From Haloplanus natans DSM 17983 (GTDB lineage: Archaea > Halobacteriota > Halobacteria > Halobacteriales > Haloferacaceae), in the NCBI RefSeq assembly GCF_000427685.1, contig NZ_ATYM01000003.1, positions 310,001 through 374,000 on the forward strand: a stretch of 64,000 nucleotides of DNA, given 5' to 3'. Below are positions 1 through 64,000 of this stretch, in pieces. The translations under genes and the position numbers were made by a program. The notes below the pieces were generated by a model. The model was not told where the DNA came from. It searched no databases and was given only the letters and a program-made list of their open reading frames with translations. How positions within the stretch are numbered: the first letter of the stretch is position 1; each line of letters begins with the position of its first letter.

Positions 1-84
1 CGGTCATACAGTGCGTGTAGAGGACGCTCCCACCGCAGTATGAATCTACTCCGAGAATTATTTACTTACGAGATATATATGTAT

Positions 85-660
85 CTACTGTTGGCTCGGT
101 TCCCGCTCCCTAACGCTATAGTGTGTGAGCGGCCCGACCCGTGCGTAAAAATGGCGCCGACGGACGCCGAACCCCCGGGACTCGAACAGCGCACGCGAGG
201 GGATGTTGTCCCGTGCGACCAGCGCCGTGGCGCGTTCCGCGCCATCGCCGCTGGCGTCAGCCAGCGCCCAGTCCAGCAGCGCGCCGGCAACCCCTCGTTC
301 CCGGTGGTCGAGCGCGACGAACACCCGGCGGACGTACGCACCGTCGAACGACAGCGTCCGCTCCAGCGGGTGGATTGGCAGCGTCGCATCCACCGAGCAG
401 AACAGGTACCCCAGCGGCGTCCCGTCGGCGAACGCACCCACGACGGTCTCGCCGTCGACGAGTTCGTCCGTCGGCGCGGCAAGCGCACGCACCGCAGCCG
501 GTTCACAACGCTTAACGCGGAACGCGTCCGGGTCGGGTGCGTCGTTGACGGGAAGCGACCGCCCATACTCCGACATCATCGTCGCGGTGACGCCGGCCGC
601 CTGGAGTCGGTCGTAGAAGGCGCGCCCGTAGGGGTTGCGAACGAGCCGGTGCAGCTGCAT
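85..660 (-). CDS. GNAT family N-acetyltransferase
   Basis: 191-residue protein of the GNAT fold, predicted to move an acetyl group from acetyl-CoA to an unidentified amine in the cytoplasm. The C-terminal half shows the acetyl-CoA-binding region: a strand VRRVFVAL followed by DHRERGVAGALLDWALADA (the R/Q-x-x-G-x-G/A loop and helix), then NIPSRALFESRGF, the usual N-x6-Y/F-x-x-x-GF end of the fold. The N-terminal 90 residues carry the variable substrate part. The start is the ATG at 658-660; no nearby gene suggests a substrate. The substrate cannot be read from sequence. Confidence 0.8.
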   Translation of the reverse strand: MQLHRLVRNPYGRAFYDRLQAAGVTATMMSEYGRSLPVNDAPDPDAFRVKRCEPAAVRALAAPTDELVDGETVVGAFADGTPLGYLFCSVDATLPIHPLERTLSFDGAYVRRVFVALDHRERGVAGALLDWALADASGDGAERATALVARDNIPSRALFESRGFGVRRRHFYARVGPLTHYSVREREPSQQ

Positions 661-844
661 CTACCCCGCCGTTCTCGGGTCCCGAACATAAGCGCTACGT
701 CGTCAAACAGCAACTCAGAGCGTGGCCTCCTCGTGCACTCACACCGTTTACCTCAACTACTGTTCGCGGTGGGTGGCTTGAGAACATCACGGAATGAGAC
801 GTACGCACTCATAGCGTATGTGCAGCCTAAGGACTGAACCCACT

Positions 845-905
845 GGACTCGGCCTTGTTGAATCCCTCAAGCGGTGATGGGTTTCAACCGCCGTGCTGCA
901 TACAA
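845..905. repeat. IS-end-like scar
   Basis: This stretch aligns with 37530-37580: both read roughly gaa-ccctcaa-c-gtgatg-gtttc, then a GC-rich joint, then ttgctg-atacagggc. No transposase is attached to either copy. I read it as a decayed insertion-sequence end. Apart from it, the interval 661-931 shows nothing. Confidence 0.4.
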
Positions 906-931
906 GACGCGAATGGGCCAGCACCGACTGG

Positions 932-1840
932 TCACGGAGCAGGGTCGTATTCGTGTGTCGCCGTCCAGTAGGCACCGAGACGGTCGACCAGCCGGTCAGG
1001 GGCTTCCGCAAAGAGCCGCTCGCCAAGGGGCCGGCCTCGGCGGTGGAATTCGGACCGCTTCGCAGTGAGTATCTCGTTCAGTATCGCTCTGGTCGCTGGG
1101 GCGAACAGTTCCTCGTCGTGCATCACCATTTCGAACTCCGCGAGGTCGTTCTCGTAGCCGATGATATCGGACAGCTCTTTGAGTTCTGCACGCCGGCGCT
1201 TCATCGGGCCGACCCACACACGCCGGAGGAGCCGGGTGTGGTAGCGGTGGTACTTGATCCGTTTGCGCCACTCGTGAAAGCGCTCGAACTCCGGCTCCTC
1301 GTACGCCTCGGCCATGCGATTCCGGGCCCGCTTGTAGGACTTGCGCAAGCCGCCAGCCACCGCGTCGTACCCCTCCGTCGCGATCGGGAGATCCGGGACG
1401 CGGTCTCGTCCTTCGACCAGATCCGCCCGGACCTGCGCCAGTCGTCGCTCGAGGTCCTGTTCAGCAGCCATCGTCTCGCGTCGATCGATCAGTGTTGCCC
1501 GAATATCGGCGAGCGTCGAGTCGTCCAATGCGCCGCGCGCCTCGACCGCAGGCCGGAGATGGTCGTCGAACGTCTCGACAGCCGCGTGAGCGTCGCGAAC
1601 GTCCGAGATTCGCCGGGCTGCATCCCGGTAGTGGACGTTCTCGCGTTTGTACGTGGGCAAGACCGGACGGACGAGTCGAACGGCTGCTCGGATTTCTTTA
1701 CACCGCTTGCGAACCTCGTGGATCGTCTCGTGTACGTCGTCGCCCTCGTCGATGTGGTCGATCCCTCGTTCGATCTTGCCGTCGACGATTCGCTTGATGC
1801 CGTCCGAGACGTGTTCGTCGGGTTGGAGGGTGTATTCCAT
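932..1840 (-). CDS. CHAD domain protein
   Basis: 302-residue soluble protein made almost wholly of a CHAD domain (conserved histidine alpha-helical domain), known in other organisms to bind polyphosphate. It is rich in basic helices with conserved His/Arg/Lys patterns: IHEVRKRCKEIRAAVRLVR near residue 41 and FERFHEWRKRIKYHRYHTR near residue 190, where alternating H, R and K would line a phosphate-binding face. It starts 12 bp after the stop of the 103-residue gene upstream (same strand), so the two are probably one transcript, and it lies downstream of ppk1. The neighbourhood supports a role in polyphosphate granules (inference). Confidence 0.85.
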   Translation of the reverse strand: MEYTLQPDEHVSDGIKRIVDGKIERGIDHIDEGDDVHETIHEVRKRCKEIRAAVRLVRPVLPTYKRENVHYRDAARRISDVRDAHAAVETFDDHLRPAVEARGALDDSTLADIRATLIDRRETMAAEQDLERRLAQVRADLVEGRDRVPDLPIATEGYDAVAGGLRKSYKRARNRMAEAYEEPEFERFHEWRKRIKYHRYHTRLLRRVWVGPMKRRRAELKELSDIIGYENDLAEFEMVMHDEELFAPATRAILNEILTAKRSEFHRRGRPLGERLFAEAPDRLVDRLGAYWTATHEYDPAP

Positions 1841-1852
1841 GGGTGACTTTGG

Positions 1853-2164
1853 CTACGAACCGTTATCCTCGGCAATCTCTCTGAGGGCTGTCGCGACAGC
1901 TTCGAATTCGAGTGTCGACTCGAAGGCTTCGAACCGGTCAAGCGCCTCGTCGGACCAGTTCGACGTTCGTTGCTGCCTTTCAATGAACCCCTCGAAATAG
2001 ACTGCCATCTGGTAGGCCTCCTCTGGCGTCGGGTCGGACGAGGTGCTGCTAGGGATGAGAGGCTCCAGATCGTCTTCGTACTCCGCTATGTCGAACGTCC
2101 AGGACCCAGAGCTGTCGCGGTACTGGTCGTACCGTCTCGGGAAGTCGGAAGCGTCTGGGCACAT
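1853..2164 (-). CDS. small acidic hypothetical protein
   Basis: 103-residue acidic protein not assigned to a family. The N-terminus is CPDASDFPRRYDQYRDSSG; the rest is predicted helical (PEEAYQMAVYFEGFIERQQR, FESTLEFEAVATALREIAED). No signal peptide, membrane segment or metal site is visible. It sits between ppk1 and the CHAD gene on the same strand and ends 12 bp before the CHAD start, so co-transcription with CHAD is likely. A TATA-like stretch (ctattataca on the minus strand, about 2170-2180) lies just upstream of the ATG, so the transcript may be nearly leaderless. A polyphosphate-related role is only a context guess. Confidence 0.65.
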   Translation of the reverse strand: MCPDASDFPRRYDQYRDSSGSWTFDIAEYEDDLEPLIPSSTSSDPTPEEAYQMAVYFEGFIERQQRTSNWSDEALDRFEAFESTLEFEAVATALREIAEDNGS

Positions 2165-2352
2165 TATGTGTATAATAGTCTATAGAGCCTATTTAGGTTT
2201 ATGCAGTCAAATATTCAGGTATGTCAGTTTTAACCGCATCGTTATGAGAATAGGTGAATTACCGGCCATCAATGCATGACCTCGTGACGTGATACACTGC
2301 TGGGGGTACGACGGCAAATCGTCAAAGGCGGCAATACGACAACTCGCTTCGG

Positions 2353-4764
2353 CTAGGAGGGTGTCTCGTACTCTGCACGAAGCCGGGTCCGGGCACCGTC
2401 ACGCGTCTTGAAATACCGACGGTCACCGTCTCGTGTACGGACCGCCCAATCGTACGTCTCGCTGTCGGGATGATACCACTGCTCAGCGTACCTGTCGAAA
2501 ACTGATGTAGTCCCGCTGCCCGAGTGCCCTTCTTGATCCCCATCGGAATCGTCAGTGGTGGCTGACAAGTCACGGTCGCCTTCGACACCCCCGTCGGCGG
2601 TTGGCTCGATGAGAAGCCCCTCTTCGATCAGGTCCATGTCAACCTCCATACCAGGTCCGTACCCACGCTCGAGGGCGGCGTCCGTGGCCGCCATCAGGAT
2701 TTCCTGGGTGTCCCGTACTGGCTCGTCGTCCGGTGTGACCTGCTCGTAGCTCCCGTCGCTTTGCATCACCCACCGGCGGCGGTTGTCAGTGAGTGAGACC
2801 TCCAGAACCAATCGGAGTTGGTTGCGCAGTCTCGTTGCTTCGACGGGCGTGACGGCCTCGACACGGTGGTCGAGGTTGCGGGTCATCCAGTCCGCAGAGC
2901 CGATGAACCAGTCGGGGTCGCCGGCGTTCTCGAAGTAGAAGATCCGAGCGTGCTCGAGGAAGCGCCCGACGATCGAGTGCACGGTGATGTTCTCGCTGAC
3001 CTCCTCGAGGCCGGGCCGGAGTCGGCAGATGTCGCGGACGATGAGGTCTATGTCGACGCCGGCCATCGAGGCGCGATACAGTTCTTCGACCATCTTCGGG
3101 TCCTCGAGGCCGTTCACCTTCACGACGATTCGCGCACGCCGGTCAGCACGGGCGTGATCGGCTTCGCGACGGACCATCTCTGTGAAGCGCTCACGCATCG
3201 TCACCGGTGCGATGAGGAGTTCCCGGAAGCGCTCGTCGAGCGTCGGCCCGGTGAAGAAGTTGAAGACCTTCGTGAGGTCTTGCCCGACGTCGCGATCAGC
3301 GGTCAGCAGTCCGAGATCGCAATACCCCTTGGCGGTCTCGGAGTGATAGTTGCCCGTGCCGACGTGTGAGTAGAGTTGGACACCGTCCTCCTCTCGACGG
3401 ACGACAAGCGCCGTCTTCGTATGTGTCTTCAGACCGACGGTCCCGTAGGCGACGTGAATGCCCTCCTCCTCGAGGCGGCGCACCCATTCGAGGTTGTTCT
3501 TCTCGTCGAAGCGCGCCTTGAGTTCGACCATCACCGCCACTTGTTTCCCGTTGTCCGCAGCGTCGATGAGGCTCTGAATCACCTTCGAGTCGCTCGCCGT
3601 TCGATAGATCGCGGCCTTCACCGCAAGGACGTCCGGGTCATTCGCGGCTGCGTCGAGGAACCGCTGCACCGTGCCCTCGAAAGCGTGATAGGGGTGATGG
3701 ACCAGGATGTCGTCCTCGCGGATTTCGTCGAATATCGCCGTCGTCTCGTTTCGACTGTCGCCCGCTTTCGGCAGTAGTCGCGGATGTGGCTGTGGTGTCC
3801 ACGATGGGAGTTTGAGGTTCGGCCGCTCCAACTCGAGGAGCGTAAAGAAATCCTCGTAGTCGATTGGGCCCTCTCGGTGGAAGACCTCGCGGTCGTCGAC
3901 ATCGAGATGCTCCGTCAGAATCGAGACTGACTCATCGGCGATATCTGCGTCGACTTCCAGGCGGACGATGGTCGCGAACCGCCGTTGCTCGAGGACGTCC
4001 TCGATGATATCGACGAGGTCCTCGGCGACCTCTTCGTTGCGTCGCACCTCGGCGTTCCGCGTCACCCTGAACTTCGAGACGTCGAGGATGTCGAGACCGG
4101 GGAGGAGCATATCGAGGTTGGCCTCGATGAGATCCTCGATCAGGACGTACTGTTCGGAGGTGTCCGGAACGTCGACGAGACGGGGCTGATTTGCCGGGAT
4201 CTTGATTCGCGTAAACGTCGTGTCCTCACCCGTCTCCGTCGAGAGGACGGCGAGCGAGAGGGAGAGGTTCGAGATGAACGGGAACGGGTGGGCGGGATCG
4301 AAGGCGAGCGGCGTGAGGGTGGGGAGAACGGACTCTTCGAAGTACGTCCGGAGTTGGTCGCGCTGCTCTCCGTTCAGGTCATCGTACGCACGGATCCCGA
4401 TACCTACCTCCGCGAGTTCGGGTTTGAGTTCGGTCTGCCAGTAGGTGTCTTGGCGGCGGAACAGTGGTCGTGCGGCCTCGATGACCTCATCCAACTGCTC
4501 ACTGGGTGTGCGGCCGTCAGGTGTCGTCACAGTAACGCCGGCTGTGACCTGTTGTTTGAGTCCGCCGACGCGTTTCATGAAGAACTCATCGGTGTTCTTG
4601 GTGAAGAACGCAAGAAACCGGAGGCGTTCGAGTGGTGGGTTGCCTTCGTTCGTGCCCTCGCTGAGAACACGCTCCTGATAAGCAAGCTCCGAGAGTTCTC
4701 GATTGAGATAATACTGTGGATCCGTCAAATCCGGTTCAGTCATTCGTTCCTCCGGTTCGCTCAT
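2353..4764 (-). CDS. ppk1: polyphosphate kinase 1
   Basis: Makes inorganic polyphosphate from ATP and can run in reverse. From the ATG at 4764 the protein has 803 residues: N-terminal domain (YYLNRELSELAYQERVLSE, then FFTKNTDEFFMKRVGG), a middle head domain, and two phospholipase-D-like C-terminal domains. The autophosphorylated histidine motif GTGNYH is near residue 468 and the second catalytic histidine motif GRFLEHARIFYF near residue 603. A tail of about 120 residues includes an acidic linker and a terminal patch (AEQWYHPDSETYDWAVRTR). The frame stays open 68 codons upstream to 4968, but that part lacks family similarity; MSEPEERM (4764) or MTEP (4743) is the better start. It is grouped with a CHAD gene and a PPK2 gene. 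Confidence 0.93.
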   Translation of the reverse strand: MSEPEERMTEPDLTDPQYYLNRELSELAYQERVLSEGTNEGNPPLERLRFLAFFTKNTDEFFMKRVGGLKQQVTAGVTVTTPDGRTPSEQLDEVIEAARPLFRRQDTYWQTELKPELAEVGIGIRAYDDLNGEQRDQLRTYFEESVLPTLTPLAFDPAHPFPFISNLSLSLAVLSTETGEDTTFTRIKIPANQPRLVDVPDTSEQYVLIEDLIEANLDMLLPGLDILDVSKFRVTRNAEVRRNEEVAEDLVDIIEDVLEQRRFATIVRLEVDADIADESVSILTEHLDVDDREVFHREGPIDYEDFFTLLELERPNLKLPSWTPQPHPRLLPKAGDSRNETTAIFDEIREDDILVHHPYHAFEGTVQRFLDAAANDPDVLAVKAAIYRTASDSKVIQSLIDAADNGKQVAVMVELKARFDEKNNLEWVRRLEEEGIHVAYGTVGLKTHTKTALVVRREEDGVQLYSHVGTGNYHSETAKGYCDLGLLTADRDVGQDLTKVFNFFTGPTLDERFRELLIAPVTMRERFTEMVRREADHARADRRARIVVKVNGLEDPKMVEELYRASMAGVDIDLIVRDICRLRPGLEEVSENITVHSIVGRFLEHARIFYFENAGDPDWFIGSADWMTRNLDHRVEAVTPVEATRLRNQLRLVLEVSLTDNRRRWVMQSDGSYEQVTPDDEPVRDTQEILMAATDAALERGYGPGMEVDMDLIEEGLLIEPTADGGVEGDRDLSATTDDSDGDQEGHSGSGTTSVFDRYAEQWYHPDSETYDWAVRTRDGDRRYFKTRDGARTRLRAEYETPS

Positions 4765-5176
4765 TTGTTCCGTAAAACCATATCCGCACTGGTAGTACTT
4801 GCTGCTTCCTACTGGGAAGCAGTCACCTTCGTGGTGGAAGACAAACCCCGGAACGAGAATTCGCAGGGAGCGATAGTCTGCGCACGCAGGAGCGGACTGC
4901 TGCATCGTTTCTCCAGACATTGCGTATTCGTGTGACTGATGGCGAAGTCGAAAACCACATACATTCAAAACATCCCTCCGCTCGGCTGCTGAATACAGCC
5001 TCTGTATCGGTCACGGACATCAAGTGGAACGAGAACAAGTCACGCACGGCCGTCCAAGATATCGGTTTGTGCCGTGATCAAACGGCCGGTGAAGCGATAC
5101 ACTCGGTGTTATAATGTATATAAGAATCTATACCGCTCTTAGATAGGATTTTTCAGAACCGGCACTACGAAACGGT
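4765..5176. promoter_or_regulatory. divergent intergenic region ppk1 / phosphatase
   Basis: About 410 bp between two divergent genes, presumably holding both promoters. On the plus strand tataatgtatataag (5109-5123) is a good TATA region about 55 bp before the ATG at 5177. The scar-like motif gctgaatacag plus ctctgtatcggtcacg is at 4988-5015 and recurs at 7557-7587. No further gene is seen. Confidence 0.5.
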
Positions 5177-5623
5177 ATGATCGACGACGAAGTGACCGTC
5201 GCGTTCGTGTGCGTCCAGAACGCGGGGCGGAGCCAGATGGCAACCGCGTTCGCGAAACGAGAGATGGAGAACCGCAACCTTGGAAACCGGGTTGAGATAC
5301 TCACCGGCGGGACGAACCCAGCCGACAGCGTTCATCAAAACACTGTCGAAGTCATGCGGGAGGATGGCATCGATCTTTCGGATCGTACACCTCATGAAAT
5401 CACGTTCGAGGAACTACAGGATGCCGATATCGTAATTACCATGGGCTGCTCCGCAGACGACGTATGCCCAGCTACGTGGAGCGGCGATAATCGCGACTGG
5501 GATCTAGACGACCCACACGGACGGTCCCTTGACATCGTTCGCGGGATCCGAGATGAGATTCGCGACCGCGTCGCCGACCTCTTGACAGAACTCGAAGCCG
5601 GTCGGTCCGCCGCAACATTGTGA
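5177..5623 (+). CDS. arsenate reductase-like low-molecular-weight phosphatase
   Basis: 148-residue member of the LMW protein-tyrosine-phosphatase/arsenate reductase (ArsC, thioredoxin-type) superfamily. The phosphate-binding loop CVQNAGRS (C-x5-R) is at residues 12-19, preceded by the usual beta strand VAFVC and followed by QMATAFAKREM. The closing acidic part DWDLDDPHG near residue 114 fits the general-acid loop. The second cysteine pair used by true arsenate reductases is suggested by Cys at GCSADDVCP, so arsenate reduction is plausible, but phosphatase activity cannot be excluded. There are no arsenic-transport or arsR genes next to it. The ATG is well placed after the TATA element at 5109-5123. 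Confidence 0.75.
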   Translation: MIDDEVTVAFVCVQNAGRSQMATAFAKREMENRNLGNRVEILTGGTNPADSVHQNTVEVMREDGIDLSDRTPHEITFEELQDADIVITMGCSADDVCPATWSGDNRDWDLDDPHGRSLDIVRGIRDEIRDRVADLLTELEAGRSAATL

Positions 5624-6129
5624 TCCCGCTCCGTTCCAAGGAAACAGCCGCCCTCGGACTGGAGACTGCCTGGTGCACGATACTCGCTTTACCTCGCACG
5701 GCGACCCTGTCTGAAACTCGGTGGTTTCTGAGACGAGTGCTGCATAGAAAGTGCGTCCCGGTCATCGGGTCAGTATAGCACCCCTATAGTAATCTCCAGA
5801 AGGTATCTACTCACACGCTTCTCTGCATCTTCGAGAGCCGATATGAAACACCGTTGTTCGACTGGTTGCCCTGCGGAAACTTCCAAATTCTACTATAGCT
5901 ACCGGAGTAGTGTCGTACCTCGGAAGGGATATCCCCCGTCGGCTCCCCCACTATCGACGGGTCGCCGTGTACGGCGGACCGGCGTGTTCGCCGATCGCCT
6001 CCCCGGACACCGCACAGTCGGGGAAGTGGCCTGCGTTTCGTGGGGGCAGAGAGTTATGTACTATTACCATTGATACTCCCGCATGTACGCATCAATGGTC
6101 AGTGATGGAGATAAGGAGCAGCAGCTCCG
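5624..6129. other. intergenic region upstream of PPK2
   Basis: 506 bp without a convincing gene on either strand; the open frames have poor residue composition. The last 30 bp before the PPK2 start hold a GGAG-type ribosome-binding sequence (gataaggagcagcagctccg). The rest shows nothing I can name. Confidence 0.4.
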
Positions 6130-7020
6130 ATGACCGAGCACCCGGTGTTACCGGCCGAGGAGTCCGTGCTGACCACCGTCGACGAGGAGAACCTCTACAA
6201 AAAAAGTGGCAAGATTAAGAAGAAACACTACAAGCGGGAACTCGAGCGGCTCCAGGAAGAACTCGTCAGGCTCCAGATGTGGGTCAAAGAGCAGGGACTC
6301 CGGGTTGTCGTGCTCTTCGATGGTCGAGACGCGGCCGGCAAAGGCGGAACGATCCACCGAATCACTCGCCGCACGAGTTCCCGGGTGGTGAAAGTCGTCG
6401 CGCTCGGCAAGCCCACCGAACGCGAGCAGAGTCAGTGGTACTTCCAGCGGTACGTCGAACAGCTTCCGGCGGCCGGTGAGATGGTGCTGTTCGACCGGAG
6501 CTGGTACAACCGTGCGACCGTCGAGCGTGTGATGGACTTCTGTACCGACGAGGAGTATCAGGAATTCCTCCGGTCGGCCCCCGAGTTCGAGCGGATGCTC
6601 ATGCGCTCGGGGATCATCCTCATCAAGTACTGGTTCTCGATCAGCGACGAAGAACAGGAACGACGTTTCCAGAAGCGCAGCAACGACCCGAAACGTCGCT
6701 GGAAGCTCAGCCCGATCGACCTCGAAGCCCGAGAGCGGTGGGTCGAGTACTCGCGGGCGAAAGACGCGATGTTCACCTACACGGATACGAGTAACTCGCC
6801 GTGGCACGTAATCAACGCCGATATCAAGAAACATGCCCGGCTCAACTGTATCAGTCACCTCCTCTCACAGATCGAGTACGAGGACACCATGCCTGGGCCG
6901 ACCGAGTTGCCGGACCGACAGCAGGATCCCAACTACGAACGCCCGGCGATCGACGGCCAGAACTGGGTGCCTGCACTGTATGGGTCAAATCCATCGGCAG
7001 CCGACGTCGAACGATCCTGA
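6130..7020 (+). CDS. ppk2: polyphosphate kinase 2 family protein
   Basis: 296-residue PPK2-family kinase; these cytoplasmic enzymes use polyphosphate to phosphorylate nucleotides or run in reverse. The P-loop region VVVLFDGRDAAGKGGTIHR is near residues 57-75 (Walker A DAAGKGG), the Walker-B-like MVLFDRSWYNRATVERVM follows near residue 118, and the lid region has the conserved RFQKRSNDPKRRWKLSPID and DTSNSPWHVI. Length matches single-domain PPK2 proteins. The subclass (AMP, ADP or broad) is not settled by eye. With PPK1 and CHAD within 5 kb it makes a polyphosphate synthesis/use cluster, although it is on the other strand. Confidence 0.9.
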   Translation: MTEHPVLPAEESVLTTVDEENLYKKSGKIKKKHYKRELERLQEELVRLQMWVKEQGLRVVVLFDGRDAAGKGGTIHRITRRTSSRVVKVVALGKPTEREQSQWYFQRYVEQLPAAGEMVLFDRSWYNRATVERVMDFCTDEEYQEFLRSAPEFERMLMRSGIILIKYWFSISDEEQERRFQKRSNDPKRRWKLSPIDLEARERWVEYSRAKDAMFTYTDTSNSPWHVINADIKKHARLNCISHLLSQIEYEDTMPGPTELPDRQQDPNYERPAIDGQNWVPALYGSNPSAADVERS

Positions 7021-7159
7021 CCGCGCTGGTCTCGTGTCGTGCGGTTGCCGGTGTGCACCCTCGCCCGATGCAGGCGAGGTGTGCTCAGGCCACCTTTTGA
7101 TTTCGATGCTCTGTGCCACGTGTTCGACATCGTATCGATTTCGGCTTGTAAGAGATTCC

Positions 7160-7438
7160 TCACCCGATATTGAGATCCCCAGTACCGGTTCCATCTTCGT
7201 CCCACTCCAACTCGAACTCGAGTTCTATCTCCGCTGGTCCCCCAGACTTCGACGTTTCGCGTTCGACCTCAACCTCGAACTCGACTCGTCTCGGGGGAGT
7301 GAGTGTCACCGACTCGGTACCGGATTCGAGAGTGAATTCATTACCGGACTCCAAGTGGTCAGCGACCGTTCGAAAGTACTGTACAACTTCACCTGTGTCC
7401 ATGTTCCGTTCGAATTCGAACAGTGTTTGTTCGGGCAT
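7160..7438 (-). CDS. amphi-Trp domain protein
   Basis: About 92 residues from the ATG at 7438 (MPEQTLFEFERNMDTGEVVQ). It matches the small haloarchaeal amphi-Trp family: an N-terminal strand, a helix with AQYFRTVADHLESG-like sequence (here VVQYFRTVADHLESG), then amphipathic strands (VEFEVEVERE, AEIELEFELEWDED) rich in alternating acidic and hydrophobic residues. Function is unknown. The frame is open upstream to 7495 but family proteins start at this methionine. It is convergent with the PPK2 gene. Confidence 0.75.
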   Translation of the reverse strand: MPEQTLFEFERNMDTGEVVQYFRTVADHLESGNEFTLESGTESVTLTPPRRVEFEVEVERETSKSGGPAEIELEFELEWDEDGTGTGDLNIG

Positions 7439-7739
7439 TCCTCGACATACGATGGACAGGCTATTGACTGTGAGTATCTGTGCAACCCGTGACACAGTTG
7501 ATGCATCTACCTAATACTAGTACTATCGCCAGCATACTGGGACGACGACGATAGGTTGCTAACTACACCCTCTGTATCGGTCACGGCGTTGCTGACGGCG
7601 ATCGGGTAGTTGTGTGGCCGTTGCCGTATACACAGCGCCTATCCCGTACTCACCTCACCCCCCTTTTCCCTCGATAGCTATGTTCGGTCTGGTTTGTCCT
7701 AGCCCAGAATTCATATGGAAACGAGATGAGTACACGACT
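7439..7739. repeat. intergenic with IS-end-like scar
   Basis: About 300 bp between divergent genes. It includes ttgctaactacaccctctgtatcggtcacgg region (7556-7587), which shares its last 17 bases with 5000-5016. This looks like a remnant of the same dispersed element end. Otherwise nothing is recognised. Confidence 0.35.
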
Positions 7740-8207
7740 GTGCCCTCCACCCAGTCACGCCGGATGCTACTACTGTCCGCCGGAACCGCACTCTCGATAC
7801 CGCTTGCCGGGTGTTCGTCCGTCTCGGAGTTCACCCGAGAGTCGAGGTCTGTCTCCATTGCGGAGGTGTGGGTCAAAAACCTCGGCGATAGCCCCGTTGT
7901 ATTCGATGCCGTTATCGAAGACGTAACCGATAACGAGGTCGTGTTCTGGTAAACACATCCAACGCGACTGATGGCCGATCGAGACAATGACGGGAACGAG
8001 GAAATCGATATGCACTCGTGGAAAAATCCCGTTCAGTCACCCGGGAACTATGCGCTCCACGCTCGCGCTGAGGCGGATGACTCGGATGGTAGAAAACAAG
8101 TAACATCTACTCAGCTACAGACTGACGGTGACTGTCTGAGTATTCTGGCGGAAATCAACCTTATGGGCGAACTCTCGATCGATATTGATACTGGCGACGC
8201 TTGCTGA
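7740..8207 (+). pseudogene. lipoprotein gene broken by one in-frame TAA
   Basis: From a GTG at 7740 the frame reads PSTQSRRMLLLSAGTALS then IPLAGCSS: twin arginines, a hydrophobic stretch and a lipobox (LAGC), typical of haloarchaeal Tat lipoproteins. After about 70 residues a TAA occurs at 7950-7952 (following EVVFW). The same frame then continues with no shift to a normal TGA at 8205-8207, ending GELSIDIDTGDAC. The combined product would be about 155 residues, like small haloarchaeal lipoproteins that end with a cysteine pair (DCLSILAEI...DAC here). A single substitution would restore it. Natural nonsense mutation, sequencing error or readthrough are the options; mutation is the most likely. 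Confidence 0.6.
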
Positions 8208-8306
8208 CAGACAGGAATCGACTCCCGAACTGCAACTGATCTCATACGTCGGGTCTCCGGATGTGAGTTAGGATCGGACGTTCGCAATAGAAATTTCGGA
8301 TCGCTA

Positions 8307-8393
8307 CGCTGCACCCCTCCTCTGTATCTCACACGCCATTATTGACAGCGACCGGGTGGCTGGTGGAGACGCTTGCTGAACACAGGGCGCGAG
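8307..8393. repeat. two IS-end-like scars
   Basis: The motif ctcctctgtatctcacacgc (8317-8336) and cttgctgaacacagggcgcg (8372-8391) lie between two broken genes. They resemble the scars at 4988, 7556, 37564 and 38268. No transposase is nearby. Confidence 0.35.
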
Positions 8394-8446
8394 TCGGTCA
8401 GACGGCTCATGGAACGTGACCGCCGGCACTCGACGATTCACGGGTG

Positions 8447-8986
8447 TTAGCTGACGGTTCGATCACCACTGAAGCGACAGCGACGCTGGTACGTCCACCC
8501 GGCCAGCGCTGCAATGGGGACCAGGGAAACACCGACGAGCGGACTCCACGCAGTAGCGACGGCTCGAGCGACGCCGACAGCAGCCCACAGCGGTGCTGGG
8601 TAGAGCTGTAGTGCGTAACGTAACTCCTACCCGGTGGTGACACTAAGAAGGATTGGAAACAGAAACACGTACACTGCCGCCAGTATCGGTACAAGTACCA
8701 CGATACAGATGGCCAGCGCGCCGCCCGCGATCGCCCCCTGTTCCGGGGTAGACACCCGGGACATAACGCGTCTCGATAAAAGAGTACCAACCATGAGCCC
8801 GGCAACAAATGTAAATTGTGGCGAGTACCCGGCCCAGTACTGCGTGTCTGCGGAAACCTGTACTGGGATAATTTCCAGCACGAGGAAATAAAAGAGGGAG
8901 CCGATGAGTGCCGCAGACGCCACGGTGATCCCCGTACCCATATCCTGTCGCCACCCGCTCACCACGTTCCGATGCCACGCAACCAT
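8447..8986 (-). pseudogene. membrane protein gene broken by one in-frame TAG
   Basis: The first 119 codons (8986 to 8630) encode three hydrophobic segments (ITVASAALIGSLFYFLVLEI, FTFVAGLMVGTLL, ALAICIVVLVPILAAVYVFL). A TAG stops the frame at 8627-8629. The same frame then continues with ELRYALQLYPAPLWAAVGVA, a further hydrophobic helix (SPLVGVSLVPIAALAGW) and a basic tail YQRRCRF, ending at a TAA (8447-8449). The parts fit as one protein of about 178 residues, so the TAG looks like a point mutation in an intact membrane protein gene of unknown function. This is the second such stop within 700 bp. Confidence 0.6.
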
Positions 8987-9136
8987 ATCACCTCATTAAG
9001 ATCGTGAGGACATAACTGAGTGCCACCGCTCAGTGACAGCTATGCTCTCTATATTCAGCACGCCGCTTGTTCCAATCTGTAGTGATTTCCAACGGAGCCA
9101 CGCAGACTGTTCTCTCGCCAGTTCAAAGCGGACGAG

Positions 9137-11764
9137 TCACAGTCCGGTCAGAAGACTCGCGAACTGGTCGAGACGATCGTCGATGGCGTCGACGTCGTAG
9201 ACCGCCGCCTGTCGTTCATAGTACGGCGCCAGCGCCGATGCATCAGGGGCTAACGTCCCAGGGTCACAGTCGGTCGCGATGGTCAACGAGCACACCGGAG
9301 CGTACGATGCCTGGAGCTCGCGCGTGACCGCCTCGATGTCGCTGGGGCGGTCGTCGGTGACGGTGATGATCAGTGGTTCGTCACGCTGTGTCTCGACAAC
9401 CGTCCGGGCGAGCCCGATTGCCTCGGCTAACGGTGTCCCACCACCGCAGTTAGTATCGAGCAGCGTTGTCTGGACGTGACGCGACTCGACGGCGAACGGC
9501 TTCGCAAGGCGAGCCTGACCGTCGATGAAGTCGATGATGGCAACACGAATCCCCAGTCCCTCGGCAGCGACGGCGAGTCGGGCGACCGCCTGTGTTGCAA
9601 CCTCGATTTTCGGGGGGCTACCGTTGCGCATCGACCCCGACCGATCTAGCACGAGCACGAGGGCGTAACGCTTCTCGCGGCCAGGCGTCGGAGTTTCACA
9701 GACCCGTGGATCGCCGATGGCGAGCCGATGACCGGCGCGGGTATCGTACTGACCAGCGGTCAGCCCGCTCCGGGTTCCCCGCTGCCGTTCGAGCGCGAGT
9801 TCCTTTTCGAGGACCTGCGCGACGCGGGCGGCGCCGTCCTCGACCGCACTCCATTGCCCCGGTGGGACGAGGTCGTCGGTGACTGGGACGAACACGACAT
9901 CGTCGAGACGCTCCGGTCCGGCACCGTTGCCACCTACACACGTCTCGGTCGATGACTCGGTCCCGTCCTCCCGGTGGTCCTCGTCGCCTTGGTGGCGCCG
10001 ATCGAAGACATCACCGAGGTCGCGAAGCTCTCGCTTGACAGCCTCCCGGTCGACCTGCTCTCGGGCCGCCTCTTGTTTGGCGACCTCACGGTCGTGTTTG
10101 AGCGCCTGTCCGTACTCTGTCGGCGACGGTGCGGCCCGCTCGACGCGCTCGTGAGCTGGCCCCGGCACCGGTTCGTCCGCTGCTGCGGCCTCGACATCTC
10201 CATCGCGATGCTTCACCTGGTCATCCTCGCCAGATGGCCTCGGATCGTTCGAGGGGCCGCTCAGGTCGTCAGTCTCCACAGACCCGGTGGCTGTCGCTCC
10301 GATGTCGAACGCATCGAGTGGTGTCTGGACCGACCGGTCGTCGGGAGTGGCTCGACCATCTATAGGACCCGATGGGGACGATGGATCAGTCCTGTCTCCC
10401 GGATCGCCCCGATTTTCGCGAGCGCGCTCGACAGCCGCCGCGAGTGCGTGGGATCTCGACGGGTGCTCCGCTGACTCCTCACTGCTTTCGATGGATGAGT
10501 CTGCCCGCGACGCTGAATCGCCGTCCGCTATCGACGGCTCTTGATCACGCTTCTGCTCGTCCCCCTTCTGGTCGACTGGAGTCGATGCGGTGTCACCAGT
10601 GATGTCCTCGGTATCCGGCTCGGGCGAGCTGACCGTGCCGTCCGCATCCTCTCTGGCGGGATCCGGCGTCATCGCGGGATGGTCGAACACGTCCTGATAC
10701 GGGTCCGCCGTTGCCTCGCGATCGACCGAGACCCCAGTTGCCTCGGGAGTACTAGCAGGTCCGCCCTCCTGCGGCGAGTGGTCGTGCCCGTCAGTTCCCG
10801 AATCAGCGCCACCGTAGCTCTCCGATTCGCCCGTCTGTTCGACAGCGCTCGCGACGATCGGCTTGAGCGTCGACGTCCAGGTGTCGATGACGCGGCGGGC
10901 CCGCTCGACCGAGGCGGTCTTGTCGTGCTTGTGGGTCGCGTCGTCGAGGTCGACACCTCGAATAGCGAGGGCATCGACGGCGAGCTGAGTCAGCGCATCT
11001 TGTAAAGACCGAAAGGCGATCTCGTCGGCCTCGGAAACGAACCCGACGCGGTCGTCATCCCGGTCAAGCAGGACCTCGGTGGTGCCGGTCGGGTACACCG
11101 CGGCGTCGTACAGAGCGGTGGTCACCGCGTCCCAGAACGAGAGGCGTGCCTGCTGCCCATCTCCGAGGTCGTCGGGAGTCTGCGAGTGGATTCGGCGGGT
11201 GAGTTCGAGCCGGATCTCGGCAGTGTCGCTGAAGTTCGTGCCGTGGATCGCCTCGTGCTCGATTGCGCCGTCCTCGACGATGTTGATCAGCTCGTGGACG
11301 TGCTGATGGTATTCCGGGTCGACCTCGGCGTTGAGCAACGCGGCGATTGGGGCAATCGCAGTCTTGAGGATGTGGAGGAGCTCGTGGAAGGCGAGGCCGA
11401 ACTGGTGGGCGTGGTCGGCGGTGAGCTGGTCGTTCAGCGGCACCCGCTCCAGCGGGGCTGGCGCGGTCGTGACGAGTACGAGAAACGCTGCGTCGATACC
11501 GTCGAGCAACTGAGCGGCCTGTTGTCGTTCGAGGTCGGTTGCCTCACTGCTGATCAGCGCGTCGACGTCGGCAGGCAGGACCGCCGCCGTCTGTACCGCA
11601 GGGGTGAGGACGACTTCGACGTCGACGCCGGCCGGGAGATGGCCTTGCAGGAACGCCTGGAGCCGGTCGCACCGACCGGCTGACGCCCGCACCCGGGCGT
11701 GGACATCGGGGCTGAAGGTCTCGACGGAGGCGTTCGAAGTGATCGAGGAATTAGTATCGGACAT
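9137..11764 (-). CDS. HExxH / von Willebrand factor A domain protein, MoxR partner
   Basis: 875 residues. The N-terminal domain has a zinc-peptidase-like motif HELLH (residues 127-131), followed by HVHELINIVEDGAIEHEAIH (154-174), a pattern in which a later acidic or His residue could complete a metal site. Residues about 320-590 are a long acidic, disordered linker rich in D, E, S, T and P. The C-terminal vWA domain (about 690-875) has a full MIDAS site: LVLDRSGSM, the Thr in GGGTPLAEA, and Asp in ITVTDDRPSD. The layout resembles CobT/CoxE-type vWA partners of MoxR AAA+ ATPases, and such an ATPase is encoded on the same strand at 12636-14237. No chelatase substrate genes are nearby, so cobalt chelation is unlikely; a remodelling or conflict role is inference. 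Confidence 0.8.
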   Translation of the reverse strand: MSDTNSSITSNASVETFSPDVHARVRASAGRCDRLQAFLQGHLPAGVDVEVVLTPAVQTAAVLPADVDALISSEATDLERQQAAQLLDGIDAAFLVLVTTAPAPLERVPLNDQLTADHAHQFGLAFHELLHILKTAIAPIAALLNAEVDPEYHQHVHELINIVEDGAIEHEAIHGTNFSDTAEIRLELTRRIHSQTPDDLGDGQQARLSFWDAVTTALYDAAVYPTGTTEVLLDRDDDRVGFVSEADEIAFRSLQDALTQLAVDALAIRGVDLDDATHKHDKTASVERARRVIDTWTSTLKPIVASAVEQTGESESYGGADSGTDGHDHSPQEGGPASTPEATGVSVDREATADPYQDVFDHPAMTPDPAREDADGTVSSPEPDTEDITGDTASTPVDQKGDEQKRDQEPSIADGDSASRADSSIESSEESAEHPSRSHALAAAVERARENRGDPGDRTDPSSPSGPIDGRATPDDRSVQTPLDAFDIGATATGSVETDDLSGPSNDPRPSGEDDQVKHRDGDVEAAAADEPVPGPAHERVERAAPSPTEYGQALKHDREVAKQEAAREQVDREAVKRELRDLGDVFDRRHQGDEDHREDGTESSTETCVGGNGAGPERLDDVVFVPVTDDLVPPGQWSAVEDGAARVAQVLEKELALERQRGTRSGLTAGQYDTRAGHRLAIGDPRVCETPTPGREKRYALVLVLDRSGSMRNGSPPKIEVATQAVARLAVAAEGLGIRVAIIDFIDGQARLAKPFAVESRHVQTTLLDTNCGGGTPLAEAIGLARTVVETQRDEPLIITVTDDRPSDIEAVTRELQASYAPVCSLTIATDCDPGTLAPDASALAPYYERQAAVYDVDAIDDRLDQFASLLTGL

Positions 11765-11920
11765 GATGGGGAACGAGAGGTATCGGACCTCTTCGCTCCC
11801 TTGTGGCCGATAAATCGTCGGCGCGAAATTACCTCATTATTCTCCGAGTGTAAGCCGGGAGTCTGAGCTTACTGCCTTCTGTCCGAAGGGGTTTTTAGTA
11901 TGAATAAGATATGAATATGC
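11765..11920. promoter_or_regulatory. divergent promoter region vWA / mazE-like
   Basis: 155 bp between the vWA gene (minus) and the antitoxin gene (plus). A TATA-like tttttagtatg (11891-11901) lies about 25 bp before the ATG at 11921, which would give a nearly leaderless toxin-antitoxin transcript. Confidence 0.4.
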
Positions 11921-12187
11921 ATGAGTAAGGGCGAACGCCGGAAGATCGGGGAGCGAGGCCAAGTGACGATTCCCAAAGAGCTCCGAGAACGGTTCGGAAT
12001 TAAGGGAGGAGATGACGTCGTGATCCACGAAGAGGCGGGGAAACTCGTTATCGAACGACCGGTCACTCGTGAGGAGTTGGCTGAGGGGTACCGTCAGCGT
12101 GCCCAACAAACCAGCGAGCTCGCTGACGAACTGGAGGGCGTCTCGACGGAGGCTAATGACCACCTAGGCGATGCCCCAGAGTGGTAG
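11921..12187 (+). CDS. AbrB/MazE-type antitoxin
   Basis: 88 residues. The N-terminal half is an AbrB/SpoVT swapped-hairpin DNA-binding domain: RRKIGERGQVTIPKELRERF, then GIKGGDDVVIHEEAGKLVIE. The C-terminal half is an acidic helix suited to wrap the toxin. The stop is 3 bp before the start of the MazF-like gene, the usual antitoxin-first arrangement, and the product should repress its own promoter (family knowledge). The pair lies on the opposite strand between the MoxR and vWA genes. Confidence 0.9.
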   Translation: MSKGERRKIGERGQVTIPKELRERFGIKGGDDVVIHEEAGKLVIERPVTREELAEGYRQRAQQTSELADELEGVSTEANDHLGDAPEW

Positions 12188-12190
12188 CAT

Positions 12191-12550
12191 ATGGCTCTGT
12201 CTGTCCGCCGAGGGGATGTCGTTATCGTCGAACTCGATCCGACACAGGGTTCCGAACAACGGGGAACGCGACCGTGTCTCGTCGTGCAGAACGATGTCGG
12301 GAATGCAAACGCACCGACAACGATCGTTGTTCCGTTCACCACCTCGTTCGGCGAGCAGCTCTACCCGTTCGAAGTGCTCGTCCCAGCCGAGGAGTGTGCG
12401 CTTCGGGAAGACTCCGTCGCGCTCTGTAGCCAGATTCGAACCATCTCTATCGAGCACCGCATCACCGAGAACCTCGGCTCGATTCCGCAAGAGCGGATAG
12501 ACGAGGTCGATACCGCACTCGAATACAGTCTCGGTCTCACCGAAATTTGA
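12191..12550 (+). CDS. MazF/PemK-type mRNA interferase toxin
   Basis: 119 residues of the PemK/MazF endoribonuclease family. It starts with VRRGDVVIVELDPTQGSEQRGTRP: the RGDVV strand and the conserved loop ending in RP. LVVQND, TTIVVPFTT and SVALCSQIRTIS follow, the last holding the catalytic Arg/Ser region, and the product ends ERIDEVDTALEYSLGL. Full length for the family, with the key positions present, so it is probably active. It would cleave mRNA when the unstable partner encoded 3 bp upstream is lost. Confidence 0.9.
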   Translation: MALSVRRGDVVIVELDPTQGSEQRGTRPCLVVQNDVGNANAPTTIVVPFTTSFGEQLYPFEVLVPAEECALREDSVALCSQIRTISIEHRITENLGSIPQERIDEVDTALEYSLGLTEI

Positions 12551-12635
12551 GTGGGGTTGGTGAACGAGTTCGGGCGTTCCAACGTCACGGATTGCCTATG
12601 TACGGAATTCCCCGCGGCTGAGCGGTCGCTAGGTG

Positions 12636-14237
12636 TCACAGGAAATCGTCGAGGGTCTCGTAGGCGTCCTCGGGATACTGGTTCGGCTCGGCGACCGCCC
12701 ACACCTCGTTCTTGAGCGCAGCCTTCGGCGCGGCGCCGTCCTCGATGTGCTCACAGACGATCACGAGGTTCCGTGTCGACAGCGTCGGCCAGTTTTCGTT
12801 CTGGCGAGTCTGGTGGGCGAACTGGACGACCTTCCGGAGCGTCCCACGGTCAACGACGCGGGAGCCACCGTTGACCTGCACGTCTAGCGTGTCGAGTTCG
12901 ATTTCGACATCCTTGATGTAGGGCTGTTCGAGCGCGCGGAACCGCCCACGGGTAGCGGAGTTCATCGGTTCGGAGTCGCGGTACTCCCGGGTGGGCGGAT
13001 TCATCGTGATCACGATCCGCGCCGACGGATGGGGCTCGACCAGCTCGCCATGTGCCTTCACCAGCAACTTTCCCTCGTTGAGCAGGCGATGGAGCGCCAT
13101 CGCAGCACCGGCTCGCATCACCGGGAACTCGTTCAGCACCAAAACCGACCCGTTCAGGAGTGCCTGCTTGGCGGGGCCGGTCCGGGGCACGATCAGCCCC
13201 TCCTCGGTGGGTGTCAGCGGTCCGAACAGGTCCTCGGTGTGGGTCGCCTCGTCACAATCGATGGAGATGTATCCCCTGTTTGTCTCGTGGCAGAGGTACT
13301 TGATCAGGTAGTTCTTCCCCGAGCCGCGCGGCCCGACGAGGCGGACGGGAACCAGCCCTCGGGCGAGTTTCTTCGCGAGCAGTTCATCAAGGGGAAGCTG
13401 GAGGCGCGGTTCGACCGGGACTGCCGGCGGGACGACGTGCCCGGTGTCGTCGACGGGGAGCGCGTCGTCGCCGGCGTCGGGATGGCTCGCCGCCTTCGGC
13501 ACGTCCGGGTGGTCCGGGTCATCGAGAACGTGGAGGCCGGTCGCCACGGGGTCGTCGGCGTTGCGACCGACGGCACTGACGTACTGCGCCTCGAGGGATT
13601 CGGGATCGAGTCCCGCAGTTCGGTAGACAGGTTCGCCCACTGGGATGTCGGTGGTCGCGAGGTCGACCACCCGGGCCACACCACGGTCTGTCTCGGCGTC
13701 GAGCCGACGCGCGTATCGTCGGGCGGCGGCAGTCGCAAGGCGAGTCCCGACGGGGACGTGCTGGGGTGCCTCCTGGAGGATGGCTGCTGCGCGGCTCTCG
13801 GTGAGCGTCCCGGTCAGACCGGTGAGGTCGTCAGCGCCGGCATCAGCAAGGGAACTGAACGTCTCGTAGCCCGCGTCACGAAACGCCTGGTCGATGCTCT
13901 CGGTGACGACGCTGATGACGGTGAAGTCAGGCGTGTCCGCCCCAGCCCCGAAGGCCGCGACGATGATGTCGGGTTCGGGTCCCTGCGGGCTAACCCCGGT
14001 GATCGTTCTCGTTCCACCGGCACCTCGCTTCAGCGTGTAGATACCGGCGTCTGCACCCTCGTCGAGGAGGTCAGCGGCGGCCTGCTCGCCGATGTCGACG
14101 TAGTCGCTCACCCGGAGGGTGACTCGTTCCAGAGGGATCTGGCCGCCTTCGCGCTGAAGGAGTCGCCGTACAAGATGGCTCAAGATGGCCTGTTCGTCGG
14201 GCTGGCTGTCCGCGTCGTCGGTAGTAGTGGATGACAT
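12636..14237 (-). CDS. MoxR-type AAA+ ATPase with N-terminal HhH region
   Basis: 533 residues from the ATG at 14237 (MSSTTTDDADSQ); upstream codons to 14270 are open but unlike the family. Domains: an N-terminal winged-helix-like region (AILSHLVRRLLQREGGQ), a helix-hairpin-helix-like stretch (TFSSLADAGADDLTGLTGTL) near residue 130, and a C-terminal AAA_5/MoxR domain with Walker A LVGPRGSGKN near residue 300, Walker-B-like SVLVLNEFP, and sensor-1 IVITMNPP. Walker B has Asn-Glu where Asp-Glu is usual. The partner is the vWA protein on the same strand, separated only by the opposite-strand toxin-antitoxin pair. MoxR/vWA pairs act as chaperone-like remodellers; the target here is unknown. Confidence 0.8.
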   Translation of the reverse strand: MSSTTTDDADSQPDEQAILSHLVRRLLQREGGQIPLERVTLRVSDYVDIGEQAAADLLDEGADAGIYTLKRGAGGTRTITGVSPQGPEPDIIVAAFGAGADTPDFTVISVVTESIDQAFRDAGYETFSSLADAGADDLTGLTGTLTESRAAAILQEAPQHVPVGTRLATAAARRYARRLDAETDRGVARVVDLATTDIPVGEPVYRTAGLDPESLEAQYVSAVGRNADDPVATGLHVLDDPDHPDVPKAASHPDAGDDALPVDDTGHVVPPAVPVEPRLQLPLDELLAKKLARGLVPVRLVGPRGSGKNYLIKYLCHETNRGYISIDCDEATHTEDLFGPLTPTEEGLIVPRTGPAKQALLNGSVLVLNEFPVMRAGAAMALHRLLNEGKLLVKAHGELVEPHPSARIVITMNPPTREYRDSEPMNSATRGRFRALEQPYIKDVEIELDTLDVQVNGGSRVVDRGTLRKVVQFAHQTRQNENWPTLSTRNLVIVCEHIEDGAAPKAALKNEVWAVAEPNQYPEDAYETLDDFL

Positions 14238-14476
14238 GATACGTTCTGGAGAGGCCGAGTCGAGGCGCACTGACCGCTATCCTCGGTGCCTCCGCCGCTC
14301 GATTGGACACGAGAAATCGGTGCGCGTCACGCCCTGGGACATCTACAGATCTCAGGCTGAATCACTCACTCTCCGACAAGACGGGTCTGCTGGATACAGA
14401 GGGCGGATTTGGCACCGAGACAGAATTAGTCGGATCCACACTTCTAAATTGACCCGACCTGTATGAATTACCAACT
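14238..14476. other. intergenic with IS-end-like scar
   Basis: About 240 bp between divergent genes. It contains ggtctgctggatacagaggg (14384-14403), close to the scar motif seen elsewhere. It also marks the switch from GC-rich genes on the left to the more AT-rich pair on the right. Confidence 0.3.
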
Positions 14477-15208
14477 TTGGAGCTGTATATCGCTTCAGGA
14501 ACGCATGTCGACAGCGATTTAAAAGAACGAATCCACCGAATCGAGAACGCAATAGGGGAGCCTGATGTTGTTTTCATGGAAGGCGACTCATCTGCTTTCA
14601 GCATTGGAGCCTTTCTCACCCTAATCAAGACGTTTCCATATGCGCCCCTTGTTATCGCGGCCGCTACGTTCCAGATATACCTATTCATCGAATTCTTTGG
14701 TCGAATCGTTTCTTACTTCGGTGGAGATTCGTCAGGACGGGATCAAGAACTGGCCCAGAGTCTCAAGAACAAGTATGAAATAAAATCTCGGGAGGTTGAT
14801 CTTGATCTCAGTCAGTTTATAAATGACAATAGGCTTCTTAGCTCAGTTGTGAACTGGGCAGTAGTCGTAGTTGTATTCGTTTCGATCTGGCCACTACCCA
14901 TCACTTTGTCAAATATCGCATCTCTCATAATATATGAATTGCTGGCTGGATATATACTATTTCTAGGTTTTCTCGCGCTTGTACATGAGGAAAGAAATTG
15001 CCATTTTGCCGGCGTTATAGCCGATTCGCAAGAAGAGTTCGAGAATGCCTGCTTGATTACAGGTGAGACACATCACGCTGGTACTGCCCGGTTTCTGAAG
15101 GATGAACAAGAAATCTCACTACTTAATCCCGAACCGGAGAGTCTATCGGTGGTCTCAAAAATTTTCTTAACCATATATGAGCTTGTAACCAGACTGAGGT
15201 CGATATAA
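14477..15208 (+). CDS. TraB/PrgY-like membrane protein
   Basis: 243 residues, starting at a TTG because the frame is closed upstream by a TGA at 14450 and holds no ATG or GTG. Residues 5-40 (IASGTHVDSDLKERIHRIEN, then EPDVVFMEGDSS) fit the opening of the TraB/PrgY superfamily (G-T-H then P-D-x-V-x-x-E). A late motif ACLITGETHHAGTARFL resembles the second conserved His-containing motif of the family. Between them are hydrophobic segments (FPYAPLVIAAATFQIYLFIEFF, VVNWAVVVVVFVSIWPLPIT, YELLAGYILFLGFLALVH). Members are implicated in pheromone shutdown or proteolysis; the role here is unknown. Codon use is more AT-rich than its left neighbours, as in the HEPN gene that follows. Confidence 0.55.
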   Translation: MELYIASGTHVDSDLKERIHRIENAIGEPDVVFMEGDSSAFSIGAFLTLIKTFPYAPLVIAAATFQIYLFIEFFGRIVSYFGGDSSGRDQELAQSLKNKYEIKSREVDLDLSQFINDNRLLSSVVNWAVVVVVFVSIWPLPITLSNIASLIIYELLAGYILFLGFLALVHEERNCHFAGVIADSQEEFENACLITGETHHAGTARFLKDEQEISLLNPEPESLSVVSKIFLTIYELVTRLRSI

Positions 15209-15300
15209 CGGTGACTTTACTGATAGAATTATAGATCTGAGGGGTAGATTGATCAATAGACAGGTGGCATTTTTTATTCCTCGTCTCACTGTTCCTCTAC

Positions 15301-16110
15301 ATGTATTGGAACGAAGAAGAAGTTGAGGACTACATTCGATACCCGAGTGAGGGAAGTGCCGAGGAACTTGGTTCTCCGATCTATTTCATTGGCCAGAATG
15401 AAATTGAGCGAGATGAGCTGATGGAGGATTTAATCGACGATCTTGAGGAGAAGGGCTACGATTACGCACCGGTTAGACCCTACAATTCACGCGAGTACTA
15501 TGAGGTGGACACGGGAGAATTCCACTCTACCGATGAGGATCAGTACGTTAGGTACAACGAGATAATGCTTTACTGTATTAATATTTTGACCGAGTATCCC
15601 TTTGCGTTAGCTACGCATCCTGATCGAGATTCTTGGCGCATTGTGACGCCTGCCGATTTGAATACAAGGACTGCAAAGGAGTTCTTGTTCACCTATTATG
15701 CGGAGATGGCGAAGGCAGTATCCGATCTCATCAAGGAGGAGTATAGTGTTGATGAGCTTCAAGAAGTCTACGAGGATGCCCGCTCAGGAGGAGGAGCGAT
15801 AGGTAGATGGAGTGACGCTGTCGACGAGAATGTGAATCTTCACCCAGTTGAGTTCATGTCCATCGCAGATCTGAAAGAAGTAGTTCGTGATAATAATACT
15901 CTTCTAGATGAACTGGATTTCTCCTCGAAAACTCAATGTAAGCAGGCGTTCGACACGGTTGAGAAGTTCCGGAACAAGGTGATGCATGGGAACCGAAGCG
16001 TGATCTCCAGTGAAGAGGATGTCGAGGCTCTCGTTGAGTCGCTTGAGATAGCCTGCGACATCGCGGTCAACGCTGGCGGTGATGGTCCGGGATTAGATAT
16101 CCCACCGTGA
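15301..16110 (+). CDS. HEPN-domain protein
   Basis: 269-residue soluble acidic protein. The last 60 residues (TQCKQAFDTVEKFRNKVMHG, then a helix VEALVESLEIACDIA) carry R-N-x-x-x-H, the catalytic R-x4-6-H motif of HEPN ribonucleases, most like the Swt1/RiboL-PSP type found in defence and toxin proteins. The first 200 residues have no recognisable domain. A T-rich TATA-like element (ttttttattcc, 15271-15281) lies about 25 bp before the ATG, suggesting a leaderless transcript. It follows the TraB-like gene on the same strand, has similar AT-rich composition, and ends just before the ISH6-bounded insertion. RNase activity is inferred from the motif alone. Confidence 0.6.
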   Translation: MYWNEEEVEDYIRYPSEGSAEELGSPIYFIGQNEIERDELMEDLIDDLEEKGYDYAPVRPYNSREYYEVDTGEFHSTDEDQYVRYNEIMLYCINILTEYPFALATHPDRDSWRIVTPADLNTRTAKEFLFTYYAEMAKAVSDLIKEEYSVDELQEVYEDARSGGGAIGRWSDAVDENVNLHPVEFMSIADLKEVVRDNNTLLDELDFSSKTQCKQAFDTVEKFRNKVMHGNRSVISSEEDVEALVESLEIACDIAVNAGGDGPGLDIPP

Positions 16111-16123
16111 TTACTTCGGAGGC

Positions 16124-16131
16124 GAATAGTT
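16124..16131. repeat. target-site duplication (left), GAATAGTT
   Basis: These eight bases directly abut the left ISH6 terminal repeat at 16132. The identical octamer directly follows the solo ISH6 terminal repeat at 34634-34641. ISH6-type elements make 8-bp duplications (established knowledge). Confidence 0.85.
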
Positions 16132-17580
16132 GGTCGTGTCGCAAAGCGGTCTAGAGTTTGCCTCTGGTGCTCTCAATTGAGAGGTCACAGCTCATTGCTG
16201 TTTTGGTGGATCGCTGGAGCAGTTCATCGAGGAACGATTGGTAGTACTCTGGATCAGCGTATTTCACCAGCCGAAGTTGGAGTATCGCCTCTAATCCCTC
16301 CGTTGTCCAGCGCATCCACTGGTTCTTGCACCGCTTGCTGACTTCGCCCATCAGTCGTTCGACGGGGTTCGAGGTCCACGGCACCTCGAACCCCTCGATG
16401 GCTGCCTCGGCGAAGGTCACAATCGACGGCAGCCACCGCCGAAGATACCTCGCAGCCTTCTCTGATCCGTACTGCTCTAGCTGCCATGCTGTCTTCTCGA
16501 TACGCTCGGTCGTTCGCGCGATCCGTTCGCGGATCGCCGCGAACTCCCCCTCTGGCCGGTGCTTGGCGACAGAGTTCTTCAGATGGAACACTTCGTCAAT
16601 CACTTCCGAGACAATCTTGTTGCGACGATCTAAGGAGAAGACACCGTCATCCCACAGATTGTAGTCCAGCGTCCGGCCGACATGGACGAGGTCAAGTTGG
16701 TGCTCACGGTTTTCGTCAGTAAAGGCCGTGACAATGCCGCTATCGCCGTCACTGACGACCGTCGCGTCGTCAGTGACTGCGTCGATGTCATCAAGTTCGC
16801 TTGCTGTCTCGTCCCAATCAGCGTTGACCGAGAGATCCAGCAGGGAGCGTGACTCATCGTCGGTGTCTTCGCCGAGCGTGGCTTGGACAGAGTGGTACGA
16901 GCGGTCTTCGTCCTGGCTGTGACACTTCGTGCCGTCAGGAATAACCGCGTTAGCGTCTGTTTCAGCAACACAGTCAGGAAGAAACTGCTTGAGCTTACTG
17001 CCGTACTTTCTCGCGCGGCGGTTGATAGTGGTCGGCGACGGCATCTCTGAGAGGATGCCGTCGCCGTGATCAGCAGCATCACGATAGCTGAGCGAGGTGG
17101 CGAGATCGACACTCTTGGCCGCTATGTCCTGCTGATAGCGGTTTTGCCCGTCGAAGCTGAGAACATCTTCGACGGGCCGGAAGTAGCTGGGTTCGTCGTG
17201 GTCAGCGTCGGTATCCTCGACGTAGTGGAGAGAGAACTCGTGCTCACCGGCGGTTGTGACGGCTGTACGGGTATCGGTTCCAGCTCGTTGGAACCGCTGT
17301 TGACCGTTGCCGTTTGCATGTTTTTCGCCACAGAGCGCCTCGACGCGGCTCGCGTCGAGGCTCTCGACCAGTCCTTCGAGAAGAACTGACTCGACGTTCT
17401 GGTCAGTGATGAACTCAGCCAGCGTGGCCAGCGGTATCGTTTTGTCGTCGTCGATGCTAACGGTCAACCGCACGTCGATTGTGGCGTGCATGGGTCACCT
17501 CTCAGGTTGGACACCAGAGGCGACCCGTTCCTCACGGGAGCCAGTTGCTACTGAACTCTAGAGGACTTTGCGACACGACC
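16132..17580 (-). mobile_element. ISH6-family insertion sequence
   Basis: 1449 bp with inverted ends: left ggtcgtgtcgcaaagcggtc, right (reversed) GGTCGTGTCGCAAAGTCCTC, both followed by TAGAGTT (27 bp, three mismatches). Subterminal GCCTCTGGTG and GAGAGGT are also mirrored. It encodes one intact transposase. It has no target duplication of its own: the left flank gaatagtt differs from the right flank aattaatt. Confidence 0.9.
16151..17491 (-). CDS. ISH6 family transposase
   Basis: 446 residues, the usual size of ISH6 transposases. Recognisable parts are an N-terminal region (TIPLATLAEFITDQNVESVL), a metal-binding-like CGEKHANGNGQQRFQRAG, a helix-turn-helix-like stretch (TSLSYRDAADHGDGILSEMP), then a DDE-type core with Asp in VIPDGTKCH, Asp in ATVVSDGDSGIV, and the late Glu region PWTSNPVERLMGEVSKRCKN. 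Uninterrupted and flanked by good terminal repeats, so it may be active. Confidence 0.9.
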   Translation of the reverse strand: MHATIDVRLTVSIDDDKTIPLATLAEFITDQNVESVLLEGLVESLDASRVEALCGEKHANGNGQQRFQRAGTDTRTAVTTAGEHEFSLHYVEDTDADHDEPSYFRPVEDVLSFDGQNRYQQDIAAKSVDLATSLSYRDAADHGDGILSEMPSPTTINRRARKYGSKLKQFLPDCVAETDANAVIPDGTKCHSQDEDRSYHSVQATLGEDTDDESRSLLDLSVNADWDETASELDDIDAVTDDATVVSDGDSGIVTAFTDENREHQLDLVHVGRTLDYNLWDDGVFSLDRRNKIVSEVIDEVFHLKNSVAKHRPEGEFAAIRERIARTTERIEKTAWQLEQYGSEKAARYLRRWLPSIVTFAEAAIEGFEVPWTSNPVERLMGEVSKRCKNQWMRWTTEGLEAILQLRLVKYADPEYYQSFLDELLQRSTKTAMSCDLSIESTRGKL

Positions 17581-17588
17581 AATTAATT

Positions 17589-18242
17589 CATCAATTATCC
17601 ACCAGTGATCAATGTATGGGCAAAAAGGTCGACTGTATGAGTAATCGTAAGCGAATATTTGAGTGAAGGCGATTAGAAATCACTCACTTCGACTCGATAT
17701 AGTCGTTATAGACGCCATTCTCTGAGGGATCTAATCGAGTTAAGACATAATTCGATTAACTTTATACTCACCGACAGAGATATTGATACATACCGGGTGG
17801 ATCAATCTCTACTAATGCTGAGCGGATTCCGCTCCGGAGGTCATCAAGCTCATTGAAGTACCTGTTTCCGAGTGCCGATCAGAGTTGCCGCCAGCACTCT
17901 TCTGTCGGATTCAGCTTTGCCATTCCAGTTGGAAAATCGTCCGCGAATATGGACTACGTCAAAACCCCCGACCCCCACACAGCCCCCAGATGTCGGACAG
18001 GCAGCTCAGTAGTTCTTTGTGATTCAAGAACTGCTACAAACCCCAGATTCTTTGAAGAGAACGCCCGTATCCATGTGATCACTCACACCGCAGACGAGAA
18101 TCTAGCGAAAGCGTGTGCGCGTATCCCGTCTGAATTCGGATACTACGAAATCGAATCCCGATACGACAGTCCACCACAATCAGTCAAATCTGAATTTCCA
18201 ACTGCCGACCGCCTCACCTGAAACGAAAGACAGGTGCGGTTG
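17589..18242. other. 650-bp region without a convincing gene
   Basis: Between the ISH6 copy and the surface-protein gene. An open frame at 17853-18221 begins with TTG, has an unusual composition and matches nothing I know. A perfect 15-bp palindrome GAGCGGATTCCGCTC is at 17820-17834. The first 200 bp are AT-rich. This is probably degenerate DNA inside the ISH6-bounded unit. Confidence 0.4.
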
Positions 18243-21200
18243 TCACCGGGTCGACTGCTCTTCTTCCTTATTTTTGCGTCGCCGCCAGATCACGAGGAGC
18301 ACCACAATCACCAGGCCGATGATGACCACAATCCACCATGGGAACCCGCTGTCACCCTCGACGGTCAGCGGCACTTCCTGCTCACCAACACCCAGCCTGT
18401 ACTCGCCAGTCGTATCCGGCCTGAAGGTCAGTTCTACCGTTGTGGTATTCCCGCCAGCAATGCTGACTTCCTCGGTTGCGACCACCTCATCGTTGGCTGT
18501 CAGCTCAAATGTCTCATTCGCGCGGGTTTGCCCACGATTCTCGACTGTCGCACTGACTGTGACAGCTTCGCCAACCGTGACCGTATTATCGGCTGCGCCA
18601 GTACCGGTTAGCGATAGGTTACCATCGATGCGCATCACGTCAGCCCCGGTTCCCAGCGCGAATACTGAAAACCCAGGCATCGTGCTTTCGTATTCGTGGA
18701 AGCCACCGCTTTCACCCAGGTAGGCTGTCTCCTGACCGCTCCACTCGCCAGCCTGTTGGCGGTAGAGCGTCACCGCAGTCGGGTCAGCACCGAGTTCGTC
18801 GAGGTATCCGGCTTGGACTTTGAACTTGAATGTGGCACCCCTGATCTCTGTCTCGTTCAGGCTTGTCTCAATCACTGCGTATCCCGCAGCGACTGTTTTC
18901 GTTGACTGCTCGAAGGACGCCGCAGCTGTCTCTATCTCCGCTGAAGAGGTCCCACTGGCAGACCCTTCACCGCTGGCACTGTCCGATCCAGTTACGCGGA
19001 GTTGATCGCTCGGCGTTAGATCAGCCTCATAGGTTGAAACAGACACCGTTGGCTGCGTCGATGTCTCAACATCTACAGTGAGGCTGTCTGCTTGGATTGT
19101 CGGGCTCGTATCTGTCGAATCGGATCCATCGGTTGGGTCTTCATCGGTATCGGTTGTATCTCCCGTTGTATCATCGGCCGTGAGCGTAACTTGCTTGATC
19201 TGTGTCTCTTCTTGGGTGTCTTCAGCTGTGCCGTCACCGCCGCCGGAGCCACTTGATGAATCACTACTATCGTCGTCACTACTATCGTCGTCACTACTAT
19301 CGTCGTCACTACTATCGTCGTCACTACTATCGTCGTCACTACTATCGTCGTCACTACTATCGTCGTCACTACTATCGTCGGTCCGGTTGTCCCCTGCTTC
19401 GACAGTTTCGACACCAGTGTCGATTCTGACAACAGCTGACTCATCACTTGCGCCGTCGTTGCCGTTCGGACCGACTGCACTGTCGACGGTTGCAGTGTAG
19501 TTGCCATCGCTCGATCCTTCGTAGGTCGCGGTATACGTGTATGGACCGCTGCCGCTCTCAGAGAAGTCACTCTCGGTGAGCGTGGCGGATTCGGCGCCGC
19601 TAATCGAGACCGAAATCGTCGAGAGTTGTTTGTCAGAGTCGAAACGGAGTTGAACATCTTGCCCAGTTGGATTGGTCGCGTTGACGTTCGAGATCGATGG
19701 AGCGACAGCGTCAGACGACGACTGCGTCGCCACACCACCGAAGAAATTGAATGTTCCTGCCTGATTTTCGGTGACGTTGATCGTGACATCGGTTAGTGTC
19801 TTCTTCGAATCCACTGCTGACGCAAATCCGAAGATGGCAGGAGCGTCTGCATCCTCGTAATTGTCACTGCCGCCCACGTCTGTGATACGATCCATATCGT
19901 CTTTGAGAGCGTAGCCGGGAGCACTCGGTGGCGTGCCGTACCAGTCGGAAACTGTGAATTCGGACGACGTTTCGCTCGACCCGTCCTGGTACTTGTAGGT
20001 GACTGTGAACTTCGCCGGGCTTCCGGTTCCGGCACCACCAGCCGATGCGATCAGATGAACCGTGCTGTACTTGCCGTCGGAAATACTGATCGTCGTACTC
20101 CCAGTTCCCGGCACCTGCCATGCATTGTTGCCGCTGCTCGTGTGGAAATCTGGCAGATCGATTTTCGGATGCGTGCTCGTGTTTTCGAACACGCCATCAT
20201 CGGGAACACCATCGCCCGAGTTTCCGTTGTTGCTAGCAACTGTGTTCGAGACGAGGGCACGATTACTGCCATCGAAATCTCCGGCCTGGTCGCTTCCATA
20301 CACGACATCAGCGTTGTAGATTCCGGAGAAGTCGAACTGTACCGTGTCGTCAATCCCGGTGATTGACACAGTAATCGTTCCCTGATCGATATCGTTGTCG
20401 TCATCTTCGACCGTGTATGTGAAGCTATCCGTCGCACTCTCGCCGCTGGTGAGTGAATCGTACTGTCCGTTCGGATCGTAGCTCCAACTTCCGTTGTTGT
20501 AGACCGTCACCTGTGCGCCGGAGGAGAGTGTAACTGTCGCGCCAGACGAGAAACTGCTGTCGTTGATTTTCGTGAGCGTGACGCTCTCGCCACCGGAACC
20601 ACTGGCAAGTTCGAGTAGATCAGCACTGTCGCCGTCGGCGACACTTACCGTGCTGTCCTCGTCAGTACTCTGGGAACTGTTATCTGGGGCTGTCGGTGGC
20701 CCATCGATACTGAGGCTGTCCGACTCGCCGGTCGCCCCATCGTTGCTGTTTGAACCGACTGCACTCTCGACCGTTGCAGTGTAGGTTCCGTTACTCGATC
20801 CTTCGTAGGTCGCGGTATAGGTGTACGGACCGCTGCCAGTCTCGCTGAAGTTCGACAGCGAGAGTGTCGCCGATTCGGCACCGCTAACGTTCACCGACAG
20901 CGATTGGAGTTGGCCACTGGCCTCCAGTGAAACCGAGACGTTCTGCGCCGAGGGATTCGCCGTGGTGACGTTGCTGATCGACACTGCAGGACGACTCGCC
21001 GCGGGTGCAGGCGTTTGGCTGTTCGTCTGGAGGAACGGATACGAGAGGAACGTGGAGTTGTCGACCACGTTCCACGTACTCGTGAAGTCGAGGCTCGTGT
21101 TGGTCTTGGCTGAGTCACCTGCGAGTTCCCGAGTCGTCAGTCCGGTGCCACCGGCGGAACTGGACTGGCCGGTCGTCTGGGTGTCCCAGTAGGTGTCTGA

Positions 21201-24200
21201 AACAGTGCCGTTGTTCACGCCGGCAAACCCACCGACGCTGCTGTCGCCGGTGACTCCGCCCGTCGCGTAGGCCTGGGCCACTGATCCGCTGGCTGTGTTG
21301 TTTCCAGCGAAGCCACCAACACGACTGTCGCCTGTGACTGTACCTGTCGTGTAGGAGGTCTTGACAGAACCGTCGTTCTGTCCGACAAATCCGCCGGTGT
21401 CCGTCTCACCGTCAACCGAACCGATTGCAACTGAGTTAGTAACAGTGCTATCGCTGAGCCACCCAACGACTCCGCCGACGTTGCTGCTATTCGATCCGCT
21501 TCCAGTTACGTTGCCGGATGCCGTCGATGTCGTAATGTACCCAGCATCGCTCGTAGCGAGTCCGTCGAGATTGGTCACACCGACGAGACCACCAACGTTG
21601 CTGCTCCCGTTTACCGCTCCACCTGCGGTGGAGTCAGTGACGTTGCCGCTGTTTTGCGCTCCGAGCAGGCCACCGACATGCCTGGCCCCACTGACAGCGC
21701 CGGTTGCAGACGTGTTCGTGATGTCACCGTCACCGTGCAGTCCAACCACTCCACCAACGAAATTGCTGCGTCCGGTCACGTTCCCCATCGCGGAGGAGTC
21801 GGTGATGGTTCTAACAGTTCCATAATTAGAGATGGTATATCCAACGAGACCACCAGCGTAACTCCCGGTCAGACCCGCAACCGCGTTACTGCCGGTTGCA
21901 GTCACGGTCCCCGATGAGAACGCCCCAGTTATATTACCGCTTCCGTGCGCACCGATGAGACCGCCGACTGCAGCCTTCCCGGTCACGTTCCCCGTTGCGC
22001 TGGAGGTAGCGACCGGTCCGTAGCTCTGACCGGCGAGTCCACCCACCGCCATCGCATTCTGTCCGGTCACGTTCCCTGTTGCATTGGAGTCTGTCAGGTT
22101 ACCGTTGCCCTGGTAAAAGCCGACGAGTCCGCCAGCATTCTTCGTTTCGACGGTGACTGATCCCGTCGCAGAGGAGTTTTTCACTGTACCGCTCATGTAG
22201 CCGATCAGGCCACCGACTTTTTCTTGCCCGTCGACCTCACCTGTCGCGTTGGAATCGACGACGCTGACACCAGCGCTATCGTACTGACCGATTTTGCCGG
22301 CCAGGCCGCCGATAGAGGCCCCACTGCCCGAGACGTTCCCTGTCGCGTACGAGTCGATGATACTGCCAGACGTGTATTGAGCGTGGTTCGGCACGTCTTC
22401 GCCGACGAGACCGCCAACCCAGTCCACTCCTGACACGGTTGCCGTCGAGTACGAGTGGGAGATGTTTCCGCCAAAGTTCTTTCCAACGAGACCGCCGACC
22501 AGCTTGTCGTCCTGGGTCGTGACTGTGCCAGCCGCCGACGAGTGTCTCACATCTCCGAAATTCCGTCCAGCCAGACCGCCGAGTTCTGCCTCTACCGTGT
22601 TGTCGTTTTGTGACGTGACGAATATATTCGCCGACGAATTGGTTATCACTCCAGCAGATTGCTGCTCGCCAACGAGACCACCAACCACCAAGGAGCCTGT
22701 AACGTTTCCACTCACAGTGATACCGCTCACAGTTCCGTTGTTCCGACCGACGAGTCCGCCTGCTCGCTGGTAGTCAGCAGTCACACGTCCGGTGATACTC
22801 GAATTCAGTATCGTCCCATCTGAACTGCCGACGAGACCACCGACATATCCATCACCACTTACATTCGCATCTGTGAGAGTGACGTTCGAAACTGTTCCAC
22901 CAGTGCTGATCGACCCGAACAGACCGGCGTGGGAGCGGTCAGAACGGTTGACGGTCAGGTTCGAGATGGTGTGCCCGTTCCCGTCGAAGGTTCCGGTAAA
23001 CGTCGTGCCATCGAACGTGACCGTGGTAGTGTCTGTGTCCCGAGCGATCGGAACGAAGCCATTGTCGCCGTTGGCTGTTGGACTCGCTACGTCGCTGTAT
23101 CCGGCACTGTTCTCATCGAGGTCTGAACCGAGCACATAATCCGCGTCAAGGTCGTTGCGCGTGTTGTTGAGGTCGTACCAGTCACTGATCGTGTACAAGT
23201 CAACTGTGACAGTATCGAACTCACCACTCGCGCCGTCCTTGCCGTTCAAGCCGGCGGCACTCTCGACCGTCGCGGTGTAGTCACCGCCACTCGATCCCAC
23301 GTAGGTCGCGGTGTACGTGTACGGACCGCTGCCACTCTCGGTGAACTTCGCCAGCGAGAGTGTCCCCGATTCGGCACCGCTAACGTTCACCGACAGCGAT
23401 TGGAGTTGGCCACTGGCCTCCAGTGAAACCGAGACGTTCTGCGCCGAGGGATTCGCCGTGGTGACGTTGCTGATCGACACTGCAGGACGACTCGCCGCGG
23501 GTGCAGGCGTTTGGCTGTTGGCCTGCAGGTACGGGTACGAAATGTACGTGGAGTTGTCGATCACAGCCCACGTGTTCGTGAAGTCGAGACTCGTGTTCGT
23601 CTTGGCTGAGTCGCCAGCGAGTTCCCGAGTCGTGAGCCCCGTACCATTGGCGGAACTAGACTGGGTCGTCGTGTTCACGTCCCAGTACGAATCTGTGACT
23701 ATGCTACTGCTCAACCCGACGAGGCCGCCAATATCACTGCCCCCACCAGTTACATTGCCAGCTGCATAGGAGGTAGTCACTGCTGCGCCTTCATGCCTCC
23801 CGATAAGACCGCCGACGTGGTCACCCTCGCCGGTTACATTCCCGGTTGCATAGGAATTGGTCACCTCACCACTTACAATATAGCCAACAAGGCCACCAGT
23901 ATTCTCGCCCGTATTCGACACGCTTCCTGTCGCGTACGATTCCATGATATGGCCGCCATTCGAGAACCGTCCGACGAGGCCACCAAAGTTCCACTCCGAT
24001 GTGCCCGTGTCGTCCACGCTTCCTGTTGCGTACGAGTTCTTGAGGTAATCGCCCCGGAATCGGCCAGCGAGGCCACCAACGCGGTTATCGCCGTTAACTG
24101 ATCCAGTTGCGTGTGAATTGGAGACGTTGCCAGCACCGGACCCAAAGGTCCCGAGAAGGCCGCCGACATACTCGTCGCCAGTGACGGAACCAGTTGCAGT

Positions 24201-26915
24201 CGAGTTGATGATATCGGTTCCGTCGTAGCCCCCGACGAGGCCGCCGATGTCGTCGTCACCGGTGACGGAACCAGTTGCAGTCGAATTAATGACATCGGCT
24301 CCGTCGTGGTCTCCGACGAGACCGCCGATTTCGTCGTCGCCAGTGGCAGTTCCAGTTGCAGTCGAGTTGACGATATCGGCTCCGTCGTGGTCTCCGACCA
24401 GGCCGCCGATGTCGTCGTCGCCAGTGACGTTCCCGGACGCTGAGGAATCGATAATCGCTCCACTGGTGACTATACCAACAAGTCCACCGATATCGTCGTC
24501 GTCGCTGTCGCTGGTGACTGCACCACTGGCATACGAGTTGATAATATTGCCACTATCGAGTTCGCCGACGAGTCCACCCACGTCGTCGTCGCCGGAGACT
24601 GCTCCACTGGCGTTCGAGTCGATGATGTCGCCGTTAGTATGAATCCCAATCAGTCCACCCACGGAGTCGTCGCCGTCGCTGGTGACTACGCCACTGGCAT
24701 ACGAGTTGCTAATATTGCCACTATCGAGTTCGCCGACGAGTCCACCCACGTAGTCATCGTCGGTGGTGACTGCGCCACTGGCATACGAGTTACTGATATT
24801 GCCGCTGCTGAGATCACCGACGAGTCCACCAACGTAGTCGTTGTCGGTGGTGACTGCGCCACTGGCATACGAGTTGCTGATATTGCCGCTGCTGAGATCA
24901 CCGACGAGTCCGCCGGCGAACTCAGCGGTAGCAGTCACATTGCCGCTCGCGCTACTGTCAGAGACGTTGCTGTTCCGAATCTGGCCGACCACTCCGCCGA
25001 CATAGTTTCTGCCAGATATCGTTCCACCTGCAGAGACATTGCTGATGTCACTGCCAGTGTGATTACCGACGAGGGAACCGACCCAGTTTTGCCCGGTCAC
25101 GTCCGCGTCCGCGAGCATAACGTTCGTGACCGTGCCACCACTCTCGACCGAGCCAAACAGCCCGACGTAATCCGTACTGCTCCGATTGATCGTCAGATTC
25201 GAGATGGTGTATCCGTTGCCGTCGAACGACCCCGTGAAGCTGGTGGTGTCGTCGCCAAGTGGGTCAAAACCACTGCCCCTGTTGGCGGAGCTACTGGCCA
25301 CCGAGCTATACCCGGCACTGTTCTTGTCCAGATCTGCGGCTAGCGTGAAGTTCGCCCCGAGGTTCTGGTGGATGTTGTTCAACTCGTACCAGTCCGAAAT
25401 CTGGTATGGGTTTGCCGCCGAACCGTCTCCGCTCATGGACAGCACACTGACCGTTGTGGTCGTGGTGATTGAGGAGTTCTCTACAGAGAACGTGAGGTCG
25501 AACTGCCCTTCGGTGTCGGCCGTGAACGTGAAGTTCGCCTCACCGTTCGCGTCGGTGTCTGCAGTGTCACCGTCGCTGATCCCCGTGAGTCCACCGTCTT
25601 TCTCAACAGTGATTGTCTTATTTTCAACGCCACTGCCGAACGTGTCGGTGGCAGTCACTGTCACGTTGGCCTCCCTGCCGTCGGGCACCTCCACGTCAGA
25701 CGCTGCCGCCGTAATCCCGTTTATCGATTTTGTATCAGTCGCAGCTGCTTCCCACTGGAATACCGGGAACCCCTGGGGAACCGTCTGCCAACTGCTCTCG
25801 AAGTCAAGCCTGTCCAGCTTGTCTTTGGCAGCACTTCCCTGCATCTCTGCAGTCGTGCGACCGGTCATGTCGACGGTTGCGTCCTCAGAGTTATCACCGA
25901 ATCCATTGCTCGTAAACGATTGCTCCCAGTAGGTGGATGATTTGAAATTGTCGTCAGAAGAGCCGACTTTACCGACGATACCACCGCTATCGGTCCCGCT
26001 GACGTTCCCTGCAAAATAGAGATTGCTGAATTCTGATGGGTTGGTCGAAGAGTGGCCGACGATGCCACCAACATCATCCCCGCCAGTAATCTCGGCGTTG
26101 ACATAGCCCTGACTGAGTTGGGTCTGCCACCCGGTCCGCGCGACCATCCCACCGACCTGTGTGACACCGTCAGCCTTGATCTCACCACGAAAGACGTTTT
26201 CACCCTCCATGGTGAATCCGTTCTTTCCCTCACCATGGGCATTTGCGACAAGGCCAGCGGCGTTGTATTCGTTGTCGCTGCTGGTGTCTGTCTCGACCGT
26301 AATGGTCCCTGACACGGAGATATTATGGAAGGTCATATCGCTCGGAGCGTCTTCTGCTCCCGCTTGCGCAGCGATTCCAGCAACACCGGCAGCAGTCCCA
26401 TCATAAACACCGTATTCGTCGCGGTCGTCACCAGCCAGTCCGGTTATATTAACATCGACGAGACGCAGATTGTCGATTGTCGTCGTCTCACCACTCTTTG
26501 CTCTCACTGCCGCAAACAGGGCGATTCCGTTCTCGTTGGGTCGGTCGATCGTCAGGTTCGCAATCTTGTGTCCGTTGCCGTCAAAATTACCAGTGAATGG
26601 CGAGTCGTAAGTGCCAATCGGGTCGAAGCCCTTGCCGCTGTTCCACGAAGACGTGCCACTCGCGTCGATATCCTGTGTGAGTTCGAATGAGTCGCTCTGT
26701 GACGTACTCGTACTAGAATCACCCATACATTGTAGCTTATCGACACTATCTATCTCATACGGGTCAGCATCGGTCCCGCTCCCGCTGTACGTGACAGAAC
26801 TACACGACGGTGTATCGGCCGCTGCTGTGCCAGATAGGGCTGGAATCCCTGCAAGTAGGATAACAATCACCGCCAAGCCGATCAGTATTGTCCGCTGTAT
26901 CTCTTGTCGTCTCAT
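18243..26915 (-). CDS. giant GLUG-repeat surface adhesin-like protein
   Basis: 2890 residues. An N-terminal Sec signal (QRTILIGLAVIVILLAGIPA) precedes three long blocks of GLUG-type repeats of the form GGLVG-x-NI-x-NSYASG-x-V (about 100-390, 540-1100 and 1290-1930), probably a beta-helix stalk. Between them are a Big-like domain (about 400-490) and three copies of an Ig-like module (PAVSISNVTTANPSAQNVSV near 1140 and 1975, a diverged one near 2405). A cadherin/VCBS-like domain (STDEDSTVSVADGDS) is near 2075, an acidic DDSSD tandem at about 2512-2551, a PGF-pre-PGF-like domain near 2700-2760, a CARDB-like domain, then a C-terminal membrane helix (WWIVVIIGLVIVVLLVIW) and basic tail. Many N-x-S/T sites suggest glycosylation. 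A ribosome-binding GGAGAT lies 9 bp before the ATG. Adhesion is inferred. Confidence 0.85.
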   Translation of the reverse strand: MRRQEIQRTILIGLAVIVILLAGIPALSGTAAADTPSCSSVTYSGSGTDADPYEIDSVDKLQCMGDSSTSTSQSDSFELTQDIDASGTSSWNSGKGFDPIGTYDSPFTGNFDGNGHKIANLTIDRPNENGIALFAAVRAKSGETTTIDNLRLVDVNITGLAGDDRDEYGVYDGTAAGVAGIAAQAGAEDAPSDMTFHNISVSGTITVETDTSSDNEYNAAGLVANAHGEGKNGFTMEGENVFRGEIKADGVTQVGGMVARTGWQTQLSQGYVNAEITGGDDVGGIVGHSSTNPSEFSNLYFAGNVSGTDSGGIVGKVGSSDDNFKSSTYWEQSFTSNGFGDNSEDATVDMTGRTTAEMQGSAAKDKLDRLDFESSWQTVPQGFPVFQWEAAATDTKSINGITAAASDVEVPDGREANVTVTATDTFGSGVENKTITVEKDGGLTGISDGDTADTDANGEANFTFTADTEGQFDLTFSVENSSITTTTTVSVLSMSGDGSAANPYQISDWYELNNIHQNLGANFTLAADLDKNSAGYSSVASSSANRGSGFDPLGDDTTSFTGSFDGNGYTISNLTINRSSTDYVGLFGSVESGGTVTNVMLADADVTGQNWVGSLVGNHTGSDISNVSAGGTISGRNYVGGVVGQIRNSNVSDSSASGNVTATAEFAGGLVGDLSSGNISNSYASGAVTTDNDYVGGLVGDLSSGNISNSYASGAVTTDDDYVGGLVGELDSGNISNSYASGVVTSDGDDSVGGLIGIHTNGDIIDSNASGAVSGDDDVGGLVGELDSGNIINSYASGAVTSDSDDDDIGGLVGIVTSGAIIDSSASGNVTGDDDIGGLVGDHDGADIVNSTATGTATGDDEIGGLVGDHDGADVINSTATGSVTGDDDIGGLVGGYDGTDIINSTATGSVTGDEYVGGLLGTFGSGAGNVSNSHATGSVNGDNRVGGLAGRFRGDYLKNSYATGSVDDTGTSEWNFGGLVGRFSNGGHIMESYATGSVSNTGENTGGLVGYIVSGEVTNSYATGNVTGEGDHVGGLIGRHEGAAVTTSYAAGNVTGGGSDIGGLVGLSSSIVTDSYWDVNTTTQSSSANGTGLTTRELAGDSAKTNTSLDFTNTWAVIDNSTYISYPYLQANSQTPAPAASRPAVSISNVTTANPSAQNVSVSLEASGQLQSLSVNVSGAESGTLSLAKFTESGSGPYTYTATYVGSSGGDYTATVESAAGLNGKDGASGEFDTVTVDLYTISDWYDLNNTRNDLDADYVLGSDLDENSAGYSDVASPTANGDNGFVPIARDTDTTTVTFDGTTFTGTFDGNGHTISNLTVNRSDRSHAGLFGSISTGGTVSNVTLTDANVSGDGYVGGLVGSSDGTILNSSITGRVTADYQRAGGLVGRNNGTVSGITVSGNVTGSLVVGGLVGEQQSAGVITNSSANIFVTSQNDNTVEAELGGLAGRNFGDVRHSSAAGTVTTQDDKLVGGLVGKNFGGNISHSYSTATVSGVDWVGGLVGEDVPNHAQYTSGSIIDSYATGNVSGSGASIGGLAGKIGQYDSAGVSVVDSNATGEVDGQEKVGGLIGYMSGTVKNSSATGSVTVETKNAGGLVGFYQGNGNLTDSNATGNVTGQNAMAVGGLAGQSYGPVATSSATGNVTGKAAVGGLIGAHGSGNITGAFSSGTVTATGSNAVAGLTGSYAGGLVGYTISNYGTVRTITDSSAMGNVTGRSNFVGGVVGLHGDGDITNTSATGAVSGARHVGGLLGAQNSGNVTDSTAGGAVNGSSNVGGLVGVTNLDGLATSDAGYITTSTASGNVTGSGSNSSNVGGVVGWLSDSTVTNSVAIGSVDGETDTGGFVGQNDGSVKTSYTTGTVTGDSRVGGFAGNNTASGSVAQAYATGGVTGDSSVGGFAGVNNGTVSDTYWDTQTTGQSSSAGGTGLTTRELAGDSAKTNTSLDFTSTWNVVDNSTFLSYPFLQTNSQTPAPAASRPAVSISNVTTANPSAQNVSVSLEASGQLQSLSVNVSGAESATLSLSNFSETGSGPYTYTATYEGSSNGTYTATVESAVGSNSNDGATGESDSLSIDGPPTAPDNSSQSTDEDSTVSVADGDSADLLELASGSGGESVTLTKINDSSFSSGATVTLSSGAQVTVYNNGSWSYDPNGQYDSLTSGESATDSFTYTVEDDDNDIDQGTITVSITGIDDTVQFDFSGIYNADVVYGSDQAGDFDGSNRALVSNTVASNNGNSGDGVPDDGVFENTSTHPKIDLPDFHTSSGNNAWQVPGTGSTTISISDGKYSTVHLIASAGGAGTGSPAKFTVTYKYQDGSSETSSEFTVSDWYGTPPSAPGYALKDDMDRITDVGGSDNYEDADAPAIFGFASAVDSKKTLTDVTINVTENQAGTFNFFGGVATQSSSDAVAPSISNVNATNPTGQDVQLRFDSDKQLSTISVSISGAESATLTESDFSESGSGPYTYTATYEGSSDGNYTATVDSAVGPNGNDGASDESAVVRIDTGVETVEAGDNRTDDSSDDDSSDDDSSDDDSSDDDSSDDDSSDDDSSDDDSSDSSSGSGGGDGTAEDTQEETQIKQVTLTADDTTGDTTDTDEDPTDGSDSTDTSPTIQADSLTVDVETSTQPTVSVSTYEADLTPSDQLRVTGSDSASGEGSASGTSSAEIETAAASFEQSTKTVAAGYAVIETSLNETEIRGATFKFKVQAGYLDELGADPTAVTLYRQQAGEWSGQETAYLGESGGFHEYESTMPGFSVFALGTGADVMRIDGNLSLTGTGAADNTVTVGEAVTVSATVENRGQTRANETFELTANDEVVATEEVSIAGGNTTTVELTFRPDTTGEYRLGVGEQEVPLTVEGDSGFPWWIVVIIGLVIVVLLVIWRRRKNKEEEQSTR
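19261..19380. repeat. eight perfect 15-bp tandem units
   Basis: The unit tcactactatcgtcg is repeated eight times without change. On the minus strand it encodes an acidic Asp/Ser pentapeptide array (DDSSD type) in the surface protein, just before its C-terminal domains. Being a multiple of three, copy-number change would alter length without a frameshift. Confidence 0.95.
20870..21023. repeat. long direct repeat in the surface-protein gene, copy 1
   Basis: About 152 bp (from gattcggcaccgctaacgtt to gcgtttggctgtt) identical to 23368-23519 in the same orientation, 2496 bp apart. It encodes the Ig-like module. By eye the identity is complete over the repeat, while the flanking sequence is only similar. 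Confidence 0.9.
23366..23519. repeat. long direct repeat in the surface-protein gene, copy 2
   Basis: Second copy of the 152-bp repeat at 20872-21023. Both copies are in the same frame of the gene (2496 is divisible by three), so recombination between them would delete 832 residues in frame. Confidence 0.9.
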
Positions 26916-27073
26916 CTGAATATCTCCGTTAAAAATGACTGCATCGATATGGTACTCACTATCAAACTGGGTTTGCCCTTAACCCTAAACTCGGAACTCA
27001 TCATTTGCACTTCAGAATGAATACATAAAGAACCAGTATGCACATACTAACACATATTGTATAGAATGACTAT
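26916..27073 (-). promoter_or_regulatory. promoter region of the surface-protein gene
   Basis: AT-rich DNA upstream of the ATG at 26915. TATA-like tttatgtattc on the minus strand (about 27016-27026) and the ribosome-binding sequence AACGGAGATATTCAG next to the ATG are visible. The IS6 element lies directly upstream, 166 bp from the start codon, so it could affect expression. Confidence 0.4.
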
Positions 27074-27081
27074 GCGATAAC

Positions 27082-27780
27082 GGTCGTGTCAAGTTAAGCG
27101 TGAAGAGTGAGGCGTGCTGATTTCGTAGTGCTCTATGCCAGAAATCACACGCCTCAGCGATGGTAGCGACTGGATCGAATTAGATTTTGTGGAGCGTCAG
27201 CGGACACCCGAGTTCGCGATGCGGCTCGGTATTCAGATGCACGTGGCTGGACTATCACTTTCGAATACCATCTCGATTCTTGAGAGGTTGGGTGTCGGAC
27301 GCTCTCGAACAGCCGTCCACAACTGGGTGCACAAGGCCGATTTACAGCCCGAAGGCGGTGCGAGCCCGAATCACGTTGCGCTTGACGAAACCGTGATTCG
27401 AATCGACGATCAGCAATACTGGCTGTATGCCGCCATCGATCCCGAAACAAACACATTCCTTCATATTCGGCTCTTTAGCACGTATACGACCGGTCTCACC
27501 GAAATTTTCCTGAGCGAATTACGCGAGAAACACGATGTCGAAACCGCCGTGTTTCTCGTCGACGATGCTCAGTGGCTCAAAACTGCCCTCGACCGACACG
27601 GCCTCGATTGCAGATACGAACTCCATGGCAATCGGAATGCTGTCGAACGTCTATTCAGAGAGGTAAAACGACGAACCTCTTCGTTTTCAAATACGTTCAG
27701 TCACGTGGAGCCGACGACAGCAGAATCGTGGCTCCAAGCTCTCGCCGTCTGGTGGAATCGATGCCAAAGTTAACACGACC
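27082..27780 (+). mobile_element. IS6-family insertion sequence with 8-bp target duplication
   Basis: 699 bp, ends ggtcgtgtcaagttaa and (reversed) ggtcgtgttaactttg. It is flanked on both sides by the identical octamer GCGATAAC (27074-27081 and 27781-27788), as expected for IS6 elements. The exact duplication and intact transposase suggest a recent insertion. Confidence 0.92.
27135..27773 (+). CDS. IS6 family transposase
   Basis: 212 residues, the usual length for haloarchaeal IS6 enzymes. An N-terminal helix-turn-helix (SNTISILERLGVGRSRTAVHNWVHK) precedes a DDE core: Asp in HVALDETVIRI, Asp in AVFLVDDAQWL, and Glu in GNRNAVERLFREVKRRTSSF, where the conserved K/R follows the Glu. It ends SWLQALAVWWNRCQ, as in relatives. 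The start ATG at 27135 follows the left end of the element by 50 bp. Confidence 0.93.
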   Translation: MPEITRLSDGSDWIELDFVERQRTPEFAMRLGIQMHVAGLSLSNTISILERLGVGRSRTAVHNWVHKADLQPEGGASPNHVALDETVIRIDDQQYWLYAAIDPETNTFLHIRLFSTYTTGLTEIFLSELREKHDVETAVFLVDDAQWLKTALDRHGLDCRYELHGNRNAVERLFREVKRRTSSFSNTFSHVEPTTAESWLQALAVWWNRCQS

Positions 27781-27857
27781 GCGATAACTATGCACAGATA
27801 TACATTACCGGAGCATACAGTTTCGACAGAAGCCATTCCAACGGCAGAGGGTGAGCG

Positions 27858-29831
27858 ATGAGTTATTCACTGACTAACGGCGAGCAGCCAGATGCGACTG
27901 CCGAACCCATCCATGTCCTGTTAGTTGACGATGACGCCCAGTGGGCCAAACTTCTCGCCACCGATATTGAACGCGAGGCCGACAGTATCGATGTTACCGT
28001 CACCACAACTGCTCGTGAGTGTCTGGAGACGTTCCAGGACCGCGACGACATCGACTGTCTCATCTCTGACTACCAGATGCCCGGCCAGACAGGCATCGAC
28101 TTACTCGAACAAATCCGTGAGCATCACCCGCAGCTTCCCTTCCTATTGGTGACCAGTCAAGGGAGTGAGACTGTCGCTGCCCGCGCAATTGAGGCTGGCG
28201 TCTCCGACTACCTCGTCAAGGAGTTCGGCGACGAGCAGGTGACAAAATTTGTCGACAAGATCAGACGGGCTGTCACCCACTATCGACTCCAGGATGCTCT
28301 CGAAGAAAGCGAGCAACGCTACCGAACGGTGACCGAACAGAGTCGGGACGCTATCGCAATCCTTCGCTATGAGCAGTTACTGTTCTGCAACGAGCGACTG
28401 GTAGAATTGACTGGCCAAGACCATGAGGATCTCACAGACGAATCGATTGTCGAAACAAGCATCTACGCTGCCGACCGGACGCAGGTCAGAGACGTACTCG
28501 ACAGTTGGTATGCAACAGACGAGCAGTCACAACTCCATGAGACACGAATCGAACGCCCAGATGGAACGATTCGACACTGTGAGTACACTGGCCGCCAACT
28601 TGACTACCAAGGTGAACCAGCAACACTCGTCTCAATCCGAGATGTAACAGAGCGCAAACAGCGTGAACGGGAACTGCAGTGGGAACGCGACCTCAACCGA
28701 ACAATACAGGAAACACTGGTCGAATCACGAACCCGCGAACGACTTGAACAGGATGTGACTGACCAGTTACAGCGCCATGGATACGCCTTGGCGTGGGTCG
28801 CTGAACGAGACAGCGATGTCGTGGTTCCCCGGACTGTGGGCGGTGATAGACGGTATATTGAGGCAATCGACCGAGGTATTGAAGACTGTGGGATGAACTC
28901 TGAACCGGCAGTCTGGGCGATAAAAACCGGTGAGACACGGTTTCTGCAGAACTTTGACGACCGCCCCGCGACTGACTGGGCCGAGATCGCCTCCGGATAC
29001 AATTACCGAAGCGGCGCAGCCCTCCCGCTGGTGTACGACAATATCTCCTACGGGGTACTGGCAGTGTATCACGATCAGAGTGGTCGGTTCGATGCCACTG
29101 AGCAGCGACTGCTCGAAGAGCTAGCAGATACAATCGCGTTTGCGATCCATAGTCAGGAAACACAGGGAGCACTCGCTTCAGACCAGACGGTCGAGGTCAC
29201 TATCCAACTGCAGATGGGATACTATCTCATCGATTTGGCACGCGATGGCGTCTTTGACGCCGAGGCGAGAGTTTCGGGAACCGTATTGGTCGATGAAAAT
29301 ACTGTTATCCAGTACCTCGAAGTTGACGGTGATCCAGAGGACGGTATTCAGGATGCACTCGCTACACATCCGGATATCCAGGATGTGTCACCCATATCTG
29401 AGGAACCACAGGATCGGTTGGAAGTAACTGTGAGTGGCCAGCCCCCGGAAGCGCGACTAGCCTCCCAGGGCGTTGTGGTGAACACAACGTCTGTCAAGAC
29501 GAACGGGGCAACAATCACCTTCGAACTACAGAACAAAAATGACGTTCGTTCGACCGTCCAACCGCTAGAAGACAGGTTCGGGACAGTCACTGTTCAGTCA
29601 ATCATTGAACGCGAACAACAGGCTGACAACAGTCGGCGACAGGTGGGAACAAACACACTCACTGAGAAACAGCTGGCAGCACTCAAAGCAGCCTACTATC
29701 ACGATTACTTCAACCAACCCCGCGGGAGTTCTGCCACTGCTATCGCCGAGTCCCTGGATATTAGTCACTCTACATTTCTCCGGCACCTCCGAGCTGCCCA
29801 AGGCAAACTGTTTAGCGCAAAATTCGGGTAA
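27858..29831 (+). CDS. Bat-like sensor-regulator (REC-PAS-GAF-HTH)
   Basis: 657 residues of the bacterio-opsin-activator type. Order: receiver domain (HVLLVDDDAQW at about 20-30, phospho-acceptor Asp in CLISDYQMPG near 73, Lys in YLVKEFG), PAS domain (about 150-270, ending ATLVSIRDVTERKQ), GAF domain (about 280-435), the Bat-specific beta domain (about 450-590), and a C-terminal HTH_10 (LTEKQLAALKAAYYHDYFN, then ATAIAESLDISHSTFLRHLR). Probably a cytoplasmic DNA-binding regulator taking a phosphate signal and a PAS/GAF ligand. It lies just after the IS6 element and before the membrane kinase at 29931, its likely partner within the ISH6-bounded unit. Confidence 0.88.
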   Translation: MSYSLTNGEQPDATAEPIHVLLVDDDAQWAKLLATDIEREADSIDVTVTTTARECLETFQDRDDIDCLISDYQMPGQTGIDLLEQIREHHPQLPFLLVTSQGSETVAARAIEAGVSDYLVKEFGDEQVTKFVDKIRRAVTHYRLQDALEESEQRYRTVTEQSRDAIAILRYEQLLFCNERLVELTGQDHEDLTDESIVETSIYAADRTQVRDVLDSWYATDEQSQLHETRIERPDGTIRHCEYTGRQLDYQGEPATLVSIRDVTERKQRERELQWERDLNRTIQETLVESRTRERLEQDVTDQLQRHGYALAWVAERDSDVVVPRTVGGDRRYIEAIDRGIEDCGMNSEPAVWAIKTGETRFLQNFDDRPATDWAEIASGYNYRSGAALPLVYDNISYGVLAVYHDQSGRFDATEQRLLEELADTIAFAIHSQETQGALASDQTVEVTIQLQMGYYLIDLARDGVFDAEARVSGTVLVDENTVIQYLEVDGDPEDGIQDALATHPDIQDVSPISEEPQDRLEVTVSGQPPEARLASQGVVVNTTSVKTNGATITFELQNKNDVRSTVQPLEDRFGTVTVQSIIEREQQADNSRRQVGTNTLTEKQLAALKAAYYHDYFNQPRGSSATAIAESLDISHSTFLRHLRAAQGKLFSAKFG

Positions 29832-29930
29832 AATACAAATTTGGAATTTGTTGAAATAAGATGTGCTACCATGTTATAAATCGCATAAAATAAGAGGATA
29901 TTTACATCGTCCCACAACCACACTACAATA

Positions 29931-32093
29931 ATGGGGGCGAGCATAGCAGGATCGTGGATTATCTTTGGATACACCGCTATCCACGTTATTAGCGTCGGGC
30001 TAACGCTTGGTTTGGCAGTGTATACTGCTCGCAACTACTGGACCAAACAACTCGGTCGGGTATTTACTGCGTTGCTTGCGGCGGCAACTATCTGGGCTGC
30101 TGGATCACTGGTCCGATTATTCGTCTCGGATATCGATATCTTCGTCGCCATTACTGCGTTCAAATACATCGGCATTACCGGGACCCCGGTGGTGTTTGTC
30201 CTGTTCGCCCTACTCTACGATGGGAAATCACAGTGGGTCACACGGCCCGTCATCGTCGCTCTGTCTGTGCTACCCGTACTTACTGTTCTGGTCGTTGTGA
30301 CAACACAAATGCATGGCTTGTTCTACAGTGGCTATACGACAACAACGGTAGACGGGGTTGCTATTTTTTCTATAGAGGCTGTTGGACCGTGGTATTGGCT
30401 GTTTGCCATCTTCAGCTGGACACTGATGACCGTTGGGTCAGGCCTGCTTATTCACGCTGGTCTCAAGCGTTCCAAGCCCTACCGGCTACAGTTGCTCGTC
30501 CTCCTGCCTGCTATTGGGATTTCGTGGACCACTAACATCCTCTACGTGGTCTGGAGTTGGCCACATCCTGCTCTCGATCCGACCCCAATCGGATTCGCTG
30601 CAACCAGTCTCCTGCTTGGATACGGGCTGTTTTCCACACAACTTGTCGATATATCCCCCACTGCGCGATCACTGGTGTTTGAGGTAACCGACAACCCAGT
30701 ACTCGTTGTGAATCAAACCGACCGTATCGTCGATGCCAACGATGCGGCCCAACCGCTGTTGTCGGATGATGATATAGTCGGAAACGAACTGACACAAGCT
30801 CTCATTGGCGATCTCGCCGAACAAATTGCGTCCGATTCAGACACTGTCGAAATTGCCACGGGCCAAAGATTGCGCCACTATCGGTATCGAGAGCGATCTG
30901 ACCCGGACAAACTGGATGGACGAGTGCTCATTTTCACCGAAATTACTAAGTTGCAAAACACGCAGGAAGCCACAGAACAGGCCCATGAACAACTTCGTCA
31001 GATCATCGATCTTGTCCCCGACCCACTCTATGTGAAGACACTGGACGATGAGGTACTCCTCTCCAATGCGGCGAATGCCGAGTTACACGGATTGATACCG
31101 GAAACAATGGAAGGAACACGCGAAGAAACAATCGAGTCAGATGTCGAAAATATTGAAAACTTCGATAAATATCAGCAGCGAGAAATTGAGGTGATCGAAA
31201 CCGGCAACCCCTTGACCCATGAAGAGACCCTCGTTGGTCCCAACGGTAACAAACACACGTTCCGAACAACGAGAATTCCATTTAAAACTGCACGAAAAGC
31301 CGAAGACGCGGTTCTGGGCTACGCCCGTGACATAACCGAGATTAAAGAATACGAGCGGGAGCTTGAAGAGGCCAAGCAAAACCTCGAAGAATCACACGAG
31401 CAGATCGAACAGACAAATGAAGAATTAGAGACGCTCAACCGGATTCTCCGTCATGATATCCGTAATGACGTGGTGGTCATGTCCCGGCTGGGAGCAGAAC
31501 TCGAACAACACGTCGACAAAGATGGAGCGGAACTGTTAGAGCAATTGTTGGACCGTGGTGAACACATCAGGAATCTCACGACAGGGCTCCGGGATCTGAT
31601 GCGGACAGTGCTTGATGAGACCTGCGACCTGAGACCGGTGCGACTCGATGCAACTCTTGAATCTGAGGTCAGAGACATCACTCGGAGTTACGAAGATGCC
31701 GTTGTCACCATAGAAGATGTTCCCCGTGTACACGTCCAGGCAAATCAGATGCTGTCATCGGTCTTCCGGAATCTTCTCGAAAACGCCATACTACATAATG
31801 ATAGTGAGATCCCCGAGGTAACTGTGTCGGCACAGGAGCGAACAGACCGAGTTGAGGTCCGGATCAGTGACAACGGCCCGGGTGTGCCTGAAGACATCAG
31901 AGAAGATATCTTCGGAAAGGGTGAGAAGGGACTTGATAGCAAGGGGACGGGAATTGGACTCTATCTCGTCACTCAACTGCTGGATGACTACGGTGGCGAG
32001 GCCTGGATTGAAGACAACGATCCCACTGGGGCTACTTTTGTTGTTGAACTACTCCAGGAGTCGCCGACGGAACGACACTCGGTTGAGGTGTGA
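29931..32093 (+). CDS. 7TM-PAS-PAS histidine kinase
   Basis: 720 residues. The first 230 hold about seven membrane helices (for example IIFGYTAIHVISVGLTLGLAV and FVLFALLYDGKS), the N-terminal 7TM sensor of archaeal kinases. Two PAS domains (about 240-330 and 345-460), a coiled coil rich in Glu and Gln, a dimerisation helix with the phospho-acceptor His in RILRHDIRNDVVV (near residue 505) and an HATPase_c domain follow (N box FRNLLENAILHN, G1 ISDNGPGVPED, G2 GTGIGLYLV). All kinase motifs are intact. The start lies 99 bp after the Bat-like gene in an AT-rich gap with its own likely promoter. Signal unknown; the Bat-like protein or the downstream truncated receiver are candidate partners. Confidence 0.88.
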   Translation: MGASIAGSWIIFGYTAIHVISVGLTLGLAVYTARNYWTKQLGRVFTALLAAATIWAAGSLVRLFVSDIDIFVAITAFKYIGITGTPVVFVLFALLYDGKSQWVTRPVIVALSVLPVLTVLVVVTTQMHGLFYSGYTTTTVDGVAIFSIEAVGPWYWLFAIFSWTLMTVGSGLLIHAGLKRSKPYRLQLLVLLPAIGISWTTNILYVVWSWPHPALDPTPIGFAATSLLLGYGLFSTQLVDISPTARSLVFEVTDNPVLVVNQTDRIVDANDAAQPLLSDDDIVGNELTQALIGDLAEQIASDSDTVEIATGQRLRHYRYRERSDPDKLDGRVLIFTEITKLQNTQEATEQAHEQLRQIIDLVPDPLYVKTLDDEVLLSNAANAELHGLIPETMEGTREETIESDVENIENFDKYQQREIEVIETGNPLTHEETLVGPNGNKHTFRTTRIPFKTARKAEDAVLGYARDITEIKEYERELEEAKQNLEESHEQIEQTNEELETLNRILRHDIRNDVVVMSRLGAELEQHVDKDGAELLEQLLDRGEHIRNLTTGLRDLMRTVLDETCDLRPVRLDATLESEVRDITRSYEDAVVTIEDVPRVHVQANQMLSSVFRNLLENAILHNDSEIPEVTVSAQERTDRVEVRISDNGPGVPEDIREDIFGKGEKGLDSKGTGIGLYLVTQLLDDYGGEAWIEDNDPTGATFVVELLQESPTERHSVEV

Positions 32094-32176
32094 TTCAGTG
32101 CTGTGCGACAACAGATGGGCACATGTGCATACCGAAACTAAGTGGATATGGTACAATAGTATGACCCATTCAGCGG

Positions 32177-32199
32177 TTACACCAAGACATACGGTGTAA
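32177..32199. promoter_or_regulatory. short dyad TTACACC / GGTGTAA
   Basis: Perfect 7-bp arms with a 9-base spacer, about 90 bp upstream of the response-regulator gene. It could be an operator, or a terminator stem for the kinase gene, although no T-run follows. Confidence 0.3.
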
Positions 32200-32289
32200 T
32201 CAAGCTGTACAAACCGAAGATATGCTAGGAGACAACAACGGAACGGTCACCAGAACCGACACACAGGGAGCTCTGTTGAGTGAGAGGGA

Positions 32290-32934
32290 ATGATCTATCA
32301 TCAGCGGTCACCAATCCGTGTTCTCCACGTGGACGATACCCCACGACTCGTCGAAACGGGCAGGCGACAGTTAGAGCAGTACGATGACCGGATTGAAGTC
32401 GACTCCGCACAAAGTGCGGCCGAGGCGCTGAAGCAGCTTGCTGATGAGCAAATAGACTGTCTCATCTCGGATTACTCGATGCCCGGGACAAATGGGGTCG
32501 AATTTCTGCAGACCGTCCGCGAAGAGTGGCCAACATTACCGTTCATCCTCTATACAAGTAGTCAATCTGAAACGATGATAACTGAGGCACTCGCGGCGGG
32601 GATGACCGATTACGTCCAAAAGCGGGGTGGAACGGCGAATCTGAAGGTTCTTGGACACAAAATCGTGAGCGCAGTCGAAGCGCGGCGGCTTTCGCAAACC
32701 CAAAAACAGCTCCTCAGCGGAATAGAAGCAATCGATGTTGGTGTCGGTATCCTCAACAAACACGATCAGGTTGTCTACGCGAACAATTCCTTTCTCAAGT
32801 ATCTTGAGGCCGACGAACAGGGGCTCCGAGGGACACAACTAGCACTACTTCTGGGGTTTAGGCTGGAAACAAGGAGATCTGGGCAGAAACATCGACGAGG
32901 CCGGCGCAACTCGTCGCGATCTGCTCCGGTTTGA
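32290..32934 (+). pseudogene. response regulator-PAS gene cut short at the ISH6 end
   Basis: A receiver domain (IRVLHVDDTPRLVE, phospho-acceptor Asp in CLISDYSMPGTNG, Lys in YVQKRGG) is followed by the first part of a PAS domain (GIEAIDVGVGILNKHDQVVY). Genuine sequence stops at about 32842 (GLRGTQL). Beyond it the frame runs into the left end of the IS701-like element and ends at 32934 with a basic tail of no family meaning. With the IS701-like element removed the gene would abut the solo ISH6 end, so the truncation came first. Relatives continue into more PAS and kinase domains. The receiver could still work. Confidence 0.75.
32839..32842. repeat. CTAG target duplication, left
   Basis: CTAG directly precedes the left end of the IS701-like element; the same four bases follow its right end at 34611-34614. 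It fits the YTAR duplications known for IS701-type elements. Confidence 0.75.
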
Positions 32935-34610
32935 CGAAACTTCAACTCAGATTCGACGCTCCAACTCTCGTTTGAGAGTAACGTGTGCTTCAGGCGGAAA
33001 AACTGGAGGAGAGTGCCACATAGAACCGACGTGTGAGCAGTGCTGCCGCTCACAAGCGGCAGGCACTGCGTTGGCTGCCAGTTTACAGATCAGGGATACG
33101 CCAGTCAGTGAATCCCTGTAACATCTCCTCAGCTGCGTCGGTTGCCGTCTGCCGGTCGAAGTTCAGGTTCTCCATCAGTTGCTGGATCGCCGCTTCGCGG
33201 ACGATCCGCTGCATTACGTCCTTGAAGGACGGTAGGTTGTGTTCAGTCTCCAGACGATGAGTTGCAATGAACGCATGAGCTAACATCACAACCGCAAGAT
33301 GGCGATGGAATCCATCCCAACTTCGTCCTTGGAATTCATCAGCTCCAAGGTGCTGTTTGATATCTTGGTGGAACCGTTCAATGGACCACCGCAGGTGCGT
33401 CCATTGAACCAGTTCTTCGAGCGAAGACTCGTCGAGATCCCAGCAAATCCATGCCTTGAGACTCACCGTTGAGTCATCCTCGTCCTCATCAGTTTTCTCA
33501 ATCAGCAACCAACCGGTTTCTTCGCCAACTTCACAGTCAGCCCTATCGGTAACAACACGTACACGCGTGCGGTAGAACTCTCCGCTCAGCGTTTCTTTCG
33601 TCCCTTTTGCCCAGTCGATGTGTTCCCATTCCAGATCAGTTTCGTTGTCTTCGACCTTGTGAGCGAGATCTTCTGGAGAGAAGATCTCCCCGTCTTCTGA
33701 AATCTCCCAGCGAGTCTCATCGGGATCACCTGATCCCGATTCAGACTCTTCCTCCAGTGGTGTCTCTTCGTCAACGACTGGAAACTTCGATGGGACAAGT
33801 TCCAGCGCGTAGGGACTATCCTGGCTCCGTAGTCTGTGGCGGAGTTTGGGTGATTTGCCGAAATTGCTGTCACCGAGAACACAGCCGAAGTCGAGGCCGC
33901 TGTTAGCGGCCTCTTCGACCAGATCACCGCCGATTTCGTGTTTTGATTGGTACTCAAGATCCTCAGGAATTCCAGCGTTTTCCCGCCGTTGAGCGTACTG
34001 TTGCTGTTGTTGGCTGCTGTCGTAGACGGATGAATCGTCTCCAATCCACTTTTTGGGCGTGAACAGTCGCATTCCAAGTGGCCAACTGACTTGATCTGCG
34101 TTGCGGTGCTGTCCTGGTGAGGCGAGAGTGAGGTTAACGGTCACTTGGCAGTTATCCATTTTCCCGGTTGCACCGCACCATTGATGGCCAACACCGACGC
34201 TGTCGTGTCCTTGTTTGGGGATTCCCATCCCGTCAAGAATAAGCACAGAGGCGGCTCCCTGAGCCGCCTCGGGCACTGTTTGTCGGAGTTGATCCTCGAC
34301 GTTTTCGTACTCCCAGGCGCTCTCCCGGACGAACCGTTCGAGTTTCTCTTGTTTGAGGTCTACCATGCTTGCGATTCCTGCGACTGATTTGTTGCTCCCT
34401 GGCCGGATAAGACCGCGAAAATACTGTGCTCCACGCTGCCATGTCGTCTCCCAATTCGGCCACGAAGAGCCGTCGGCTCTCGTGGCGAAACAGGCTTGAT
34501 ACTTTCTGAGAAACCCTGCCGCATCTCCGTGGTCGTGCGCAAGTTCTTTCATCGCTCTGTTTCTTCAGCCGAGATTATCAGCTTGCCGGATTAACCCCCA
34601 GAAGTAGTGC
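32843..34610 (-). mobile_element. IS701-like insertion sequence
   Basis: 1768 bp. Left end cactacttctggggtttagg and reversed right end CACTACTTCTGGGGGTTAAT share 17 of the first 18 bases; similarity continues for about 8 more. The element is flanked by CTAG on both sides. The target CTAG is the one inside the ISH6 terminal repeat, so this element landed in the right end of the 18.5-kb unit. Confidence 0.88.
33083..34552 (-). CDS. IS701-like DDE transposase
   Basis: 489 residues of the IS701/IS4-type DDE superfamily endonucleases. The N-terminus (HGDAAGFLRKYQACFATRAD) is followed by YFRGLIRPGSNKSVAGIASM, typical of the group. Catalytic candidates are Asp in SVLILDGMGIPKQG, Asp in FGCVLGDSNFGKSP and Glu in HLRWSIERFHQDIKQHLGAD (the Y/H-x-x-R-W-x-IE-x-F signature). 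It is uninterrupted and inside good inverted ends. The start ATG is 58 bp inside the right end. Confidence 0.88.
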   Translation of the reverse strand: MKELAHDHGDAAGFLRKYQACFATRADGSSWPNWETTWQRGAQYFRGLIRPGSNKSVAGIASMVDLKQEKLERFVRESAWEYENVEDQLRQTVPEAAQGAASVLILDGMGIPKQGHDSVGVGHQWCGATGKMDNCQVTVNLTLASPGQHRNADQVSWPLGMRLFTPKKWIGDDSSVYDSSQQQQQYAQRRENAGIPEDLEYQSKHEIGGDLVEEAANSGLDFGCVLGDSNFGKSPKLRHRLRSQDSPYALELVPSKFPVVDEETPLEEESESGSGDPDETRWEISEDGEIFSPEDLAHKVEDNETDLEWEHIDWAKGTKETLSGEFYRTRVRVVTDRADCEVGEETGWLLIEKTDEDEDDSTVSLKAWICWDLDESSLEELVQWTHLRWSIERFHQDIKQHLGADEFQGRSWDGFHRHLAVVMLAHAFIATHRLETEHNLPSFKDVMQRIVREAAIQQLMENLNFDRQTATDAAEEMLQGFTDWRIPDL

Positions 34611-34633
34611 TAGAGGACTTTGCGACACGACCG
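34611..34633. repeat. solo ISH6 right terminal repeat
   Basis: 23 bp identical to the right end of the ISH6 copy at 17558-17580, with no ISH6 body attached. Its first four bases also serve as the CTAG duplication of the IS701-like element. Confidence 0.9.
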
Positions 34634-34641
34634 AATAGTTA
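34634..34641. repeat. target-site duplication (right), GAATAGTT
   Basis: Identical to 16124-16131 and directly adjacent to the solo ISH6 end. Joining the two flanks gives the likely pre-insertion site, about 20 bp after the HEPN gene. Confidence 0.85.
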
Positions 34642-34745
34642 CCAACGGCAAGTTTTAGCTGTTCAGATGTGATCAACTGATGCCTGGGATCAAAAGTGGG
34701 ATATCAGTGCTCATAGAGTAATCCACGCAACCGAGAACTGAATCT

Positions 34746-34769
34746 GCGCCCTGTATTCAGCACGGTCAC
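34746..34769. repeat. IS-end-like scar (reversed)
   Basis: gccctgtattcagcacggtc is the reverse complement of the cttgctgaatacagggc motif at 37564-37580. It lies in the gap downstream of the DUF932-like gene. Confidence 0.35.
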
Positions 34770-34811
34770 CGAAACGTATCACTGAGTGATAGTTCGATAG
34801 GATGCTCAAAA

Positions 34812-36308
34812 TCAGATGTCGTCCAGCTGCTGCTGGATTTGATCGTGGAGTCGCTGAGCCTCCCGGTCCGAGAGAGCGGCCTCGGTGTCGACGTCGATGC
34901 CCGGGATCTCGACGATGTCCTCGAGGGCGTCGCTCAACGTCTGCTGGCCCTCTGCGAGGACCCGTTCGCCCGCGTCTTCGACCTGCCTGTCGTGCTCCTG
35001 CATGGCCAGTTGGATCATCATCGCCGGCGTCCGGAGCAATTCGCCAGCCACCTCGAGATACTCTTGGTATGTGTTCGAGGCCCACGACCCGGTGTACTCC
35101 TCCAGCAGCGCAATTAGCAACGACAGCTGGAGATTGAACACCGTCGGTCGGGACGTGGGATCGGCGAGGCTGGTCGCCCGCTCAGCCGCGACAGCGGCGT
35201 ACGTGTCGGCGATGCCCCAGTACCGGTAGCAGTCGGTAGCCGAGAACGGAAGCACCTCGAAATCGTAGGTGATCGCACGGGCTCGCCGGAGTGTTTCGTC
35301 GACATCGACCAGTCGCGTCTCGACGTCGTCGTAGATCGACGCCCACCACTCGCTGATGGGCACCCGATCGTTCGCGCGCTCGTGATCGGCGTTGGTCGCC
35401 TGTCCGTAGTGCCGGCGGGTGTACCGCTGACCCGTATCCGGAACGATCGTTTCGCTATCCGGGAAGTACAGGATCGGCTTCGCCCACAGCGTCTGGGTTC
35501 CCCGGAAGTCATACCCCGTCTCGAAGCCGCCGTACACGACCAAATCACCGTCTGAATCCGCCGTTTCGGCCTTCCGAACGCGACCGCTCCTGAGGGCGTC
35601 GATATCGTTCTCGTCGTCGATATCGACTGCCTCCTCAGGCGGGCTGACGACCTGCTTGAGGCCGGGACAGACGACGAACAGCTTGAGCAGCCCGCCCCAG
35701 TCGCGGTAGCTCAGACAGCCGAATGCCCCGGTTTCACCCCGTCCCCGGAGTGCAGTGATGATTGGCTGGTAGGCTTCTTGCGGATTGATGATCGAGTAGC
35801 GATCGGAGGCGATCTGCCAGCGGAACCGAACGTCATAGCCCAGCGCACACAGCGCCTTCCGGCGCCGGTCGACGATGTCTTGATGATCCTCGATGGGGAC
35901 GATCAGCTCGGCGTCGGTCCGGGCGGCTAGCTCGTCCAGCGAACGTTCGGCCGTCTGTTCGAGCGCATCCGTATCGAGCCCGTGAACCGACTCGATAGCG
36001 GTGACGTCGACGGCGCCGTCGGCTTCAACGAACTCGTTGGTCGCCCAGAGTTCCCCGGAACTGGCTCGTGGCAGCACCGCGATGGCCTGCTCAAGTGCCG
36101 TCACGCTGTCGTCTCCACACCAGGCTTCCGGTGAACGCTCGTCGTTTCCGGGAACTGCCTCCGCATCGCCGTCGGTGAGTCCGGCGAACCGGAGTGTGTA
36201 TTCTTCGGCGATGAGCGCCGGCACGTGGGCGTGGTCGGCTGCTGGAGTGCCGTCGTTCGTCGAGTCGGTGCTCCGTTCGCGTCGCTGCGTGTGCTGGTCA
36301 GTAGCCAT
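34812..36308 (-). CDS. DUF932-like plasmid protein
   Basis: 498 residues from the ATG at 36308 (MATDQHTQRRERSTD); the frame is open further upstream to 36578, but that part is low-quality and overlaps the divergent gene. The central part (YDVRFRWQIASDRYSIINPQ, EAYQPIITALRG, then GAFGCLSYRDWGGLLKLFVV) resembles the DUF932 family found on plasmids and phages. The C-terminal half is helical with an acidic end. Known members are of unknown function and often neighbour replication or partition genes. It opens the plasmid-like part of the window, just right of the ISH6-bounded unit. Family assignment is tentative. Confidence 0.6.
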   Translation of the reverse strand: MATDQHTQRRERSTDSTNDGTPAADHAHVPALIAEEYTLRFAGLTDGDAEAVPGNDERSPEAWCGDDSVTALEQAIAVLPRASSGELWATNEFVEADGAVDVTAIESVHGLDTDALEQTAERSLDELAARTDAELIVPIEDHQDIVDRRRKALCALGYDVRFRWQIASDRYSIINPQEAYQPIITALRGRGETGAFGCLSYRDWGGLLKLFVVCPGLKQVVSPPEEAVDIDDENDIDALRSGRVRKAETADSDGDLVVYGGFETGYDFRGTQTLWAKPILYFPDSETIVPDTGQRYTRRHYGQATNADHERANDRVPISEWWASIYDDVETRLVDVDETLRRARAITYDFEVLPFSATDCYRYWGIADTYAAVAAERATSLADPTSRPTVFNLQLSLLIALLEEYTGSWASNTYQEYLEVAGELLRTPAMMIQLAMQEHDRQVEDAGERVLAEGQQTLSDALEDIVEIPGIDVDTEAALSDREAQRLHDQIQQQLDDI

Positions 36309-36438
36309 GTTTGAGTGTGGGCGAAGAGCGTTCGGCACCGCAGGCGACAGCCGGGATGACCACTCGACTGCTCTCGAACGCTTCATGCTCCTGTCGAAGA
36401 GAAATTCGAAGGATGGTTGCTCGGCCAACCACCTCTGG

Positions 36439-37485
36439 ATGAGGTCATATCGGTTCTCTCGGTCTGTGTCTCCTGATGGACGACCTTCCGAAGTCGGATC
36501 TGCTCCGATTTGTGAACCCACCGTCAAATTGGCTCGCCAGACGGTGGATCGACACACCTCGAAATTTACCTTCATCAACGAGGCCGGACTCGAAATCCTC
36601 GGCTATGAGAAGGCGACACTGCTTGGTGAACACATTTCGATCATCATGGACGAGGCAGCCGTCAAGCCGGGCCAGCAGCTGATTGCGTCGCTGCTTGAGA
36701 GCAGGGAGACACGGGCGACGTTCGAGATGGAGGTCCAAACCCATGGAGGAGGTCGGATTCTTTGTGAGAACCATCTTGGCTTACTTCCCGAGGACTGCGA
36801 GTATAGCGGGACGGCCGGGATCCTTCGTGAGATCACCCCCCGCAGCGAGCGTGAACAGGAACTGGAACGCCAGAATGCACGCTTAGAAGAGTTCACCAGC
36901 GTCGTCCCGCATGATCTCCGGAACCCACTGTCGGTCGCACAAGGGCGACTCCACGCCGCACGAGATGACTGTGACAGCCCTCATCTCGATCACGTCGCGG
37001 CCGCGCATGATCGGATGGATGCATTGATCGATGACTTGCTGACGTTGGCCCGCGAAGGCGAATCAGTGACTGATATCGAACCCGTCAGCTTAGAGACCGT
37101 CGCCACGAATTGTTGTCATGGCTTCGAAGGGGCTGAGGCGACACTCCAGGTACCCACCTCGCGGACGATTCGAGCCGATCGCAGCCGCCTTCAGCAACTC
37201 CTAGAGAATCTGTTTGTGAATGCTATCGAACATGGGGGCGAGGGGGTGACCGTGACTGTTGGTGAATTCGAGGATGGCTTTTTTGTTGCGGACGATGGGT
37301 TAGGGATCCCCGAATCAGATCGTGAGCAGGTCTTGGAGCCTGGCTACAGCACGTCTGAGGATGGGACCGGCTTCGGGCTGGGAATCGTCAACCAAATCGC
37401 CGAAGCGCATGGGTGGACGATAACGGTAACCGAGAGTGACGATGGTGGGGCCCGCATCGAGATTACCGGCGTTGAAGTGATATGA
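36439..37485 (+). CDS. PAS-HisKA-HATPase histidine kinase, possibly 5' truncated
   Basis: From about 36565 it encodes a PAS domain (KFTFINEAGLEILGYEKATL), a dimerisation helix with the phospho-acceptor His in SVVPHDLRNPLSVAQGRL, and an HATPase_c domain (N box LLENLFVNAIEHG, G1 VADDGLGIPESD, G2 GTGFGLGIVNQ). The first 44 residues after the chosen ATG resemble nothing and overlap a poorly coding region divergent to the DUF932-like gene. Related kinases carry further PAS or receiver domains upstream, so loss of the 5' part is likely; a short soluble kinase of about 348 residues remains possible. Confidence 0.65.
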   Translation: MRSYRFSRSVSPDGRPSEVGSAPICEPTVKLARQTVDRHTSKFTFINEAGLEILGYEKATLLGEHISIIMDEAAVKPGQQLIASLLESRETRATFEMEVQTHGGGRILCENHLGLLPEDCEYSGTAGILREITPRSEREQELERQNARLEEFTSVVPHDLRNPLSVAQGRLHAARDDCDSPHLDHVAAAHDRMDALIDDLLTLAREGESVTDIEPVSLETVATNCCHGFEGAEATLQVPTSRTIRADRSRLQQLLENLFVNAIEHGGEGVTVTVGEFEDGFFVADDGLGIPESDREQVLEPGYSTSEDGTGFGLGIVNQIAEAHGWTITVTESDDGGARIEITGVEVI

Positions 37486-37529
37486 GTGCAATGAGGTTGG
37501 ACTCCTGTGGAGCGACTCTCTTGGCTATA

Positions 37530-37580
37530 CCGAAACCCTCAATCAGTGATGTGTTTCGGCGGTCTTGCTGAATACAGGGC
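37530..37580. repeat. IS-end-like scar
   Basis: gaaaccctcaatcagtgatg then tttcggcggtcttgctgaat and acagggc. It aligns with 845-905. No transposase is present. Confidence 0.4.
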
Positions 37581-37722
37581 AATGTGGCACGTAGTACGGG
37601 ACGTTCCATCTGAAAATAATGGCTTAGCGCAGGCGAACGATCAAACATCAAAGGCTAATTCTCCGGCTGGAAAGTACAACCCGTTCAAAGAGTCTACATC
37701 GGAGTGCTTACAACGTTCGTCT

Positions 37723-38178
37723 ATGCAGGAGTACGGTGTTGAGATGACAGACAAAGAGATCGCCGAGTTCCTAACGCGACAGGGGCACGGCGTTCTGTCA
37801 TTTGGTGGGGACGAACCATACGGTTTGCCGATCTCTTTCGGCTACGACGTGCTAGACAACAGGTGTATCTTCCAGTTAGTATCGGACGCCGACAGCAAGA
37901 AAGAGGCGGCACTAACACGGTCAAGTAGCGTGAATCTGGTCGCTTACGAGTGGAACGATGTTGATAATTGGCGAAGCGTCATCATCACGGGACAACTACA
38001 CCCGATTCCAGAGAATTCACAAGACGCAATCGACGCGGCTGGTATCTTTGCCGAATATGCGTCAGTGGCCAGCCTGACTGTCTTCGATAAGCCACTCTCC
38101 GAACTCACAGCTGTCTGGCACAAACTCGACATCGAAGATATGTCCGGCCGCCAAGCCCCAACAATCACCGAACACTGA
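37723..38178 (+). CDS. pyridoxamine 5'-phosphate oxidase family protein
   Basis: 151 residues from the ATG at 37723 (MQEYGVEMTDKEIAEFLTRQ). It has the split-barrel flavin-binding fold of small haloarchaeal proteins: GHGVLSFGGDEPYGLPISFGY, then CIFQLVSDADSKKEAAL, SVNLVAYEWNDVDNWRSVII and a C-terminal TAVWHKLDIEDMSGRQ. Probably binds FMN or F420 or acts in redox protection; no substrate can be named. The frame is open upstream to 37507, but this runs through the IS-end-like scar and is not part of the family. Confidence 0.82.
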   Translation: MQEYGVEMTDKEIAEFLTRQGHGVLSFGGDEPYGLPISFGYDVLDNRCIFQLVSDADSKKEAALTRSSSVNLVAYEWNDVDNWRSVIITGQLHPIPENSQDAIDAAGIFAEYASVASLTVFDKPLSELTAVWHKLDIEDMSGRQAPTITEH

Positions 38179-38532
38179 ACCAAGAATATCGATCCAAAAC
38201 CCGCCTCAGGAAGGTCAGTAAACACCTAAATAGGGAACTCACCACCTTCGGTGAAACAAACGAAGTTGCCGTGCTACACTCAACCTCTGTATTTCACACG
38301 CCGAACCTATCAGTTTCTAAGGATTTAAACAGAGCCAGTCCTCAAAGAATGATTAAAAATCGTCCCTAAAGAGATTAGCAACTGTCCCAAGATCGGTTAT
38401 TCGAAAAGAGCCGCTAATGGTTACTCCGAGGCTTTCTAACGCGGAAAACCGGTCTGTAAGTGCGTTGGATGGAACTATAGCACCCACCATACGCCCCCAA
38501 GAATCTTTTTAGGATACTGAGTAGCGTGACAC
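38179..38532. other. intergenic with IS-end-like scar
   Basis: About 350 bp. It contains caacctctgtatttcacacg (38280-38299), similar to 8317-8336. The rest is AT-rich with no gene. tttttaggatactg just before 38533 may serve as the promoter of the lipoprotein gene. Confidence 0.35.
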
Positions 38533-39795
38533 ATGTATCGGCGTAATTTCCTCTCTACATTTCAGTCGGGAGTAGCCGTAGGGATCAGTGGCGTGCTCGC
38601 AGGCTGCTCGAGTACCGATAACAAAGGTAGCGACCAGACCGGCCCACCGGAAGACCAACAGTTCAGATACTTCTTCGAGGACAAGCCTGGAACACTCGGC
38701 GCTGTTGCCGAGCATAACCAACCACCAGCGGACGCCGCAGACTGGCAGGTGATTGAGAACACGCTTACACAGGATGATTGGGAAGAGCTTCGATTGAACG
38801 ACATCGAATATGCCGAGGCCTACATGGCCGGTGAGACGGTGCAACCAACGGACGGGACCTCCGGAACACCAGAAAAAATCATCAGACGAGTTCAAGAACT
38901 GTATGAGAACGCCGAGGCACGTGGCCCAGTCGCATTCACGGAAGCATTGATCGCAGCCGAAGACGAAATCTCAGGGGCTGATTTCCCGGAACAGCTTGTC
39001 CCGAACATTGCAAAATATGCCATAGAGGAACTCGGCTACGAGCTTCCCGGATACAGTCTCTCCCCAATTCAGGCGGTACACCCGGTTCCAGGCGACTACG
39101 ATGGCTTGAAGCCAGAAACTATCCGGGAAACAGGAGTTAGCGCACCAATCGCACCAGAACGGGTCGGGACGTTCGGCGAGATGCGGACAACGCTGTACCT
39201 ACTGATGTTCGAAACCGACGATGGGGCCCAAGTACGATACGTCAATAGGCCACCGTTCAACCCGTGGTATCTACGCGATACGCTTCGGGAACCAACCGAG
39301 AGCGTCTACCGGGAACCGCTGTCCAAGGATTTCTACACAATTGGAGGCACACAAGGACGACCAGTAAAACAGTATCCTGAGCATTTTGTCACATCCCTTG
39401 ATTACCGGAAAGCAGCGAAAATGCGGGACCAAGATTTACTCAACGATGGAGAACTCCGAAAGGGACTAATCGGCTCCGCGTTATCGGTAGTTGAAAACGG
39501 AGAGCAAGACAAAAGCATACCAGCAGGAGCCAGCCTCGGTTGTCACAACAATCGTGGCTACCAGATCGAAAGTGTCGCCCCCGAGTTCGGTGCGTCAGTC
39601 GACGACTTCGTCACAAATCCAGCCACCGACCAGAGGAAACAATTCATTGAATTCGGACGGGCGATTTACCTGATATTCGAAACACAGTTCGGTGAAGATT
39701 ACAAAGGCGATCCAGTATTTGGCTACGAGGAATCACTGGAAGTGCGTAGGACACTAGCTGCCCCCGAACTGTACCATCTCCCGAAGGAGTGCTAG
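38533..39795 (+). CDS. uncharacterised Tat lipoprotein
   Basis: 420 residues. The N-terminus MYRRNFLSTFQSGVAVG carries twin arginines, followed by ISGVLAGCSS with a lipobox (LAGC), so the protein is exported folded and lipid-anchored at the cell surface. The mature part has no domain I recognise; features are an acidic N-terminal region, GYELPGYSLSPIQAVHPVPG, FNPWYLRDTLREPTESVYRE and a Cys/His stretch GASLGCHNNRGY. It ends with a second Cys (HLPKEC). No partner gene is adjacent. Uninterrupted, so probably expressed. Confidence 0.65.
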   Translation: MYRRNFLSTFQSGVAVGISGVLAGCSSTDNKGSDQTGPPEDQQFRYFFEDKPGTLGAVAEHNQPPADAADWQVIENTLTQDDWEELRLNDIEYAEAYMAGETVQPTDGTSGTPEKIIRRVQELYENAEARGPVAFTEALIAAEDEISGADFPEQLVPNIAKYAIEELGYELPGYSLSPIQAVHPVPGDYDGLKPETIRETGVSAPIAPERVGTFGEMRTTLYLLMFETDDGAQVRYVNRPPFNPWYLRDTLREPTESVYREPLSKDFYTIGGTQGRPVKQYPEHFVTSLDYRKAAKMRDQDLLNDGELRKGLIGSALSVVENGEQDKSIPAGASLGCHNNRGYQIESVAPEFGASVDDFVTNPATDQRKQFIEFGRAIYLIFETQFGEDYKGDPVFGYEESLEVRRTLAAPELYHLPKEC

Positions 39796-39919
39796 GAGAG
39801 CGCTGAGAGGCAGATCCCCGAGTTATCTATGTCCGTCCAATTTTTGTTAGATTGAGAAACGAATTCCAATTATAAATTGAGTCACGTGTAAGAAAATCAA
39901 CTACACTACGTCTGGAGTA

Positions 39920-40231
39920 GTGAATAGTATTCGAGACGTTGACGATGTGGAGGCCCATGTGATTGCCCACTTAGACGCCGCTAATTTCACGATTGACTGT
40001 ATTCGAGATGATATCAAACCGCGGTACTCCGATACGGACCTCGATGAGGCTTACCGATTGATAATGGCGAATCAGGTCTCAAGTGATGACTTCAAAATCC
40101 GAGTCGCGCTAGGTTTGGCTTGCTTGAAATTAGGGGACACGATAGAGACTCCCGATGCTCCCACAACTTACCCGTATGGCGACGCAACCGCTCAGTATGC
40201 CTCCAGTAGATGCTACTCGGCCGGCTCCTGA
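39920..40231 (+). CDS. small plasmid-type hypothetical protein
   Basis: 103 residues starting with GTG. The sequence SIRDVDDVEAHVIAHLDAAN, then TIDCIRDDIKPRYSDTDLDE and AYRLIMANQVSSDDFKI, is predicted helical and could be a small winged-helix protein. No function is known to me. It overlaps the start of the zinc-finger gene downstream (40176), so the two are probably translated from one message. The last 25 residues run over the overlap. Confidence 0.5.
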   Translation: MNSIRDVDDVEAHVIAHLDAANFTIDCIRDDIKPRYSDTDLDEAYRLIMANQVSSDDFKIRVALGLACLKLGDTIETPDAPTTYPYGDATAQYASSRCYSAGS

Positions 40232-40619
40232 CGACATCCAAGGTCATCCACCCATCCAGTGTGAGGACTGTGAGTCCGCTCTTCACAGCCACGACGATGA
40301 CAGTGTCTCATTCCTGCTTTTGGACCAGCTTACCATCCCTATCATCGGTTGTGGCGACCACGTCGACCAGTTCGTTTCTATCTGCGAACTCACGACGACT
40401 GGTAGAGCAGACACCATCAAGCATCGACCGGCTGGAGGTATCCGCTGTCCCAGCTGCCAGCTCGCACACTACAATTTACACCAACCAGTAATTCCGATCC
40501 AAAGCGGAGCAGTCGCCCTCATGGCCTGCCCACAGCACCAAACAGAAGTCCTCAACCGTTTCCAATCAGGGCTGGAAACGCAGCAACAGCTGACATCCTC
40601 CATCGATCGGCACCAATAG
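40176..40619 (+). CDS. CxxC zinc-finger hypothetical protein
   Basis: 147 residues from the ATG at 40176 (MATQPLSMPPVDATRP). It carries two metal-binding pairs: IQCEDCESALHSHDD and GGIRCPSCQLAHYNLH, with extra His/Cys (IIGCGDHVDQF, ALMACPQHQ). It ends with a helix RFQSGLETQQQL. The pattern suits one or two zinc knuckles and a protein- or nucleic-acid-binding role. Coupled by overlap to the gene upstream. Confidence 0.55.
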   Translation: MATQPLSMPPVDATRPAPDDIQGHPPIQCEDCESALHSHDDDSVSFLLLDQLTIPIIGCGDHVDQFVSICELTTTGRADTIKHRPAGGIRCPSCQLAHYNLHQPVIPIQSGAVALMACPQHQTEVLNRFQSGLETQQQLTSSIDRHQ

Positions 40620-40709
40620 ATCTCTAGAATAGTCCCCCACAGAGATAGTATGTACAGACACCAGCGGCGGGCCCTATCGCTGCCCGTTCGAGGTTCTCAA
40701 CTGGCCGAG

Positions 40710-40991
40710 TCACTCGGTTTCGTCGCGGGTTGTCGTGTCCGTTGGATGGTCTATCCCTTCGGTGACTGAGACCGTGTTTCCGTCCTTGTCGAGAATCACA
40801 ATTGATTCACCACGGCCCGCCACGGTCGTTGGCGCCTCTTCAAGCGAGTCAATTTCGGCGACCTTGATTGCAAAATCGTCATCTGACGGTGCTTTCTACT
40901 CATCCATGCGGACGACGCTGTATTGCTTTTCTTCTGGATGGACATCCTCGTGATCGCTCCAACCGGCTATACAGTGTGATACTAGGAACAC
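40710..40991 (-). pseudogene. possible small gene with one in-frame TAG
   Basis: Reading from a GTG at 40991, the frame gives WSDHEDVHPEEKQYSVVRMDE, then TAG at 40896-40898, then continues in the same frame with KAPSDDDFAIKVAEIDSLEE and TVAGRGESIVILDKDGNTVS to TGA at 40710-40712. Both parts have the acidic composition of a haloarchaeal protein and read as one sequence of about 90 residues. Start and reality are uncertain; the region has decayed neighbours. Confidence 0.35.
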
Positions 40992-41166
40992 GATGCATAA
41001 ATCATACGCCCGTTAGCTCTTGATGTTCCAGATGAACACCCCAATCTATCGCGTCTGAACTTCATCGCTTGGCCGCCCCCCACGAAGTCTCTGCTTCGAA
41101 TGCAGCTATCTGCTGGCGATATCACGTTCAACTGGCAAGCCATCAGAATCGTCGTTGGTTTGTCGA

Positions 41167-41213
41167 CTGTTACCCCACAAAATAGAACAGTAGATCCGTA
41201 CGTGGGGTAACAG
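41167..41213. promoter_or_regulatory. dyad CTGTTACCCCAC / GTGGGGTAACAG
   Basis: Perfect 12-bp arms separated by 23 bases. The core GTTACCCCAC/GTGGGGTAAC recurs at 48291-48330 and one arm at 56866-56875. The spacer sequences differ. It precedes the PadR-like remnant at 41271. An operator or recombinase site is possible. Confidence 0.55.
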
Positions 41214-41270
41214 CATTCCCGAAGATGATCTGCTGCGCTCCGACAGTGGGTCTGTCGTTGTCGAACCACG

Positions 41271-41453
41271 GTGTGGCACGACCTGGACGTCCTCCAGCGG
41301 GATTGCCTCGTGGCAGTCGCGACGCTCGCGATCGAGCGTGATTTAGCCGCGAAGACCGGGATCGACGGCCGTTCGAAGAGTCCGTGGCTGGTTCAAGAGC
41401 ATATTGTGGTCAAACCTCTGATTTATACTGAACTTACTGTGACTCCCATCTGA
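41271..41453 (+). pseudogene. remnant of a PadR-like regulator gene
   Basis: GTG start followed by WHDLDVLQRDCLVAVATLA, which resembles the first helix of haloarchaeal PadR-type winged-helix repressors (WHDLT-x-FQRDLL). The sequence then loses resemblance and stops after 60 codons, so only the 5' end remains. Weak call based on one motif. Confidence 0.3.
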
Positions 41454-41583
41454 TCGGCCCTCGGGAAACGCTACTTCACAATCTTCTCTTCAGAATGGGT
41501 TCCTCAAGCCCCTACAGCAATAGTCTGTGCTAGAGCGGACTATATGGGAACTCAAGAGTAGATCCAATTGTCGAACGTATCTG

Positions 41584-41796
41584 CTACAACCAAGGCGCTG
41601 ACGAGGGATCAATATCCTCTTCGTCGGGGACGGGCCGCTCGTGGAGTTCGAGCGCGTCGGCTAGATTCGCAAGCGCCTCCGGGTGTGTTTCGCCTTGGCT
41701 CGTGATACCCGTCTCTTCATCCCGAGCGACGTACCACCCATCCTCAATGGTGAGCGTCACGTTGTCGACATCATCAGGGTTACGGGTCCAAGTCAT
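41584..41796 (-). CDS. HicB-like protein without HicA partner
   Basis: 70 residues from the ATG at 41796 (MTWTRNPDDVDNVTLTIEDG). WYVARDEETGITSQGETHPE followed by ALANLADALELHE is the partial RNase-H-like fold of HicB antitoxins. No HicA-type toxin is encoded on either side. It is the last gene of a four-gene run on the minus strand and overlaps the preceding gene by 17 bp. It may have been recruited as a regulator of this operon. Confidence 0.65.
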   Translation of the reverse strand: MTWTRNPDDVDNVTLTIEDGWYVARDEETGITSQGETHPEALANLADALELHERPVPDEEDIDPSSAPWL

Positions 41797-42082
41797 AGTT
41801 GCATGTCTCCGAAAGTGAGCTGCGTCCTTGCTCTGAGAGGCGATATCGGTGGGGACTATTGCTTGCTTCAAACACTCTCATTAGATAGCCTTGATCGTAT
41901 AGATGCCACAATCGCCACCCAAGTCTCGCATCGGGATTGACTCCGTTGAAGTCCTCATTTGTGAATTTCTCGTTGACATCTTGGTACATGATACCCTCAA
42001 TATCGCACTCAAACGGCTCCTTTTCAGTCTGTCCTCTCGCGACAGCTTTCAGTATCCGTCGATCTATGTTGTCCAAGTTCAT
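41780..42082 (-). CDS. small winged-helix-like protein
   Basis: 100 residues. NLDNIDRRILKAVARGQTEK is a typical first helix pair; ARLGWRLWHLYDQGYLMRVF then SPHRYRLSEQGRSSL fit the recognition helix and wing of an archaeal winged-helix domain (the YRLSEQG ending is common). It overlaps the upstream gene by 4 bp and the downstream HicB-like gene by 17 bp, so translation is probably coupled. Confidence 0.6.
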   Translation of the reverse strand: MNLDNIDRRILKAVARGQTEKEPFECDIEGIMYQDVNEKFTNEDFNGVNPDARLGWRLWHLYDQGYLMRVFEASNSPHRYRLSEQGRSSLSETCNYDLDP

Positions 42083-42507
42083 GGTTGATTTCTCTGTTGG
42101 GAGGTGTACGACGACTCATGTCGAAGGATCCACTGAGCGTTAGCATCGACCGTAATCTGATCGTCAGTCTCAACGACAGAACGAATCTGAGGGCAGTTGA
42201 TGATGGCTGGGATCTCCAACTGTCGTGCATACGTCGGTCCACGACCCGTTAGTCGCTCTTCATCATAGACGACAAATCCGTCGGCATCATCGACTAATCC
42301 ACACATAGCTGGCAGTAGATCTGGCATTACGACAATATCGCCCGTCTCGACATCTTCGACACCGCTGAAATGATTAATCCGGAGTTGCTCTCCTTGGGGT
42401 CGGTCAACCTCAATGCATCGTGCGGACCCCGTTGCCCGGCCGGGACTACCAGCTTCCCCCAAAACGATAGAGGCCCCAGTGTGGTGTATCCCTTTGAGTG
42501 TCACCAC
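42079..42507 (-). CDS. stand-alone PEP-utilizer mobile-domain-like protein
   Basis: 142 residues resembling the phosphohistidine swivelling domain of PEP synthase/PPDK-type enzymes, alone. Evidence: GSARCIEV, VETGDIVVMPDLLPAMCGLV, then ADGFVVYDEERLTGRGPTYA, RQLEIPAIINCPQ and QITVDANAQWILR follow the family order G-D-I-V-v/t-p, v-t-d, A-R-x-x-x-I-P, v-D. The catalytic histidine (normally T-S-H before A-x-x-A-R-E) is absent; GRGPTYAR stands there. So it cannot carry phosphate in the usual way. It overlaps the upstream gene by 7 bp and the next by 4 bp. Function unknown. Confidence 0.65.
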   Translation of the reverse strand: MVTLKGIHHTGASIVLGEAGSPGRATGSARCIEVDRPQGEQLRINHFSGVEDVETGDIVVMPDLLPAMCGLVDDADGFVVYDEERLTGRGPTYARQLEIPAIINCPQIRSVVETDDQITVDANAQWILRHESSYTSQQRNQP

Positions 42508-42851
42508 TGGTACTCTACCTCCTCAACGTCCTCTTCATCAAGGTATATAATCTCCTCTGCCGTTGGGAACAGCCGTTGGGGCGCAGTCAGGTTTCCTGTA
42601 TCAGATGCAGGGATAGCGACTCGTACCGTGACAAGATCGCCGTTAGCTGTGATATCTCGAACATCGTACCGGACGTGCCGTTGGTTGAGGTCCGCCCGGA
42701 GCATCGCTCGCGCAGCTTCCTCAGGGTCTTGAGATGGAGACCCGTTCCAGCGATAGCTCACGCGATAACCGTAGATAGTCGAAAACGAGGGTGGCGTTAG
42801 TTCATCCGGATCTACGGGATGGCATGTCTTCAGCCGTGCTCCCGAAAGCAA
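42501..42851 (-). CDS. hypothetical protein, first gene of compact operon
   Basis: 116 residues with no family I recognise. TIYGYRVSYRWNGSPSQDPE, RADLNQRHVRYDVRDITANG then DLVTVRVAIPASD suggest an alpha-beta fold with paired strands; the C-terminus is acidic (DEEDVEEVEYQW). Its end overlaps the start of the swivelling-domain gene by 7 bp. The gene begins 17 bp before the 3' end of the truncated TnpB fragment, so the operon promoter may lie in or beyond that fragment. Confidence 0.55.
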   Translation of the reverse strand: MLSGARLKTCHPVDPDELTPPSFSTIYGYRVSYRWNGSPSQDPEEAARAMLRADLNQRHVRYDVRDITANGDLVTVRVAIPASDTGNLTAPQRLFPTAEEIIYLDEEDVEEVEYQW

Positions 42852-42867
42852 TGGATGAGGACCGTCA

Positions 42868-43158
42868 TTATTGAGTAGTGCGATGTGGACTTGTCGAGTG
42901 TTCTTTTCGACGCTCGAAGAACGACCGCCACGCCTCGTCGTTCACGCGCCGTACCGTCTGGACCGTCGCGGCACCGAGGCCGCTCTTATACCGGTCCCCA
43001 CAGTCCGACCCCTCCCAGACGGGATCACCCGCGAAGAGCCGTTGGCGGCGGTCGTACGTCAACTCGTTCCAGAAGCTCGCTGACGCATCCAGCAACCGTC
43101 GGAGACACTCCTCGTCGTCGAGGTCTGGTGCGATCACGAACGTATTCGTGCGTCTCAC
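42868..43158 (-). pseudogene. TnpB gene fragment (5' end only)
   Basis: About 90 residues (RTNTFVIAPDLDDEECLRRL, SASFWNELTYDRRQRLFAGD, RRVNDEAWRSFFERR) match the N-terminus of the TnpB encoded at 53345-54571 (RTNEFVVMPETDQDRELLYR, ASLWNQLTFARRQQFFDGED). The whole RuvC part is missing and the frame ends after a short unrelated tail. Like the full copy, it is preceded by a small zinc-finger gene on the same strand. Confidence 0.8.
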
Positions 43159-43259
43159 GATTCAGTCACCTGCACCCTCTTGGATTCGATAAATCGGCGG
43201 AACGTCCCTCCGAACGGCGTGTTCACCCCCGTCCCCCGATGTAGAGGCCACTGGTTGGC

Positions 43260-43457
43260 TCATTCTGAGTCACAGTCGTGATAGACGATACGCTCGGGAA
43301 GCCCGACTCGGCCACAGACGGGACACTCGACCAACGGGGTCGGTGGCAGATTCTCCCACTCGCAGAGTGCGGCCCGGATGTGCTCTCGAACGTCGGGTGA
43401 ATCTGCCCGGGTAAGCGCCTGTGCGAGGTGCATTCGGAGCCGTTCACGGGCCGTCAT
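43260..43457 (-). CDS. small zinc-finger protein upstream of TnpB fragment
   Basis: 65 residues: a helical part (TARERLRMHLAQALTRADSP, then DVREHIRAALCEWENLPPTP) and a C-terminal zinc finger ECPVCGRVGLPERIVYHDC (C-x2-C with a later His and Cys). Paralogue of 54678-54914, which shares RERL-x-MHLAQA-x-TRA-x-SPDVR and CGRVGLPERI. The helical part may bind a partner; function unknown. The stop of the gene lies about 100 bp before the TnpB fragment, the same spacing as in the second copy. Confidence 0.65.
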   Translation of the reverse strand: MTARERLRMHLAQALTRADSPDVREHIRAALCEWENLPPTPLVECPVCGRVGLPERIVYHDCDSE

Positions 43458-43881
43458 TCACCCTCCGGACGGCCGTGCTAAGCCGTGATCTGTACGCTTC
43501 TGGAAATCGATGGCCCCGTATCGACACTAGATCGGCCTGCTGTGGGACGTCTCGGTACATCGCAGGGCGGTCTGAAGCGACATCGTATTTAAGTGTAGAG
43601 TCGGATGCGCCGACTACTGACCAGCATTCATCGCTAAGCATCCGAGAGTCGTCGACGGCGACTTCGAGCCCGAACGTCGGAGCGAGCAGGGCGATTGCCA
43701 GCTGGCAGGCGCGGTCGTCATCGGCATCCGGTCCCCAGTCGAATCCGCCCGGCGAGACCGGGTGGACGAACAGGTGTTTATCGAGGATATCGTCGCCGGC
43801 GTAGACGAGACAGCCGCCGACGGTTCGCTCGCCGCGATACCTCCGGGCACGATGCGTGGATCGTCGATAGTTGGTTGACAT
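43444..43881 (-). CDS. DUF6166 family protein
   Basis: 145 residues from the ATG at 43881 (MSTNYRRSTHRARRYRGERT). YRGERTVGGCLVYAG, PGGFDWGPDADDDRACQLAI and ALLAPTFGLEVAVDDSRML match the DUF6166 pattern (R-G-E-R-T, G-F-x-W-G, Q-L-A-x-A-L-L), a family common on haloarchaeal plasmids and of unknown role. The C-terminal third is variable. It overlaps the zinc-finger gene downstream by 14 bp and lies 52 bp after the PCNA fragment. Confidence 0.7.
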   Translation of the reverse strand: MSTNYRRSTHRARRYRGERTVGGCLVYAGDDILDKHLFVHPVSPGGFDWGPDADDDRACQLAIALLAPTFGLEVAVDDSRMLSDECWSVVGASDSTLKYDVASDRPAMYRDVPQQADLVSIRGHRFPEAYRSRLSTAVRRVNDGP

Positions 43882-43933
43882 CGTTGTGGGTGTGGTGTCG
43901 ATCGGGTACGGGCCCCGTCTTGGTTCGAGGCAG

Positions 43934-44092
43934 TCAGGTCTCAATCCGCGGCGCGAGCATCCGGGTGATGGCACCATCGCCGTCGGCGAGTTCGTAGGAG
44001 AGGATCAGTGGGAAGTCCTCGCCGAGGTCGAGCGTTACTGGCGTCCCCGCCGGGATCGTCCGGACGAGCTTCTTACAGTAGTCCAGAGTAAA
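43934..44092 (-). pseudogene. C-terminal fragment of a PCNA (sliding clamp) gene
   Basis: 53 codons in frame to a TGA at 43934-43936: FTLDYCKKLVRTIPAGTPVT, LDLGEDFPLILSYELADGDG, AITRMLAPRIET. This is the usual end of haloarchaeal PCNA (Y-x-K-x-x-x-x-x-I-P, D-x-G-x-x-FP, M-x-APRI). Just upstream the frame meets a TAG (44093-44095), where the TnpB element at 44168-45418 begins, so insertion and deletion have removed the first three quarters. No other PCNA piece is seen in the window. Confidence 0.75.
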
Positions 44093-44167
44093 CTACCTCA
44101 CCCTACTCCCTCGGCGCTCCGCGCCTCGGTTCGTTGAGGGTGGGGCTTTGATGTGGACTCCCGGCAA

Positions 44168-45418
44168 TCAGTCGCCAGCAATAGGCTGGTGACTCTCGCC
44201 GCTCAACGTCCCACCATTCAAACGCACGTCTACTCGTGCGTCTCCACTCCCCGACGTAGGCGAGGAACGGAGTCTATGAATCTGCTTTCGAGCGTACCGC
44301 ACACCGATGTTCTTCGCAGCATTGTAGTCCGCGTTCACTTCGTACCCGCACTTCTGGCACTCGAAGTGTTCTCCGTCGCGGTTGTCTTCGTGCGTGAACC
44401 CACAATTCATTCGAGAACAGCGTTGACTCGTGTAGTTCGGCTCAACCTGCTCCACGAAGACACCCTGCTCAGGCGCTTTGTACTCGACGTACTCGAACAA
44501 GCGCCGAAACGCCCAGATGTGGTGCCACGTCGCGTGCGGAAGCCGCTCTCGAATATCGGTCAAGTCCTCGAACACGATTACGTCGCAGCCGTAGTCGATG
44601 GCCTCCGAGACAAGCTCGTTAGCGACGGTGTGGATGTACTGTTTCCGCCATGCTGCTTCACGCTTACCGAGTCGAAGCAAGGCGTTGTGCCCGGCTTGAG
44701 TGGCGCGCTTTTGCATCTCACCACGTCGCTTCTTGAATTCACGACACCAGTGGTCATAGTCGTCTCCTTTCCAGAACGTTCCCGTAGAGGAGACGGCCAA
44801 CGAATTGACGCCAAGGTCGATACCGAGGACTGTTTGGTCTGAGTGCCCGGTATCTGTCGAAGCCTCTGCGTCTTCGTCGTTTACTCGCCGAGTCGAAACG
44901 TGGAGGTAGAACTCGTCGGTGGTCGCGTCGTACCGAAGCGTGCTCTCACGGAACTCGTAGTCCTCAGAAAGGACGTACCGCTCGTAAGGCGTCGGACTGT
45001 CTGCCGGGAGGATGAACGAGGGTTCGACTCGGCCTTCGACGGTTGCGAGCGACACGTTGGTACGGTAGAAGGTCGCGCTTCGCGCATCGTAGTCCATCGT
45101 CTCAGCGGTGAACGTCGGACAGGAGACGCGCTGTTTCTTCTTCCAGCGCTCGACAACGCTTTTGACGGCTTCAACGGCGCGACGAATCGCGGCTTGGACG
45201 AGTTGTGCTGGTAATTCTGTCTCCGCTCGGAGTTCGGCGTAGAGTGCGTCCCGCACTTCTCGCTTGTTGGTTTTGCACTCGGTGTAGGACGTGTTGGACC
45301 AGCAATATTCGCTAGTTCGGTTCGCGCAGTACAGGAATTGGTCGCTGGTTCGGTGGAGTGCGTCGCGTGGCTCGTCGGAAATAATGAGTTTTACGACGGC
45401 TGTTCGACGCACGTCCAT
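44168..45418 (-). CDS. tnpB: TnpB (IS1341-type), copy A
   Basis: 416-residue RNA-guided endonuclease TnpB of the IS200/IS605-IS1341 group. RuvC motifs: Asp in LGIDLGVNSLAVS, Glu in VIVFEDLTDIRERL, Asp in VNADYNAAKNIGVR. A zinc ribbon lies between the last two (CSRMNCGFTHED, FECQKCGYE). All catalytic residues are present. Hairpins that probably mark the ends lie on either side (ccccgacct/aggtcgggg at 45500-45542; a CACCCTAC.../GTGGGGC stem at about 44100-44150). No TnpA is nearby. It interrupts the PCNA gene. Confidence 0.9.
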   Translation of the reverse strand: MDVRRTAVVKLIISDEPRDALHRTSDQFLYCANRTSEYCWSNTSYTECKTNKREVRDALYAELRAETELPAQLVQAAIRRAVEAVKSVVERWKKKQRVSCPTFTAETMDYDARSATFYRTNVSLATVEGRVEPSFILPADSPTPYERYVLSEDYEFRESTLRYDATTDEFYLHVSTRRVNDEDAEASTDTGHSDQTVLGIDLGVNSLAVSSTGTFWKGDDYDHWCREFKKRRGEMQKRATQAGHNALLRLGKREAAWRKQYIHTVANELVSEAIDYGCDVIVFEDLTDIRERLPHATWHHIWAFRRLFEYVEYKAPEQGVFVEQVEPNYTSQRCSRMNCGFTHEDNRDGEHFECQKCGYEVNADYNAAKNIGVRYARKQIHRLRSSPTSGSGDARVDVRLNGGTLSGESHQPIAGD

Positions 45419-45708
45419 AGTTCAGAGAGGGGGCGACGGTACTTGCAGGTTCGGGAGTCGGTCGGCCGGTGTACGTGGGTTGTGTCGTGTCAGGTTCCTC
45501 CCCGACCTACTCACTCGCTTCGCTCGTCCGTGGAGGTCGGGGCTCCACCTCGCATTTGCTGAATCAGTGCTCATAGCAGGTGTGGGGACCAGCCGAACGA
45601 GTCCTGACTGACCGAGTTCAGGCGTTCGTTCGATGATCCCTCGCTCATTTGCATTCGCTAAATAGCAATCTCGAAGCTCTCCGCGACCGCGCCACCGCCA
45701 CCCAGGAC
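45419..45708. other. left end of TnpB element A and scar
   Basis: Contains the 45500-45542 stem (9-bp arms) and tttgctgaatcagtgctcat (45554-45573). The latter shares atcagtgctcatag with 34703-34716. No gene is supported here. Confidence 0.35.
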
Positions 45709-45951
45709 TCACTCTCGACGGACGGGCGGGAGCCAGTCGCAGTTCGGACAGAACGCCTCGTACACCCCCAGTATCTCTTCGAGTTCCCAGCTCCCGCTGT
45801 CGCGGAACAGGACGCCGGCACGGACGATCGTGTGAACGTTTCCGTGACCGCACGCCGGGCAGGGCGCTCCCGGTCTCCAGCCGGCCCGCTCGAGATCGAT
45901 AACCTGTTCGGAGCCACCAGCTGTGTCTTCCGCACCCGCTGATGGAGTCAC
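45709..45951 (-). CDS. zinc-ribbon protein coupled to TFIIB
   Basis: 80 residues starting with the GTG at 45951, which overlaps the TFIIB stop as GTGA, a classic coupling arrangement. After an Ala/Gly-rich lead (TPSAGAEDTAGGSEQ), it holds one zinc ribbon: APCPACGHGNVHTIVRA and EAFCPNCDWLPPVRRE, two C-x2-C pairs about 40 residues apart. Basic residues at the end. Being read from the same message as TFIIB, it could be an accessory factor for that TFIIB; this is inference. Confidence 0.65.
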   Translation of the reverse strand: MTPSAGAEDTAGGSEQVIDLERAGWRPGAPCPACGHGNVHTIVRAGVLFRDSGSWELEEILGVYEAFCPNCDWLPPVRRE

Positions 45952-46922
45952 GCGTTCCCCCGCCGAGGCTGGTCGTCTCCACCGTTGAGGATGGTCTGGA
46001 GTTCGTTCCACCGCGCACGAACCGTCATCGGGGTGACCTCGGCAGCGTCGGCGAGCGCTGCTTGGGTGACCCGTTCGTCCTGTTCTCGGGCTGCCTGATA
46101 CACACAGCCAGCCGCGACACCCGCGGGATTGTATCCGTTCGCGACACCGGTGCGCACTGCCTGTTTCGCGAGCGCCGCTGCTCGCTGGCGGGTCCCCGTC
46201 GAGAGGTCGAGTGCTGAGGTGACTCTCGGGACGTACTCGAGAGGCTCCATCGGTACCGTCGGAAGTTCGAGCTCCCGGTTGAGCACGCTGTATGCGTTCT
46301 GAACGCGCTCGTGGGAGACTGCCGAGGTCACGCTGACTTCCTGGAGCGTTCGGGGCAGCCCGGCACACCGACACGCGGCGTAGACGCTGGCGGCAGCCAT
46401 CGCCTCGATCGACCGGCCACGGATGAGGTCCTCGCCGGCAGCAGTTCGGTAGAGGCGACAGGCCTGGTCGCGGAGGCTCCGTGGGAGATCGAGTGCGCCG
46501 ACGATCCGTCGAACCTCTGCGAGGCCATGGGCGAGGTTCTGCTCGGCCTTACTTGACCAGCGGCCGCGCCGATGCTCGCGCCGAAGACGGCCGATCTGAC
46601 TCCGCTTTCGGCCCGACAGCGTCGTACCGTTGGCGTCGGTCTGGTCGAAGCCAATCTCGCTCGACAGCCCCCGGTCGTGGCGGGTCGGGGTCAGCGCCGG
46701 ACCGGTCCGCGCGCGTTCGATGCGCTCTGTGTCGTCGAAGGCACACCACTCCGGGCCATGGTCGATTGGACGATCCTCAAGGACGAGCCCGCAGTCGTCA
46801 CAGACGGTCTCGATGCTGTTCGTGTGGACGAGACCGCCGCACTCGGGACAGCCGCTGCTGGACCGCTCGGCGGCGGGGACGTCCTCGTCGAATGTCCGCT
46901 CGTAGACGTTTCTCAGTGACAT
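45948..46922 (-). CDS. tfb: transcription initiation factor IIB (TFB)
   Basis: 324-residue archaeal TFIIB, which bridges TBP-bound promoters and RNA polymerase. The N-terminal zinc ribbon GCPECGGLVHTNSIETVCDD (C-x2-C then C-x2-C) is followed by the B-reader region (DHGPEWCAFDD, RDRGLSSEIG-like TRHDRGLSSEIGFDQTD) and two cyclin repeats (ALDLPRSLRDQACRLYRTAA, GRSIEAMAAASVYAACRCAG; later LVALAKQAV-like ALAKQAVRTGVANGYNPAG). Haloarchaea carry several TFBs; one in an accessory plasmid-like region may drive its own gene set. Coupled by GTGA overlap to the zinc-ribbon gene. Confidence 0.93.
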   Translation of the reverse strand: MSLRNVYERTFDEDVPAAERSSSGCPECGGLVHTNSIETVCDDCGLVLEDRPIDHGPEWCAFDDTERIERARTGPALTPTRHDRGLSSEIGFDQTDANGTTLSGRKRSQIGRLRREHRRGRWSSKAEQNLAHGLAEVRRIVGALDLPRSLRDQACRLYRTAAGEDLIRGRSIEAMAAASVYAACRCAGLPRTLQEVSVTSAVSHERVQNAYSVLNRELELPTVPMEPLEYVPRVTSALDLSTGTRQRAAALAKQAVRTGVANGYNPAGVAAGCVYQAAREQDERVTQAALADAAEVTPMTVRARWNELQTILNGGDDQPRRGNA

Positions 46923-47064
46923 GGTTTAGACAGGGACCGACACTGTCGGTTGACTCCCCGCATCCCGTTGCAGGTGATAAATCAGCTCGCCGCTGGATCG
47001 TACCGGGTCCGCGATGACCTCGGTACGGAACCCTCACGCCACTCTCAGCTTCGTTGCGTATCGA

Positions 47065-47301
47065 TTACTCGTCGGGGTCCGTCCGGTGACCGTCGCGAGC
47101 TTCGAAGAATGCGATCGGGTCGTTGTCGCCGCGCCGGGCCATCTCGTTGGCTGTCTCGAGTTGGGAGTCGATCAGCGTGTTTTGCTGGCGCGACCACTCC
47201 TCGTCGTCGTGAGTGCGGACATACTCGGCCCAGCGCTTGATGAACGCCCGCCGCTCCTCGGCGTTCTGCCGCTGAGATCGTTCGAACTCGTCAGAGCTCA
47301 G
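47065..47301 (-). CDS. small plasmid-type hypothetical protein
   Basis: 78 residues, read from a CTG at 47301 because a TAA (47308-47310 region) closes the frame upstream and no ATG or GTG precedes the conserved part: SSDEFERSQRQNAEERRAFI, KRWAEYVRTHDDEEWSRQQN, TLIDSQLETANEMARRGDND, PIAFFEARD. It is helical and resembles small proteins seen on haloarchaeal plasmids; I know no function. The lack of a normal start may mean an inactivated start codon or a non-standard one. It lies 142 bp upstream of TFIIB on the same strand. Confidence 0.5.
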   Translation of the reverse strand: MSSDEFERSQRQNAEERRAFIKRWAEYVRTHDDEEWSRQQNTLIDSQLETANEMARRGDNDPIAFFEARDGHRTDPDE

Positions 47302-47435
47302 TCGTGACCACCCAGTTTACCGACTGGTGGAGGGCAACTCACTTAATCCGATGCGCCGAATATACGAGCAGCGACCGACTGATCGCGGCAAGACCTGGCC
47401 GTGAACGCGCGAGAACACAGAGGACAGGATCTGAT

Positions 47436-47753
47436 ATGAGCATGGATACCGGCGACCCGACGGCGACCGACATTAGCCTCACGTACGACGATGAGGCCGA
47501 CCAGTGGCGCGCTCGCGACGAAACCCGCGGCGTCACCGTCCGGGCCAACACCCGGGAGGCAGCGCTCGACGCGCTCGACGAGGCCGTCGCGGACGATGGT
47601 GAGACCGATCCCGATGTCGAGGTCGACGCCGACGACCCGTTCTTTACAGCATCGACGTTTTCGAGTGGTCGGTCAGATGTCTCGCGGAACGTCGACGAGT
47701 ACCTCGCTGAGGACACCTATCGGGACAAACTCGGCTCTGACGAGGGCTCCTGA
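47436..47753 (+). CDS. HicB-like antitoxin of a PIN toxin
   Basis: 105 residues from the ATG at 47436 (MSMDTGDPTATDISLTYDDE). ADQWRARDETRGVTVRANTR then EAALDALDEAVADD is the partial RNase-H fold of HicB-type antitoxins. The C-terminal tail (DVSRNVDEYLAEDTYRDKLG) is the kind of helix that sits on a PIN toxin. It ends 6 bp before the ATG of the PIN gene on the same strand, so the two form a toxin-antitoxin pair of mixed type. Upstream codons open to 47304 are unlikely to be coding. Confidence 0.7.
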   Translation: MSMDTGDPTATDISLTYDDEADQWRARDETRGVTVRANTREAALDALDEAVADDGETDPDVEVDADDPFFTASTFSSGRSDVSRNVDEYLAEDTYRDKLGSDEGS

Positions 47754-47759
47754 GTGGCG

Positions 47760-48212
47760 ATGAGTGGAATCGAGCCGACGCCACTGTTCGTCGATACCGG
47801 GCCGTTCTACGCCCGCTTCGACCGGGACGATGGTCTCCACGACCGAGCGGTCGAACTCTTCGAGCGGATTCGGACTGCCGACTTGCTCTACCGACCAGTG
47901 TACACGTCCCGGTATGTCCTCGCTGAGACGACACGGTTGCTGGTCCAGCGCGTGAGCCACGAGGCAGCGAGCACGGCCCTGTCTGCGATCCGCAACGGAG
48001 AGTTGTTCACTATCCTGACCGTCGACGAGGACCGTTTTGAGGCTGCCTGCGAGCGGTTCGGACAGTACGACGACCAGACGATCACGCTCGTCGATCACCT
48101 GAGTGGCGTGCTGGCTGAGGCACACGACGCGACGCATATTCTCACGTTCGACCCCGATGACTTCCAGACGCTCGGCCTCACAGCCGTTCCTGACGATACA
48201 GGCGACGGGTAA
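47760..48212 (+). CDS. PIN-domain (VapC-like) toxin
   Basis: 150 residues from the ATG at 47760. PIN RNase signature: Asp in TPLFVDTGPFYARFD (residue about 12), Glu in VYTSRYVLAETTRLL (about 56), Asp in QTITLVDHLSGVLAEA and the last acidic cluster in HILTFDPDDFQTLGL. Full length for VapC-like ribonucleases, which cleave tRNA or rRNA in known cases. The partner is the HicB-like protein encoded 6 bp upstream. The dyad at 48288-48333 follows the stop. Confidence 0.82.
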   Translation: MSGIEPTPLFVDTGPFYARFDRDDGLHDRAVELFERIRTADLLYRPVYTSRYVLAETTRLLVQRVSHEAASTALSAIRNGELFTILTVDEDRFEAACERFGQYDDQTITLVDHLSGVLAEAHDATHILTFDPDDFQTLGLTAVPDDTGDG

Positions 48213-48287
48213 GTATACGGGCTCAAAATCGAGTCCTCGACAATCGCTCGAACACCCGATACGATTGTCACTGTGACCCCGCTGAAA

Positions 48288-48333
48288 ATAGTTACCCCAC
48301 ACGAGCCACAGCTGCTCACTGTGGGGTAACTAT
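48288..48333. promoter_or_regulatory. dyad ATAGTTACCCCACA / TGTGGGGTAACTAT
   Basis: Perfect 14-bp arms with an 18-base loop; the core matches the dyad at 41169-41211. An ATG at 48343 lies 9 bp downstream and opens a short frame (MTSAMNMNDSTNSGDFC) that is cut by the TnpB element, so the dyad may once have controlled a gene now lost. Confidence 0.6.
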
Positions 48334-48391
48334 ACGATCCTCATGACATCAGCGATGAATATGAATGATAGCACCAACTCCGGTGACTTCT

Positions 48392-48426
48392 GCCCCGTAC
48401 CTACCGATCATCGGTCCGTACGGGGC
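48392..48426. terminator. stem at 3' end of TnpB copy B
   Basis: GCCCCGTAC / GTACGGGGC, perfect 9-bp arms overlapping the 3' end of the TnpB gene. By position it fits the right-end hairpin of an IS1341-type element, part of the guide RNA region. Confidence 0.5.
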
Positions 48427-49609
48427 TTCCTGTTTCGACGACGCGCTTTGCAGGAACGAGAGTTTCCACAGGGAGCGCAGTCTCCGCAGGCGTTGATTCG
48501 GGACAGCCCATCCCTATTCGGGTGAGAGCGCGGTTCAGTATGTTCCGTGCCGCGTTCGCGTCCCGATCGGTTTCGAATCCACAGGCTGGACACGCGTGCT
48601 CACGCACCCAGAGGGGCTTGTCGGTCTTTACCCCACACTTCGAGCACTCCGTGGTGGTATCCACCGGGGATACCTCGATGAAGTGTGTTCCCTCCCGCTC
48701 GCACTTTTGTTCGAGCATTCGCAGGAAGGTCCCCCACGCCGCGTCCGTTCGGGCGCGACTGGTGGAGGGCAACTCGATGAGACTTCTCGTGTCCAGATCC
48801 TCAACCGCCACGAGGTCGTACTCCCGAGCGTAATAGGCCGACAACTTGTGGAGGAAATCGCGGCGCTTTCGCTTCAGGTCGGCCTGTCGGCGAGCCATCG
48901 TCGTTCGCTGGGACTCCCAGTTGTTCGACCCGTATTCCTTGCGAGACAGCCTGTGGTGTGCGTGACGCAGTCGCGCTCGCTCGTCGGAGAGATCGAGTGA
49001 TTCCACGGCTCGACCATCGGTGTCGTGGACGTACTTGAGGATCCCCACGTCGATTCCGACCACCCGAACCGGGCGCTCGGGCTTCGACGGTGGATTATGG
49101 GGGGTCTCGATACTGAGGCACGCGTACCAGTTCCCGGTCGGTTCGCGCTTAACCGTGATTTCCTTGATTTCGGTGCTTTCGGGGAGATCTCGGTGGAGGA
49201 CAATGGGAACGTTACCGATCTTCGAGAGCCACAGTCTTGACCGACCACTCGTGTTCTTGAGTTTGAAGCCGGACTGGCTGTACGTGAATGACCGGTAGTC
49301 CCGCGGACTCCTCCATTTGAGCCGGCCAACGCGGTGGCCGTTCTGCTTGAGGCCGTTCAGCCGCGAGAGATTGTGATACAACCGTTGAACGACCCGCTGT
49401 AGCACCTTTGAGTGAACTTTCTTCCACTCGGGCCAACACGCTTTCAGGGCCGGCAGGTGAGTGATTTCCGAGTACGCCGAGGTATTACTGGTTCGGTTGA
49501 GCCGGTGGAGAAAGTGGTTGTACACCTGCCGGCAGGTATCGAGCGTCCAGGCCAATCGCTTCGCGACATCGTCGGACGGGTTTAATCGATACCTGTAGTT
49601 GTATTTCAT
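48401..49609 (-). CDS. tnpB: TnpB (IS1341-type), copy B
   Basis: 402 residues; a different subfamily from copy A. The N-terminus (YNYRYRLNPSDDVAKRLAWT, LDTCRQVYNHFLHRL) is a helical recognition lobe. RuvC motifs: Asp in VVGIDVGILKYVHD, Glu in LVAVEDLDTRSLI, Asp in DRDANAARNILNR; zinc ribbon CSKCGVKTDK and ACPACGFETD. All catalytic residues are present and the frame is intact. No TnpA. Downstream is the 48392-48426 stem. Confidence 0.9.
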   Translation of the reverse strand: MKYNYRYRLNPSDDVAKRLAWTLDTCRQVYNHFLHRLNRTSNTSAYSEITHLPALKACWPEWKKVHSKVLQRVVQRLYHNLSRLNGLKQNGHRVGRLKWRSPRDYRSFTYSQSGFKLKNTSGRSRLWLSKIGNVPIVLHRDLPESTEIKEITVKREPTGNWYACLSIETPHNPPSKPERPVRVVGIDVGILKYVHDTDGRAVESLDLSDERARLRHAHHRLSRKEYGSNNWESQRTTMARRQADLKRKRRDFLHKLSAYYAREYDLVAVEDLDTRSLIELPSTSRARTDAAWGTFLRMLEQKCEREGTHFIEVSPVDTTTECSKCGVKTDKPLWVREHACPACGFETDRDANAARNILNRALTRIGMGCPESTPAETALPVETLVPAKRVVETGSPVRTDDR

Positions 49610-49745
49610 CGGGTCCCACCAGCTGCGACTGGCTCACTCATCTGCACACCTCTGATGAGTGATAAAGTTCTGTACCCCTGCTCACGGAGTGACCTGTCTC
49701 GGCACGGTTTTCGCTCAGCGGATGTGGGGATGGTGTGGGAGATAG

Positions 49746-49854
49746 CTCGAAATCTGTCGAGTAGAGGCCTGTATCGACGATACACCTAAGCGTCGCTGGT
49801 CAGTGTAGAATGTGAGGCTGGATAGAGCCTCACGAACGGAATTGGTAGAATTCC
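49746..49854. promoter_or_regulatory. cluster of four inverted repeats before the OB-fold gene
   Basis: In 109 bp: CTCGA-N6-TCGAG (49746-49761), GTATCGaCGATAC (49771-49783), GTGAGGCT-N6-AGCCTCAC (49812-49833), GGAATT-N5-AATTCC (49838-49854). The last ends one base before the ATG at 49856. They could be operators, a folded leader, or part of a replication origin. Confidence 0.5.
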
Positions 49855-49855
49855 A

Positions 49856-51622
49856 ATGAACAGTAGCAACCAACCTGATAAGAAGTTATCGGGAACTCAA
49901 AACGAGACGACAGAACCGAACACGACAGATGCGACCGCTCTCACGCGGCCGACCGACACGCCATCCCCAGCCTTCCGGGCCGACCGGGAGCACAGCGAGC
50001 GTGCCGACTCCGTTGACGACCGCTCCGCATTGGTGCGGGCACTCTCGGGATTGCTGCACGCGCTCGTCCAAGACGACACCGAGTCGTCGACGAGCACCGC
50101 GACCGACGGGACGGCACCCGATTCGACGGGATACACCGAACGGACCGCCTCGAAAGGCGAGTACGGCTCCCGGACGGAACCCGTCGACGGCGTCTACGGT
50201 CACACAGCCGACGGCGACCCGGTGGTTGCCCCGACTGGGCGACTCGCCGCGAGCCGCATCGACGCCAACTGGACGCCCGGCGACACGCTCTACAACCCTG
50301 ACAGGGCTGGAGATATCGCCGCAGCGACTGGCACGAACGCCAGCTTCCTGTTCGCCGAACAGTCCGGTGAGCAATGCGCAACGTTCGCGATTGAGTACGA
50401 CCACACGGCGGGCCCGACGCTCGTCGACCCGAGTGGTGAGCGCATGATTGGCGTTGCGAGTGGCCTCGAGCCGACGATGCCCCGAACGGCATCCGCGACG
50501 ACGCAGGGGCCTGCCCGGAGCCGACTCGCCTCGGTGCTGCCCGCTCGCGCTCGGTCACTGGACAGAGACAGCGGTATCGATCACGAGCTGCTGGAGACGT
50601 TGCCGGCCGCCGAACAGGCACGCCTGCGCCGACTCCGCGCACTCGACATCCCGACTGACCCGACGCCCGAAGATGCGACCGAGGGAGTCCCGACGGCCGA
50701 GTTGGAGGTGCAGACGCCCGATGGGCGACTCACGCCACTCGGTGAGCTGTTCGCAGAGCCCGAGCAGTTCGCGCGGAGTTCACTCGAATCGATCGAGTAT
50801 TCCCTTGCCGTCGCCGCCGAGAGACGCCGCGTCACTGACGGAATCCTGACTGCCCGGACCGATCCGGAAATGGAAGCAGGTGACGTCGAACTCGTGGGAC
50901 ACGCGAAGTGGCTGGCCAATCGGTACGACGAGTACGCGGCAGCCAGGCCAGCCAGCGCCGAACTCGCAGCCACGCGAGCAACGCGCCAAGCCGAGCGCTA
51001 TCGCACGCGGGTTCGACCGCTCACCGAACTCACCGCCGAGCAGCACGACCAGGTCTCCCGAATGGTAGACCGACTGCTGAGCGACGAGTTCGACCGAGTA
51101 GTCGAGATACGCAAATCACGGTTGACGCTGGCGATCGCGCTTGCGAACCGCCTCCGTGATGGCGCCGAGCCGACCCAGGCGCTGCTCCGCCAGGCCGATG
51201 CCGAAGCAACCGACCCACGGAACGTCCTGACGGTCGGCAACGTCCGGTACACGCCAGTCGACGCAACCCGTGGGCGATTCTCGACCCAGGGGACGATCCT
51301 CCGATTGTTCGAGAACACCCATCCTGCGATCAAGCAGGCTGGTCTGCTTCAGGACCACACTGGCGTGATGAAGTTTGCAATCTGGCGAAAGAGCGAGTGG
51401 GATGAAACCCGGCCAACGCCCGACCCAACCGATGACGGACGGACGTTGATCAAAGCTCACCGCCACCCAGAGCTGCACGAAGGCGATGTCGTTCGATGTG
51501 AGGATGTGATCAAACGCTGGTACAACGGTGATCCGACGTTCGAGACCCGTCGAGACAGTACCCTGACGATCATCGAGCGAGTGAGCGATGCTTCGAACGA
51601 GCGTAGAAGTGGTGTTCGGTGA
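49856..51622 (+). CDS. OB-fold (RPA-like) plasmid protein
   Basis: 588 residues. The first 270 are acidic and low-complexity with a conserved-looking patch (YGHTADGDPVVAPTGRLAAS, GDTLYNPDRAGDIAAATGTN). Helical middle (about 290-450: SRMVDRLLSDEFDRVVEIRK). C-terminal OB-fold (about 470-575): LTVGNVRYTPVDATRGRFST, HTGVMKFAIWRKSEWDETRP and HEGDVVRCEDVIKRWYNGDP, as in single-strand-binding RPA proteins. Plasmid and provirus relatives probably act in replication. The 3' end is present as a second, partial copy at 54964-55083. Four inverted repeats lie directly upstream; a hairpin terminator follows. Confidence 0.7.
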   Translation: MNSSNQPDKKLSGTQNETTEPNTTDATALTRPTDTPSPAFRADREHSERADSVDDRSALVRALSGLLHALVQDDTESSTSTATDGTAPDSTGYTERTASKGEYGSRTEPVDGVYGHTADGDPVVAPTGRLAASRIDANWTPGDTLYNPDRAGDIAAATGTNASFLFAEQSGEQCATFAIEYDHTAGPTLVDPSGERMIGVASGLEPTMPRTASATTQGPARSRLASVLPARARSLDRDSGIDHELLETLPAAEQARLRRLRALDIPTDPTPEDATEGVPTAELEVQTPDGRLTPLGELFAEPEQFARSSLESIEYSLAVAAERRRVTDGILTARTDPEMEAGDVELVGHAKWLANRYDEYAAARPASAELAATRATRQAERYRTRVRPLTELTAEQHDQVSRMVDRLLSDEFDRVVEIRKSRLTLAIALANRLRDGAEPTQALLRQADAEATDPRNVLTVGNVRYTPVDATRGRFSTQGTILRLFENTHPAIKQAGLLQDHTGVMKFAIWRKSEWDETRPTPDPTDDGRTLIKAHRHPELHEGDVVRCEDVIKRWYNGDPTFETRRDSTLTIIERVSDASNERRSGVR

Positions 51623-52019
51623 GGTGATGATGACAGAGTTGAAGATCCGTAGCGAACCGTAGTACAGCGAGTCCGTCAGGACTCAGAACTCTAATTTCTT
51701 TTCGAATCAGGTCCGAGGGCGGTCTAAGACACCATAGCTCTTAGCACATTCACAGAAAGAATAAGAAATAGACACTTAATTCGATCATCTTGATGAAATG
51801 AAGTTTGCGATCTTTGACTCCCACTGCGTTAGAGAGATGCAGATCCCAACGATGAGACGGCCCCACGCCGGCGACTTACGGAAGTGCGAGGAGAAAGCCC
51901 CGTGCTTTAGCGCGGGGATGAATCCGACAACCCCGACACCAACCACCGTTCGATGGCACGGCAGGATATTCCACGCTCCAATCCACGCCTTCAAGTAACT
52001 ATACCTACATAGGTTATGT
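51623..52019. other. terminator region and left end of TnpB element C
   Basis: Besides the terminator, it contains the stem CCCC-gtgctttagcgc-GGGG (51899-51918), typical of IS200/IS605-type ends. A short frame at 51798-51998 shows no family resemblance and I do not call it a gene. Confidence 0.45.
51669..51703 (+). terminator. hairpin-T terminator after the OB-fold gene
   Basis: GAGTCC-GTCA-GGACTC (51669-51684) followed by the T-rich aatttcttttc. The same arrangement is preserved at 56525-56563 in the duplicated segment. Confidence 0.6.
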
Positions 52020-53294
52020 ATGGCGGAACAGGTCGTCACTCGCACCTACACTGCTTCCATCCGGAACCAGCCACAGGTACAAGACGACCTCGACGCCCTC
52101 GGGTTCTCAGCGTCAAAACTCTGGAACGTCGGACGGTGGGTCTGTGACCGAGTGTGGTCTGAGATCGGCCACATGCCCGGACACAACGAACTCACCTCGT
52201 ACCTCAAGTCGCACGAACGCTACGATGACCTGCATTCTCAGTCAAGTCAGCGAGTCCTTCAAGAACTCGCTGAGGCGTTCAACGGCTGGTACGGCAAACG
52301 ACGCAACAGAGATACACGAGCGAACCCGCCGAAGTACCGCAAACACGGCGACGACCACCCACGAAGTACGGTGACGTTCAAAGCCGCTGGCTTCAAACTC
52401 GACACCGAGTACGAGAGAGTCCGACTCTCAAAAGGCTCGAACCTCAAAGACAACCGGTCGGACTTCATCCTCTGCGAGTACCAGACTCGGCCCGACGTTG
52501 ACCTCTCCACCGTGGAGAGCGTCCAGCAGGCGCGGGCAGTTTGGACGGGAAGCGAGTGGGAACTGCACTTCGTGTGCAAAGTCGAAATCGAAGTGTCAGA
52601 GGCACCCGGTCAGAAGACGGTTGGTGTTGATCTCGGCATCAACAACTTCGCTGCCCTCGCCTACGAAGACGGCCACGGTGAGCTGTACCCGCTGAACTGT
52701 CTGAAGCAAGACGACTACTTCTTCAGCAAGCGGATTGCTCGCTGTGACAACTCCGATTCCGAGCAAGCCACGCGGTTAAATCAGAAGAAGTCTCGACGGC
52801 GCACCCACTACTTCCACACGCTCTCCAAGCACATCGTCCAGCGATGTGTTGAGGAGGGTGTTGGAACGATTGTGGTTGGCGACCTCTCTGGCATCCGTGA
52901 TGAGGAAGAGAACGGCGAGTCGAAGAACTGGGGCAAGCATGGCAATCTTGACCTGCACTCGTGGGCGTTCGACCGCTTCACCGACCTGCTCGAATACAAG
53001 GCCGAGATGGAAAGAATCGCGGTCAATGACGTGTCTGAGTGCGATACATCGAAGTCGTGTTGGTGTTGTGGTCAGAAGCGAAAGGCGAACCGTGTTGAGC
53101 GCGGGTTGTACGTCTGTGACGAGTGTGGGACGGTGGCGAACGCAGATGTGAACGGTGCTGAGAACATTCGACAGAAAGTATCTCCGAGTCTTCGTTCAGA
53201 GGATAGGAGTAACGGCTGGTTGGCACAGCCATCGACGTTTCTGTTTGACAAGGAAACTGGTGCGTTCGCACCTCAAGAACAGGTCACGTCGTAA
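52020..53294 (+). CDS. TnpB family protein, copy C (variant RuvC-II)
   Basis: 424 residues. N-terminal helical lobe (LDALGFSASKLWNVGRWVCD, NELTSYLKSHERYDDLHSQS). RuvC: Asp in TVGVDLGINNFAAL, the second position reads TIVVGDLSGIRDEE (Gly-Asp where Glu-Asp is usual), and Asp in VANADVNGAENIRQ. Zinc ribbon CWCCGQKRKANR and YVCDECGTV. Either the neighbouring Asp acts in place of Glu or the enzyme is weakened. End stems are at 51899-51918 and 53320-53339 (cctcgccc-ttca-gggcgggg). No TnpA nearby. Confidence 0.85.
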   Translation: MAEQVVTRTYTASIRNQPQVQDDLDALGFSASKLWNVGRWVCDRVWSEIGHMPGHNELTSYLKSHERYDDLHSQSSQRVLQELAEAFNGWYGKRRNRDTRANPPKYRKHGDDHPRSTVTFKAAGFKLDTEYERVRLSKGSNLKDNRSDFILCEYQTRPDVDLSTVESVQQARAVWTGSEWELHFVCKVEIEVSEAPGQKTVGVDLGINNFAALAYEDGHGELYPLNCLKQDDYFFSKRIARCDNSDSEQATRLNQKKSRRRTHYFHTLSKHIVQRCVEEGVGTIVVGDLSGIRDEEENGESKNWGKHGNLDLHSWAFDRFTDLLEYKAEMERIAVNDVSECDTSKSCWCCGQKRKANRVERGLYVCDECGTVANADVNGAENIRQKVSPSLRSEDRSNGWLAQPSTFLFDKETGAFAPQEQVTS

Positions 53295-53319
53295 ACCACA
53301 ATATCCCAACGCGGGAATC

Positions 53320-53339
53320 CTCGCCCTTCAGGGCGGGGA
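53320..53339. terminator. right-end stem of TnpB element C
   Basis: cctcgccc-ttca-gggcgggg, a strong stem 25 bp after the TnpB stop. It fits the 3' guide-RNA hairpin and element end. It abuts the 3' end of TnpB copy D, so element C may have inserted right next to that gene. Confidence 0.5.
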
Positions 53340-53344
53340 GGATG

Positions 53345-54571
53345 TCAAGCCGTGGCGTCTGTGGTTGAACGCCAGCGATGATTGTCCCACTGGAACCGCA
53401 CGGGCCGGGCCATCGGCCGTGGTAGCTTCCCTATTTCTCGACTCAGTAGCGTCCGAGCGGCGGTCAGGTCTGCGTGACCCTCATACCCACACCGACACCT
53501 GAGACGGTCGCGGTCACGGGTCGTCCCCTCGACTGTTCCACAGTCCGGACACTCCTGTGAGGAGTCGAACTCCTGGACGGTCACCAACTCGATTCCGTGT
53601 TCGTCACACAGGTGCCCGAGACGGTCGGTAAAGCGACGATTCGCCCAGAACTCCGTGAGCTTTCGATTTGTACTCTTCCACGGTGTTCGGCGAACAACCC
53701 CAGTAAGATCACCGACATAGATCGTTTGGATCCCGTCGTCGATGACTCGCTCGACGAGATCTCGAAGGAGAGCGTCGACACAGTGGTCACGACGGCTACT
53801 CCGCCGGCGATAGAGCCGATTGATCCGTTTGCTGGTGTGCTCGCCTTCGGGGAGCTTCGATTGTGCTTGGGCGATCGCGTTGGAGGTTGCCTCGAACTGC
53901 TCCCACGGCCGGGTTCCGTCATACAGGAACTGAACGCCTTTGGTCGTTGCACAGGCGACGAGATTGACCGCCCCGACATCTAGCGCGGCTGCCTCGCCAC
54001 CGTTCGAGCTACGTTCCAGCTTGGGATCGACGGTCACGGACTGGTAGGCTCGGAACCCGTTTGTCAGGTCGTCGTAGACGATCTGGAGCTCGCCCTGTGT
54101 TCCCTTCCACTTCGGGTTGCCGTGGATGGGGACACGTGGGCGCTCGTTAGGGGTCAGGCCGTACTCAGGTTTGATCTCTCTCCCGACGGTGAACTCGATT
54201 CGGGAGTACTGACCCCACTGGAGCGAATACGCTCGATTTCGGAGAAAGAGTCGGAGGTCCCGACCGTCCTCTTCGTTTCCCCAGTAACCGGGGGGTTGAG
54301 CGGACGAATCACGTCCGCGCCTGGAAAAGAATGCACGCCATGCTCGGTCGTTGACACGAGCCATCGTTTCTGCCGTTGCCGACCCGAGTAGCCCTTTGTA
54401 CTCGTCGTAGAATCGATCTGCTGCCCAGATATCCTCGCCGTCGAAGAACTGCTGTCGGCGGGCGAACGTAAGTTGATTCCAGAGGCTTGCAGCCCCGTCC
54501 AGCAGCCGATACAGGAGTTCTCGATCTTGATCGGTCTCCGGCATGACAACGAACTCGTTGGTTCGGATCAT
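53345..54571 (-). CDS. TnpB family protein, copy D (variant RuvC-II)
   Basis: 408 residues from the ATG at 54571 (MIRTNEFVVMPETDQDRELL); codons up to 54622 are open but unlike relatives. RuvC: Asp in AAALDVGAVNLVA, the second position TIYVGDLTGVVRRT has Gly-Asp instead of Glu-Asp, last Asp in EGHADLTAARTLL. Zinc ribbon ECPDCGTVEGTT and LRCRCGYEG. It has the same RuvC-II variant as copy C, but its N-terminal lobe is of another type. A zinc-finger gene lies 106 bp upstream. A truncated paralogue is at 42868-43158. Confidence 0.85.
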   Translation of the reverse strand: MIRTNEFVVMPETDQDRELLYRLLDGAASLWNQLTFARRQQFFDGEDIWAADRFYDEYKGLLGSATAETMARVNDRAWRAFFSRRGRDSSAQPPGYWGNEEDGRDLRLFLRNRAYSLQWGQYSRIEFTVGREIKPEYGLTPNERPRVPIHGNPKWKGTQGELQIVYDDLTNGFRAYQSVTVDPKLERSSNGGEAAALDVGAVNLVACATTKGVQFLYDGTRPWEQFEATSNAIAQAQSKLPEGEHTSKRINRLYRRRSSRRDHCVDALLRDLVERVIDDGIQTIYVGDLTGVVRRTPWKSTNRKLTEFWANRRFTDRLGHLCDEHGIELVTVQEFDSSQECPDCGTVEGTTRDRDRLRCRCGYEGHADLTAARTLLSREIGKLPRPMARPVRFQWDNHRWRSTTDATA

Positions 54572-54677
54572 CGGCACCGTCGTTTCCACCTGTCTTGGTA
54601 TTTCAATTCGAACATCCCGCACTCTCTTGAGAGTGATAAAATCGGGCTGTAGCGGAACTCGTAGGGCCGGTCACAGA

Positions 54678-54914
54678 TTAGCCTTCATCACGAGTTTCTG
54701 AACAGTAGTGTTCGTGGATCCGTTCAGGAAGCCCGACGCGACCACAGAGGGGACACTCAAACAGTGGCGTCGGCGGGAGCTGGCGACACTCCACCAGTGC
54801 TGCTTCTAGATGACGCCGAACGTCGGGGGACTGGGCACGGGTGATCGCCTGTGCGAGGTGCATTTCGAGGCGTTCGCGGGTCGTCGGTCCGTCGGGGGGT
54901 GGCTGATCGGACAT
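54678..54914 (-). CDS. small zinc-finger protein upstream of TnpB copy D
   Basis: 78 residues from the ATG at 54914 (MSDQPPPDGPTTRERLEMHL). A helical part (RERLEMHLAQAITRAQSPDV, RRHLEAALVECRQLPPTP) is followed by a zinc finger ECPLCGRVGLPERIHEHYC. It is a paralogue of 43260-43457. Both sit about 100 bp upstream of the same TnpB subtype in the same orientation. Either the two genes duplicated together or they belong to one unit. Function unknown. Confidence 0.65.
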   Translation of the reverse strand: MSDQPPPDGPTTRERLEMHLAQAITRAQSPDVRRHLEAALVECRQLPPTPLFECPLCGRVGLPERIHEHYCSETRDEG

Positions 54915-54963
54915 AGACTGCACCCTATTGGGTCTGATAAACTGCTATTGAGTCTCGGGACAG

Positions 54964-55083
54964 GATGTCATGAAGCGATGGTACGACGGCAACCCGACGT
55001 TCGAGACACGCCGAGACAGTACGCTCACGATTATTGAGCGACCGACCGGTGGCCAGAGCAATCGTATGGACGGTGTTCGGTGA
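54964..55083 (+). pseudogene. 3' fragment of a second OB-fold (RPA-like) gene
   Basis: In frame to TGA at 55081-55083: DVMKRWYDGNPTFETRRDST then LTIIERPTGGQSNRMDGVR. It matches the last 38 residues of the 49856-51622 product (DVIKRWYNGDPTFETRRDST, LTIIERVSDASNERRSGVR) with several changes, so it is an old duplicate. Its downstream terminator copy is at 56525-56563, split off by TnpB element E. Confidence 0.8.
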
Positions 55084-55088
55084 TGGTG

Positions 55089-56342
<1,254 letters not shown>

Positions 56343-56444
56343 CTGTAATCTCACGTACGACTCGTTGTCTTATAAACTTCACAACTGGCGTTGGAGAGTC
56401 GGGGGCCTTCGCTCATGGGTGGTGGAGTGGGTTGTCTGATTCCT

Positions 56445-56464
56445 CCCACGGCTGAAGCCGTGGG
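56445..56464. repeat. end stem of TnpB element E (left end)
   Basis: CCCACGGCTGAAGCCGTGGG, about 100 bp before the TnpB start. The paired changes relative to 55096-55115 show that the stem is under selection. Confidence 0.7.
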
Positions 56465-56998
56465 CTTCCTCCTCGCATCTCTGTGACGATGAAGCCGACG
56501 ACTGGTAGCGACCCGTAGCACGGCGAGTCTCTCTCTGAGACTCAGAACTCTAGACCCCCTTTTCATGACGTGGATCACTCGTCTTGGATGAAACTGATCT
56601 GGTAGGGCTGTATTCTAGCCCGTCGACAACCTCAGAAATCCCTCCAGTAAGGAAATCGGATACGGCAGATCCGAAAAATGGCCGTCTCGACTCTAAGGAT
56701 GACGTTGATACAGCCGCTAATATCTCGTTTCTCTGCGTCGGCACTGTCTGATTTTGTGCAACTACTTATAACTGTCTGACTGGGTAACTGCTATCGAGAA
56801 GAGGTGTGGTGTGATTGCTCGAGGGGTTTCAGCAACTTCGTCGGTCGGAGCAACTAGAGGATCGTGTGGGGTAACCCCCCTCGGGTAGAACGCTCGTCTG
56901 GATGTGTGAGAGGCAGTTTGGATCTTTTCTCGATCCTCGTTGAAGCACGGATGAACGTCGACCTGCGTGACCGAGCAGTGAGGATCTTGGAGAACTGA
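56465..56998. other. intergenic: duplicated terminator, promoter-like DNA, half dyad
   Basis: 56490-56563 copies the region after the OB-fold gene, including the stem GAGTCTC-N5-GAGACTC (56525-56543) and cccctttt. acttataactg (56763-56773) is TATA-like. GTGGGGTAAC (56866-56875) is one arm of the dyads at 41169 and 48291. No gene is convincing. Confidence 0.4.
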
Positions 56999-57433
56999 TT
57001 GAAAGAGCGGATTCAGTACGAACGGTACGACGATTCGGAGCATCTCTGGTTGACTTGGTACTGGAATCGATACGGAAGCAAGTCGTTGAATCGCCGGTTT
57101 CGAAAGCTACTGGACGATGCCGGAATCGACCGATCGAACCGGAACCTGTCGTGGTACTCGATCCGTCACTGCGTCGGTCGAGAAATGGGTATTGGTGGTG
57201 CCACCGCACAGCTTCGCCACAAATCTATGCGGAGCACGCTTCGTTTCGTTCGCCCATCAGCCGAGGAACGGAAGGACGCACTGGACAAAATGGGGTTGCG
57301 TCACTACCGTGTTGGCGATTCAAGGAAATATATTATTAAATTGTTATTTGAAAATGATTTGGTCAAGATTCTAATCGTGGACTCAATCTGCAGGCCGAGA
57401 CAAATCCACTACCGGGGGACATATTCTGCGTGA
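56999..57433 (+). pseudogene. tyrosine recombinase/integrase, C-terminal fragment
   Basis: About 100 residues match the catalytic part of haloarchaeal integrases: SKSLNRRFRKLLDDAGIDRS, NLSWYSIRHCVGREMGIGGA, TAQLRHKSMRSTLRFVRPSA, EERKDALDKMG. The second Arg/His box (SIRH) and the later R-H (QLRHK) are present, but the position of the nucleophilic Tyr (normally T-x-x-Y) is Phe, and the N-terminal two thirds, including the first catalytic Arg, are missing. The last 40 residues are unrelated readthrough. Not functional as an integrase. Confidence 0.75.
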
Positions 57434-57521
57434 GAAAAAATACGCCGTCTATATTTTTCTCTCGAAAAATTCGAACCGTTTTTATTCCGCCCTACACAAT
57501 CCGTCTATCCGTGAGTCCTCT
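57434..57521 (+). promoter_or_regulatory. promoter of the USP gene
   Basis: AT-rich with ttttctctcgaaaaattcga and tttttattccg (57478-57488). The latter is a TATA-like box about 38 bp before the ATG at 57522, giving a short leader. Confidence 0.5.
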
Positions 57522-58379
57522 ATGGATCCCGAGACTATCGTCGAACGACGCGGGGGCGCAGATACTCCCCCGTCCCGACAACAGATCCTCTATCCGATCT
57601 TCGACACCTACAGCGACCAGACGTTCGAGATTGCGCTCGATCTCGCCGACGGGTCGGACGCCGAACTGATACTCCTCGACCTCGTCGATGACGTGAGTGC
57701 GGTTCTCGACGAGTCTCAAGCTATCGGATCGGAACTCCTCGACATACATCTCGATCCTGCTCATGACGTCGAGGCAACAGTCCTGCTCGAAGAAAACGAA
57801 GCGCCCATTCAGACGGTGACGACGTTCGCCAGATCGCACGACATCGATCTGCTGGTCGTCGACGAGCACGCACCGACCTCCTTCATGGACCTATTCCGAG
57901 GCGACGTGTCCGACCGTATTGGAGGCCAGGTCTCCTGTGACTCCGTGACCGTCTCGCACCGTCAAGACGAGCATCGAATCGGATCGATCCTAGTGCCCCT
58001 CTCCGAGGGGCCGCATTCCGAATTGGCAGTCGTGATCGCTGGCGCTCTCGCCCGTGGCGCAGATGCCGTCGTGGAACTCTTTCACGTCTCGGAGCAGGTT
58101 GACACGGAGACCAAAGCACACGCCGAACGACTGTTTCAGGAGGCTCGAAACCGCCTCCCGGAGGATATCGACGTCGATACCTGGCACTTGGAAGGGTCCG
58201 GCGTCGCTACGGCGATCGTCGAGCAGACCCGTTACTACGACGTGACCGTATTGGGGAAGCCCCAGACAGGTCGCCTTCAGAAACTGATCACCGAATCGAT
58301 TCCCGACGAAGTGAGCGACGATGCTGAGAACATCGTCCTTACCGCCCGCAAGAGCGACAGCCTCGGATTCCAGGTATGA
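57522..58379 (+). CDS. tandem universal stress protein
   Basis: 285 residues with two UspA-type domains (about 20-145 and 150-283). Domain 1: QQILYPIFDTYSDQTFEIAL and SHDIDLLVVDEHAP; domain 2: RIGSILVPLSEGPHSELAVV and YYDVTVLGKPQTGRLQKLIT. The ATP-binding G-x2-G-x9-G-S/T signature is not clear in either, so it may be a non-ATP type. It opens a run of stress and transport genes and overlaps the next gene (58376) by 4 bp. Confidence 0.8.
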   Translation: MDPETIVERRGGADTPPSRQQILYPIFDTYSDQTFEIALDLADGSDAELILLDLVDDVSAVLDESQAIGSELLDIHLDPAHDVEATVLLEENEAPIQTVTTFARSHDIDLLVVDEHAPTSFMDLFRGDVSDRIGGQVSCDSVTVSHRQDEHRIGSILVPLSEGPHSELAVVIAGALARGADAVVELFHVSEQVDTETKAHAERLFQEARNRLPEDIDVDTWHLEGSGVATAIVEQTRYYDVTVLGKPQTGRLQKLITESIPDEVSDDAENIVLTARKSDSLGFQV

Positions 58380-58741
58380 CGGCCGATCCAGAGCGACTAC
58401 TCGGGCACGCGGTCCGATTCGGAGAGGCAGGAACTGTAATCTCGGGGGCCACGCTCGCCGGATACGTGACTATTGGGGCGGCACTGCTCATCAGCGGATA
58501 CACGATACAGGCGTACCCAGTACTGAGCCTCGCTCACGATCCGATACTGAACGAACGGCTGGCAGCCATCGGGTTCTCGATCACCGTTATGAGTGGCGGC
58601 CTCTTCTTCCTCGCCCAACTGACGAGGGGCGACGAGATGGATCGCTCGCTCGTCATTCTGTTCAGTGCGCTTGGTGTCGGGTTCGGTGGTTCGGTAGTTC
58701 GGTACACGCTGCCGGTGACGATCAAGTATGTTACGAACTAA
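58376..58741 (+). CDS. small three-helix membrane protein
   Basis: 121 residues with three predicted membrane segments: GTVISGATLAGYVTIGAALL, LAAIGFSITVMSGGLFFLAQ and LVILFSALGVGFGGSVVRYT. No family is recognised. The ATG overlaps the USP stop (ATGA), so the two are translationally coupled, and the permease gene follows after 90 bp on the same strand. Confidence 0.65.
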   Translation: MTADPERLLGHAVRFGEAGTVISGATLAGYVTIGAALLISGYTIQAYPVLSLAHDPILNERLAAIGFSITVMSGGLFFLAQLTRGDEMDRSLVILFSALGVGFGGSVVRYTLPVTIKYVTN

Positions 58742-58831
58742 TGAGATCAGGAGGAGCGGAGTGGTGTATCGCACGGTGGCTACGCACAGTCACGACGACG
58801 GAGACATTCACCAGCAACGGAGCATCCGGCG

Positions 58832-61240
58832 ATGAGTGAGCCGTCGAGCGAGAACGGCGGTGGCAGCGGTACAGGCGAGGTCGAAACCGAACTGTCCCGC
58901 GACATGAGCCTCTTTGACATCACGTTCATCGGTGTCGGGGCGATGATCGGCGCGGGCGTCTTCGCGCTGACCGGCTTCGCGGCCGGACTGGCCGGCCCGG
59001 CCCTCACCATCGCGTTCATACTCAACGGCTTCGTCGCGCTGTTCACCGCGGTGTCCTACGCGGAACTCGGCGCGGCGTTTCCGGAGGCCGGGGGCGGCTA
59101 TCTCTGGGTCAAGGAAGCGCTCGTCGATCCGAACGGCTTCTACGCCGGCTGGATGAGCTGGTCCGCTCACGCCGTCGCCTGCTCGCTGTACGCAGTGACG
59201 TTCGGCGTCTTCCTGACCGAATTCGTCGTCTTCGGAACGAGTCTCACACGCGAATTCGTGTTCTTCGGCTTCCTCGACCGTCTCCTCACCGAGAAGATTC
59301 TGGCGACGCTGATGGTGGCGCTGTTCGCCTACATCAACTACCGCGGTGCCGAAGAGACCGGTAAGGCCGGTGTCGTCGTGACCTTCATCAAGGTGGTCAT
59401 TCTGGGCGTCTTCGTCGCTTTCGGCATCCTCGCGACGCTCAACACCCCGAACTGGCCCTCGAAATTCCTCAATAGCCCGAGTTTCGCACCGAACGGAATC
59501 ATCGGCGTCGTCGGCGCGGTGGGCTTCACCTACATCGCGTTCGAGGGCTACGAGATCATCGTCCAGTCCGGCGAGGAGGTCGTCAATCCGGGGGAGAACG
59601 TCCCGAAGGCCGTCTTCTACTCGCTGGCTATCGTCGTCCCCATCTACGTGCTGGTGGCGTTCGCTGCCCTCGGCGGGATCAGTCCGACGGCCGAACTCAT
59701 CGAACAGGCCAGTGGCGTCACGGGCACCCCGGCGACGGTGCCGACGTGGGCGTTGCTCGGCGGACTCGGCGAACTCGGCATCATCGAGGCCGCCGGCCAG
59801 TTCGTTCCCTACGGGGTTCCTCTACTCCTGATCGCTGGGCTGACGGCGACGATGAGCGCGCTGAACGCGACCGTTTACTCCTCGTCGCGCGTCTCGTTCG
59901 CGATGGGTCGCGACCGGGCGCTCCCCGAACTGTTCTCGGCGGTGCACGAGGAGAAACGGACGCCCCACTGGGCGATTCTGCTGTCGGCCGTCATCATCGC
60001 CGGCATGGCGGTGACTCTCCCCATCGAATCGGTCGCTGCGTCGGCGGACATCATGTTCATCCTCCTGTTCGTCCAGGTCAACTGGACGGTCATCAAGATG
60101 CGCAAGACCCACCCCGACCTGCCCCGCACCTTCGAGGTTCCCTACATGCCGTGGCCGCCGCTGATCGGTATCGTGCTCCAGTTCCTGTTGACGCCGTTCC
60201 TGCTGAGCGCCCTCGGGATGGAGGTCGGACTCGGTCCGGATTCGCACGGATTCATCGCGCTCGTGACGACGGCAATCTGGATGGGGCTGGGAATCCTCGT
60301 CTACTACGGCTACTCCAAACCCAAGGAAAAGGAGAAACTCGAAGAGGAGACGCCGACGGTCGCAACCGAGGAAACACCTCCCTCCGACCGCGAGCAACGG
60401 ATCTTGGTGCCGATCGCCAATCCCGAAAGTGTCGAGCAGTTGATGCGTACTGCGTTCGACCTCGCCGAAGATCGGAACGCGGAGATCGAGGTCATGAGCG
60501 TCGTGACAGTCCCCCAGCAGACGCCACTCGACGAAGGTCGGAAGTTCGTCTCCGAGGAGCGAGAAGTGTTAGATCGCGCTATCGAATTCTCCGAGAAAGA
60601 GCGTCCAGACGTTCCGGTCAGCGGGAAGATTCGCATCGGCCACGACGTCGCCAAGGCGATACTGAACACCATCGAACAGGACGAGGCCGACCTCGTGTTG
60701 ATGGGCTGGCGCGGTCGTGGTCGTCGACGCGACTACGTTCTCGGGAGCAACGTCGATACGGTCGTGACCGACGCTCACTGCGACGTACTCGTCGAACGAA
60801 TCGGGGCCGACGGCGAGGTCGGTTCGATCCTCGTCCCGACCGCAGGCGGCCCACACGCCGAATTCGCCGCCGAGACGGCGCGGGCAATCGCCCGCGTGAA
60901 CGACGCGCACGTGCGAGTCGTCTACGTGGCCGACCCCGCCGAGACGGATTCGACAGACGCCCAGTCGATGCTGGACTCGACGACCGAGCTACTGGAGGGC
61001 GTCGACACGTCGACGGACATCATCGAAGACGAACGCGTGGCAGAGGCCATCGTCGACTACACCGACGACTACGACCTCACGGTGATCGGTGCATCGCGGG
61101 AAGGACTGCTCCAGCAACTCGTCTTCGGCGCGATCCCCGAAACCGTCGGCCAGCGTGCGTCGGGAACGGTCATCATGGCGAAACGCTACCTGGGGATCAC
61201 CTCCCGCATAACGCACTGGTTCAGAAATCAGCGGACGTAA
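58832..61240 (+). CDS. APC-family permease fused to two USP domains
   Basis: 802 residues. The N-terminal 480 form an APC-type amino acid/cation permease: LFDITFIGVGAMIGAGVFAL (helix 1 with the G-x-G-x-I-G-x-G-I/V-F motif), NGFVALFTAVSYAELGAAFP, EAGGGYLWVKEAL, FTYIAFEGYEIIVQSGEEV, about 12 helices in all. The C-terminal 290 hold two USP domains (QRILVPIANPESVEQLMRTA from about 530; SILVPTAGGPHAEFAAETAR from about 670), the first with the ATP-binding-like LVLMGWRGRGRRRDYVLGS. The fusion is frequent in haloarchaea; substrate unknown. USP domains may gate transport by nucleotide state (inference). Confidence 0.9.
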   Translation: MSEPSSENGGGSGTGEVETELSRDMSLFDITFIGVGAMIGAGVFALTGFAAGLAGPALTIAFILNGFVALFTAVSYAELGAAFPEAGGGYLWVKEALVDPNGFYAGWMSWSAHAVACSLYAVTFGVFLTEFVVFGTSLTREFVFFGFLDRLLTEKILATLMVALFAYINYRGAEETGKAGVVVTFIKVVILGVFVAFGILATLNTPNWPSKFLNSPSFAPNGIIGVVGAVGFTYIAFEGYEIIVQSGEEVVNPGENVPKAVFYSLAIVVPIYVLVAFAALGGISPTAELIEQASGVTGTPATVPTWALLGGLGELGIIEAAGQFVPYGVPLLLIAGLTATMSALNATVYSSSRVSFAMGRDRALPELFSAVHEEKRTPHWAILLSAVIIAGMAVTLPIESVAASADIMFILLFVQVNWTVIKMRKTHPDLPRTFEVPYMPWPPLIGIVLQFLLTPFLLSALGMEVGLGPDSHGFIALVTTAIWMGLGILVYYGYSKPKEKEKLEEETPTVATEETPPSDREQRILVPIANPESVEQLMRTAFDLAEDRNAEIEVMSVVTVPQQTPLDEGRKFVSEEREVLDRAIEFSEKERPDVPVSGKIRIGHDVAKAILNTIEQDEADLVLMGWRGRGRRRDYVLGSNVDTVVTDAHCDVLVERIGADGEVGSILVPTAGGPHAEFAAETARAIARVNDAHVRVVYVADPAETDSTDAQSMLDSTTELLEGVDTSTDIIEDERVAEAIVDYTDDYDLTVIGASREGLLQQLVFGAIPETVGQRASGTVIMAKRYLGITSRITHWFRNQRT

Positions 61241-61276
61241 CGCTGAGAATCGTCGATAACGGATCCGCAGCCGCTG

Positions 61277-62035
61277 TTACGCGACGGGCTCTTTCGATCC
61301 CGAAAACGCGTCCAGGACTGCTGCCGACGCTTCCTCCGGTAAAAAGAGCGTAACGATGTCGCCGGGCAGGATTTCGGTGTCGCCTTTCGGCGTCAGCACT
61401 TCGTCGTCGCGTTCGATGCCCACGACGAGACTTTCGCTCGGCAACGTCCCGTCGTCGTCGGCCTCCGAAAGCGTCTTTCCCGCGATAGCCGCGTGTCCGG
61501 CGACGGAGACTTCGATCACTTCTGCGCCGCCAGTGAGACTCACGAAATCGGCAATCGACGACCCTGCACTCCCGTTCTCGGGGCCGAACGGTTCGTAGGG
61601 CTGGGTCGCTTCCCACTGGAGGATGCTCTCCTCTTCGATTTCGAGGCCGAGATCCGAAATGTCACTCGCAATCCGCGACAGTGACTGCGTGTCGGTGCCC
61701 ACACCGGTCACGTGCAGGTTCCGCCGACCGGCCATAAGTTGTCGCACGTTCACGACGCCAGTGATGGTCAAGACCTGTTTGGCCAACCGTCCCCGGTCGG
61801 CAACCGGTGCGGTACAGATGTAGAGATTCACCAGTCGATCCTCAACACGTTCGTACTCGACGTTGGCGTGGTACCCCGTAATCAGTCCGTGTTCCTCTAA
61901 CTGGTTGATCCGGTTTCGGATCGTCCCGGCCGTCACGTCCATCTCCTCGGCGATCATGGGTGCCGAGGTGTCCCGTGCGTCTGCGGTGAGGTAGTAGAGA
62001 ATCCGCTTGTCGATCTCGTCGACGCGGTAGGGCAT
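61277..62035 (-). CDS. Lrp/AsnC-type regulator with TrkA-C domain
   Basis: 252 residues. N-terminal AsnC-type helix-turn-helix (VDEIDKRILYYLTADARDTS, then MIAEEMDVTAGTIRNRINQL), an RAM-like ligand/dimer domain (about 60-140), and a C-terminal TrkA_C domain (about 170-245: EVIEVSVAGHAAIAGKTLSE, SLVVGIERDDEVLTPKGDTE, ILPGDIVTLFLPEE). Such fusions are known next to transporters in haloarchaea. It is convergent with the permease gene, whose expression or ligand state it may sense. Confidence 0.88.
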   Translation of the reverse strand: MPYRVDEIDKRILYYLTADARDTSAPMIAEEMDVTAGTIRNRINQLEEHGLITGYHANVEYERVEDRLVNLYICTAPVADRGRLAKQVLTITGVVNVRQLMAGRRNLHVTGVGTDTQSLSRIASDISDLGLEIEEESILQWEATQPYEPFGPENGSAGSSIADFVSLTGGAEVIEVSVAGHAAIAGKTLSEADDDGTLPSESLVVGIERDDEVLTPKGDTEILPGDIVTLFLPEEASAAVLDAFSGSKEPVA

Positions 62036-62132
62036 ACTCGTACTAACCGCTCTACTCCTATAATCCGTCCGGAACCTCTTACTCAGTGTATCCGTATACA
62101 GCGAACTCAGAGGGTGTGAATGTGACGCCGAG

Positions 62133-63575
62133 TTAGCCGCGATGGACGATGGCCACGTCGCAGTCGATGTCGTCGAGTTCCTGAAACGTCGGCGGATCGA
62201 TGAACCGGGAAACTCTGGTTCGTTCGGAACTCGACCCCACGACTGTGAGGTCGTAGTTGGCCGCGTTCGAGGAGAGAAACTCCGTGATCGGGACTTTCGT
62301 TACGCGGGTTTCGAACGCTCCTTCGAACGTCTCCGCCAGGTTCGCGACCATCTCCTCGGCGTCGCGCCGCTCCCGTTCACTGTCGATACAGTGACAAACA
62401 GCAACACGGCCATCGTCGCTAGCGAGTCGGTCAGCAAAGTCGAGTATCGCGTGAGCGACGTCACCGGGATACTTGACAGGGGCTAAGATGCGCCGCCACT
62501 TGTTTCTGCTACCATCGGTGCGAACGGCGACCACGTCCAGCCTCGACGCGAACAGCTCCCGAACGAACCGTGAGAGCCTGCCGCTGTTCGACTCGTAGGG
62601 AGCGACGATCAGATCACAGTGCATATCGTGGGCGGTCTGTATGGCCAGTTGGGCGTCGTTCGGCTCGCCCGTGACCACGATTTCACACGGAACATCGAAG
62701 CGCTCGGAGAGCTCTCCGGCCCGAGACTGGAGTCGGTCGACCGTCTCCTGTACCGATGCAGGAAGTTCCTCGGGACTCGCCGTCGTCGGTTCCTCTAACC
62801 GGACGTTGTTTCCATCTTCTGCCGCCACGACGGTCTCTCCGTCGAGTTCGGTCGCCACCACATCGAGAAGGACGATTTTCCCCGTCTCGTGAGCGGATGC
62901 GAGTCGAGCGCCGAACGCGGCGACCGCCTCCGCCGTCTCGCCACGCATCGGTACGAGGACGTTATCGTCGCCGCGGGTGGTCTGATAGAGATAATCGGCC
63001 CGTCGCTCGTAGGCCGTGCGCCGCCAGAGCGTGAATACGCCCGCGACGAGCGTCGAGGAAACGAACACGCTCACGACGTAGACCACCTGAGTCACGCCCG
63101 GGACGAGTACGAGTAACGCCGTCGAGAACGCCTGTGATTCTTCGAGATCGGCGAGCCACGTCACGGCACTCGTGAGGAGGACGCCGAACGCAGCAGCGCC
63201 CGGATGCACGTGGAACGTTTCGGGGGGAACGTGATACCAGTATCTGGCGGCAACTTCGAGCGCGATCCACCCACAGACCGCTCCCGCAGTCATCCCACCG
63301 ACGAACCGCCGAGGGGACGCGTACTTCGATTCCGGATGGGCGAACAGAGTGTGGGTTCCCGACGCCAACGGTGGGAACAGCAAGAACGGAAGTAGGTCGA
63401 CGGTGTTCGAAATGTAGGTGACGAGGCCGATCAACAGCGGGATGAACAGAAAGAGCGAGACGTGAATGAAGTTCTGAGTCTCCTCCAGCCATCGGTGAAA
63501 GTCCGACACCTCCCGTTGTAAACCTCGATACACACGACCGAGAGTCACGCGTAGCTGCGACGGTATCGACGCCAT
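62133..63575 (-). CDS. HPP-family membrane protein with USP domains
   Basis: 480 residues. The N-terminal 190 form the HPP membrane domain: FIHVSLFLFIPLLIGLVTYI, FLLFPPLASGTHTLFAHPES (the family motif region with PP and HP), FVGGMTAGAVCGWIALEVAA and TALLVLVPGVTQVVYVVSVF. The cytoplasmic part has two USP-like domains (about 205-345 and 360-478: NVLVPMRGETAEAVAAFGAR; RILAPVKYPGDVAHAILDFA; DLTVVGSSSERTRVSRFID). Role unknown; HPP proteins elsewhere transport nitrite or are linked to stress. The ATG is at 63573-63575. Confidence 0.85.
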   Translation of the reverse strand: MASIPSQLRVTLGRVYRGLQREVSDFHRWLEETQNFIHVSLFLFIPLLIGLVTYISNTVDLLPFLLFPPLASGTHTLFAHPESKYASPRRFVGGMTAGAVCGWIALEVAARYWYHVPPETFHVHPGAAAFGVLLTSAVTWLADLEESQAFSTALLVLVPGVTQVVYVVSVFVSSTLVAGVFTLWRRTAYERRADYLYQTTRGDDNVLVPMRGETAEAVAAFGARLASAHETGKIVLLDVVATELDGETVVAAEDGNNVRLEEPTTASPEELPASVQETVDRLQSRAGELSERFDVPCEIVVTGEPNDAQLAIQTAHDMHCDLIVAPYESNSGRLSRFVRELFASRLDVVAVRTDGSRNKWRRILAPVKYPGDVAHAILDFADRLASDDGRVAVCHCIDSERERRDAEEMVANLAETFEGAFETRVTKVPITEFLSSNAANYDLTVVGSSSERTRVSRFIDPPTFQELDDIDCDVAIVHRG

Positions 63576-63904
63576 AGTAATGTGGTATCCAATCAGTGGC
63601 TGGTATTACTTTCGACGATTCGTGCGGTCAAGGATATCACATAGATGAGACTGGTCGCTTCGAATGCGTATTCTACCTTCTGGGGACTAATCAAATAACT
63701 GATATTATATGGTTGACGCGGCTCGAAGGTTTAGTTCGCGAGTTTTTATAAAGACCGACTAGAATTATGCGAATGCAAGATTACACCCGTTACTTCGGAG
63801 GATCACGGGAGAGAAAAGCCAGGATGGCCGGCCACATTTCAGTTCAGGGTCACGAGCTTGGAATAATTTCCTGCGACGGCAATTATCATATCTTTGGAAG
63901 TTGT
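63576..63904. other. intergenic region
   Basis: About 330 bp, AT-rich in the first half, with the promoter of the HPP gene. The stem gcgac/gtcgc (63873-63907) precedes the tRNA piece. No gene is supported. Confidence 0.3.
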
Positions 63905-63947
63905 CGCCTCCAAGTTCAGGGTCCGGGTTCAAATCCTGGTCGGCGCA
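63905..63947 (+). tRNA. orphan tRNA 3' end (partial)
   Basis: ccggg-ttcaaat-cctgg (63923-63939) is a canonical T-arm with a 5-bp stem and 7-base loop, followed by tcggcgc and discriminator a (63940-63947), the 3' acceptor strand. No 5' half with gcgccga lies within the preceding 100 bp; gcgacgg at 63873 pairs with one mismatch, but no D-arm or anticodon arm fits. So this is a tRNA 3' fragment of unknown identity, as is left at attachment sites when an element integrates into a tRNA gene. Confidence 0.55.
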
Positions 63948-64000
63948 GCCCTCAATCCTTCTATCGGTCGGTTTCTTTGAAATCAGCGAAACAGGGAAAA

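Follow-up and report, generated by a model that had tools for sequence, protein, structure and literature searches.

How did an 18.5-kb segment carrying a giant surface-protein gene and signalling genes, bounded by ends of the insertion sequence ISH6, come to lie in the genome of Haloplanus natans DSM 17983? An earlier note on this DNA had described an 8-bp duplication directly outside a full ISH6 on one side and a solo ISH6 end on the other. This ISH6-bounded unit with its shared outer octamer is confirmed as real in the window, i.e., the whole stretch of 64,000 nt that was analysed (Table 1), with 34640 instead of 34641 as the corrected last position of the right octamer. The octamer, GAATAGTT, occurs twice in the window when both strands are searched, each time on the + strand. 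Since 13 of 100 shuffled sequences contained at least two matches, the bare count carries little information. Both copies adjoin outer ends of ISH6, namely the left end of the full element and the 23-bp right end, and such a single target duplication outside a whole IS-bounded unit is a feature of composite transposons. With the target preference taken from 21 intact copies, an independent ISH6 insertion would hit GAATAGTT by chance with a probability of about 4e-4. The inner flank of the full ISH6, AATTAATT, does not match the outer octamer, in agreement with the previous description.

Table 1. Features of the ISH6-bounded unit and its borders (window coordinates).
Feature	Position	Strand	Remarks
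Left recipient flank	14379-16123	.	two small ORFs (14477-15208; 15301-16110); in an islet shared with Halorubrum sp. 48-1-W (99.6% identity)
Left target octamer GAATAGTT	16124-16131	+	same octamer single in empty site
Full ISH6	16132-17580	-	1449 bp; transposase ORF 16151-17491
Inner octamer AATTAATT	17581-17588	+	right flank of full ISH6
Giant surface protein gene	18243-26915	-	2890 aa; GLUG repeats, PGF-pre-PGF domain, C-terminal hydrophobic segment
IS6-family element with duplications	27074-27788	+	element 27082-27780, flanked by its own 8-bp duplication, GCGATAAC
Bat-like regulator	27858-29831	+	receiver, PAS, GAF, BAT, HTH_10
7TM-PAS histidine kinase	29931-32093	+	-
Response-regulator gene truncated by IS701	32290-32842	+	ORF reads into IS701 to 32934
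IS701-family element	32843-34609	-	1767 bp; transposase ORF 33083-34552; CTAG at 32839-32842 and 34610-34613
Remnant of second, directly repeated ISH6 (right end)	34610-34632	+	23 bp
Right target octamer GAATAGTT	34633-34640	+	same octamer single in empty site
Right recipient flank	34641-34837	.	inside high-identity islet shared with Halorubrum sp. 48-1-W

The full ISH6, of which this genome has no further full copy, belongs to the ISH6 family by its 446-aa transposase (392.4 bits with NF041731; cut-off 240) and its 8-bp AT-rich duplicated target. The solo end is identical to the right end of ISH6 and has the same orientation, and the outer ends of the unit are properly inverted with respect to each other, their terminal 15 bases being identical. 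At present, the cargo is bounded not by two copies of one IS but by one full ISH6 and a 23-bp end cut by an IS701-family element. The latter occurs once in this genome and is assigned to its family by an IS701 transposase (275.5 bits with NF033540; cut-off 150) and a 4-bp target duplication, CTAG, which also follows the matching end in all three homologues that reach it. CTAG is present in both ISH6 termini, and the first four bases of the 23-bp end double as the IS701 flank; the element is inserted in the CTAG of an ISH6 terminus, and its opposite side adjoins the truncated response-regulator gene. The second ISH6 is reduced to an end because the IS701-family element interrupts it there. In this way, an event associated with IS701 appears to have cut back the right border, and on arrival the unit may have exceeded today's 18.5 kb.

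The target site was found in its empty form in Halorubrum sp. 48-1-W, where both flanks are joined at one GAATAGTT, as the earlier note had anticipated for a relative. The query, 128 bp of the right flank, matched three of 392 genomes of the order, of which one was the window's own and another gave a 21-base match only. In a first attempt with 60 relatives, the left flank was found in five and the right flank in 22, with no non-self genome showing substantial matches of both together. The Haloplanus plasmids NZ_CP098515 and NZ_CP031152 were considered as empty sites and rejected, as they lack window positions 14402-16123 and carry other genes in this variable spot. The earlier name HEPN for the left-border gene could not be confirmed, and Padloc recognised no clear defence system among the flank genes, with a weak PDC-M34B match (4.8e-5) for the ORF at 15301-16110. 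The empty site supports the view that both outer ends stem from a single ISH6 target duplication, made where nothing had been inserted before. The claim that a single insertion spanned all 18.5 kb does not follow from the octamer, since in the recombination route a simple ISH6 insertion would have made the duplication and the cargo would have entered separately.

On the donor side, AATTAATT is uninterrupted in another genome (G032), beside a TBP gene. It is read as donor DNA, namely the donor target of this ISH6. The cargo was not found at a second place at high identity in DNA searches of 170 genomes of the family, nor was the part at 30800-32842 among 323 genomes of the order; a copy with ISH6 ends and a different octamer, which had been proposed as a check, was likewise absent at high identity from the genomes searched. 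Relatives of the cargo DNA in these genomes are diverged (64-81% identity), among them G188 and G126 with the same cluster of giant gene, Bat, and kinase, and short stretches at the left cargo edge reach 88% identity in G105 and 96% in G032. The Bat-like regulator protein had no relative in the genome contigs searched, and exact patterns for the IS701-ISH6 junction and the joined sites gave no matches in viral contigs. Intermediates, i.e., ISH6 alone at GAATAGTT or a unit with an intact second ISH6, were not found among the genomes searched. No replication gene was recognised among seven scanned ORFs of this unit, and the IS6-family element within the cargo is a simple insertion.

Similar units are present in other genomes. 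In a survey of ISH6, 78 copies were taken, two of which failed the end or length limits; among the matches listed, 46 of the 76 full copies scored have a perfect 8-bp duplication of their own. One search scored the best two candidates per genome, and 18 genomes, mostly picked for several ISH6 copies, were sampled more deeply, with the others undersampled. Pair counts are based on the 30 copies that lack such a perfect duplication (24 listed, six without a partner on the same contig). Among the copies listed, outer octamers are shared in 4 of 12 pairs that lie on the same strand of one contig and in none of 17 opposite-strand pairs; three or more sharing same-strand pairs never arose in 20,000 shuffles. 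In all four of these units, two ISH6 copies bound the cargo in direct orientation, which gives 5/5 with the present one (1 in 32 under a coin toss, in a small sample). Such units span 6-257 kb, the larger ones being 60, 111, and 257 kb, and their inner octamers do not match (3, 6, 5, and 3 of 8).

Genes for orc1/cdc6 were found in all three other units searched. The G346 unit contains five of eight over-cut-off matches in 5.7% of the genome (binomial tail 3e-5) and the G032 unit 2 of 13 in 1.8% (binomial tail 0.02), while the Halococcus plasmid unit contains one of two, which is no excess. The 257-kb and 60-kb chromosomal segments with replication initiators look like integrated plasmids. The DL31 unit, with no replication gene among its annotated genes, consists of 3.5 kb with capsule genes, bounded by two ISH6 copies, is located in an integrase gene, and represents a segment relocated relative to Hrr. 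lacusprofundi, where a native uninterrupted stretch is 99.9% identical. As for the joined targets, one frame in the G032 unit stops two codons past the join and a 162-aa opposite-strand frame is open, which is not convincing; the joined frame of the G346 unit has no Pfam family; and in the Halococcus unit, where a 740-aa frame is open even with both octamers kept, intact relatives that align across the join are the sole support. The G032 and DL31 units probably share one Antarctic lake system, and the four units may not be fully independent. Two further candidates were rejected: the solo ISH6 end on Hbt. salinarum pHS2 (L208), whose octamer AAATTGTT differs from that beside the neighbouring ISH6 (AATTCATT), and an inverted pair in Halorhabdus tiamatea, which represents two simple insertions with a duplication each. 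Inversions between inverted ISH6 copies, seen in 2 of 17 pairs, suggest that ISH6 copies recombine with each other. Together, these units suggest that large DNA segments have been moved repeatedly in archaea with the aid of ISH6.

The best explanation of the locus, which we hold to be on balance probable, is that a circle bearing ISH6 fused into the GAATAGTT site and was then eroded with IS701. Circular DNA with an ISH6 (donor target AATTAATT) and the surface-protein/two-component module would have fused into the replicon at GAATAGTT. The fusion would have been homologous recombination with a resident ISH6 copy or the formation of an ISH6 cointegrate; in either case, the product would have two ISH6 copies in direct repeat, surrounded by the 8-bp duplication. 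IS701, inserted in the terminal CTAG of the right-hand ISH6, would later have been involved in a deletion, by transposition or IS701-IS701 recombination, in which the second ISH6 was lost except for its end, together with the remainder of the response-regulator gene and some donor DNA, as the anatomy of the border suggests. The direct orientation of the two ISH6 ends is a feature of cointegrates and recombination-fused replicons. Octamer sharing in direct pairs, with none in inverted ones, fits recombination or cointegration, which demand direct repeats, whereas composite transposition does not; units of up to 257 kb with orc1/cdc6 genes fit plasmid fusion. Counting against fusion are the absence of an intermediate from the genomes searched, the lack of a recognised replication gene in this cargo and among the annotated genes of the DL31 unit, and the mismatched inner octamers elsewhere. 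A fused circle with one untouched ISH6 predicts halves of the donor duplication, i.e., matching octamers, at the inner flanks; one inner flank is lost here, and the mismatch in 4/4 other units needs an earlier pop-out between two copies or later deletions. Between the two routes that the earlier note had offered, the evidence leans to integration with loss of the second copy, IS701 being the agent of loss, and transposition of the whole segment remains a rival.

In the latter, ISH6 transposase would have used the full ISH6 for the left end and a second ISH6 (or an ISH6 MITE) for the right one, moving everything between them in a single step that made the GAATAGTT duplication, with the IS701 truncation before or after. 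The inverted pair of outer ends, the DL31 segment with AAGAAATC on both sides, and the differing inner octamers of the four other units, which a composite transposon predicts, argue for such an event, but the consistently direct orientation, the lack of sharing in opposite-strand pairs, and the 60-, 111-, and 257-kb units with replication initiators, large for a composite transposon, leave it a possible though rather unlikely history. A double crossover, in which the site already contained an ISH6 whose end was interrupted by IS701, and donor cargo flanked by ISH6 and IS701 entered by one exchange through both, requires no deletion and yields exactly the present borders of one ISH6 and one IS701. 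We consider it improbable: two shared elements in the right order would be a coincidence, close IS701 relatives are rare (4/392 genomes at E ≤ 1e-50, the window's own included), and the other four units would be left unexplained. Finally, a chance octamer match between unrelated insertions, or a contig misjoined at ISH6 in this assembly of eight contigs, is very improbable, even with target preference raising the octamer chance to the value given above, since the empty site of Halorubrum sp. 48-1-W, with its flanks meeting at one octamer, makes a chance match implausible and largely refutes this reading, and, unless a repeat has collapsed, the assembly offers no second full copy with which its one full ISH6 could have been misjoined.

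In composite transposons and IS26-type translocatable units, IS copies surround the cargo with a duplication outside, and a circle with one IS serves as the intermediate. The present unit differs in its IS family (ISH6), its archaeal host, and a second copy of only 23 bp, its mechanism being proposed from sequence. The ISH6 family is p-MULT 2 of the prokaryotic Mutator-like DDE transposases; our elements agree with its published description in transposase family, in the 8-base AT-rich duplicated target (printed motif AANATNTT), and in archaeal range, but that description assigns only ISs to the family, while the cargo between the ISH6 pairs reported here ranges from 3.5 kb to replicon size (PMC3942029). 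A parallel in outcome is described in Halorubrum lacusprofundi, where large DNA of a secondary replicon joined the main chromosome at copies of ISHla1 (ISH3 family) and the remainder was lost; the IS family differs, the finding concerns a laboratory strain, and in our case IS701 marks the eroded border and outer duplications were scored (PMC10544981). In Halobacterium salinarum 63-R2, a haloarchaeal cassette of ISH2 and partial ISH8A likewise shares one common (10-bp) target duplication and contains one partial element, but it measures 842 bp, is composed of both elements themselves, and involves other IS families (PMC10264941). A composite insertion of a haloarchaeal IS was also suggested in acid-evolved Halobacterium NRC-1, whose authors propose a possible ISH4 composite transposon; this case differs in being a suggestion from partial sequence, and ISH6 does not appear in that report (PMC7193027).

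Haloarchaea swap large DNA blocks between genera, and the entry of such blocks is seldom traceable. Here, it is readable base by base from the empty site, the outer duplication, the site on the donor side, and the element that marks the trimmed border. Any genome with ISH6 can easily be examined with the outer-octamer test, which tells fused units from plain insertions and which brought out the 257-kb and 60-kb chromosomal segments described above. We tentatively propose that ISH6 might be a general haloarchaeal vehicle that fuses and moves whole plasmids and large gene blocks by the circle route, always with direct copies and a shared outer octamer, and that IS701 could lock such units by destroying one copy. 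If true, the ISH6 circle route would have an effect comparable to that of IS26 translocatable units.

The earlier note had placed one octamer outside both outer ISH6 ends of an 18.5-kb block, and this was borne out: GAATAGTT occurs exactly twice within the window, once at each border of the unit (16124-34640). The window covers 310001-374000 of a 429,065-bp contig (C1) in a 3.80-Mb, 8-contig haloarchaeal genome containing a single full ISH6 copy, and the best plasmid matches of the unit's flanks are Haloplanus plasmids. Perfect 8-bp duplications surround 21 of the 33 full ISH6 copies of a first set and 46 of the 76 of an enlarged one; in the first set, they mostly begin with AA or GA and finish with TT or CT/TC, and a published target motif of the ISH6 family is AANATNTT (PMC3942029). 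With the preference taken from the 21 copies with perfect duplications, the probability of an independent ISH6 insertion at GAATAGTT is about 4e-4.

Features of the window and ISH6-bounded units in other genomes
Feature	Position	Details
Left octamer GAATAGTT	16124-16131	adjoins left end of full ISH6
Full ISH6	16132-17580 (1449 bp)	transposase 446 aa, NF041731 392.4 bits
Surface protein gene in cargo		2890 aa, GLUG repeats, PGF-pre-PGF domain
IS6-family element in cargo		own 8-bp duplication GCGATAAC
Remaining cargo genes		Bat-type regulator, 7TM-PAS histidine kinase, truncated response regulator
IS701-family element	32843-34609	NF033540 275.5 bits; CTAG on each side
ISH6 right-end remnant	34610-34632 (23 bp)	sequence identical to full copy's right end, same orientation
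Right octamer GAATAGTT	34633-34640	adjoins 23-bp ISH6 right end
Unit in genome G346	G346:C1:2709002-2966329	257 kb
Unit in genome G032		60 kb
Unit in Halococcus dombrowskii plasmid		111 kb
Unit in halophilic archaeon DL31 plasmid		6.4 kb

The empty site proposed as a check in the earlier note does exist. When the right flank (34633-34760) was searched against 392 genomes of the order, three gave matches: the window's own genome, one with a 21-base match, and Halorubrum sp. 48-1-W, at 99% across all 128 bases. In this last genome, window positions 14624-16131 and 34632-36263 run continuously, overlapping at a single GAATAGTT, and the joined junction, as an exact 26-base pattern, occurs in one stretch of the genome contigs (NZ_QMIM01000045.1 of the same strain). 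When the unit is excluded, 14379-34837 aligns at 99.6% (1943 identical bases out of 1950) and forms a high-identity islet (14379-16123 plus 34641-34837) between a Haloplanus-like genome and the Halorubrum strain. Outside it, with ragged alignment ends set aside, 150-base blocks agree at 85-95% to its left and at 88-98% to its right; because identity falls off in this way, the small islet is taken to have moved between genera recently. Either the unit was inserted after that transfer, or the islet copy that moved was without it. At the same spot, beside VWA/AAA ATPase genes, Haloplanus and further relatives carry other genes. Elsewhere in the window, polyphosphate kinase 1 (2353-4968, minus strand) lies near polyphosphate kinase 2 (6130-7020, plus strand), spanning 2353-7020.

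On the right, the earlier note described a solo ISH6 end; the end is present, but the cause of its interruption, an IS701-family element with no further copy in the genome, had been overlooked. The right-hand CTAG of this element is the CTAG within the ISH6 terminus, and in three homologues the corresponding end is likewise followed by CTAG, with a short homologue (locus L095) having it on both sides; the second ISH6 was therefore interrupted at its terminal CTAG. Since the far side of the element holds no ISH6 and instead a response-regulator gene ending at the element, a simple IS701 insertion, to judge from the anatomy, could not produce such borders. The DNA between the response-regulator CTAG and the ISH6 CTAG may have been lost, or two IS701 copies may have recombined; this order of events is inferred, and our search for the right border in intact form found none. 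An ISH6-derived MITE of 184 bp, which has the two termini of ISH6 and lacks a transposase, occurs in a plasmid of Halobacterium sp. DL1 (105542-105725) and in G032 (C1:1351167-1351350). As its right end is identical to the solo end, the lost second copy could itself have been such a MITE. Separately, a terminal 35-base stretch of a TnpB-type element (53314-53348) exactly matches Klebsiella plasmids; in the search containing this match, 864 of 940 matching records reached at least 99%, and all 11 such records listed match there.

The inner flank of the full ISH6 is AATTAATT. Window positions 17580-17750 match a stretch of G032 (one 3.33-Mb contig) with 96% identity. In that genome, AATTAATT is intact and continues into a TBP gene (PF00352, 195.9 bits), which marks it as donor DNA into which this ISH6 landed. 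The donor itself was not found. The giant GLUG surface gene, the Bat gene and the 7TM kinase are clustered, in differing orders, in two further genomes (loci L142 and L143 of G188 and G126), so they constitute a pre-existing module.

Further ISH6 copies were sought in 18 genomes or records, chosen mostly for having several copies; the combined sets hold 78, of which 76 lie within the end and length limits and 30 of these are not themselves flanked by a perfect duplication. Among these 30, the two partners have the same outer octamer in four of 12 same-strand, same-contig pairs and in none of 17 opposite-strand pairs, two of which show inversion-type flank exchange. Of 20,000 shuffles that preserved the octamer pool, about 10% gave one match and 0.3% gave two; none gave three or more. 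Rejoining the target with one octamer gives a continuous frame in three of the four units (332, 756 and 438 aa), the G032 case being doubtful and the long Halococcus frame staying open with both octamers kept as well; for both units tested (DL31 and Halococcus), alignments with intact relatives span the join unbroken. The DL31 unit is the clearest: it lies inside an integrase gene, flanked on each side by AAGAAATC, and the 3,540 bp enclosed by its ISH6 copies are 99.9% identical to Hrr. lacusprofundi plasmid pHLAC01, the match stopping at both ISH6 inner ends (one extra base by chance), with pHLAC01 DNA uninterrupted on either side. This is a CapA segment (pHLAC01 418967-422508; DL31 plasmid 201512-205051) relocated to lie between ISH6 copies, the second of which, in DL31, cuts the PgsC/CapC gene that comes after capA in pHLAC01. 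The chromosomal G346 segment, with direct ISH6 copies at its ends, a common outer AGAATCTT and signs of internal inversion, is likely an integrated plasmid.

We rank fusion of an ISH6-bearing circle into the site, which we hold somewhat more probable than not, above transposition of the whole unit as a composite, which we consider rather unlikely. A circle that recombined with a resident ISH6, or formed a cointegrate, would leave direct copies in every case; composite transposition does not require them, and all five units, the window's included, are direct. Orc1/Cdc6 matches above the cut-off lie inside all three other units searched, which fits fused plasmids: five of eight in 5.7% of the genome length in G346 (tail 3e-5), two of 13 in 1.8% in G032 (0.02), and one of the plasmid's two in Halococcus, where the unit makes up roughly one quarter of the record and there is no excess. 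Against fusion, none of the genes annotated in the DL31 unit is a replication gene, and the inner octamers are mismatched within each of the four other units, as a composite would predict. Because of this mismatch, one untouched donor ISH6 copy is insufficient for fusion, which would need a further step, either pop-out between a pair of copies or deletions afterwards.

In published work, a secondary replicon is reported to have fused at ISHla1 copies in Hrr. lacusprofundi, its remainder being lost (PMC10544981), a small cassette of two elements in Hbt. salinarum shares a single duplication (PMC10264941), and an ISH4 composite was reported as possible in NRC-1 (PMC7193027). The ISH6 family is stated to hold ISs only (PMC3942029), and the passages covered from PMC9208149, which names ISH6, use neither "composite transposon" nor "cointegrate". 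Title and abstract searches (ISH6, composite transposons, replicon fusion) of the open-licence literature, which leaves most subscription journals outside, found no paper on ISH6-bounded units. The kind of event is already known; ISH6 as its vehicle and an IS701-family element as eroder look new, and the cargo would likely serve as a surface protein controlled by its own sensor.

Follow-up and report, generated by a model that had tools for sequence, protein, structure and literature searches.

A histidine-less swivel domain in a rearranged fragment of a rare Haloplanus operon

The four overlapping genes (g1–g4) that a sequence-only reading had taken for a compact operon are a patchwork and, we conclude with high confidence, constitute neither a single conserved unit nor a new four-gene system. 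They lie within the window (the whole stretch of 64,000 nucleotides analyzed here), which is part of a 429-kb contig, a large replicon, of a Haloplanus genome. The reading that we favor, and consider reasonably probable, is that the locus is a rearranged patch of a rare operon, in which the product of g2 would be a pseudo-swivel serving as a binding or regulatory module together with g1 and g3. The features concerned are the following:

42501..42851, minus strand: g1, TTG start, 116 aa; a truncated ORF
42079..42507, minus strand: g2, GTG start, 142 aa; a stand-alone PEP-utilizer swivel domain, apparently intact
41780..42082, minus strand: g3, ATG start, 100 aa; a putative winged-helix protein
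41584..41796, minus strand: g4, ATG start, 70 aa; a solitary, full-length DUF7387 (HicB-like) protein
41821..42892, minus strand: block homologous to Haloplanus G318, whose intact operon it matches at 82% DNA identity; its ends are rearrangement junctions
42868..43158, minus strand: N-terminal TnpB fragment of ~90 residues, abutting g1 where it is cut

All four minus-strand ORFs were recovered, together with their reported overlaps of 7, 4 and 17 bp; the suggestion that these mark one unit finds support for g1–g3, which belong to one operon in Haloplanus G318, but not for g4, which falls outside the region of homology. The G318 operon consists of a 73-aa gene with a weak match to HEAT repeats, a 199-aa version of g1, g2 and g3, which overlap by 8, 7 and 4 bp, and it does not include g4. 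Because this orthologous operon shares the 7- and 4-bp overlaps, they are no chance product, and the 17-bp overlap between g3 and g4 is there because the end of g3 differs in the rearranged window copy. Homology between the two DNAs is confined to 41821–42892 (82% identity), with the g2 proteins being 85% identical. The dN/dS values of the window relative to G318 (g1 remnant, 0.20; g2, 0.12; g3, 0.29) identify g1, g2 and g3 as real coding genes under purifying selection, a signal that may largely reflect the time preceding truncation and rearrangement. Judging from the letters, a TATA-like stretch appears to lie just 5′ of the first gene of the G318 operon. The intact operon was seen in one genome only, and its extent thus rests on that single copy.

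Relative to G318, the block at 41821–42892 has no upstream HEAT-like gene, its g1 is short of ~72 N-terminal residues and its g3 no longer has the original end. The g1 homology continues past the TTG start up to 42892, so that ~72 residues are lost at the cut and the first possible start, the TTG at 42851, costs 13 further, leaving a window product that corresponds to residues 86–199 of the 199-aa G318 protein. Beyond the cut, the DNA encodes the N-terminal part, approximately 90 residues, of a TnpB that is 52% identical to the TnpB at 53345–54622, and this fragment meets the g1 remnant within a few bases of 42892; the loss of ~72 residues from g1 follows from the fact that homology stops there against the TnpB fragment. 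In this respect g1 is indeed a piece of a larger gene, as the sequence-only reading had allowed for, albeit one whose family is unnamed. At the other junction, g3 runs on for 13 residues past the end of homology at 41821, and the protein terminates in SSLSETCNYDLDP in the window versus NADLMKSLSQV in G318; the end thus appears rewritten in the window, with the qualification that either genome could carry the original version. Starting at 41786 and going down in coordinates, the sequence matches hicB-like genes of other Haloplanus loci (72–79%) and, because it is also outside the G318 homology, g4 must have reached the junction independently; by this sequence evidence, it is a neighbor of g1–g3 through rearrangement.

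The loss of the 5′ part would be tied to the TnpB-type element that is now truncated alongside it, and any present transcription of the block would start from the TnpB side. In the wider window, five TnpB-like ORFs (44168–45418, 48401–49609, 52020–53294, 53345–54622 and 55089–56354; two of them profile-checked) and the TnpB fragment at 42868–43158 are crowded into a dense cluster of ~14 kb (42868–56354); a separate observation concerns the minus strand at 18243–26915, where a 2890-aa adhesin-like ORF has many VGGLVG-type repeats together with a DDSS linker, and its C-terminal end resembles a membrane anchor.

Such damage raises the main alternative, namely that the whole block is decaying debris which, having lost its promoter region together with the beginning of g1, yields no working products. 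This would agree with a truncated g1 that has only a TTG start, the truncated TnpB adjoining it and the rewritten end of g3, as well as with the g1 match of H. ruber R35, likewise a mere fragment; but g2 is full length and without stops, is 85% identical to its G318 counterpart with a dN/dS of 0.12 and has retained its overlaps with both g1 and g3, and we consider this explanation rather unlikely. According to the favored reading of a rearranged operon patch, g2 and perhaps g3 could still function in the source genome, g1 probably could not, and g4 would be a passenger.

The separate origin of g4 also bears on the possibility of a single functional unit made up of g1–g4, such as a toxin-antitoxin-like system in which the HicB-like protein is the antitoxin for another member. 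The genes are co-oriented and overlapping, and DUF7387 proteins may pair with other toxins, an example being the PIN gene at 47754–48212; however, the intact G318 operon has no g4, g4 is related to ordinary hicB genes, and the 17-bp overlap exists only through the differing end of g3, leaving this idea nearly refuted. As for g4 itself, it matches DUF7387, a HicB-like family, with E=6e-15, and same-length relatives rule out that it is a truncated gene. The label of an orphan HicB is apt insofar as the gene is solitary: no hicA was found near it by tblastn or with the PF07927 profile, the nearest HicA (PF07927) lying ~24 kb away at C1:375285. It misses that g4 has ordinary hicB genes as its kin and that these frequently lie just ahead of hicA, as in three relatives with hicA directly downstream (including C1:375543 of the same genome); the pair of a fourth relative is broken, and three more have no hicA ORF in the flanks examined. 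Thus g4 resembles the DUF7387 antitoxin branch of HicAB systems in being a full-length member with such close relatives, and differs from it in having no adjacent hicA; solitary antitoxin genes are common (PMC2701414). Elsewhere in the window, on the plus strand at 47304–48212, a DUF7387 antitoxin-like gene (47304–47753) is directly followed by the PIN-domain gene (47754–48212), an arrangement suggesting that the partners of DUF7387 may include PIN toxins in addition to HicA. A degraded hicAB was also observed at L038 (G000:C7:2824761), with an in-frame TAG in the hicB match and an apparently frameshifted hicA.

The g2 protein, encoded at full length without stops, matches the PEP-utilizer swivel family PF00391 with 41.2 bits (E=1.2e-10; cut-off 23.1), and proteins P0006 and P0009 likewise score above the PF00391 cut-off. 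An AlphaFold model computed from thirteen sequences (mean pLDDT 80, pTM 0.75) adopts the swivel fold, an outcome favored by the inclusion of canonical swivels in the alignment; a model from only five sequences was unusable (pLDDT 37). Foldseek aligned the former with PDB entries 2e28, 5hv1, 1zym and 1kbl (E≤2e-4), the best matches being Bacillus stearothermophilus pyruvate kinase (2e28), rifampin phosphotransferase and enzyme I. The TSH motif of PEP synthase, PPDK and enzyme I includes the histidine that carries the phosphate (PMC9009071). Profile alignment of g2 with enzyme I structures places Arg89 in the position of this catalytic residue, with LTGRG replacing MTSHA, and the catalytic loop T-D-E-G-G-M-T-S-H of eight canonical haloarchaeal swivels becomes Y-D-E-E-R-L-T-G-R. 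The same column is occupied by R, R, V and A in four Haloplanus homologs: the motif reads TGR in two g2 orthologs, and TGV and TDA in two remoter Haloplanus swivels. The threonine of the TSH motif is retained in all five of these histidine-less proteins. By comparison, GGMTSHAAI, histidine included, is carried by each of the eight PEP-synthase-type swivels sampled. What had been described as a stand-alone phosphohistidine-type domain is therefore a swivel in which arginine replaces the catalytic histidine and, because of this absence, g2 is very probably not a phosphohistidine carrier.

PEP synthases and PEP-synthase-like proteins of ~450 aa were considered as kin of g2 and set aside, as they carry the histidine; they served as contrast only. 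The ~450-aa type, consisting of a swivel and a C-terminal domain without ATP-grasp, is found at L002, L013, L018 and L019 in several Haloplanus genomes and keeps the canonical GGMTSHAAI; its partner is not evident.

Could g2 nonetheless carry phosphate in partnership with a separate kinase or with the PEP synthase of the chromosome, in the manner of two-component dikinases such as HpeHI? Its swivel fold and PF00391 match are compatible with this idea, and split dikinases do exist (PMC12167813), HpeHI being one that requires its histidine (PMC12167813). Yet the catalytic histidine and the Gly-Gly loop are both absent from g2, and the sole PPDK_N (ATP-grasp) domain of the genome is part of a complete chromosomal PEP synthase, which makes this role extremely improbable. 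Having kept the swivel fold and the threonine but neither the histidine nor the Gly-Gly loop, g2 should not relay phosphate in the way of PEP synthase or enzyme I.

Compared with the PF00391 swivels of PEP synthase, PPDK, enzyme I and rifampin phosphotransferase, g2 shares the fold and ~70 aligned residues, among them the threonine of TSH and an R-x-x-x-[IV]-P run after the loop; but theirs is located inside a multidomain enzyme and forms phosphohistidine, whereas g2 is free-standing and has no histidine at that site. Structurally, g2 comes closest (2e28) to the C-terminal PEPut of pyruvate kinase (PykA) in Bacillus, a swivel that serves in regulation and in contacts with proteins (PMC9009071). 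In B. subtilis, PEPut regulates both pyruvate kinase and replication initiation, in a manner dependent on the TSH motif and responsive to mimics of threonine phosphorylation (PMC9009071). PykA keeps TSH and has its PEPut fused to pyruvate kinase; g2, unlike it, lacks the histidine, stands free and shares its operon with a putative winged helix. Also outside any dikinase are the histidine-less swivels of the PEP-utilizing enzyme WP_114604797.1 (Haloplanus rubicundus pCBA1112-01; TGVG) and a 328-aa G294 protein (TDAG), which are about 28–32% identical to g2 and differ from it in their N-terminal parts and neighbors, with no g1 or g3 recognized alongside. In the former plasmid (L007, 5324–8906), the swivel gene overlaps a 244-aa gene and adjoins a restriction-endonuclease gene that matches the PADLOC PDC-S02 and type IV restriction models.

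Profile searches of each product assigned g2 to PF00391 and g4 to DUF7387, and produced no match at threshold for g1 or g3 in either Pfam or NCBIfam. The impression of a gene mix unlike known systems thus survives for g1 and g3, which the family libraries leave unnamed, and fails for g4 with its ordinary hicB kin. Similarly, the description of g3 as a winged helix can be kept only as putative, being based on a sequence pattern and sub-threshold Pfam matches (HTH_AsnC-type, E=0.24; DUF3116, E=0.028), with no significant sequence match among PDB entries. No PADLOC model matched g1–g4 at E≤0.1; the HEAT-like gene of G318 reached E=0.02.

Conservation of the gene order on other haloarchaeal plasmids was looked for in a plasmid collection and not found, and the four-gene order is seen in the window alone. 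Among 12 Haloplanus genomes, g2 occurs in three and g3 in two. Outside the genus, samples of 391 genomes of the class contained no convincing g1 match and no close g2 match, and 293 genomes of the order no g3 match besides the window's own; class-wide matches to full-length g1 beyond Haloplanus (E≥1.7e-4) were left uncounted because they are weak, short and mostly stop-interrupted. Peptide-pattern scans of GTDB and viral contigs with g2, the g2 alignment, P0010 and full-length g1 recovered Haloplanus ruber R35 only, and nothing viral. When g1, full-length g1 and the G318 g3 served as protein queries, the plasmid collection returned nothing, as did a phage collection searched with g2, whose only match in the plasmid collection was H. 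rubicundus. In H. ruber R35, g2 (64–68%) is followed by a piece resembling g1 residues 114–185 and there is no g3, so that the g1-g2-g3 trio is not obligatory. Although the order differs in H. ruber, g1 and g2 occur together in three loci, and this co-location provides the best evidence for what may be a functional link. The H. ruber g2 is flanked by ParA and an integrase-family gene, and in G318 a type I restriction-modification set and an integrase-family gene are found at distances of up to ~9 kb from the operon; these neighborhoods look mobile or defense-like, which is suggestive only.

With regard to function, the intact operon would most likely be regulatory, not metabolic: g2 is probably a binding or scaffold module acting with g1, like the regulatory swivel of Bacillus pyruvate kinase, and the putative winged-helix g3 would bind DNA, controlling the operon or a target gene. 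The specific version of this role, whereby g2, together with g1, would bind a partner or ligand and DNA would be the target of g3, is put forward tentatively. That the G318 operon is a new small regulatory or defense module that travels among Haloplanus genomes on mobile or defense islands, its histidine-stripped swivel turned into a sensor or scaffold, seems improbable; the PADLOC search being negative, a defense role is kept open because of the G318 neighborhood only. A literature search found no described haloarchaeal swivel module.

In summary, unrelated pieces of genes can come to mimic a tight operon when rearrangement takes place next to TnpB-type elements, and the locus is a warning against operon calls from overlaps alone. 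Its g2 represents a known domain in a very restricted variant and belongs to a rare operon of which the window holds a damaged copy. The remaining interest lies in a small set of Haloplanus swivels that all lack the phosphate-carrying histidine, one of them beside a putative winged helix, and thus are the pseudo-enzyme form of a domain central to metabolism; if binding of a metabolite or partner were shown, they would be a further case, besides Bacillus pyruvate kinase, of a swivel used for control instead of catalysis.
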